Assembly: GCA_020719045.1 (NCBI GenBank)
Contig: DYQY01000019.1
Coordinates: 1,651 to 28,012, forward strand
Direction: 5' to 3'
Length of the DNA: 26,362 nucleotides
From: Candidatus Termititenax sp.
GTDB taxonomy: Bacteria > Margulisbacteria > Riflemargulisbacteria > GWF2-35-9 > DYQY01
The position numbers were made by a program, and so were the translations under genes. A model generated the notes under the pieces. The model did no database searches. It saw only the letters and a list, made by a program, of their open reading frames with translations, and was not told where the DNA came from. Of the stretch, positions 1-26,362 are shown in pieces. Position 1 is the stretch's first letter, and every line of letters starts with the position of its first letter.

Positions 1-2598
1 AAGCTAAGATTAAGGTTGAGGAATCTTTTGCCAAGCATACCAAAGATTCAAATAGGGATTAAACGTAGTTTAAGAGAAGCAACTGGTAGAAATTGTAAAG
101 TTTATAAGAATGATATTGCTGTGTTCATCAAGTTACTGAAGGCACTTTATAAATATTCTGTTTGTTGCAAACAGTTAGAGTATATTAATGAGAGTATTCC
201 GAATGTAATAGACGGTTTAATGAAAAGCACAACAAGAGAAATTGGTGATTTTGTTAGGTCTTCTTATCTTAATGAAGTAAAAGCAAGTATTGAAGAAATA
301 TCTGCCATGTTAAGCTCTGATAATAATCTCAAAGGGGCCGAAAGCTCTTTGCTAGTGAAAAAATTAGAAGCAACAATCGCTGAGATAAAGACAAGCCAAG
401 CTGAGTTGCTTCAGAGAAGACAGAACAGGCCACAAAGGGCTCCAAGGATTATGGTTCCAACGAGTCATTTTCAGGAAGGCGCAACTTCTGAGCAGTTAAA
501 GATGAGACAGAATTACTATCCTAGGAAATGGAAAGACTTGTCCTTAGCGCATAGTTTTTCATTGCCAATAGAAGCACATTTTGACCTTAATTTTCAAGCT
601 TTTCATGCGATGGATGCTTCAATAATAAGTGAAATAAAAGACCAAACAGTGAAAATGCCAATGGTATTAAATTTATTAGAAAAGATAAAGGAACGTTTAG
701 AACAGGAAAAACTGATATTAACAAAAAAATCAGTAATGGGGTTTGAGGACAGAATCCTTTCAGCAATTAAACTTATTAGTCAATCTCCTTTGTTAGAAAA
801 GAACACTGCTAGGTTAGAGTTAGAAGAAGCATTGGTGCATCTTAGAAATGGAAAATATTTGCTTGTTAAAGGATGTGTTGATAAAGCAATCGCTTTTATT
901 AGAACAAGAATTGATAATGCGCAGTCTATTAGAGAAAATTTAAACAAAAGTACTGTAGAAGATAAATGGTTTATAGATTTAGAAGAGTCCTATGGATTAA
1001 CTCCAGGCTCAATCATTAAAGATTTGAAGTTTCAAGGTTATTTGGATGAGAGTGGACAACTTTTATGTTATCCAAAAACAAGGGGATTTAAGCTTGTTTT
1101 TTCTGATGTTTTTTATTTAGAGGTAAAGCAGAAAAAAATATATATGAAAAAATTTAAGTCAGAGGTTTTGGCTAGACTACGCTCTGCACAACAGGGAAGG
1201 TTGCATACAATGAGAGTTTTAACAGACCTCCGAAACTCAGAATTAAATAGTTTATGTATAAAAATCAAGCGAGCAATCCAAAATTATAGTTCTCAGAATA
1301 TTTTAGATAACAATTGGCCAACCGTGAATTCGCATCCATTCATTACTCTTTTAAGTGAGATTAATATTTCTATTTTTGATGTAGGTATAGCATTAAACAA
1401 TTCTCCCCACCTAAAGGAACCTGAGTTTGGGCTAAGTTTTTATGCATCTAAGATGCTACATTCTTTTTTAGATAGAGCTTTTAATGTTAGAAAGGATTTA
1501 CAGCAAATAGTTGTTAGATCTAATGAATTGAAACAAGATATTTTACGTAATGAGCAAGACGTAGATGGTAAAGAAAATAGGTTAGCAACAAATAGATATA
1601 ACCAACGTACACGCCAGAATATCTTAGCAGAGGTAGAGGGACTAAAGAGTAATAATTCTCAACTTCAAGAACAGTTAACCGTGATAGAAAAAGAAATATT
1701 TCGTTTAAGTGAAATAGTAAAGCAATCCTTGAAAGAAGCAGAAACGTATGTGAATTATATAGCTATTAAAACTAACCAAGCTAAATTTTTATCAAAGTTG
1801 ATGGCAGTATTTCGTACAAGATATGAAAAAGACTTACTTGAAATCAACACTCAATCTTTAAGTAGTTTTAAGAAAGAAGAAAGAGCCATCAGCAATCAAG
1901 TGTTTGGAAAAACTTGGCTTGATTTCATGAATCATGTTGGAGATTTTTCTGATGATGTTAAAGTTATAGATGGTTCTAAAGAATCTAATTTTTTGTATGG
2001 GTTATTTTATTTTTCAAAAAACATACATGCAACCGTTGAAAAAGAACAAATAATTGAAGGCAGAAAACAAAAGGTAATGGTTACCAATCCTTTGTTTTTA
2101 GCTGCACAGGAGTTGTTAGCTATACTAGACTCTAATAAACTATCAGTTTTGCTCAGCAAAGATATATTATCAGAAAATGTTACGGAATTTTTGAAGTCAG
2201 CTAATGTAAATTCTTTTGCAAGTTTAAGTAGAGGATTTGTTTCTGAAGATATATTTGCTGAGACGTTGGCAAACAATAGTTATACTGAGCTTTCATCAAA
2301 AGCTATTAGAGGGGCATTAGTGCATTATAAAGATAGCCAATATTTGACCAGAGATTTTAGGTTAATAGAAATGCCTACATATGATGAATTTAAGACAGCT
2401 ATTGAAAAGCGACTTTGGCAATATACAAAAGATAAAACAAAACATATACCAGAAAAGACTTGTAGAGATTTGTATGAAAAATTGCAGACAATTACAAATC
2501 AAGTGGAAGATGCATGTATTAGGCTAGGCGAAGACTATAATTTATCTAAAGACGAGGTTGTTTCATTAGTAGAAATGACTAAACCAGCTGGGCGTTAA
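1..2598 (+). CDS. Large unrecognised coiled-coil-rich protein, 5' end outside window
   Basis: The frame has no stop back to base 1, and the first possible start (TTG at 16) has no ribosome binding site, so the gene most likely begins upstream and is partial here. At least 860 residues are visible. The protein is highly charged (Lys, Glu, Arg) and mostly helical in character. A strong coiled-coil-like stretch lies near residues 500-580, rich in Glu, Asn, Gln and Leu, and another Lys/Glu-rich helical stretch near 85-140. I see no signal peptide, transmembrane segment, P-loop or catalytic motif. The stop is 4 bases before the next gene, so the two are probably cotranscribed. I do not recognise a family. 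A structural or scaffold role is possible but is only inference. Confidence 0.75.
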   Translation, partial: KLRLRLRNLLPSIPKIQIGIKRSLREATGRNCKVYKNDIAVFIKLLKALYKYSVCCKQLEYINESIPNVIDGLMKSTTREIGDFVRSSYLNEVKASIEEISAMLSSDNNLKGAESSLLVKKLEATIAEIKTSQAELLQRRQNRPQRAPRIMVPTSHFQEGATSEQLKMRQNYYPRKWKDLSLAHSFSLPIEAHFDLNFQAFHAMDASIISEIKDQTVKMPMVLNLLEKIKERLEQEKLILTKKSVMGFEDRILSAIKLISQSPLLEKNTARLELEEALVHLRNGKYLLVKGCVDKAIAFIRTRIDNAQSIRENLNKSTVEDKWFIDLEESYGLTPGSIIKDLKFQGYLDESGQLLCYPKTRGFKLVFSDVFYLEVKQKKIYMKKFKSEVLARLRSAQQGRLHTMRVLTDLRNSELNSLCIKIKRAIQNYSSQNILDNNWPTVNSHPFITLLSEINISIFDVGIALNNSPHLKEPEFGLSFYASKMLHSFLDRAFNVRKDLQQIVVRSNELKQDILRNEQDVDGKENRLATNRYNQRTRQNILAEVEGLKSNNSQLQEQLTVIEKEIFRLSEIVKQSLKEAETYVNYIAIKTNQAKFLSKLMAVFRTRYEKDLLEINTQSLSSFKKEERAISNQVFGKTWLDFMNHVGDFSDDVKVIDGSKESNFLYGLFYFSKNIHATVEKEQIIEGRKQKVMVTNPLFLAAQELLAILDSNKLSVLLSKDILSENVTEFLKSANVNSFASLSRGFVSEDIFAETLANNSYTELSSKAIRGALVHYKDSQYLTRDFRLIEMPTYDEFKTAIEKRLWQYTKDKTKHIPEKTCRDLYEKLQTITNQVEDACIRLGEDYNLSKDEVVSLVEMTKPAGR

Positions 2599-2602
2599 TT
2601 TC

Positions 2603-3391
2603 ATGTATTATAAAGTTGTTTCTATAGCTAAATTGTCTTTGTTTGAAGTAAACTTGCCTTTAACAATTGCTTTATCTTCTAGAGCAATTTTTGACTTAAG
2701 GTTGGAACATGCTGTTTTTAAAAGATTAGGATTAAAAGCATATGATAATTATCAGAACTCACATAGAAAAGAAATGCTTAAGCCTGGAACAGGATATTCT
2801 TTATTAAGGAAGATAAATTTTTTAAACAATAAAGTAGGAAGGAAGGTAATTGATGTAGTTTTGATGTCAAAAAACTCAGCGAGTACTTCATTTAGGGTTA
2901 TTAATACACTCAAAGCAAGTGGGTTAAAAATCGACAGGTTTGTATTTAATGATGGATTTTCAGTTGTACCATTTTTATCAGATTTTGATGTCGACCTTTT
3001 TCTTACTGCTGATCCTCTTGATGCCCAAGCTGCAATGAATCAAAACATAGCTTCTGCAAGTCTTTTTTACTCACGGATAGGTAGTAAAATTTCCGAACCT
3101 AAAGAAAACGAACCGCTAATGATAGCTTTTGATGGAGATGCTGTTATTTTTTCAGATGAATCAGAGAAAGTTTATCAAGAGAGCGGATTAGATGCTTTTT
3201 TGAGAGCTATGTATACTTTTAGTGAGTGGGGGCTTTTTGTAAATAGGGCATTTTCTATGGGAGGAAAAGATAAGACAGGTATTTTGCCAAAGATATCAGC
3301 AGATATTTTTTTTGATGATCATTCTAAACATGTTGATAGAGCACAAAACCATATTCCTACAGGGAAGGTTCCTTCAAGGTTGGGACTTTAA
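2603..3391 (+). CDS. Cytosolic 5'-nucleotidase (cN-I type), apparently internally deleted
   Basis: Resembles the cN-I 5'-nucleotidase family, HAD-fold enzymes that dephosphorylate nucleoside monophosphates in the cytoplasm. Family hallmarks are SSRAIFDL near the N-terminus, LMSKNSASTSFRV, the nucleophile region IAFDGDAVIFSDESE (DxD motif), GGKDKTGIL with the motif III Lys, and ADIFFDDHSKHVD (acidic motif IV). Family members as I recall them run about 300-330 residues; this one has 262. Directly after VYQESGLDAFLRA the sequence jumps to a segment matching the region after the usual TARNAPAHER block. Some 50-60 residues, including the motif II Thr, therefore seem to be missing in frame. It follows the large upstream gene by 4 bases without a clear ribosome binding site. 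Activity is doubtful. Confidence 0.75.
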   Translation: MYYKVVSIAKLSLFEVNLPLTIALSSRAIFDLRLEHAVFKRLGLKAYDNYQNSHRKEMLKPGTGYSLLRKINFLNNKVGRKVIDVVLMSKNSASTSFRVINTLKASGLKIDRFVFNDGFSVVPFLSDFDVDLFLTADPLDAQAAMNQNIASASLFYSRIGSKISEPKENEPLMIAFDGDAVIFSDESEKVYQESGLDAFLRAMYTFSEWGLFVNRAFSMGGKDKTGILPKISADIFFDDHSKHVDRAQNHIPTGKVPSRLGL

Positions 3392-3643
3392 GGTCTGATG
3401 TTCTTAATCCATAGTAGTCATCAATAATTATTAAGTTATCAATAAAGGTTTTATTGGCTTCGAAGTCTTCAGGGAGTAGAGGGAAATTGTAGCTTTTGTC
3501 ATAAGGTCTTTCTTTATCACCAATAATGTTGTCATCTAATATAACAGCTCTTTTGCCGAATTCAGTTAATTCATGTGAAATAAATTTTTTCCACCAGTTG
3601 ATTGTACACCACCTAATATGGTTTTATTAGAAATAAACTGATA
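3357..3643 (-). pseudogene. Remnant of a P-loop-like protein gene, frameshifted and truncated
   Basis: This minus-strand stretch lies between two plus-strand genes and has no start codon. From about 3623 down to a stop at 3357-3359 there is an 80-codon open frame with protein-like composition (GKRAVILDDNIIGDKERPYD, then a stretch ending IIIDDYYGLRTSDLK). Just upstream, in another frame, TILGGVQSTGGK reads like a beta strand plus a Walker A loop. The two frames meet at an A6 run near 3585-3590, as expected after a one-base slip. The last codons run antisense into the 3' end of the 5'-nucleotidase gene, so the original C-terminus is probably gone. A P-loop kinase is my best guess at the ancestor; the family is not identified. 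Confidence 0.4.
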
Positions 3644-3647
3644 TTAT
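3642..3647 (+). promoter_or_regulatory. -10 box of leaderless acyltransferase gene
   Basis: TATTAT ends 6 bases before the ATG at 3654. Transcription should start at or next to that ATG, giving a leaderless mRNA. There is no Shine-Dalgarno sequence upstream of the start. Confidence 0.55.
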
Positions 3648-3653
3648 TTTTAT

Positions 3654-4511
3654 ATGCAAAATATTAGAACCGGTAAAAGAATGTCAGGTATATCATATAG
3701 GAAAATCTCTATTGCTAGTTGGTCTCATCCAAAAGATCCAAGTATTTATTGTCAGTTAGAAGTTGAGACTTCAAATGCCTTGAAGTATATAGAGGAAATC
3801 AATAAAAAAAATAATAATAAAGAAATAACACTTACTCATTTTGTGGTTAAAATATTAGGTGAATGTTTTTATAAATATAATGTTTTAAATTTAGTGTTGA
3901 TTAGAAATAAGTTGTTTCTTAGGAAAGAAACAAATGTTTTTGTTTCAACATTACTGAGGACTAAGAAAGGTAAAGATCTTTCAGGAGTATCTGTGAAAGA
4001 TGTTCCAAATCTTAACTTAGAGCAGATAGCAGATGTTGTTGGAAAACAGATTGAGATACTAAGAAAGTCTAAGGAAAGCGAATTAGAAGGGTTTCAATCA
4101 ATAGTTAAATGGATTCCCTCTTTGTTTTTAGGAATAGTATATAAAATTATAGATTTTGTTATTTATACGTTAAATTTATCTCCAAGATTATTTGGGTTAC
4201 CTTCTGATCCTATTGGTTCAGTAATTGTAACAAACATAGGTTCATTAGGCTTAGAGAATGCCTTTGTTCCATTATCTCCGTACACAAGATGTCCACTTAT
4301 TGTGGCAATAGGAAAGACAAAAAAGAAACCAGTTGTAGAAAATGATATAGTAGTTCCCAAGGATATAACTTCTATTAATTTCACTTTAGATCATCGTTAT
4401 GCAGATGGCGCTGATGCAGGATTATTTCTGCATTACTTTAAGAAGATATTCGAAAACCCAGCAAACTATTCTGGAGTTTTTTTTAAAGAAGAAAAAGATT
4501 CGAAGATTTAA
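3654..4511 (+). CDS. Stand-alone 2-oxoacid dehydrogenase E2-type acyltransferase domain
   Basis: The protein is a 285-residue catalytic domain of the E2 acyltransferase / chloramphenicol acetyltransferase fold. The active-site signature DHRYADGA is present near the C-terminus, with His247 and Asp251 in the usual HxxxDG spacing. The preceding segment SVIVTNIGSLGLENAF is the typical strand before the catalytic loop. No lipoyl or E1/E3-binding domain is present, and there are no pyruvate dehydrogenase genes nearby, so it is probably not part of a classical 2-oxoacid dehydrogenase complex. Its acyl acceptor is unknown. A hydrophobic stretch near residues 150-175 (SLFLGIVYKIIDFVIYTL) may be an insertion that contacts the membrane. 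The stop abuts the stop of the convergent guaB gene with no spacer. Met10 (3681) is an alternative start. Confidence 0.8.
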   Translation: MQNIRTGKRMSGISYRKISIASWSHPKDPSIYCQLEVETSNALKYIEEINKKNNNKEITLTHFVVKILGECFYKYNVLNLVLIRNKLFLRKETNVFVSTLLRTKKGKDLSGVSVKDVPNLNLEQIADVVGKQIEILRKSKESELEGFQSIVKWIPSLFLGIVYKIIDFVIYTLNLSPRLFGLPSDPIGSVIVTNIGSLGLENAFVPLSPYTRCPLIVAIGKTKKKPVVENDIVVPKDITSINFTLDHRYADGADAGLFLHYFKKIFENPANYSGVFFKEEKDSKI

Positions 4512-6017
4512 TTAGGTATATTCTTTATCTTTAAGGATAACATCATGAGCTCCGCCTTCAATAATGCTTGTAGCAGAGACTAACGTTAGTCTAGCTGTGT
4601 TTTTAAGTTCCTCAATAGTTTTTGAACCACAGCTACACATTGTAGATTTGATTTTTGCAAGTGTGATGTCTAAAGTATCTTTAAGTTTGCCAGCATAAGG
4701 CACATAACTATCTACGCCCTCTTCGAATTTAAGGTATCCGCCTTTTTCTCCCATTTCATATCTTTCCCAGTTTTTTGCTCTATTTGAGCCTTCGCCCCAA
4801 TATTCTTTAACAAAGTTTTTTCCAAGCCTGATAGTTTTGTTAGGGCTTTCATCAAACCTAGCAAAGTATCTTCCCATCATAATAAAGTCAGCCCCCATCG
4901 CAAGTGCTAGGATAGTATGATAATCATGAACTATTCCCCCGTCAGAACAGATAGGAACATAAATGCCTGTTTCTCTAAAATATTCGTCTCTAGCCTTAGC
5001 TACTTCAATAATCGCAGTTGCTTGACCACGACCAATTCCTTTTTGCTCTCTAGTGATACAGATGGATCCACCACCAATGCCAACTTTTACAAAGTCTGCA
5101 CCAGCTTTTACTAGATAGAGAAAACCTTCTTTGTCTACAACATTGCCAGCACCAACTTTAGCTGATTCTCCGAAAGTTGATTTTATATACTCTAAAGTAT
5201 CTTTCTGCCATTCAGAGTATCCATCAGAAGAATCAATACAAAGAATGTCTGCTCCAGCCTCAAGCAATGCGGGAACTCTTTCCTTATAGTCTTTAGTGTT
5301 AATTCCAGCTCCGACTATCAGTCTTTTTTCGCTGTCTAGTAATTCATATGGATGTTCCTTGTGTTCATCATAGTCTTTTCTGAAGACTAGGTTTCTTAAG
5401 TGCCCTGTTTCATTAACAATAGGTAGACAATTAATCTTATGTTCCCAGAGTAAATCGTTAGCTGCGGTAAGTGATATTCCTTTTGTCCCTATTACAAGTG
5501 AATCAATAGGAGTCATAAACTCAGAAACTTTGGTCTCTAAAGATGTTCTGCTAACTCTATAGTCTTTGCTGGTTACAATTCCCATTAGTTTGCCTTTTGG
5601 TAACCCATCATCAGTTACTGGCATAGTTGAATGACCTGTTTTTTTCTTTAACTCAAGCACATCAGCAAGAGTGTCAGTCGGTTTAAGATTGGTTGTGCTA
5701 GTGACAAATCCTGCTTTATATTTTTTTACTTTCTTCACCATCTCAACCTGAGAGGCAATTGTTTGAGATTGGAATATAAAGGAAATCCCCCCACATCTAG
5801 CAAGTGCAATTCCTAATGAATCATTAGAAACTGATTGCATGATTGCAGAAGCAAATGGAATGTTAAGTTTTAATGCTGGTTGTTCAACGCCCTTTTTGAA
5901 GCTTACTAGCGGAGTATATAAGGTTATTTTGTCTGGCGTACAATCTTTGGTCGTTAAATTAGGAACAAGTAGATACTCATTAAAGGTTCTGGATACTTCT
6001 TCATAGATATGTGTCAT
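4512..6017 (-). CDS. guaB: IMP dehydrogenase
   Basis: Catalyses the NAD-dependent oxidation of IMP to XMP, the committed step of GMP synthesis, in the cytoplasm. The 501-residue length is normal. The N-terminal part of the TIM barrel carries PLVSF and [10 protein letters not shown]. Two CBS repeats follow at about residues 95-225 ([30 protein letters not shown]). The barrel resumes with [13 protein letters not shown] and KVGAGNVV. The catalytic loop [18 protein letters not shown] has the nucleophile Cys320. SDGGI and [12 protein letters not shown] bind the phosphate, and [10 protein letters not shown] is in the flap. The SICITREQ wording differs slightly from the common SICTTR. AGAGGAG lies 6 bases before the ATG. 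The upstream region 6018-6102 is shared with the divergent cupin gene and contains a symmetrical ATATAATATA element at 6041-6050. Confidence 0.96.
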
Positions 6018-6102
6018 AAGTAACTCCTCTATAAGTTGGTATATAATATATCACGAAGAAGCATAGGGTTAAAGAAAAAGATGAATATGCTATAATAAAT
6101 GT
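6018..6102. promoter_or_regulatory. Divergent guaB / cupin promoter region
   Basis: The 85-base region holds TATAAT at 6091-6096 on the plus strand, ending 6 bases before the cupin ATG at 6103, which predicts a leaderless mRNA. ATATAATATA at 6041-6050 can act as a -10 box on either strand. On the minus strand it would give guaB a leader of about 20 bases carrying the AGAGGAG ribosome binding site. No convincing -35 box was seen on either strand. Confidence 0.5.
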
Positions 6103-6393
6103 ATGAATAGTGGTGTTGTTATGAATAATCTTATTGAAATATCTAAGGTAACTTTAGCAGAGGCTGAAGCGAGAGGTATTTTAAAATGGAGCATTTGGGA
6201 GAAAGAGGTTGGTGATTTCATCTGGTATTATGAAGTTACTGAATTAAGTTATATCCTTGAGGGGGATATAGAAGTTACTCCTGATGGTGGAGAAACTTTT
6301 CATATAGTCCCTGGAGACTTGGTTGTTTTTAAAGCTGGTTTAAGTTGCAAGTGGAGAGTTAATAAGCCAGTAAAAAAACATTATAGTTTTTAA
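6103..6393 (+). CDS. Small cupin (DUF861 / EutQ-like)
   Basis: A 96-residue single-domain cupin of the Cupin_3 (DUF861) type. The signature runs from WSIWEKEVGDFIWYYEVTE through SYILEGDIEVTPDGGETFHI and VPGDLVVFKAGLSCKWRV to the C-terminal KKHYSF. The usual two-His metal motif is absent, as is common in this subfamily, so the role may be small-molecule binding or an uncharacterised activity. I chose the ATG at 6103 because of the -10 box 6 bases upstream; ATG 6121 is an alternative in-frame start. The gene converges on the MBL-fold gene and their stop codons overlap by 3 bases at 6390-6393, so no terminator separates them. Confidence 0.85.
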   Translation: MNSGVVMNNLIEISKVTLAEAEARGILKWSIWEKEVGDFIWYYEVTELSYILEGDIEVTPDGGETFHIVPGDLVVFKAGLSCKWRVNKPVKKHYSF

Positions 6394-7199
6394 ATAGAGA
6401 ATTTTTCTCCAGTATATCCGTAGAATGCTTTTTCCTGAAATTTTGTCTTGATTTCATGAAAGGCTAATAGTCCTGTGCAATGGTTTGTTATAATTTTATT
6501 AAATCCTATTGTAGCCATTTTGCTGATTATTACTTCCCTTTTTATTTCGTCAGATGTTTTTAGATGAAGCCCACCGAAAACAATATTTATTGGAAGATTA
6601 AATATTGAAGAGGCGGTTAACATTATATTTGTTATTCCTCTGTGAGCACAGCCCGTAATGATATTTATCTGTTTGTTTTTGATGATTGCAATGAATATTT
6701 CATCTTCAAAAGTGTCAGGTGTAAGTTCACCATTCTCATCAATATTCATGTTATGGAAATTTGTTAGATCGTTATCATAGATGTGGGTATTGGTTATAAG
6801 ATGAATATTCTCATAAATCTCAGTATTGGTTGTTATCATCGTTGCTTTTTGTTTAATTGTTTTTTTCATGTCTAAAGGAATTCCAATGTACTTATTAATA
6901 TTAAGTTTGTTTTGTAATGCGTCTGGATGCATGTAAATATTAGCTGTTTTGTTTTTTTCTAAGAATGTTTTAAGTCCACTGGTGTGGTCATAGTGACCGT
7001 GACTAATAACTAGGTCTGTTACTTCATCAAGCTTTAATCCTAAGCGATGTGCGTTTTCTGCAAAAAGGTTACTTTGGCCTACATCCATTAATATTTTTTT
7101 ATCGCAGGTTTCAATTAGGACACTAAGGCCATGTTCTCCGTAAAAAGGTGAGCTTGGCGAGTAGTTATCAATAATCGTAGTGATATAAATATTGTTCAT
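6390..7199 (-). CDS. MBL-fold metallo-hydrolase (COG1237 type)
   Basis: A metallo-beta-lactamase-fold hydrolase of about 269 residues, resembling the COG1237 group that includes archaeal proteins linked to methanopterin synthesis. The metal-binding motif HGHYDH is at His67-His72, with Asp40 in LMDVGQ, His in GCAHRG and His in NHCTG completing the usual ligand set. GGLHL follows the third ligand. The substrate is unknown. I place the start at ATG 7199 rather than the upstream ATG at 7223. A TATTAT -10 box at 7206-7211 ends 6 bases before 7199, and the region upstream of 7199 would be promoter. Only 18 bases separate it from the divergent YkgJ-type gene. Confidence 0.88.
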   Translation of the reverse strand: MNNIYITTIIDNYSPSSPFYGEHGLSVLIETCDKKILMDVGQSNLFAENAHRLGLKLDEVTDLVISHGHYDHTSGLKTFLEKNKTANIYMHPDALQNKLNINKYIGIPLDMKKTIKQKATMITTNTEIYENIHLITNTHIYDNDLTNFHNMNIDENGELTPDTFEDEIFIAIIKNKQINIITGCAHRGITNIMLTASSIFNLPINIVFGGLHLKTSDEIKREVIISKMATIGFNKIITNHCTGLLAFHEIKTKFQEKAFYGYTGEKFSI

Positions 7200-7204
7200 T
7201 AGGA

Positions 7205-7211
7205 TATAATA
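7205..7211. promoter_or_regulatory. Symmetrical -10 element serving two divergent leaderless genes
   Basis: TATAATA reads TATAAT on the plus strand (7205-7210), 7 bases before ATG 7218. On the minus strand it reads TATTAT (7211-7206), 6 bases before ATG 7199. Both start codons sit where transcription would begin. The whole space between the two genes is 18 bases, so neither gene has room for a leader or a separate promoter. Confidence 0.6.
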
Positions 7212-7217
7212 GCATGT

Positions 7218-7700
7218 ATGCAAGCTAAAAGTGATATTGTGTCTTCAAAATTAAGAATTCTTGTTGATTGCTCAAAGTGTGAGCAATGCTGTAAGTTTAA
7301 TTTTAATATAGGTGAGAAGTTTGCTTACGAAGATTTGCCATTAAATGGTTTTCCTCAAGAGCTATGTGATGTTATTTTGGAAAAAGCTGATGACCAGTAT
7401 CTTATCCCAGAACAATGTAAATATTATGATGGCAAGTGCCAAATATTTGATAAGGACGAGAGACCAATATTTTGTAACTTGTTTCCTGTTATGGTTGCGA
7501 TGAGTAGCAGAGGCAGAGTGAATGTTTATGTCGATAAGAATTGTCCTGAGTGGAATAAAGTTCAGAAGATGTTTGATAATAAGGAATATGCAAATATTTT
7601 TTTTCAGGACGTAGTTGAGTTAATTGAAAACAACAAATTCCCTTTAGTTTTTAGAAAGGAATATGAGGAGCTTGGGTACAAGTTAAGGAAGCTAATTTGA
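7218..7700 (+). CDS. YkgJ-family CxxCC cluster protein
   Basis: A 160-residue protein of the YkgJ family (zinc- or iron-chelating domain, PF03692 type). The N-terminal signature is CSKCEQCC (Cys18, 21, 24, 25). The distal part is CKYYDGKC, then IFDKDERPIFCNLFP, and a further Cys lies in KNCPEW. These eight or so Cys residues probably hold an Fe-S cluster or zinc. Family function is unsettled; some members are linked to Fe-S oxidoreductase or modification chemistry. There is no signal peptide, so it is probably cytoplasmic. The start at 7218 is set by the -10 box. An overlapping out-of-frame ATG occurs at 7214. A second YkgJ-type protein is encoded at 20791-21357. Confidence 0.87.
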   Translation: MQAKSDIVSSKLRILVDCSKCEQCCKFNFNIGEKFAYEDLPLNGFPQELCDVILEKADDQYLIPEQCKYYDGKCQIFDKDERPIFCNLFPVMVAMSSRGRVNVYVDKNCPEWNKVQKMFDNKEYANIFFQDVVELIENNKFPLVFRKEYEELGYKLRKLI

Positions 7701-7727
7701 TTTATTGTCTAAGATATCATAAGTCGT

Positions 7728-7733
7728 TATAAT
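7728..7733 (+). promoter_or_regulatory. Promoter of leaderless folD operon
   Basis: TATAAT ends 6 bases before the folD ATG at 7740. A plausible -35 box, TTGTCT at 7705-7710, lies 17 bases upstream of it. No ribosome binding site is present. Confidence 0.6.
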
Positions 7734-7739
7734 AAATTT

Positions 7740-8600
7740 ATGCGAAATTACGAAGATAAGATTATTTCTGGGAAAATTATTTCTCAGCAGATTAAAGATG
7801 AGGTTAAGGAAGAAGTTGCTTCTTTGAAAGAAAAGGGTCTTTACTCTCATTTGGCAGTTGTTTTATTAGGAGATGATCCTTCTTCACAAGTGTATGTCAG
7901 AAATAAAGAACTTGGTTGTGAGTATTGTGGGATAGAGTCTACGGTTATAAGGCAAAGTAAAGACATTACAGAAAAGGAATTATTACAGATAGTTAAGGGC
8001 TTAAACAAAGATAAGAAAGTTCATGGAATACTTGTTCAGATGCCAATGCCAGAGCATATTAGTAAAGAGAAAGTTATTTTAGCAATAGATCCAATGAAAG
8101 ACGTGGACGGGTTTCACCCTTATAATGTAGGTCAATTATTGTATGGTAGTTCTGATGTTTTGCTTCCATGTACTCCTTCTGGAATTATGGAATTACTTGA
8201 TAGGTCGGATATTGCAATAGCTGGTAAGAATGTGGTCGTAGTTGGTAGAAGCAATATAGTTGGTAAACCAGTGTTTCATATGCTACTTGAAAGAAATGCA
8301 ACAGTGACTATCTGTCACTCGAAAACAAAAGATCTTGTTGGTGTAACTAAGCAAGCTGATATTTTAGTCGTAGCAATTGGAAAAGCGAATATGATAACTG
8401 GCGAACATGTTAAAGAAGGCGCTGTAGTTATAGATGTAGGAGTTAATAGGGTTAATGATAAATTGTATGGAGATGTGGAATTTGAAACAGTTGCTCCATT
8501 AGCTTCAAGGATTACACCTGTTCCAGGTGGTGTTGGTCCAATGACAATAGCTATGTTAATGAAAAATACAGTAAAAGCAGCCTTGAATAGTGAGAAGTGA
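7740..8600 (+). CDS. folD: FolD, methylenetetrahydrofolate dehydrogenase / cyclohydrolase
   Basis: A bifunctional enzyme interconverting 5,10-methylene-THF and 10-formyl-THF, supplying one-carbon units for purine and formyl-Met synthesis in the cytoplasm. All family hallmarks are present in 286 residues: YVRNKELGCE with catalytic Lys56, GILVQMPMPEH, DPMKDVDGFHP, LPCTPSGIMELL, the nucleotide-binding VVVGRSNIVGKP, and PVPGGVGPMTIAMLM near the C-terminus. The length is normal. It starts an apparent operon with the MGMT-like and COG3650-like genes: 22 bases to the first, then 1 base to the next. The transcript is predicted to be leaderless. Confidence 0.97.
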   Translation: MRNYEDKIISGKIISQQIKDEVKEEVASLKEKGLYSHLAVVLLGDDPSSQVYVRNKELGCEYCGIESTVIRQSKDITEKELLQIVKGLNKDKKVHGILVQMPMPEHISKEKVILAIDPMKDVDGFHPYNVGQLLYGSSDVLLPCTPSGIMELLDRSDIAIAGKNVVVVGRSNIVGKPVFHMLLERNATVTICHSKTKDLVGVTKQADILVVAIGKANMITGEHVKEGAVVIDVGVNRVNDKLYGDVEFETVAPLASRITPVPGGVGPMTIAMLMKNTVKAALNSEK

Positions 8601-8622
8601 GTAGTGAATAGAAAATTCTGGA

Positions 8623-8931
8623 ATGCAAGAAGAGTTAAGAACATTTCTGAAGATTTATGATTTTGTAAAAGCTATCCCATCTGGGAGAGTCGTTTCATGT
8701 GGAGTTGTTTCAAAAGTAGTTAATACTTCACCTAGAGTTATTGGTTTTGCCTTGCATAGGAATCCAGACCAGCAGAATATTTCTTGTCATAGGGTTGTTT
8801 TTCAAGACGGTTCACTAGCAAAAGGTTTTGTTTTTGGTGGAGAATTAAAACAACGTGAAATTCTTGAAAAAGAAGGCATAAGGTTTGATAATGAAGGTAG
8901 CGTTTTGAAGGATTGTTTCTGGGAGGGGTAA
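8623..8931 (+). CDS. MGMT-family DNA alkyl repair protein (short form)
   Basis: A 102-residue protein consisting only of the C-terminal DNA-binding domain of O6-alkylguanine-DNA alkyltransferases. The helix-turn-helix with arginine finger SPRVIGFALHRNP is present, followed by the active-site loop NISCHRVV, with the reactive Cys at residue 55. The usual Pro before Cys is Ser here. Short homologues with Trp in place of Cys (ATL proteins) cannot transfer alkyl groups, but this one keeps Cys-His-Arg and may be active. The C-terminal RREILEKEGI-like segment (KQREILEKEGI) is typical. It probably repairs or flags O6-alkylguanine. It lies between folD and a lipoprotein-like gene, and its stop overlaps the next gene's ribosome binding site. 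Confidence 0.88.
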   Translation: MQEELRTFLKIYDFVKAIPSGRVVSCGVVSKVVNTSPRVIGFALHRNPDQQNISCHRVVFQDGSLAKGFVFGGELKQREILEKEGIRFDNEGSVLKDCFWEG

Positions 8932-8932
8932 T

Positions 8933-9709
8933 TTGAAGTTTTTTTCAAGAGCAAAAGAGGTTTGGTCTAAACTAATGAAGATTAGAGATCAGAAACTGGA
9001 CCGACAGACACTGATATATTTACTAATAACCGCATTTATAGTCCTTTTTATAATTTTATGTGTCTTGTTGATTGTTGGTGGATGTCAATCAAAGAAGCTT
9101 AAAGAAGAAGCATTAAAGCCAGAGATTGTTAATGTGCGTGGTTATCTTTATCATGGTCCAGAGGTAAGTGCCTTTAGAAAGTGTGATGAAAATCAAGAGT
9201 ATATGGTTACTGGGGATATTGGTGTTAATGTGTGGAAGATTTATACTGATTTAGTGCCAGAACCATATTTGCCAGTTTATGTTGAGATGAAGGCGCAGAT
9301 TGTTAAAAATGATGACAACGAAAAGAGAACTGATTACGTTGGATATGTTGTTTTAAAAGAGCTGTATCACATGTCTTATGAATCGTTTGGATGCGAACTA
9401 CCAAAAAACTATAATTATTTAATTCATGGCAACGAACCGTCTTGGAAAATTATTATTGATGATAGTAGGGGAGTTTTTATGCAGGTTGACGGATCGGAGG
9501 AGATTTTTGCGGCTTATTCTAAGCCAAGCGTAATAGACAATGGAATTCAATATAAGCTGATGAGCGGAAGTAGTCCAATTATTATTAAGATTCGCAAAGC
9601 TGACACATACGACTCAATGTCTGGTGCTTATTATGGGTATTCCTCTTATGTTAGTTTTAAGGGGAAAGCATATTACGGTGAAGCCCTGCCTGGGAGACCA
9701 CTGTTTTAG
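8933..9709 (+). CDS. Membrane-anchored COG3650-like protein
   Basis: A 258-residue protein with a charged cytoplasmic N-terminus of about 25 residues, one hydrophobic segment at 27-49, and a possible lipobox VGGC with Cys51. The long N-tail is unusual for a lipoprotein signal, so a plain membrane anchor is equally likely. The extracytoplasmic part contains GNEPSWKI and DSMSGAYYGYSSYVSFKG, which resemble the uncharacterised COG3650 domain (GNEPxW ... DxMSGxxY ... GxxYxGC). The terminal Cys of that pattern appears replaced by Glu in YYGEA. The start is TTG at 8933, supported by GGGAGGGG at 8921-8928. Its last 53 bases overlap the convergent methyltransferase gene. The function is unknown. Confidence 0.8.
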   Translation: MKFFSRAKEVWSKLMKIRDQKLDRQTLIYLLITAFIVLFIILCVLLIVGGCQSKKLKEEALKPEIVNVRGYLYHGPEVSAFRKCDENQEYMVTGDIGVNVWKIYTDLVPEPYLPVYVEMKAQIVKNDDNEKRTDYVGYVVLKELYHMSYESFGCELPKNYNYLIHGNEPSWKIIIDDSRGVFMQVDGSEEIFAAYSKPSVIDNGIQYKLMSGSSPIIIKIRKADTYDSMSGAYYGYSSYVSFKGKAYYGEALPGRPLF

Positions 9710-10340
9710 AAGCTTTTATTCCAACAAAACTGCCAATGCCGTAACCTTCAATTGGTTGCTGGATGCTTTGTGAATTATTTTCATTGTCGAACAGTGTTTG
9801 CTTAATTTTTTTTATTTCAAAGCTATTTTGAGTAAGCATTTTTATGATTTCTTCACTACTATAAAAATATGCATTTTGGTAATACTTATTGGTGTCTTTT
9901 GTTTGAAGATAGCGTTTTCCAATAGTGCTTTCTTTGTTAACAAATCCAATGATTAAATGTCCATTATTTCTTAGAACACGATGAGCTTCTTGTAGCGCAA
10001 CGTTGGGGTTATCAATAAAACAGATAGTTGTTACCATTAACAGGCTATTGAAAGAATTATCATTAAAGGGAAGGCTTTCTGCTGTTGCTTGATGCACAGT
10101 AATTCCTCTGGCTTTAGCAATAGCGCCCATTTCGATAGATGGCTCTATTCCTTCCTTTATTCCTAATGCCTGAGCAAACCTTCCTGTTCCAACTCCTATT
10201 TCAAGGCAATCAGTTGTTTTTGTTATTAATGATTGTATTAAAATTAGTTCTGATAAAAAGGTAGCTTCATGCTTATTAAACCAGTTATCATAATCTTCTG
10301 CGTAGTTATCAAAAACATTAGAAGAGGTTTTCTTTCCCAT
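9657..10340 (-). CDS. Class I SAM-dependent methyltransferase
   Basis: A 227-residue methyltransferase of the Methyltransf_11 type. Motif I CLEIGVGTGRFA is at about residues 45-56, followed by acidic EPS (GIEPSIEM), a post-I motif ATAESLPFNDNSFN, and HRVLRNNGHLIIGFV (motif III region). The substrate cannot be told from sequence. I chose ATG 10340 (MGKKTSS) because the longer reading from 10400 lies wholly inside the J-domain gene; GGAAAGAG precedes the ATG weakly. It overlaps the upstream J-domain gene by 23 bases, suggesting translational coupling as the last gene of the DUF134 operon. Its 3' end overlaps the convergent membrane-protein gene by 53 bases. Confidence 0.87.
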   Translation of the reverse strand: MGKKTSSNVFDNYAEDYDNWFNKHEATFLSELILIQSLITKTTDCLEIGVGTGRFAQALGIKEGIEPSIEMGAIAKARGITVHQATAESLPFNDNSFNSLLMVTTICFIDNPNVALQEAHRVLRNNGHLIIGFVNKESTIGKRYLQTKDTNKYYQNAYFYSSEEIIKMLTQNSFEIKKIKQTLFDNENNSQSIQQPIEGYGIGSFVGIKASKTVVSQAGLHRNMLSP

Positions 10341-10647
10341 AGTTCTCTTTCCACCAGTTATGGTATTTTTCAGATGCTTGGTCATAGGTGATGTCGCCAA
10401 GATTCAGTGATTTGAATTTTTTTTCCGAAAGGTCAAATAGATAGTTTTGACAATAAATAGTAATTGTTTCATAGGCTTTCATAAGCTCAACTGTTTTTAA
10501 GTGAGCATTATTGTCCATTTTATTTTTATCTGGGTGATACTTTTGTATCTCCTTATGATATTTTTGCTTTATTTGAATAAAGGTAGCTATGTCGTCAATG
10601 TTAAGTAATTTTTTTGCTTTTTCAAATTCTTCGTAAGGTGTGTTCAT
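10318..10647 (-). CDS. Small J-domain (DnaJ-like) protein
   Basis: A 109-residue protein that is little more than a J domain. Helix II is basic (IKQKYHKEIQKY), the HPD motif that stimulates Hsp70 is at residues 38-40 in YHPDKNK, and helix III follows (MKAYETI). There is no Gly/Phe region, zinc finger or peptide-binding domain, so it is a dedicated co-chaperone. The C-terminal 40 residues (YDQASEKYHNWWKENYGK) are unfamiliar. The start is ATG 10647, which overlaps the stop of the upstream ferredoxin-MinD gene as ATGA, with GGGAG in range. Its place in the operon suggests it delivers DnaK to one of the cluster proteins, perhaps for metal-centre assembly; this is inference. Confidence 0.85.
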   Translation of the reverse strand: MNTPYEEFEKAKKLLNIDDIATFIQIKQKYHKEIQKYHPDKNKMDNNAHLKTVELMKAYETITIYCQNYLFDLSEKKFKSLNLGDITYDQASEKYHNWWKENYGKENLF

Positions 10648-11498
10648 TTTATGTTCTCCCAAATTTCTTGTAGCAAGACGGATATTTTGTGGTTTGGTTG
10701 TGTTTCTATTATTGTTTTTCCTTCTATCAGTGCCTCAATAATGATTTTATCATAGGGAAGCTCTGCGATGCATTCAGTATTTTCGGAAACACAAATATCT
10801 TGAATTGTTTCGCAGTTTTGTGCATTTATGTCTGATTTGTTAATTATAACTTTAGCTGGAACGTTAAAGTGTTTAGTAACCTCAATGATTCTTTTGAGGT
10901 CATGAATCCCAGATAAAGTAGGCTCTGTAACTATTATTGCTTGATTAATGCCAACGATAGCAGCATTTACAGGGCATCCTATTCCAGGTGGGCCGTCAAT
11001 TAGAATATATTCAGCATTTATCTGAGTTGCAAGCTCCTTAGCTTCTTTTCTAACCTGTGCAACTAATTTCCCTGAATTATCTTCAGCAATATGCAAATTA
11101 GCATGTACCATAGCCCTATTATTTTTAGTGGTAGAGATGTAGTATTCACCTGCTAGATTATCTGTTTCTGAAACAGCTTTAGTCGGACAGACATGAAAGC
11201 AAGCTCCACAACCATCACAGCTTATGGGGTCAATAATAAACTCATTGCTTATTGCTTCATATCTACAGATTTCTTGGCACTTACCACATTTAGTACAGGT
11301 TTCTTGATTAATGGAATAGCCTTTCCCTGAGTAGAAGTCGTGTTTGGTTAGTATTTGTGGGTTTAATAATAAATGCAAATCAGCAGCATCTACATCACAA
11401 TCGGCTACTACATAGTTATTTGCAAGTTGAGCTAGGCAAGCTGTTATAGTTGTTTTGCCAGTTCCACCTTTTCCGCTGATAATGGTTATTTGTTTCAC
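10644..11498 (-). CDS. MinD-superfamily P-loop ATPase with inserted ferredoxin domain (second)
   Basis: A 284-residue cytoplasmic ATPase of the MinD/Mrp superfamily. The deviant Walker A GKGGTGKTT is at residues 9-17. An inserted 2x[4Fe-4S] ferredoxin domain spans about 65-115 (CTKCGKCQEIC and CDGCGACFHVC). The Walker B region is LIDGPPGIGCPV, followed by VTEPTLSGIHDLKR. The first Cys cluster ends CRY rather than the usual CP. Such pairs of ferredoxin-MinD ATPases accompany NifX-like proteins in anaerobes, including the ORP cluster of Desulfovibrio, where the exact reaction is unresolved. The start is GTG at 11498, overlapping the preceding stop as GTGA, with AGGAG 9 bases upstream. Confidence 0.92.
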   Translation of the reverse strand: MKQITIISGKGGTGKTTITACLAQLANNYVVADCDVDAADLHLLLNPQILTKHDFYSGKGYSINQETCTKCGKCQEICRYEAISNEFIIDPISCDGCGACFHVCPTKAVSETDNLAGEYYISTTKNNRAMVHANLHIAEDNSGKLVAQVRKEAKELATQINAEYILIDGPPGIGCPVNAAIVGINQAIIVTEPTLSGIHDLKRIIEVTKHFNVPAKVIINKSDINAQNCETIQDICVSENTECIAELPYDKIIIEALIEGKTIIETQPNHKISVLLQEIWENIK

Positions 11499-12328
11499 TT
11501 TTGGTGCTCCTGAAGGATTTTTTCATGTAGTTGAGTGAACATTGTTTTATAAAAAGGTTCCTCTGTGATGAGCTTGCCTTTGGAATATGCTTCGGCTATC
11601 CATTTGTCATGTGGGATTTCAAGTAAAATTGGTATAGCATCAACTTTGCAATAGTCGTGGATTATTGTTCCACCAAGACCACTTTTATTGATTATTATAC
11701 CAAAAGGTATTTTTGTTTTTTTGACAACTTCAACTGCTAATCTAAGGTCATTTAGCCCAAAAGGAGTAGGCTCTGTTACTAGTATGACAAAGTCGGAACC
11801 CTTTATAGATTCGATTACTGGACAAGAAGTCCCTGGAGGGCAATCAATAATAATTCTTGAAAAGCTGTTATTTTTTTCTTTTAGTTGTTTTATTAAAGGT
11901 GGAGCCATGGCTTCTCCGACATTTAATCTTCCTGTGTAAACTTTTTTATGCTTAAAAGAACTTATTTCGATTTTTCCTATTTCTCTTGGGATTTCTGAAA
12001 TAGCATTTAGCGGACAAAAATAAGTACAACTTCCACAGCCATGACAAAGCTCCGGGAAGACAATAACTTTGTTTTTAGCGCAAAGGATAGCATTGAAATT
12101 GCAAACTTTAGCACAAATGCCACATGAATTACACTTGGATGTGTCTACAGCTGGAATAAGGGTGGAAACTGTAATTTCCTTTTCAGGTTTAGCGTTAAGG
12201 AAAAGGTGACCGTTTGGCTCTTCAACGTCACAATCAATATAGGTTGAGTTTTCTATGACGTTAAAGAGGTTTGTTGAGACAAGCGTTTTGCCAGTTCCAC
12301 CTTTACCGCTTGCTACTGCAATTTTCAT
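11495..12328 (-). CDS. MinD-superfamily P-loop ATPase with inserted ferredoxin domain (first)
   Basis: A 277-residue paralogue of the downstream ATPase. Walker A GKGGTGKT is at residues 8-15, and CDVEEPNGHLFL replaces the DCDVDAADLH of its partner. The inserted ferredoxin domain carries CNSCGICAKVC and CHGCGSCTYFC, each followed by a conserved NAI. The Walker B segment is IIIDCPPGTSCPV, then LVTEPTPFGLNDLR. The two paralogues probably form a heterodimer that couples ATP hydrolysis to electron or cluster transfer; this is inference from the family and pairing. It starts at a TAATG junction that shares one base with the upstream NifX-like gene's stop. AGGA lies upstream within the end of that gene. 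Confidence 0.93.
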   Translation of the reverse strand: MKIAVASGKGGTGKTLVSTNLFNVIENSTYIDCDVEEPNGHLFLNAKPEKEITVSTLIPAVDTSKCNSCGICAKVCNFNAILCAKNKVIVFPELCHGCGSCTYFCPLNAISEIPREIGKIEISSFKHKKVYTGRLNVGEAMAPPLIKQLKEKNNSFSRIIIDCPPGTSCPVIESIKGSDFVILVTEPTPFGLNDLRLAVEVVKKTKIPFGIIINKSGLGGTIIHDYCKVDAIPILLEIPHDKWIAEAYSKGKLITEEPFYKTMFTQLHEKILQEHQK

Positions 12329-12690
12329 TAGTGTTGTCCAGGCACAGTTGCTGACGATACTTTTGTAAGTTTACCAGCTTTAAAGTTATTGATAACTTCT
12401 TTAATGGTTTGGACTTCTGAGCTGTAGATTTCTATATCAAAAGCATTTAGCCCCTTAAAAGCATTTGGCCCAAAGTTTCCAGAGATGACTGCTGTTGCTC
12501 CAGAATTGGCAATCAGTTGAGAAGCGTTAGTTCCTGCTCCGCCTTGAGCATTTACATTTAGAGTATTGTTGATAACAGCACTAATTTTTTCTTGTTCAAT
12601 ATCGTAGACAATAAAGTATTGTGCTCTACCAAACTTGGGGTCTAGTTCAGAAGCAAGAGTTTCACCAGTTGTGCTAATTGCAATTTTCAT
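12328..12690 (-). CDS. NifX/NifB-like dinitrogenase cofactor family protein (second)
   Basis: A 120-residue single-domain member of the Nitro_FeMo-Co family (PF02579 type), which binds or carries molybdenum- or iron-sulfur clusters. It starts MKIAISTTGETL, has the family segment LDPKFGRAQYFIVYD, the Gly-rich GGAGTNASQLI, VISGNFGPNAF and GKLTKVSSATVPGQ near the end. No nitrogenase genes are nearby, so a role in nitrogenase cofactor assembly is not supported. The closest described context is the ORP-type cluster, where a related protein carries a Mo-Cu sulfide cluster. The ATG has AGGAG 8 bases upstream, 9 bases after the previous gene. Confidence 0.9.
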   Translation of the reverse strand: MKIAISTTGETLASELDPKFGRAQYFIVYDIEQEKISAVINNTLNVNAQGGAGTNASQLIANSGATAVISGNFGPNAFKGLNAFDIEIYSSEVQTIKEVINNFKAGKLTKVSSATVPGQH

Positions 12691-12699
12691 AATTCTCTC

Positions 12700-13047
12700 C
12701 TAATGGCAATCGCCGTGGTCTTTGCAGTCAAGCAATTCACTTGTTTGGTTGTTGATAAATGCGGTAATAGCTTGGTCAACAGTTCCTATAAACGAAGAAA
12801 CTGTTACTTTGTTTACAGCAAACTTTTGCTTGGCTCCGTTTCCCATTCCACCTGAGATTACGTGTTGAATGTTGTGTTTTAGAATCTCGTCAACAGTAAC
12901 GCATCCGCCTCCGCCATGAACAGTGTTATTAGGTACAGTTGTTTTGTTAGTCATTTTGTTGTTTTCAATATCAACAATAGTAAATTCTGGGCATTGCCCA
13001 AAATGCATGGATACTTGGTTATTCTCAGTGGTTATTGCTAATCTCAT
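12700..13047 (-). CDS. NifX/NifB-like dinitrogenase cofactor family protein (first)
   Basis: A 115-residue paralogue of the next gene. Family features are MRLAITTENNQVSMHFGQCPEFTIVDIE, the Gly/Cys segment HGGGGCVTVDEIL, and HVISGGMGNGAKQKF. The C-terminus ends in a Cys/His tail (LLDCKDHGDCH) that its paralogue lacks; with Cys in GQCPEF and GGGCV it could bind a metal cluster. It is probably a cluster carrier or scaffold working with the two MinD ATPases. The ATG has AAGGAG 7 bases upstream. It lies 32 bases after the DUF5320-like gene in the operon. Confidence 0.9.
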   Translation of the reverse strand: MRLAITTENNQVSMHFGQCPEFTIVDIENNKMTNKTTVPNNTVHGGGGCVTVDEILKHNIQHVISGGMGNGAKQKFAVNKVTVSSFIGTVDQAITAFINNQTSELLDCKDHGDCH

Positions 13048-13079
13048 TTGTTGCTCCTTGTTGTTTAAATGTTAGACTA

Positions 13080-13244
13080 CTATCTGTTGCATCCTTTACC
13101 TTTCCCTAATCCTTTTCCTTGACCTTGTCTTCTTCCAAATCCAAGAAAGCTTTTAGGTTGTGCATTGTTTGTAGCACAATTTCCCATTCCTCTTCCAGTC
13201 ATCGAACCTTGTCCAGTTGGTCCTGTTCCATCTTTTGCTGGCAT
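13080..13244 (-). CDS. DUF5320-like small Gly-rich protein
   Basis: A 54-residue frame starting MPAKDGTGPTGQGSMTGRGM and continuing through NCATNN to a basic Gly/Lys-rich tail (GFGRRQGQGKGLGKGKG) that ends CNR. The opening PxxDGTGPxGxGxxTGRG is the hallmark of the small DUF5320 proteins that accompany NifX-like and DUF134 genes in anaerobes. Two Cys residues are present. The ATG is preceded by AGGTAGGTGA in the 3' end of the DUF134 gene, 6 bases away, so the two are cotranscribed. The function is unknown. Confidence 0.85.
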   Translation of the reverse strand: MPAKDGTGPTGQGSMTGRGMGNCATNNAQPKSFLGFGRRQGQGKGLGKGKGCNR

Positions 13245-13250
13245 ATATAT

Positions 13251-13562
13251 TCACCTACCTTCCTTTAGTTCCTCAATATCTTCATGCTTGTCGATTTGTA
13301 GTGCTTTCGATGTGTAAATTGCATCAACAAGTTTTTTTCTTCCAGAGTAGAGAAGTCTTTGGAGAGTTCCTGTTGAGATGTTCATTTTGGTAGCTGCTTC
13401 TGCTTGATTAAGCTCATCAACGTCACAGAGGTGCATTGCTTCAAGCTCATCAAGCTCGATGGAAGTTATTTGCAGAGTTGATAGAGGAATACCTTTTGGT
13501 TTGTAAAAGATTGCTCCTTCAAATGTTCTGCATAGTCTTTTTCTTCTTTGAAATGGTGACAT
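13251..13562 (-). CDS. DUF134-family helix-turn-helix regulator
   Basis: A 103-residue protein of the DUF134 (UPF0251) family. It begins SPFQRRKRLCR, continues with TFEGAIFYKPKGIPL and the conserved LDELEAMHLCDVDELNQAEAATKMNIS, then a sigma-region-4-like helix-turn-helix TGTLQRLLYSGRKKLVDAI. It probably binds DNA at the operon promoter and controls the NifX/MinD genes, and may itself sense metal or redox state through Cys11 and Cys45; the sensing is inference. It is the first gene of the operon. A well-formed promoter lies upstream, with a palindrome between it and the gene. Ribosome binding site GGGGG is about 8 bases before the ATG. Confidence 0.92.
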   Translation of the reverse strand: MSPFQRRKRLCRTFEGAIFYKPKGIPLSTLQITSIELDELEAMHLCDVDELNQAEAATKMNISTGTLQRLLYSGRKKLVDAIYTSKALQIDKHEDIEELKEGR

Positions 13563-13575
13563 TTATTAAACCCCC

Positions 13576-13593
13576 ATGTGTGTATATGCACAT
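13576..13593. promoter_or_regulatory. Palindromic operator candidate of the DUF134 operon
   Basis: ATGTGTGTATATGCACAT matches its own reverse complement at 14 of 18 positions (perfect outer arms ATGTG/CACAT). It directly follows the minus-strand -10 box and spans the expected transcription start near 13587, a position suited to repression, probably by the DUF134 protein. A copy of the half-site ATATGTGC recurs at 13631-13638 on the plus strand. Confidence 0.45.
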
Positions 13594-13621
13594 ATTATAG
13601 GCTGATTGTTTATTTAGTCAA
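13594..13621 (-). promoter_or_regulatory. Sigma-70 promoter of DUF134-NifX-MinD operon
   Basis: On the minus strand TTGACT (13621-13616) is followed after a 16-base spacer by a perfect TATAAT (13599-13594). The expected start near 13587 gives a leader of about 25 bases with a GGGGG ribosome binding site. This is the best-formed -35/-10 pair in the window. Confidence 0.75.
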
Positions 13622-13688
13622 GCCTAATAAATATGTGCCACTTTGAGTCTTTAGAGTGAGCAACACTGGATAATTATCATATTTTGAG

Positions 13689-13694
13689 TATAAT
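13689..13694 (+). promoter_or_regulatory. -10 box of the leaderless binding-protein / kinase operon
   Basis: TATAAT ends 6 bases before the ATG at 13701. No ribosome binding site and no clear -35 box are present. The region is shared with the divergent DUF134 promoter. Confidence 0.6.
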
Positions 13695-13700
13695 TCAAAT

Positions 13701-15035
13701 ATGATGATAACAAGAAAGAATTTATTTTTTAGCTTTATCATTTTCCTTGTATTTAGTGCTTTCTTTTTATTTGGCTGTCAGAAACAGGAAGAGCCAAAAA
13801 TACCAATTAGAATCTTGTGGGCACAGTGGGCTCCATCAGATTACCTACAGGAGCTTTCAGCAGATTTCACAAAAGAGACAGGTATTCCTGTTATAGTAGA
13901 GCAGGTTCCTTGGCAAGATTTCCAAAAACATTTTTTTGCTAAAATGGTTGCTAAAGACTCTACCTATGATTTAGTTGGAGGAGATTCTCAGTGGATAGGG
14001 AAGGGTGCTTATGATGGATATTATGTAAATATAAGCTCAGTATTTAATGAAGAGAAGGTGGCTGAAAAAATGATTACTTCTACGGTTCAGGGGTATTGTG
14101 AGTATCCTGCGGAAAGTAAAGCATATTGGTCAGTACCATTACAAGGAGATGCGATGGGAATAGCTTATCGCAAGGACCTGTTTGAGAACCCAAAGGAAAA
14201 AGAGGCGTTTAAAAAAATATATAATCGTGAATTAGCTATACCTAAAACGTGGCAAGAGCTATTGGACATTGCAACATTTTTTTACAGACCTAGTAAAAAT
14301 CTTTATGGTGTTACTGTCTGGAGTTCCAATGAATATGATGGTATTACTATGGCTTCTGACACCTTATTGTGGGCATATGGCGGGAAGATCGGTGATAATA
14401 AAACAAAAAAAGCACTTGGGATACTAAACACTAAGGAGTCTGCTCAAGGTATAGAAATGTACAGAAAATTATTTCTGCTAGGTTCTAAGACTTGGGTAGG
14501 TGCTTATTTGGATGCTAATAAGTATTTTATTGATGGACAGTCTGCTATGGTTTTCAGTTACTTTGCTTTTTTCCCTGATTTACTAGATAGGCAATATAGT
14601 CCATATGCTGAAGTTACTGGTTTTTTCCCTTGTCCAGCAGGACCAGGAGGGCAGTATACTAGCTTAGGAGGGCAAGGACTTTCATTAATTAGTTACTCTA
14701 AGAATAAAGAAGCAGCAATTTCCTTTATTAAGTGGTTTGTGCGAGATGATGTTCAGGAAGAATGGGCAAAACTAGGTGGGTTTTCTTGTTCAAAGAAGGT
14801 TCTTGAGTCAGAAGACTTTTTGAATGACAGACCATACAATGAGCCATTAAAAAAATCTTTAACTTTAATGAAAGATTTTTGGAATGTGCCAGAATATGAA
14901 CAGTTGTTGAAGGTTTCACAGAAATATCTATTTGAGTATATCGTTAATAATAAGATAACTCCTAAGGATGCTCTTAAGAAAATTAGCCTAGAGTGGGAAG
15001 AGATATTTGAGACTAATGGATATTATAAAGAATGA
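13701..15035 (+). CDS. Extracellular substrate-binding lipoprotein (ABC solute-binding family 1)
   Basis: A 444-residue solute-binding protein of the sugar/oligosaccharide type. A hydrophobic signal (LFFSFIIFLVFSAFFLFGC) ends in a lipobox with Cys26, so the mature protein is a lipoprotein outside the inner membrane. The mature part starts IRILWAQWAPSDYLQEL, and contains FTKETGIPVIVEQVPWQDF, TWQELLDIATFF, GQSAMVFSY and EAAISFIKWFVRDDVQEEW, all typical of family 1 binding proteins. No permease or ATPase genes are adjacent. Instead the stop overlaps the ATG of a histidine kinase (ATGA), so it is most likely the ligand-sensing partner of that kinase. The ligand is unknown. The start is set by the -10 box; ATG 13704 is the second Met. 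Confidence 0.93.
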   Translation: MMITRKNLFFSFIIFLVFSAFFLFGCQKQEEPKIPIRILWAQWAPSDYLQELSADFTKETGIPVIVEQVPWQDFQKHFFAKMVAKDSTYDLVGGDSQWIGKGAYDGYYVNISSVFNEEKVAEKMITSTVQGYCEYPAESKAYWSVPLQGDAMGIAYRKDLFENPKEKEAFKKIYNRELAIPKTWQELLDIATFFYRPSKNLYGVTVWSSNEYDGITMASDTLLWAYGGKIGDNKTKKALGILNTKESAQGIEMYRKLFLLGSKTWVGAYLDANKYFIDGQSAMVFSYFAFFPDLLDRQYSPYAEVTGFFPCPAGPGGQYTSLGGQGLSLISYSKNKEAAISFIKWFVRDDVQEEWAKLGGFSCSKKVLESEDFLNDRPYNEPLKKSLTLMKDFWNVPEYEQLLKVSQKYLFEYIVNNKITPKDALKKISLEWEEIFETNGYYKE

Positions 15036-17554
15036 AGAAATCTCTTTTTAAGGTATTCGCAGAAATAAATAAAACAATTAATGGTTTAATAAGGCAAATC
15101 TCGTTTCAGTGGTTATTGTTTGTTGGAATGGCACTAACTGTTTTTGTTACTCTGGCTTTATTAACATTTAGTTTGCAATATCTATATGCTAAGGATTCCC
15201 AAAAAAAGACCGAGGATAGCATGAAGATTGTGGCCAGAGATTGGTACAAGATGGTAATGGAGCAGAATGAACAAATACAAAGGATTTTTCGTAGAGAGGA
15301 TGTTCTAGCTCAAAAGAGATTAGTAGATGTAACGGATTTGGCGTGGAGCATGTTGGAGCATAGTTTGGTAGTACATGGCAAAGAACATTCGTCTGCGTGG
15401 TTGTTTAACTATTTTTCAAAAAGTAAGATTGAGTATTATTTGCTGGATAATAATCAATTGGTAATCGATTCAGATGATAAATCTATGATAGGTAAAAAGC
15501 TAAAAAGTTTTTCGGTTTTAGGTGATAAAGACACAGAGACAGGGGAAGAAATAGTACTAAACATTAAGACAGGCGATGATATTGTGTTTTCTAGTAAAGT
15601 AATATGGGAAACAAATAATGGACATAAAGTGAAAACATTAGTTGCCATAAGGTCCTTAAATAAAAAAAGTTATTCACCGTATACCATTGTTTTAAGATAC
15701 GATTTAGCAAACTATAAAAGTTTTGAACTTGAGAAACAGATAAAAGACAGAACAAAGGATTTAATAAGTAAAGAACTGATAGGGAAATTTGGATATATTT
15801 GGGTTCTCGATTCCAAAGGTAATTATATTGTTTCAAGGGAAAGGTTGAGAGACGGAGAAGGTATTCTGGATACGAAAACGTATGATGGTGTTTACCCTGT
15901 GCGGGAGATTCTATCAATAGCATTAAAGCTTAAAAAAGGTGAAACTGGATTTTACTCTTACAAGTGGAAAAATTTATTTGAGTCTAAAGCAAAGAATAAA
16001 ATTGCTGCAATTGTTTATGTTCCAGAATGGGACTGGATAATAGGGCCTTCAAGTTATGAAGAAGATTTTCTGGATAATATAAATTTCTTTCGTATGCAAA
16101 TGTTACTTATTGGAGTTTTTGCCTTATGTGTGTCTTTAATAATTGGTTACTTTTTGTCTAGATGGGTGACAAAACCCATCAAGAAGATAGGCGAGGTTGT
16201 AGCGCGGTACCAGCATGGCGAGAAGTCGTTGAAGATTGAAATTAATGAATTAGGTGGTTCAAAAGAATTAAGCATTTTGTCTACCTCTTTTAATGAGATG
16301 ATGACAAATATCGCTAGACAAATAGATGCTGTTAAAGAGTCAAAGGATAACGTAACTTATGCTTTGGATGTCTTACAGCAGGCGGAGCTTATGGTAAAGA
16401 TAGGTAATTTTGAGAGGAACTGGCAAACTGGTGAGGGACGTTATTCCTCTGGATTTAAGCGGTTACTAGGTTTGGATTCTACAGATGCAGAGCCATCTCA
16501 CGAAGAATTCTTGTCTTTTATTCATGAACAAGATAGAGCAAGAGTGGTAGCTCATATAAAAGAAACAATAATCAATAAAACAAAAATGGATATTGAGTTT
16601 AGATTGGTTAAAAAGGGTGGAAGAGTGATTGATATTCATGGAATAGCTGAAAATACATATGATAGTAAAGGTAGCCCTTTAAAAACAATAGGAACGTTTC
16701 AGGATATTACAGAGCGTAAGCTTGAACAAGAACAGACATTATCATTACAAGCCCAGCTACAGCAATCACAAAAGCTTGAATCAATAGGAACGCTTGCTGC
16801 AGGTATTGCACATGAGATTAATACTCCAATACAGTTTGTGAGTGATAATGCTTCCTTTTTGGGTGAATCAGTAAACAAGATAATTGCGGTGCTTTCAAGG
16901 TATCGTCATCATTGTAATGCTCATCAAGACTCAGATACTTATAAGGAAATGAAGAAGTTGGAGCAGGAAAAAGATATTGATTTTCTGTTAGAAGAAATGC
17001 CAAAGGCGATAGAAGAAAGTAAGCAAGGTCTTAGCAAAGTTTCCATAATCGTTACAGCGATGAAGAGTTTTTCTCATGTCAAAAAAACAGACAAACAGTA
17101 CTCAGACATAAACAAAGCTATTAGCGACACTGCTATTATTACCAGGAATGAGTGGAAGTATCATTCAGAACTGAAGCTTCAGTTAGATGAAGGACTTCCG
17201 CTTGTAATGTGTCACATAATAGATATCCAGCAGGTAATTATGAATCTTATTATAAATGCTACTCATGCAGTAAGTGAAAAGTTTGCCAGTAAAGAAAAAG
17301 GTGAGATTACTATAAAAACATTTTATGATGATACTAGTGTTTTGATTCAGATTTCCGATAATGGGGCTGGAATACCAGAGAAAATAAAGAGTAAGGTCTT
17401 TGACCAATTTATTACCACAAAAGCAGTTGGTAAAGGTACAGGGCAAGGATTGTCTATAGCGTACAGTACTATTGTTGAGGTTCATAATGGGACCATAAGG
17501 TTTGAGTCAACCGAGGGAAAAGGAACAACCTTTTATATTACTCTTCCAAGATAG
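15032..17554 (+). CDS. Cache-HAMP-PAS sensor histidine kinase
   Basis: An 840-residue inner-membrane histidine kinase. Transmembrane segments lie at about 27-53 and 354-374. Between them is an extracytoplasmic Cache-type sensor of about 300 residues (GKFGYIWVLDSKGNYIVSRERLRDG; IVYVPEWDWIIGPSSY). A HAMP domain follows (about 372-430, SRWVTKPIKKIGEVV), then a PAS_3-like domain (about 449-563, ending GTFQDITERKLEQ), the phosphoacceptor His594 in AAGIAHEINTPIQFV, and an HATPase domain (DIQQVIMNLIINATHAV, DNGAGIP, GTGQGLSIAYS). All catalytic boxes look intact. It is translationally coupled to the binding protein and should report its ligand state. Its natural partner downstream is broken, so the output must go to another regulator or be lost. 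Confidence 0.94.
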   Translation: MKKSLFKVFAEINKTINGLIRQISFQWLLFVGMALTVFVTLALLTFSLQYLYAKDSQKKTEDSMKIVARDWYKMVMEQNEQIQRIFRREDVLAQKRLVDVTDLAWSMLEHSLVVHGKEHSSAWLFNYFSKSKIEYYLLDNNQLVIDSDDKSMIGKKLKSFSVLGDKDTETGEEIVLNIKTGDDIVFSSKVIWETNNGHKVKTLVAIRSLNKKSYSPYTIVLRYDLANYKSFELEKQIKDRTKDLISKELIGKFGYIWVLDSKGNYIVSRERLRDGEGILDTKTYDGVYPVREILSIALKLKKGETGFYSYKWKNLFESKAKNKIAAIVYVPEWDWIIGPSSYEEDFLDNINFFRMQMLLIGVFALCVSLIIGYFLSRWVTKPIKKIGEVVARYQHGEKSLKIEINELGGSKELSILSTSFNEMMTNIARQIDAVKESKDNVTYALDVLQQAELMVKIGNFERNWQTGEGRYSSGFKRLLGLDSTDAEPSHEEFLSFIHEQDRARVVAHIKETIINKTKMDIEFRLVKKGGRVIDIHGIAENTYDSKGSPLKTIGTFQDITERKLEQEQTLSLQAQLQQSQKLESIGTLAAGIAHEINTPIQFVSDNASFLGESVNKIIAVLSRYRHHCNAHQDSDTYKEMKKLEQEKDIDFLLEEMPKAIEESKQGLSKVSIIVTAMKSFSHVKKTDKQYSDINKAISDTAIITRNEWKYHSELKLQLDEGLPLVMCHIIDIQQVIMNLIINATHAVSEKFASKEKGEITIKTFYDDTSVLIQISDNGAGIPEKIKSKVFDQFITTKAVGKGTGQGLSIAYSTIVEVHNGTIRFESTEGKGTTFYITLPR

Positions 17555-17571
17555 TTTAAATAAGGAATATC

Positions 17572-17839
17572 ATGAAAAAAGTTGCTGTTTGTAGATGATG
17601 AAGTAAATATTTTAAATGCCTTAAGGCGGATGCTTTATTCTTACAAAGATGAATGGGAGATGGCTTTTCTTGATAGTGGGGCTAAGGCACTAGCCTACCT
17701 TGCGAAGAATGAGGTAGATTTAATAGTTGCAGATATGAGAATGCCTGAAATGAGCGGAGCGGAGCTTTTCTGGACATTACCCTACTTAAAACAGAATAAA
17801 ATCGAAAATATATTTATTGTTAAAGTTCAGGGAGAATAA
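17572..17839 (+). pseudogene. Response regulator remnant, frameshifted and truncated
   Basis: AAGGA precedes an ATG at 17572, but that frame stops after 8 codons. Removing one A from the A6 run at 17575-17580 would give MKKLLFVDDEVNILNALRRML, a textbook receiver start. The receiver continues in the other frame through LDSGAKALAYL and the phosphoacceptor segment VADMRMPEMSGAELF. After about 17771 similarity ends and a short unrelated tail leads to a stop at 17839. The alpha4-beta5 part of the receiver and any output domain are missing. An in-frame TTG at 17582 could start an 85-residue stub. It lies 17 bases after the histidine kinase and was evidently its partner. It is unlikely to work as a regulator in this form. 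Confidence 0.8.
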
Positions 17840-17909
17840 GTTTTTTGTGTTGTTCATCACATTCTTTAATGTTTGTATTATATATATCGTTCCATTCAAA
17901 TAGTATCAC
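17820..17909 (-). pseudogene. Bacteriohemerythrin remnant (N-terminal fragment)
   Basis: A minus-strand frame starting at GTG 17909, with AGGA upstream, reads ILFEWNDIYNTNIKECDEQHKKLI, then four more residues and a stop at 17820. The pattern FxWxxxYxxxIxxxDxQHxxL is the N-terminal signature of bacteriohemerythrin, an O2-binding di-iron protein of about 130 residues. Only 25 residues of similarity survive, with one of the seven iron ligands, so it cannot bind the di-iron site. Its 3' end meets the broken 3' end of the response regulator. It lies 26 bases after the cytochrome b5-like gene on the same strand and may once have been the third gene of that operon. Confidence 0.65.
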
Positions 17910-17935
17910 TTGTAATCCTTTTATTCGCTCGATTA

Positions 17936-18292
17936 TTAATCTTTGCTTATTTCTTTAATGATTTTACCTATAATTTCTAAATTATTTAGAACACTTTTAC
18001 CATGAGGAGATTTATTGATTACATCACTAACGTCTTCACCAGCTTTTTTCCCTTTGTGCATTCCGTTTTTCCATGCTTTTGAATTGCTAACATCATAGAT
18101 AACTCCATCAACTGCTATGAAGGCTTTTTTGCCATCTTTTCCATTAAAATTTTTAAGTTCTTTTATGGTAAGATTATGCTCAGTTAGTTGTTTGTTAAGC
18201 GTTAGCGGTTTATTGCTTTTTTTACTCAGTGAAAGCTCACTTCCAAAGCAAAATACCCCAGTTATTAAAAGAATTGATATTATTTTTTTCAT
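17936..18292 (-). CDS. Secreted cytochrome b5-like heme-binding protein
   Basis: A 118-residue protein with a Sec-type signal (MKKIISILLITGVFCFGSE) followed by a short linker and a small cytochrome b5-like domain at about 41-116. Characteristic segments are TIKELKNFNGKDGKKAFIAVDGVIYDVSNS, then KNGMHKGKKAG with His79, and NKSPHGKSVL with His97; these two His residues are the likely heme ligands. It probably transfers electrons or binds heme outside the inner membrane. A possible lipobox (VFCFG) at Cys15 does not fit well. AGGAGG lies 6 bases before the ATG and overlaps the stop of the upstream cation transporter gene, so the two are an operon. Confidence 0.85.
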   Translation of the reverse strand: MKKIISILLITGVFCFGSELSLSKKSNKPLTLNKQLTEHNLTIKELKNFNGKDGKKAFIAVDGVIYDVSNSKAWKNGMHKGKKAGEDVSDVINKSPHGKSVLNNLEIIGKIIKEISKD

Positions 18293-18301
18293 TTTTTCCT
18301 C

Positions 18302-19177
18302 CTATTTGTATTCGTTAGGCTCAATATGAATTAGAATGTTTTCTAATTCTGGCATTTCTTGTTTTAGCTTATCCTTAAGTGCATGCGAGATAGCATGTCC
18401 ATCCTTAATAGGTAAGTTTGCATCAACTGTTGCATGCATGTCAACTAAGTATTTCATTCCAGATTTGCGAATAAAACATTTTTCAATTTCTATTATACCA
18501 TTAACCGTAGCAGAGACATTTTTTATGCAAGTAATAATATCATCATGTGAATTTTCATCCATTATTTCTGATAGGGTAGGTTTGAGTAGTTTATAGCAAT
18601 TAAATAGTATAAACCCAGAAGCAAATAGTGCAGCAAAATCATCAGCATATTCGAAGCCTTTTCCAAAGAGTAAGGCTATTGAGATGCCGATAAAAGCAGC
18701 TACAGAGGTTATGGCGTCGCTTCTATGATGCCATGCATCGGCCTTTAATGCTGAGCTATTGGTTTTTTTGCTCTTTTGAAGTACATATCTATAGGAGCCT
18801 TCCTTCCATAGAATTATTGCCCCTAAAACAATTAGAGTCCAAGGCTCAGGTAATAGGTGTGGTTGTTTAAGGTTCTGTATGCTTTGGTAAGCAATAATTA
18901 AAGCTGAGGAAGTTAAGAACATTACAATAAAAAAGGAAATTAGCGTTTCAGCTTTACCATGGCCATACGGATGTTTTTCGTCGGCAGGCTTACTAGAGTA
19001 CTTTATTCCAAACAGAACTAGAATGGAGGAGAAGATGTCAGACGTAGATTCGATGGCGTCTGCAATTAGGGCATAGGAGTTGCCAAAATAGCCAGCCAGC
19101 CACTTAATGGTTGCTAACAGGGTATTCCCGATAATACTAAAATATGTAGCATTAATAGCCGTTTGTTCGTTTGTCAT
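18302..19177 (-). CDS. Cation diffusion facilitator (CDF) family transporter
   Basis: A 291-residue inner-membrane transporter that exports divalent metals (Zn, Fe, Mn or Co) in exchange for protons. It has six likely transmembrane segments and a C-terminal cytoplasmic domain of about 85 residues. Motifs: GNSYALIADAIESTSDI in TM2, HPYGHGKAE between TM2 and TM3, and DAWHHRSDAITS in TM5, the last giving the HxxxD half of the transport site. TM2 has D-A-I-E-S-T-S-D where many homologues have H-S-x-x-D, so metal choice cannot be read off. The C-terminal domain carries the acidic and His residues typical of the metal-sensing lobe. The transcript is predicted to be leaderless from the -10 box at 19185-19190. 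Confidence 0.93.
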   Translation of the reverse strand: MTNEQTAINATYFSIIGNTLLATIKWLAGYFGNSYALIADAIESTSDIFSSILVLFGIKYSSKPADEKHPYGHGKAETLISFFIVMFLTSSALIIAYQSIQNLKQPHLLPEPWTLIVLGAIILWKEGSYRYVLQKSKKTNSSALKADAWHHRSDAITSVAAFIGISIALLFGKGFEYADDFAALFASGFILFNCYKLLKPTLSEIMDENSHDDIITCIKNVSATVNGIIEIEKCFIRKSGMKYLVDMHATVDANLPIKDGHAISHALKDKLKQEMPELENILIHIEPNEYK

Positions 19178-19184
19178 TTTATAG

Positions 19185-19190
19185 ATTGTA
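19185..19190 (-). promoter_or_regulatory. -10 box of leaderless CDF transporter gene
   Basis: On the minus strand TACAAT ends 7 bases before the ATG at 19177. No Shine-Dalgarno sequence is present. The remaining intergenic stretch to 19385 holds another TATAAT at 19328-19333 on the plus strand, possibly for the next gene; I see nothing else in it. Confidence 0.45.
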
Positions 19191-19385
19191 ACATATTGGT
19201 TATTAAAATATTAGGTAAGCAATACTGTATTTTAAGCATTGATTGGGGCTAAATTCATGTGTCATTAAGTAGCTGGTTACTAAAATGTTGATTTTTCTGA
19301 ATTATTTTAAATATTGTGCAAGAAGTTTATAATATTCTACGTTATATTTATATAAGAAAAGAATTCTTTTAAAGGGGGATTAGTT

Positions 19386-19739
19386 ATGGTTGAAATGAAT
19401 GCGATACAAGGTGCTGGTTCAAGTAACGCTTCTTCTGATATTAGTGCACTTAGTACTGAGTCTATTAGTGAAAAAAATACTGAGCAAATTAAGATTAAGG
19501 TAGCAGAGGAGAGCTCATCTGAAGAAGAAAGAGTAGCCGTTGATTTGAGCGCCGTAGTCAATACAAGAAGTGTAGAAGATAGCAGTTCTATGCCAGACTT
19601 AATGAAGTCAGAATCAAACACTAAGTTTGTTTCTAAATCAGAGTTTATGGCAATGAAAAATAAAGTTCAAGCAGCGGAGGCTGGTATGGCTTCTTCATCG
19701 ACTGATGCACGACCATCATTCAGTACATCTTCAGAGTAA
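19386..19739 (+). CDS. Unrecognised Ser-rich disordered protein
   Basis: A 117-residue protein rich in Ser, Glu, Ala and Lys, with low-complexity runs (SSNASSD, ESSSEEE, EDSSS, ASSST, SFSTSSE). It has no signal peptide, membrane segment or recognised domain. A short helical stretch KSEFMAMKNKVQAAEAGM lies near residues 89-106. It looks intrinsically disordered. The strong ribosome binding site AAAGGGGG, 7 bases before the ATG, and the lack of stops argue that it is real. The minus-strand frame through the same region is a shadow. A TATAAT at 19328-19333 would give a leader of about 45 bases. It stands alone between the CDF and nitroreductase genes. The function is unknown. Confidence 0.7.
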   Translation: MVEMNAIQGAGSSNASSDISALSTESISEKNTEQIKIKVAEESSSEEERVAVDLSAVVNTRSVEDSSSMPDLMKSESNTKFVSKSEFMAMKNKVQAAEAGMASSSTDARPSFSTSSE

Positions 19740-19785
19740 TAGATGGTAATAGCTAGTTAAAAGTCCAATTATCTTTCTAATATGA

Positions 19786-19807
19786 TATACTTTTTAGTAT
19801 GAAATAA
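19786..19807 (+). promoter_or_regulatory. Promoter and minimal leaderless ORF before the nitroreductase
   Basis: TATACT at 19786-19791 ends 7 bases before an ATG at 19799, the same geometry as the leaderless genes of this window. That ATG is followed by one Lys codon and TAA. The real gene starts 25 bases further on at a TTG with AGGAGG. The two-codon ORF could tune translation or be accidental. Confidence 0.35.
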
Positions 19808-19832
19808 TATATTTTCATGCAGGAGGTATTTA

Positions 19833-20273
19833 TTGTTAGATCTTTTATATAACAGACGCTCAATTAGGAAATATAAGTCTGCAGAAATAGAGCAAGATAA
19901 AATCGAGAAGCTTATCCAGTCAGCGCTTTTGGCTCCATCCTCAAGAAACAGAAAGCCAGTAGAAATAATAGTTGTTGTTATGGCCGATAGTGCTGTTTCT
20001 GATATGTGTACTCAGGATTCTTCGATTGTGGCTACCATTTTGCAGTTAACAGCTGAATCTTTGGGGTTAGGTTCTTGTTGGGTTCAGTTAAGAGGCAGAA
20101 AGACCAGTGCAGGTGTTCCTTCTGAAGAGTATTTAGCTGATTTGTTAAATATCCCGTCAAATTTTAGCGTTGAAGCTATTATTGCAATAGGTTATAAAGA
20201 TGAAACGCCAACCAGCTATACAAAAGATAGTTTAGACTATAAAAAGGTTCATTTTAATAAGTATTCAGTTTAA
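19833..20273 (+). CDS. Nitroreductase-family flavoprotein, apparently shortened
   Basis: Resembles the NAD(P)H:FMN nitroreductase fold. Recognisable parts are LLYNRRSIRKYKSAEIEQDKIEKL with the FMN-phosphate RRSIR motif, APSSRNRKPVE, the dimer helix AATILQLTAESLGLGSCWVQ-like stretch (ATILQLTAESLGLGSCW), and VEAIIAIGYKDE, with a C-terminal YKKVHFNKYSV. Family members usually have about 170 residues; this one has 146. The gap lies after RKPVEIIVV: the strand IVV seems fused directly to VMADSAVSDM, so roughly 27 residues with the intervening helix are missing in frame. FMN binding may survive, but I would not assume activity. The start is TTG at 19833 with AGGAGG at 19821-19826. Confidence 0.85.
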   Translation: MLDLLYNRRSIRKYKSAEIEQDKIEKLIQSALLAPSSRNRKPVEIIVVVMADSAVSDMCTQDSSIVATILQLTAESLGLGSCWVQLRGRKTSAGVPSEEYLADLLNIPSNFSVEAIIAIGYKDETPTSYTKDSLDYKKVHFNKYSV

Positions 20274-20286
20274 GCAAAAATAACAA

Positions 20287-20318
20287 CAAAAAGACCTCAC
20301 TATTGTGAGGCCTTTTTG
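20287..20318. terminator. Bidirectional rho-independent terminator
   Basis: The arms AAAAAGACCTCAC and GTGAGGCCTTTTT surround the loop TATT, with one A/C mismatch. The A-run on one side and T-run on the other allow it to end the nitroreductase transcript (plus) and the RRM transcript (minus). Confidence 0.85.
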
Positions 20319-20349
20319 AATAATTCATTTTTTTGAAGATAAACGGTTT

Positions 20350-20592
20350 TTATTTTGGACGAGCTGCGTTAACTGTGATTGCTCTTCCTAGTAAATCTTT
20401 ACCATTTAATGCTGTGATAGCAGCTTTTGCTTCCTCAGCATCATCCATAGTTACGAAACCGAAACCTTTTGAACGATCCGTTTCTCTGTCTTTTACGATT
20501 TTAGCTTTAGCTACTTCACCGTATTCTGAGAACATCTCTTGAAGATCCTGTTCCTTTACTTCATATTTTAAATTTCCTACGTATATATCCAT
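20350..20592 (-). CDS. RRM-type RNA-binding protein (Rbp-like)
   Basis: An 80-residue protein that is a single RNA recognition motif. RNP2 is IYVGNL (residues 3-8) and RNP1 is KGFGFVTM (42-49), with aromatic Tyr4, Phe44 and Phe46 placed to stack on RNA bases. The Gly-rich tail found in many bacterial Rbp proteins is absent. It probably acts as an RNA chaperone or cold-stress protein in the cytoplasm. AAGGAG lies 5 bases before the ATG. About 100 bases upstream of the ATG are free of genes and could form a long leader; a minus-strand TATAAT is at 20732-20737. It is a close paralogue of the gene at 24438-24713, sharing DRETxRSKGFGFV. Confidence 0.93.
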   Translation of the reverse strand: MDIYVGNLKYEVKEQDLQEMFSEYGEVAKAKIVKDRETDRSKGFGFVTMDDAEEAKAAITALNGKDLLGRAITVNAARPK

Positions 20593-20790
20593 TTTTTCTC
20601 CTTTTACTTTTGATTTGATTAGTTTTGGGGATTGTTTTTGTGTCGTTGATACTTAACTTAACCATTTACTCCAAACCTAAATTTATAAGTGCAATCAAGA
20701 AAAATACTTGTGCATACTTATATCTCGTTAAATTATATACTTATATTTTTTAGGATGCAATATAATGAAATAAAATTAATAAGGAAAGAT

Positions 20791-21357
20791 ATGCGTGAAT
20801 TTGAGGTTAAGGTTGAGAAAATAAAAGAATTGTTAAGTAGTGCTGAACATGCAACAACAAAGTTTCAGAAAGTTTATAAGATAGGTTGTTTCTCTGGGTG
20901 TGGAAAATGTTGTTCAACTGAAAGCATAGAAGCTTCGAGTTTGGAGTTTTTGCCTTTAGCTGAGTATCTGTGGAAAAAGGGTGAAGCAGCAGAATTACTT
21001 GAGAAGTTGAAGGATGCTGACAGTTTAGAGAACTGTATTTTTTATATCCCTAATTGTAATGATAAGACAAAAGGTTTTTGTGCTGCTTATGAACACCGAG
21101 GACTAATATGTAGATTATTCGGGTTTTCATTACGTCAAAACAAGAACGGTATGAATGAAGTGATTACTTGTAAGGAAATTAAGGAGAAGTATTCTCTTTC
21201 TAATATAAGTTTTAAGGATGAAGAGCATGAGTTTAATATGTCAGATTATTATTTGCAATTAGCAGATATTGATTATAGCAGGGCGTTTAAGAGATATCCT
21301 GTTAATAAGGCTATAGCTGAAGCATTGAATGAGTATGCTCAAATGAACTCTTATTAG
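20791..21357 (+). CDS. YkgJ-family CxxCC cluster protein (second copy)
   Basis: A 188-residue YkgJ-type protein. The N-terminal Cys cluster is CFSGCGKCC (Cys33, 37, 40, 41), and further Cys occur in NCIFYIPNC, FCAAYEHRGLICRLFGF and ITCKEI. The RGLICRLFGF segment matches the family's distal RP-x-x-CRLFP-like motif. It probably carries an Fe-S or zinc site; the function is unproven. I prefer ATG 20791 with AGGA 5 bases upstream and TATAAT at 20761-20766. An in-frame ATG at 20755, 7 bases after TATATT (20742-20747), is a leaderless alternative that adds 12 residues. A longer frame begins at 20689 but would include the promoter. Confidence 0.82.
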   Translation: MREFEVKVEKIKELLSSAEHATTKFQKVYKIGCFSGCGKCCSTESIEASSLEFLPLAEYLWKKGEAAELLEKLKDADSLENCIFYIPNCNDKTKGFCAAYEHRGLICRLFGFSLRQNKNGMNEVITCKEIKEKYSLSNISFKDEEHEFNMSDYYLQLADIDYSRAFKRYPVNKAIAEALNEYAQMNSY

Positions 21358-21378
21358 GACAATAGTTTCTTATAAGGG

Positions 21379-21384
21379 TATAAT
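21379..21384 (+). promoter_or_regulatory. -10 box that fixes the rlmN start
   Basis: TATAAT overlaps the upstream ATG at 21383 and ends 7 bases before the next in-frame ATG at 21392. The first ATG can therefore not be on the transcript, and rlmN should start at 21392 on a leaderless mRNA. Confidence 0.55.
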
Positions 21385-21391
21385 GATTGGT

Positions 21392-22390
21392 ATGTTAAAA
21401 ATATTAGAATATAATTTTAAGGAATTGCAGAGCGAATTTGTTAAAAATGGATTTCCAGCATACAAAGCAAAGCAGGTATTTGAATGGATTTATCAGAAAG
21501 CAGTTACTGATTTTGTGAAAATGACTTCAATTTCTTTTGCGGATGCCAAGAAGCTGTCCGAGGTCTTTGCGCCAATTAATTTGGACTATGAAAGGACTAC
21601 TGGAAATACTTCAGTAAAATTTCTTCTTAATACTACTGATGACTTTGGAATAGAGTGCGTAGTAATCCCAAGCAAAAATGGTAATACACTTTGTGTATCT
21701 ACGCAGGTAGGGTGTGCGCTTAAGTGTGGATTTTGTGAAACAGGAAAGGGTGGATTTAAACGAGATTTAACATCAGCCGAGATAGTTTCTCAGTATTTAG
21801 TAGCACGAGCAGAAGGTTATGAGATTGATAGGATAGTTTATATGGGGATGGGTGAGCCACTTCTTAATCTGGATAATGTTCTTAAGGCGACAAGTATTTT
21901 GAACGAAGAAACTGGCGCGAACATTGGCATGAGACGTTTTACTGTATCTACAGCTGGAATTATTCCAGGGATAAAGAAGCTACTGGAAAAAGGTTTTAAG
22001 CTAAATTTGGCAGTGTCCCTACATGCCGCAAATGATGGACTAAGAACAAAGTTAATGCCAATAAATGAGAAGTATAGATTAAACGACCTTTTTGTGGTTT
22101 TGGCTGAATATAGGGAAGCTACAAGTCGTAGGATAACTTTAGAATATGTGTTATTAGATGGCGTTAATGATACTGATAGAGATATTGAGCAATTAGTTGC
22201 CTTAGTTAAAGGAACGGATTTTCATATTAATCTTATTCCATATAATACAACTTCTTCTAGTTTTAAGGCCTCAAAGAATATGGATAGATTTTTCGATAAA
22301 CTAGAAAAAGCTAAAGTTAATGTAACCAAGAGGAGAAGCGAGGGAGGCGACATAAGCGCTGCTTGTGGGATGTTGTTTGGGAAAAAGTGA
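21392..22390 (+). CDS. rlmN: 23S rRNA (adenine2503-C2)-methyltransferase RlmN
   Basis: A radical-SAM enzyme that methylates C2 of A2503 in 23S rRNA, and of A37 in some tRNAs, in the cytoplasm. The length is 332 residues. The N-terminal accessory domain contains FPAYKAKQVFEWIYQK. The [4Fe-4S]/SAM motif CALKCGFC has Cys108, Cys112 and Cys115. Further family motifs are YMGMGEPLLN, MRRFTVSTAGIIPGI, LAVSLHAAND, EYVLLDGVND and HINLIPYN. The C-terminal EGGDISAACGML carries the methyl-carrying Cys325. All catalytic residues are present. The stop overlaps the GTG start of the HAD-phosphatase gene by 4 bases (GTGA). Confidence 0.95.
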   Translation: MLKILEYNFKELQSEFVKNGFPAYKAKQVFEWIYQKAVTDFVKMTSISFADAKKLSEVFAPINLDYERTTGNTSVKFLLNTTDDFGIECVVIPSKNGNTLCVSTQVGCALKCGFCETGKGGFKRDLTSAEIVSQYLVARAEGYEIDRIVYMGMGEPLLNLDNVLKATSILNEETGANIGMRRFTVSTAGIIPGIKKLLEKGFKLNLAVSLHAANDGLRTKLMPINEKYRLNDLFVVLAEYREATSRRITLEYVLLDGVNDTDRDIEQLVALVKGTDFHINLIPYNTTSSSFKASKNMDRFFDKLEKAKVNVTKRRSEGGDISAACGMLFGKK

Positions 22391-23019
22391 TAAAAAATCT
22401 GGGTATTGCTTTCTTTGATATAGATGGCACTTTACACCTTGGTGACACAATTTGGGATATTATTCATAAAAAAAACGGTACATGGGAGAGCCATGGAAGA
22501 GTTTATTTAGAAAGATATCTAAATAAACAAATAAGCTTTGAGGAGTTTGCGTATCTAGATGTTGCTGCTTGGAAGGGTTTGCCTGAGTCTGCTGTTTTTG
22601 AAGCTGTAGATGAGTTTGAAGTTATTCCAGAAGCTAAGTTTCTTTTAACTGAGCTTAAGAGGTCAGGAGTAGCTGTCTATCTGGTAACAAATAGTTTGTC
22701 TCATGTAGCGAAGAGGATAGTTGCTGATTTTGGGTTAGATGGACATATTTCCAATGATTTGGTAGTTAAAGAGGGTCTTCTTACAGGAAAGCTTATTATT
22801 AATATTAAGTATCACGACAAAGGGAAATTTGTTAGGAAGATGTTAGATGATGGAAAGTTTAGAGTGTCTATGGCTATTGGTGATGGGGGTAACGATATTC
22901 CAATGTTAAATGAGGTAACTAATCCGATACTTTATAATCCAAAACAACGAGCTTTCCCTGACTATAAGGGATTTGTGGCTTATAGTTGGCAAGAGGTGCT
23001 TGGGCATGTAGGCTTTTAG
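22387..23019 (+). CDS. HAD-superfamily phosphatase (SerB-like type IB)
   Basis: A 210-residue cytoplasmic HAD hydrolase similar to phosphoserine phosphatase and related IB enzymes. Motif I FFDIDGTL has nucleophile Asp11 and acid/base Asp13. A helical C1 cap follows (IHKKNGTWESHGRVYLERYL ...). Motif II is VYLVTNS, motif III Lys is in HDKGKFVRK, and motif IV is AIGDGGNDIPML. The substrate cannot be read from sequence. I chose GTG at 22387, which overlaps the rlmN stop as GTGA and gives a start directly before the first beta strand; ATG 22363 would add 8 residues from within rlmN. A strong terminator follows at 23046-23073. Confidence 0.88.
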   Translation: MIKNLGIAFFDIDGTLHLGDTIWDIIHKKNGTWESHGRVYLERYLNKQISFEEFAYLDVAAWKGLPESAVFEAVDEFEVIPEAKFLLTELKRSGVAVYLVTNSLSHVAKRIVADFGLDGHISNDLVVKEGLLTGKLIINIKYHDKGKFVRKMLDDGKFRVSMAIGDGGNDIPMLNEVTNPILYNPKQRAFPDYKGFVAYSWQEVLGHVGF

Positions 23020-23045
23020 TTATTTGATGATGTCGATTTAATAAC

Positions 23046-23073
23046 AAAAAACCCCGGAACTCCGGGGTTTTTT
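23046..23073. terminator. Strong rho-independent terminator after rlmN operon
   Basis: The arms AAAAAACCCCGGA and TCCGGGGTTTTTT form a near-perfect GC-rich stem with a tiny loop and T6. It ends the rlmN-HAD transcript. Its symmetry also lets it end the minus-strand operon whose last gene stops at 23121. Confidence 0.92.
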
Positions 23074-23120
23074 GTTAGCTAATAATGTATACAAGTATGC
23101 AATTTTAATCTGCAGGAGAA

Positions 23121-23636
23121 TCATCTGGGTATAGTGGTTGAAGTATTGTCTTTTGCATTTGCAGTAGCTGCGGTTTTGTCTTTTTCATCATCTTTTGGTA
23201 CTGCTACAGCCTCTTGTGGTTCTACAGGTGGTGTAGGTTCTGCTTCATTTTCAGGTATTTGTGGTGCAATTTGTGGTATAGCTGGGGCTCCGGCTGCGGG
23301 TTGGTTTTCTGGATTGACTCGTTCATATGTAGGCGGAGTATCTAGTGAATGTGTTGGTGATGGGGAAGTTGAGCTATTTCCTCCTGGAGATGAAGAATTT
23401 GAGTCGCCTTTGTCATCTTTATCAAAAATATTTCCAGCTAGCCCGACACCTAAAAATAACCCCACCACTCCTAATCCTATAGGGCTTGAGAAAAGTAAGG
23501 CTGCTCCGCCAACTGCAACTGTCATGCATAAAGCCTCTTTTCCGCTTATTTTATCTGGGTTATCATCATCCATTCCAACTATTTTATTCATGCCATTAAC
23601 TGCTTTGTTAAGTATCCCTAGTACATTGAACTCCAT
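23121..23636 (-). CDS. Unrecognised protein with Gly-rich hydrophobic hairpin and Pro-rich tail
   Basis: A 171-residue protein in three parts. Residues 1-35 are polar and helical. Residues 36-70 are hydrophobic and Gly-rich (VAVGGAALLF, then PIGLGVVGLFLGVGLAG), fit for a membrane hairpin of two short helices around SSP. Residues 75-171 are a disordered tail rich in Pro, Ser, Ala and Glu (SSSPGGNSSTSPSPTHS; EPTPPVEPQEA). No cleavable signal or lipobox is present. The ribosome binding site GGGGGG lies 7 bases before the ATG, 13 bases after the upstream gene, so the two form an operon. A plus-strand frame through the same bases is its shadow. The function is unknown; a membrane-inserting or exported protein is a guess. 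Confidence 0.75.
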   Translation of the reverse strand: MEFNVLGILNKAVNGMNKIVGMDDDNPDKISGKEALCMTVAVGGAALLFSSPIGLGVVGLFLGVGLAGNIFDKDDKGDSNSSSPGGNSSTSPSPTHSLDTPPTYERVNPENQPAAGAPAIPQIAPQIPENEAEPTPPVEPQEAVAVPKDDEKDKTAATANAKDNTSTTIPR

Positions 23637-23649
23637 AATTATTCCCCCC

Positions 23650-24279
23650 TTATATTTTTTTGTTAAATTGGTTTATTGACCTGTCATCAAGATTATCTGA
23701 ATTCATCACTGTCATAGTGTTTTCGTAATGCTTTGCTAATTGTAGAATAAGTTTCTGATAGGCCTCACCAAAGGCGGAAACTATTTGTTCACTGGAGATT
23801 TTGTTTTGTAGTGGAATAACTTTTATTTTGCTTAGAACTGGGTCAGCTATTATCCCAATAAGGTTATTTGTGTCTGCGATTTTTATTCTATCTGTATTAA
23901 ATATTTGTGTAAGCTTAAGTATTTTACCAGAAAGCTTTCTTCTGGTGGTGTTTTTCCAATCCATTAGTCCGCTTTTTTTGATGTTTTCTTCAAAGTTTTC
24001 TTGTATCTGGATTGTCTTCTTTGCTCGAGCTCTAAGGTAGTTATTCATTAGGATATTAAGCTCATGGAGGATTACTGTCGGTCTATCTAGACTAATAATA
24101 TCACAAGAAACCAGTATTCCAGCGCCGTTCATTTTTATTAAAAGGCAATTACCTTTTAGTTCTATATTTTTTTCATTAAGCTCCTGTAAAGCTTTCATCA
24201 GTTCAGCGCCAAGATTAGCAACTGCTTTACGTTCCTCTAGTTCTTTTTCTTTTTTTTGTATTTCTTGTAGCGTTGGCAT
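23650..24279 (-). CDS. Unrecognised 209-residue cytoplasmic protein
   Basis: It begins with a coiled-coil-like segment (LQEIQKKEKELEERKA), followed by a mixed alpha/beta part (GNCLLIKMNGAGILVSCDIISLDRPTVILHELNILMNNY), a basic helix (RARAKKTIQIQENFEENIKKSG), and a C-terminal region with NLIGIIADPVLSKIKVIPLQNKI. I see no signal peptide, membrane segment or catalytic motif and recognise no family. The strong ribosome binding site GGGGGGA, 4 bases before the ATG, matches those of its operon partner at 23121 and the Ser-rich gene at 19386. It is the first gene of a two-gene operon; the pair may be a cytoplasmic partner and a membrane-hairpin protein, which is inference only. Confidence 0.75.
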   Translation of the reverse strand: MPTLQEIQKKEKELEERKAVANLGAELMKALQELNEKNIELKGNCLLIKMNGAGILVSCDIISLDRPTVILHELNILMNNYLRARAKKTIQIQENFEENIKKSGLMDWKNTTRRKLSGKILKLTQIFNTDRIKIADTNNLIGIIADPVLSKIKVIPLQNKISSEQIVSAFGEAYQKLILQLAKHYENTMTVMNSDNLDDRSINQFNKKI

Positions 24280-24400
24280 AGTTCCCCCTAAATATGGTTA
24301 TACCTATATTGTGCCCAATATTCTTGTGGTTAAACATAGTATTTGTTTCGGTGAGATATAAGAGTAATAAAGAGGATTTATGTTGTTTGGGTGTTAAATT

Positions 24401-24430
24401 AAAAAAGGGAACCATTAAGGTTCCCTTTTT
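24401..24430. terminator. Bidirectional rho-independent terminator after RRM gene
   Basis: The arms AAAAAAGGGAACC and GGTTCCCTTTTT enclose the loop ATTAA. It lies just 3' of the minus-strand RRM gene ending at 24438. The stretch 24280-24400 between it and the next gene holds the upstream region of the 23650-24279 operon; I see no gene in it. Confidence 0.88.
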
Positions 24431-24437
24431 GTTGTAA

Positions 24438-24713
24438 TTACCAACGATTGTTAGTAGGACGGTCTTCTTTAGGTTTAGCTAAAGATACCTTTAGGTCTCT
24501 ACCATTTAAATCTTTACCATTAAATGATTTGATAACTGCATTAGCTTCTTCTTCTGTGCTCATTTCAACGAAACCAAAACCTTTTGAACGATTTGTTTCT
24601 CTATCCATGATTACATTAGCAGAAACTACCTTTCCAGCTGCTGAAAATAATTCTGCGATAGAATCATTTGTTGCAGAAAAAGGAAGGTTTCCTATGTATA
24701 GTTTATTTTGCAT
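24438..24713 (-). CDS. RRM-type RNA-binding protein (Rbp-like, second copy)
   Basis: A 91-residue single RNA recognition motif. RNP2 is LYIGNL (residues 5-10) and RNP1 is KGFGFVEM (44-51), with Tyr6, Phe46 and Phe48 in RNA-contacting positions. A short basic/polar tail (AKPKEDRPTNNRW) follows instead of a Gly-rich domain. It is likely an RNA chaperone similar to the paralogue at 20350-20592. AAGGAG lies 6 bases before the ATG. A small perfect stem, CGCAC-ATA-GTGCG at 24753-24765, lies 40 bases upstream and may be an operator or a leader structure. Terminated by the hairpin at 24401-24430. Confidence 0.93.
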   Translation of the reverse strand: MQNKLYIGNLPFSATNDSIAELFSAAGKVVSANVIMDRETNRSKGFGFVEMSTEEEANAVIKSFNGKDLNGRDLKVSLAKPKEDRPTNNRW

Positions 24714-24752
24714 AATTTTCTCCTTTCTTAATAGTTAACAGACATTAGACTA

Positions 24753-24765
24753 CGCACATAGTGCG
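24753..24765. promoter_or_regulatory. Short perfect inverted repeat upstream of RRM gene
   Basis: CGCACATAGTGCG has 5-base perfect arms around ATA in otherwise very AT-rich DNA. It could bind a regulator or fold in the RRM leader. The rest of 24714-24922 holds no gene I can support; a 23-codon plus-strand frame at 24818-24889 is noted but not accepted. Confidence 0.3.
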
Positions 24766-24922
24766 GTAAAATTTAAAAGAATTAATTAGGGGGAAAATTT
24801 AAACAATCACAAGAACCATGTTAAAAATATCTATAACTAAATCTATTATTCTAAGTACTATCTTAGGTCAGTGTATAACTTATTTTTAATCTTGGCTAGT
24901 GTTATTTTAAATTAAGATTGTT

Positions 24923-25777
24923 TTATTCTTCCTTCTTAGTCTTAATAGGGAGGACTGAACCTCCAGCTAAATCGTTTATAACATTAATTAGTTCCATATT
25001 AGAAGGGATGATAATTTTAGAATTATTCTTTAAAGCTTCGCTTACTGTTTCAAGCTTCTTTAGAAGTTGAGCATTTCCTTTAAAGTACTTTTCAGCTGAC
25101 TCGTTTACTACTTTGATTGCTTCTCCGTCAGCTTCAGCTTTAAGCTTGATTGCTGTTGCGATACCTTCTGCCTTCTTTATCTCTGCACGTCTTTCACCAT
25201 CTGCTTTAGTCTCAATAGCTGTTGCCATATCCAGCGCTGCAATCTTTTCATTTTCGGCTTTAACAACCATATTCATTGCTTGCTGTACATCTTCAGGCGG
25301 TTCTATCCTTTGAAGTTCTACTCGTACAACCTTAATTCCCCATTTAACAACCTGTTTGTCTAAAATCAATTCAACTTGTTCATTAATAGCATCTCTATTT
25401 TCATTAGCTTCTGTGAGAGTCATTTTACCAATAACTGCTCTAAGAGTAGTTGTAGTAAGTGATGGAACTGCTGATTGAAAGTTTTGTACATTGTAAATAG
25501 CATCAGAGGGAGTAATGACCTTATAGTAAACCACCCCATCTACTTTTGCGTTTAGTTTATCTTTAGTAATTATAGATTGAGGCTCTATATCCACTCGTCG
25601 CTCAGTGACATTTATTATATACATATTTTGTATTAGTGGAATTATCCAGTTAAATCCAGATGATGCTGTTCTAGTGTATTTTCCTAAGAATTCTACTACA
25701 CCAAGTTCAGTTGGACGAACTATCCTAATACCATAAGCGATAAATATAGCGATTGGGATTAAAATGAATAAGTACAT
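24923..25777 (-). CDS. SPFH / Band 7 (stomatin-like) membrane protein
   Basis: A 284-residue slipin-type protein. One N-terminal membrane anchor (residues 2-17, LFILIPIAIFIAYGI) is followed by the SPFH domain: RPTELGVVEFLGKYTRTASSGFNWIIP, VTERRVDIEPQSIITKDKLNAKVDGVVYYKV, and TTTLRAVIGKMTLTEA. A helical, Ala/Glu-rich segment (AENEKIAALDMATAIETKADGERRAEI ...) and a C-terminal part with IIIPSNMELIN follow. Such proteins form large membrane-bound oligomers and organise microdomains or modulate membrane proteases. The usual NfeD partner is not adjacent. GGAGG lies 7 bases before the ATG. Confidence 0.94.
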   Translation of the reverse strand: MYLFILIPIAIFIAYGIRIVRPTELGVVEFLGKYTRTASSGFNWIIPLIQNMYIINVTERRVDIEPQSIITKDKLNAKVDGVVYYKVITPSDAIYNVQNFQSAVPSLTTTTLRAVIGKMTLTEANENRDAINEQVELILDKQVVKWGIKVVRVELQRIEPPEDVQQAMNMVVKAENEKIAALDMATAIETKADGERRAEIKKAEGIATAIKLKAEADGEAIKVVNESAEKYFKGNAQLLKKLETVSEALKNNSKIIIPSNMELINVINDLAGGSVLPIKTKKEE

Positions 25778-25878
25778 GATGTAACCTCCAGAATTTTATT
25801 ATTTATACCTTAACATAATATGAGGTAGCCATCAATCTGAGTTTGTTTGCATCTCTACTATTAATTATTAGGGTATTC

Positions 25879-25884
25879 TATAAT
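25879..25884 (+). promoter_or_regulatory. -10 box of leaderless release-factor-like gene
   Basis: TATAAT ends 7 bases before the ATG at 25892. No Shine-Dalgarno sequence or good -35 box is present. Confidence 0.55.
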
Positions 25885-25891
25885 TACTACT

Positions 25892-26308
25892 ATGCAAGAG
25901 CAATCAAGCGTTACGATTAATAAACTTAATAAGTTAAAATTGAGAATGGATTCTTTAGACATTAAAGAGGAAGATCTTGTGGAGAAGTTTGTGTTAGGTT
26001 CAGGTAGTGGTGGCCAGAAAGTGAATAAAACTTCCTCAACTGTGTATCTTAAACATCTTCCAAGCGGAGAAGAAGTTAAGTGTGGAGAGGAAAGGTCTAG
26101 AGCACTTAATCGATTTTTAGCTCGAAGAATATTATGCGATATTATTGAAGAAAAGATGTTAGGTAAAGAGTCTAAAATTCAGCAAGAGATAGAGAAGATA
26201 AGAAGACAGAAAAAAAGAAGATCAAGAAAAGCAAAAGAGAAAGTTCTTCAACATAAACATAAAACATCGGAAAAGAAACAAAACAGAAAACTTAAAGGTG
26301 ATGAGTAG
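25892..26308 (+). CDS. Release-factor-like ribosome rescue protein (RF-1 domain)
   Basis: A 138-residue protein with only the catalytic domain of class I release factors. The peptidyl-tRNA hydrolysis motif GSGSGGQKVNKT has GGQ at residues 40-42, followed by TVYLKHLPSGEEVKCGEERSRALNR, typical of this domain. The codon-recognition domains are absent, so it cannot read stop codons. The C-terminal 40 residues are a Lys/Arg-rich tail (RRQKKRRSRKAKEKV ...) of the type that enters the mRNA channel in ArfB (YaeJ) and the mitochondrial C12orf65 protein. It probably frees stalled ribosomes. No neighbour confirms this. A terminator follows at 26324-26352. Confidence 0.9.
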   Translation: MQEQSSVTINKLNKLKLRMDSLDIKEEDLVEKFVLGSGSGGQKVNKTSSTVYLKHLPSGEEVKCGEERSRALNRFLARRILCDIIEEKMLGKESKIQQEIEKIRRQKKRRSRKAKEKVLQHKHKTSEKKQNRKLKGDE

Positions 26309-26323
26309 TTTTAAATAATAAAC

Positions 26324-26352
26324 AAAAGACCTAGCATTTTGCTAGGCCTTTT
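26324..26352. terminator. Rho-independent terminator
   Basis: The arms AAAAGACCTAGC and GCTAGGCCTTTT surround the loop ATTTT, with one A/C mismatch. It has the same architecture as the hairpin at 20287-20318 (AAAAGACCT ... AGGCCTTTT) and ends the release-factor-like gene. Confidence 0.88.
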
Positions 26353-26362
26353 GAAGTTAAAT

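Follow-up and report, generated by a model that had tools for sequence, protein, structure and literature searches.

Leaderless initiation with a -10 box located 6-7 bases before the start codon is known in Deinococcus, Actinobacteria and Mycoplasma. Of the 953 bacterial genomes studied by Zheng et al. (2011), 207 contained TA-led genes, in which a TA-like -10 signal lies some 10 bp ahead of the start. In low-GC genomes this signal takes the TAtAAT form and is accompanied by a TG peak; only operon-proximal genes are leaderless, and the state of a gene changes between relatives (PMC3160421). In Deinococcus, a -10 motif located 6-7 bp before ORFs was described by Zhong et al. (2025) together with promoter evidence (PMC12340547). 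For M. tuberculosis, Cortes et al. (2013) mapped transcription start sites (TSSs) at start codons and reported a TANNNT -10 element (PMC3898074). A search of the literature on leaderless genes in candidate phyla revealed nothing directly relevant.

The window studied here (the whole analysed stretch of 26,362 nucleotides; contig C7:1651-28012) belongs to the 1.75 Mb genome of an uncultured bacterium (G000; 34% GC, 99% complete, 31 contigs). The first-pass annotation of the window had listed nine genes with a -10 box ending 6-7 bases before ATG and without a Shine-Dalgarno (SD) sequence, and had read them as a sign of widespread leaderless transcription. A rereading of the window confirmed each of the nine start codons and its box at exactly the distance that had been given (Table 1), and no AGGAG was found at the usual place upstream of any of the nine starts. 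The chance expectation for approximately 31 window genes and two spacings is about 0.8 boxes. The window is also richer in boxes than the genome (P 0.004 against a strict rate of 10.8%), which is to be expected, since it was picked for such boxes. Two of the nine starts, namely those at 7199 (minus strand) and 21392, are not the starts of the longest ORF. For the former gene, the longer ORF from TTG 7223 would start upstream of its own promoter, and in rlmN the in-frame upstream ATG 21383 falls within the -10 box of ATG 21392; the start annotation was thus corrected for rlmN and for the metallo-beta-lactamase-fold (MBL) gene. Note that a response-regulator-like ORF (window 17582-17839), found 3' of the sensor kinase gene, is short (85 aa) and has a TTG start, which comes right after a ATGAAAAAAG stretch in another frame. 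This ORF is possibly the product of a frameshift or an assembly error.

Table 1. Candidate -10 boxes of leaderless genes in the window, and examples of repeat arrays adjoining -10 boxes elsewhere in the genome
Feature	Position	Strand	Bases between box and start codon	Gene or remark
-10 box TATTAT	3642..3647	+	6 (ATG 3654)	2-oxoacid dehydrogenase acyltransferase-domain protein (Pfam)
-10 box TATAAT, TGC upstream (extended -10)	6091..6096	+	6 (ATG 6103)	EutQ-like cupin (Pfam)
-10 box TATTAT, extended TGC	7206..7211	-	6 (ATG 7199)	metallo-beta-lactamase-fold protein (Pfam)
-10 box TATAAT	7205..7210	+	7 (ATG 7218)	CxxCxxCC-domain protein (below Pfam cut-off)
-10 box TATAAT	7728..7733	+	6 (ATG 7740)	folD (Pfam FolD)
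-10 box TATAAT	13689..13694	+	6 (ATG 13701)	solute-binding protein (Pfam), first in unit with sensor kinase
-10 box TACAAT, TGT upstream (extended -10)	19185..19190	-	7 (ATG 19177)	cation efflux protein (Pfam)
-10 box TATAAT	21379..21384	+	7 (ATG 21392)	rlmN (Pfam RlmN)
-10 box TATAAT	25879..25884	+	7 (ATG 25892)	RF-1-domain, ArfB-like protein (Pfam)
Arrays adjoining -10 box (examples)	L045:3228-3277, L182:6142-6190, L195:17307-17351, L197:4429-4481, others			fixed register

The genome was scanned in stretches totalling 1.739 of 1.753 Mb, which were analysed piece by piece. A simple home-made gene caller that ignores upstream motifs was used; it called 1407 genes, 1344 of which had a usable upstream region. 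An exact TATAAT was found at a spacing of 6 bases in 43 of the 1344 genes and at a spacing of 7 bases in 24, against a mean of 3.5 at other distances (Poisson P of 2e-31 and 9e-13, respectively). For the strict -10 box, defined as TANNNT with no more than one mismatch to TATAAT, the corresponding numbers were 96 and 49 genes over a background of 16.8 per spacing, and the sharp peak was confined to these two spacings, with some boxes at 8. Thus, the sharp genome-wide peak at 6-7 bases that the first-pass annotation had proposed to look for was recovered with a gene caller blind to the box. The excess of strict boxes over background is approximately 110 genes, and about 34 of the 145 strict-box genes are expected by chance. 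A matrix search, which covers alternative ATGs, gave 166 matches against 25 in decoys, that is, about 140 genes above decoys, and this value may be somewhat high because the spacing-6 genes themselves had served to train the matrix. The number of leaderless genes in the genome was estimated at 110-140, and the word "widespread" means here about 8-11% of genes.

The 145 strict-box genes (spacing 6 or 7) were compared with the 1183 other genes, and several features were found to accompany the box. An SD motif was present in 1 of the 145 box genes versus 544 of the 1183 others. Box genes started with ATG in 143 cases, versus 1039 (88%) among the other genes, and a pyrimidine occupied position -1 in 114 of them (79%) versus 502 of the others (42%). 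A TTGACA element with at least 5 of 6 matches was located 16-18 bases from the -10 box in 20 box genes, versus 0-2 at other offsets, and a TTG peak was observed at positions -35 to -33; in addition, TGN (extended -10) preceded the box in 37 of the 145 genes. The box was found in 16-18% of first or well-separated genes versus 2.7% of tightly packed inner genes (near background), in agreement with the earlier statement that leaderless genes mostly stand first in operons. Along the genome, no significant clustering of leaderless genes was revealed (19 adjacent pairs versus 13.5 expected; shuffle maximum 24). Could the boxes have arisen by chance or from base composition? Words resembling TATAAT are frequent in DNA with 34% GC, and a strict box occurs in about 17 of the 1344 genes at each other spacing. 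However, the peak stands only at spacings 6-7 and is correlated with the -35 element, the -1 base, the ATG, the loss of the SD motif and the operon position. This explanation has a negligible probability and is refuted at the level of the set, although single genes may still carry a box by chance.

These features are very probably those of start-adjacent promoters, which would give leaderless mRNAs alongside an SD-led mode of initiation. The promoters would be of the ordinary housekeeping-sigma type, with the -10 box 6-7 bases before ATG. From the box spacing we infer that RNA polymerase would start at the first base of the start codon, give or take one base, and so produce a leaderless mRNA; ribosomes would then begin on the 5'-terminal AUG without SD pairing, probably as 70S ribosomes by analogy with E. 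coli. Internal operon genes and many others would use SD-led initiation on the ordinary ribosome. It is improbable that the promoters are real and transcription begins slightly before ATG, with leaders of 1-5 bases that make the mRNAs not truly leaderless. Spacing 7 and some cases of spacing 8 could put +1 one or two bases upstream, and the choice of a start site is often loose, but a spacing of 6 is the most frequent one, box genes begin almost only with ATG, and the pyrimidine that mostly precedes its A is the context typical of a start site. Leaders of 1-5 bases would function alike because they are too short to hold an SD sequence.

The coexistence of two initiation modes, also claimed in the first-pass annotation, was borne out: besides the SD motif in about 46% of non-box genes, the anti-SD sequence CCTCC is intact at the end of the 16S rRNA (CACCTCCTTT) in six relatives, among them the congener G001. 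The anti-SD sequence was read in relatives, and the G000 assembly contains no 16S gene. It does contain a gene for an S1-like protein that has four S1 domains. The intact 16S ends in relatives and the S1-like protein show that the SD-led mode is preserved alongside the leaderless one. In about 45-53% of G000 genes, both the strict box and the SD motif are missing; this half of the genes may reflect misplaced starts, coupling to the genes upstream or a third mode of initiation.

To evaluate conservation, approximately 394 kb of G001 was compared with the source genome, which gave 237 reciprocal best hits with a median protein identity of 80%. The box was kept at 6-8 bases in 19 of 22 G000 box genes with aligned starts, and the upstream DNA had often diverged. 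The folD box was found at 6-7 bases in the orthologues of G001 and of four of the five genomes of the sister family f2 (G002, G004, G005 and G006), and at about 9 bases in the fifth. It therefore spans two families of the order, in which the FolD proteins are only 55-60% identical. In the class member G007 and in most other genomes of the phylum, folD has SD-like or other leaders. The alignments also bear on whether the starts were misassigned, so that the box genes would be leadered genes with true starts 20-60 bases downstream and SD sites there. Simple gene callers do misplace starts, and a leader does precede the congener's orthologue of the 7218 gene. However, downstream in-frame starts with an SD motif are not commoner in box genes (3 of 145 versus 46 of 1183), and the proteins of congener orthologues align from the called Met, so this explanation is highly improbable.

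Across 56 genomes of 23 families of the phylum, TATAAT-N6-ATG was counted against TATAAT-N14-ATG, and an excess of the former (P < 0.01) was revealed in 35 of the 56 genomes, the counts being of raw patterns not filtered for true starts. The excess was strong in the families f4, f6, f7, f8, f18, f22 and f23 (strongest in f6, f4, f18 and f23) and absent in f3, f10, f12, f13, f14, f15 and f21. In a small gene-level sample of G007 (130 genes), the peak was absent, matching the pattern counts; a sample of G014 (147 genes) was too small for a firm figure. Judging by these patterns, the leaderless mode appears to occur in many, but not all, members of the phylum. A poorly studied phylum is thus added to the groups using leaderless genes, and it suits the study of their gain and loss because the excess is strong in some families and absent in others.

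Bacterial -10 sequences that are symmetric can promote transcription in both directions. The genes at 7199 (minus strand) and 7218 (plus strand) are divergent, and their start codons are separated by 18 bases (window 7200-7217). The two boxes share five of six bases (TATAATA/TATTATA). Five divergent pairs with strict boxes on both sides were found in G000, and in the next tightest of them the gap is 31 bases and the boxes are separate. G001 keeps the shared -10 core, and its MBL-fold gene again has TATTAT-N6-ATG; in its orthologue of the 7218 gene, 27 bases with AAGGAG lie between the box and the ATG. Either a loss of the leader in G000 or its gain in G001 would explain this difference, and no outgroup for the 7218 gene was found. 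The pair, with both genes predicted to be leaderless in G000 and only one of them in the congener, shows a step of SD-leader gain or loss on a fixed promoter. No directly relevant literature was found that links symmetric divergent promoters with leaderless genes.

Intergenic DNA of G000 was found to be enriched in degenerate 7-base arrays with the unit CTTTTNN; 8-base arrays (units AAATAAAC and NNNTGAAC) are fewer. Among 108 leaderless first genes, 15 had an upstream array of period 7 and 11 of period 8, whereas among 247 SD-led first genes there were 7 of each. An exact TATAAT was located at the 3' end of 19 of 64 noncoding arrays (C-rich orientation) and at the 5' end of 1 of 64, and in most of these 19, as judged from the list by eye, the C of the unit stands exactly three bases before TATAAT. 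Different arrays at orthologous promoters of G000 and G001 surround a constant TATAAT-N6-ATG: at the L045:3277 promoter, the array consists of octads in G000 and of octads plus heptads in G001, and at the L196:238 promoter the heptads of G000 correspond to octads in G001. The motif CTTTWNNCTTTATAAT was found in eight copies in G000 and six in G001, and each of the remaining 54 genomes has no more than two. This concentration makes the trait of arrays lying directly against the -10 box, which is frequent at leaderless promoters of G000 and G001, look genus-specific; the octad pattern used in a search across genomes was too loose to add much. In the window, the heptad array GAATAGTGAGAAGTGAGTAGTGAATAG (8585-8611) crosses the folD stop codon and encodes the last FolD residues. 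It is absent at the folD end in the congener, so that gene ends, too, can receive arrays.

Repeats of seven nucleotides have been described in other bacteria (PMC4679880, PMC4692102), and no report of a fixed array register at leaderless promoters was found in a brief literature search. It is conceivable, though rather unlikely, that arrays are installed and replaced in fixed register and serve as -35 substitutes or as sites for dedicated regulators, in an array-controlled leaderless class whose sole element conserved from species to species is TATAAT-N6-ATG. Alternatively, the arrays may be neutral expansions halting at the -10 box and not acting elements.

The shared -10 core and the array promoters are less ordinary than the leaderless mode itself. 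The genes described here resemble the TA-led genes in the -10 signal, the TAtAAT/TG form, operon-proximal placement and changes of state, although the groups listed by Zheng et al. (2011) do not obviously include the present phylum (PMC3160421). The geometry in Deinococcus-Thermus is identical, and there a GGAG ribosome-binding motif marks another set of genes; however, the box is TANNNT/TACACT in high-GC genomes and about one third of genes are involved, whereas here it is TATAAT and about one tenth (PMC12340547). M. tuberculosis is similar in having the -10 element 7-12 bases before a TSS at the start codon, here a predicted TSS, and a pyrimidine at -1 (PMC3898074). It differs in that its leaderless genes use ATG and GTG about as often as its leadered genes do and show no -35 element, whereas here ATG is nearly exclusive and a -35 element is detectable (PMC3898074). 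The leaderless mode in this genome is a known phenomenon, and every feature that could be compared with the described systems matches.
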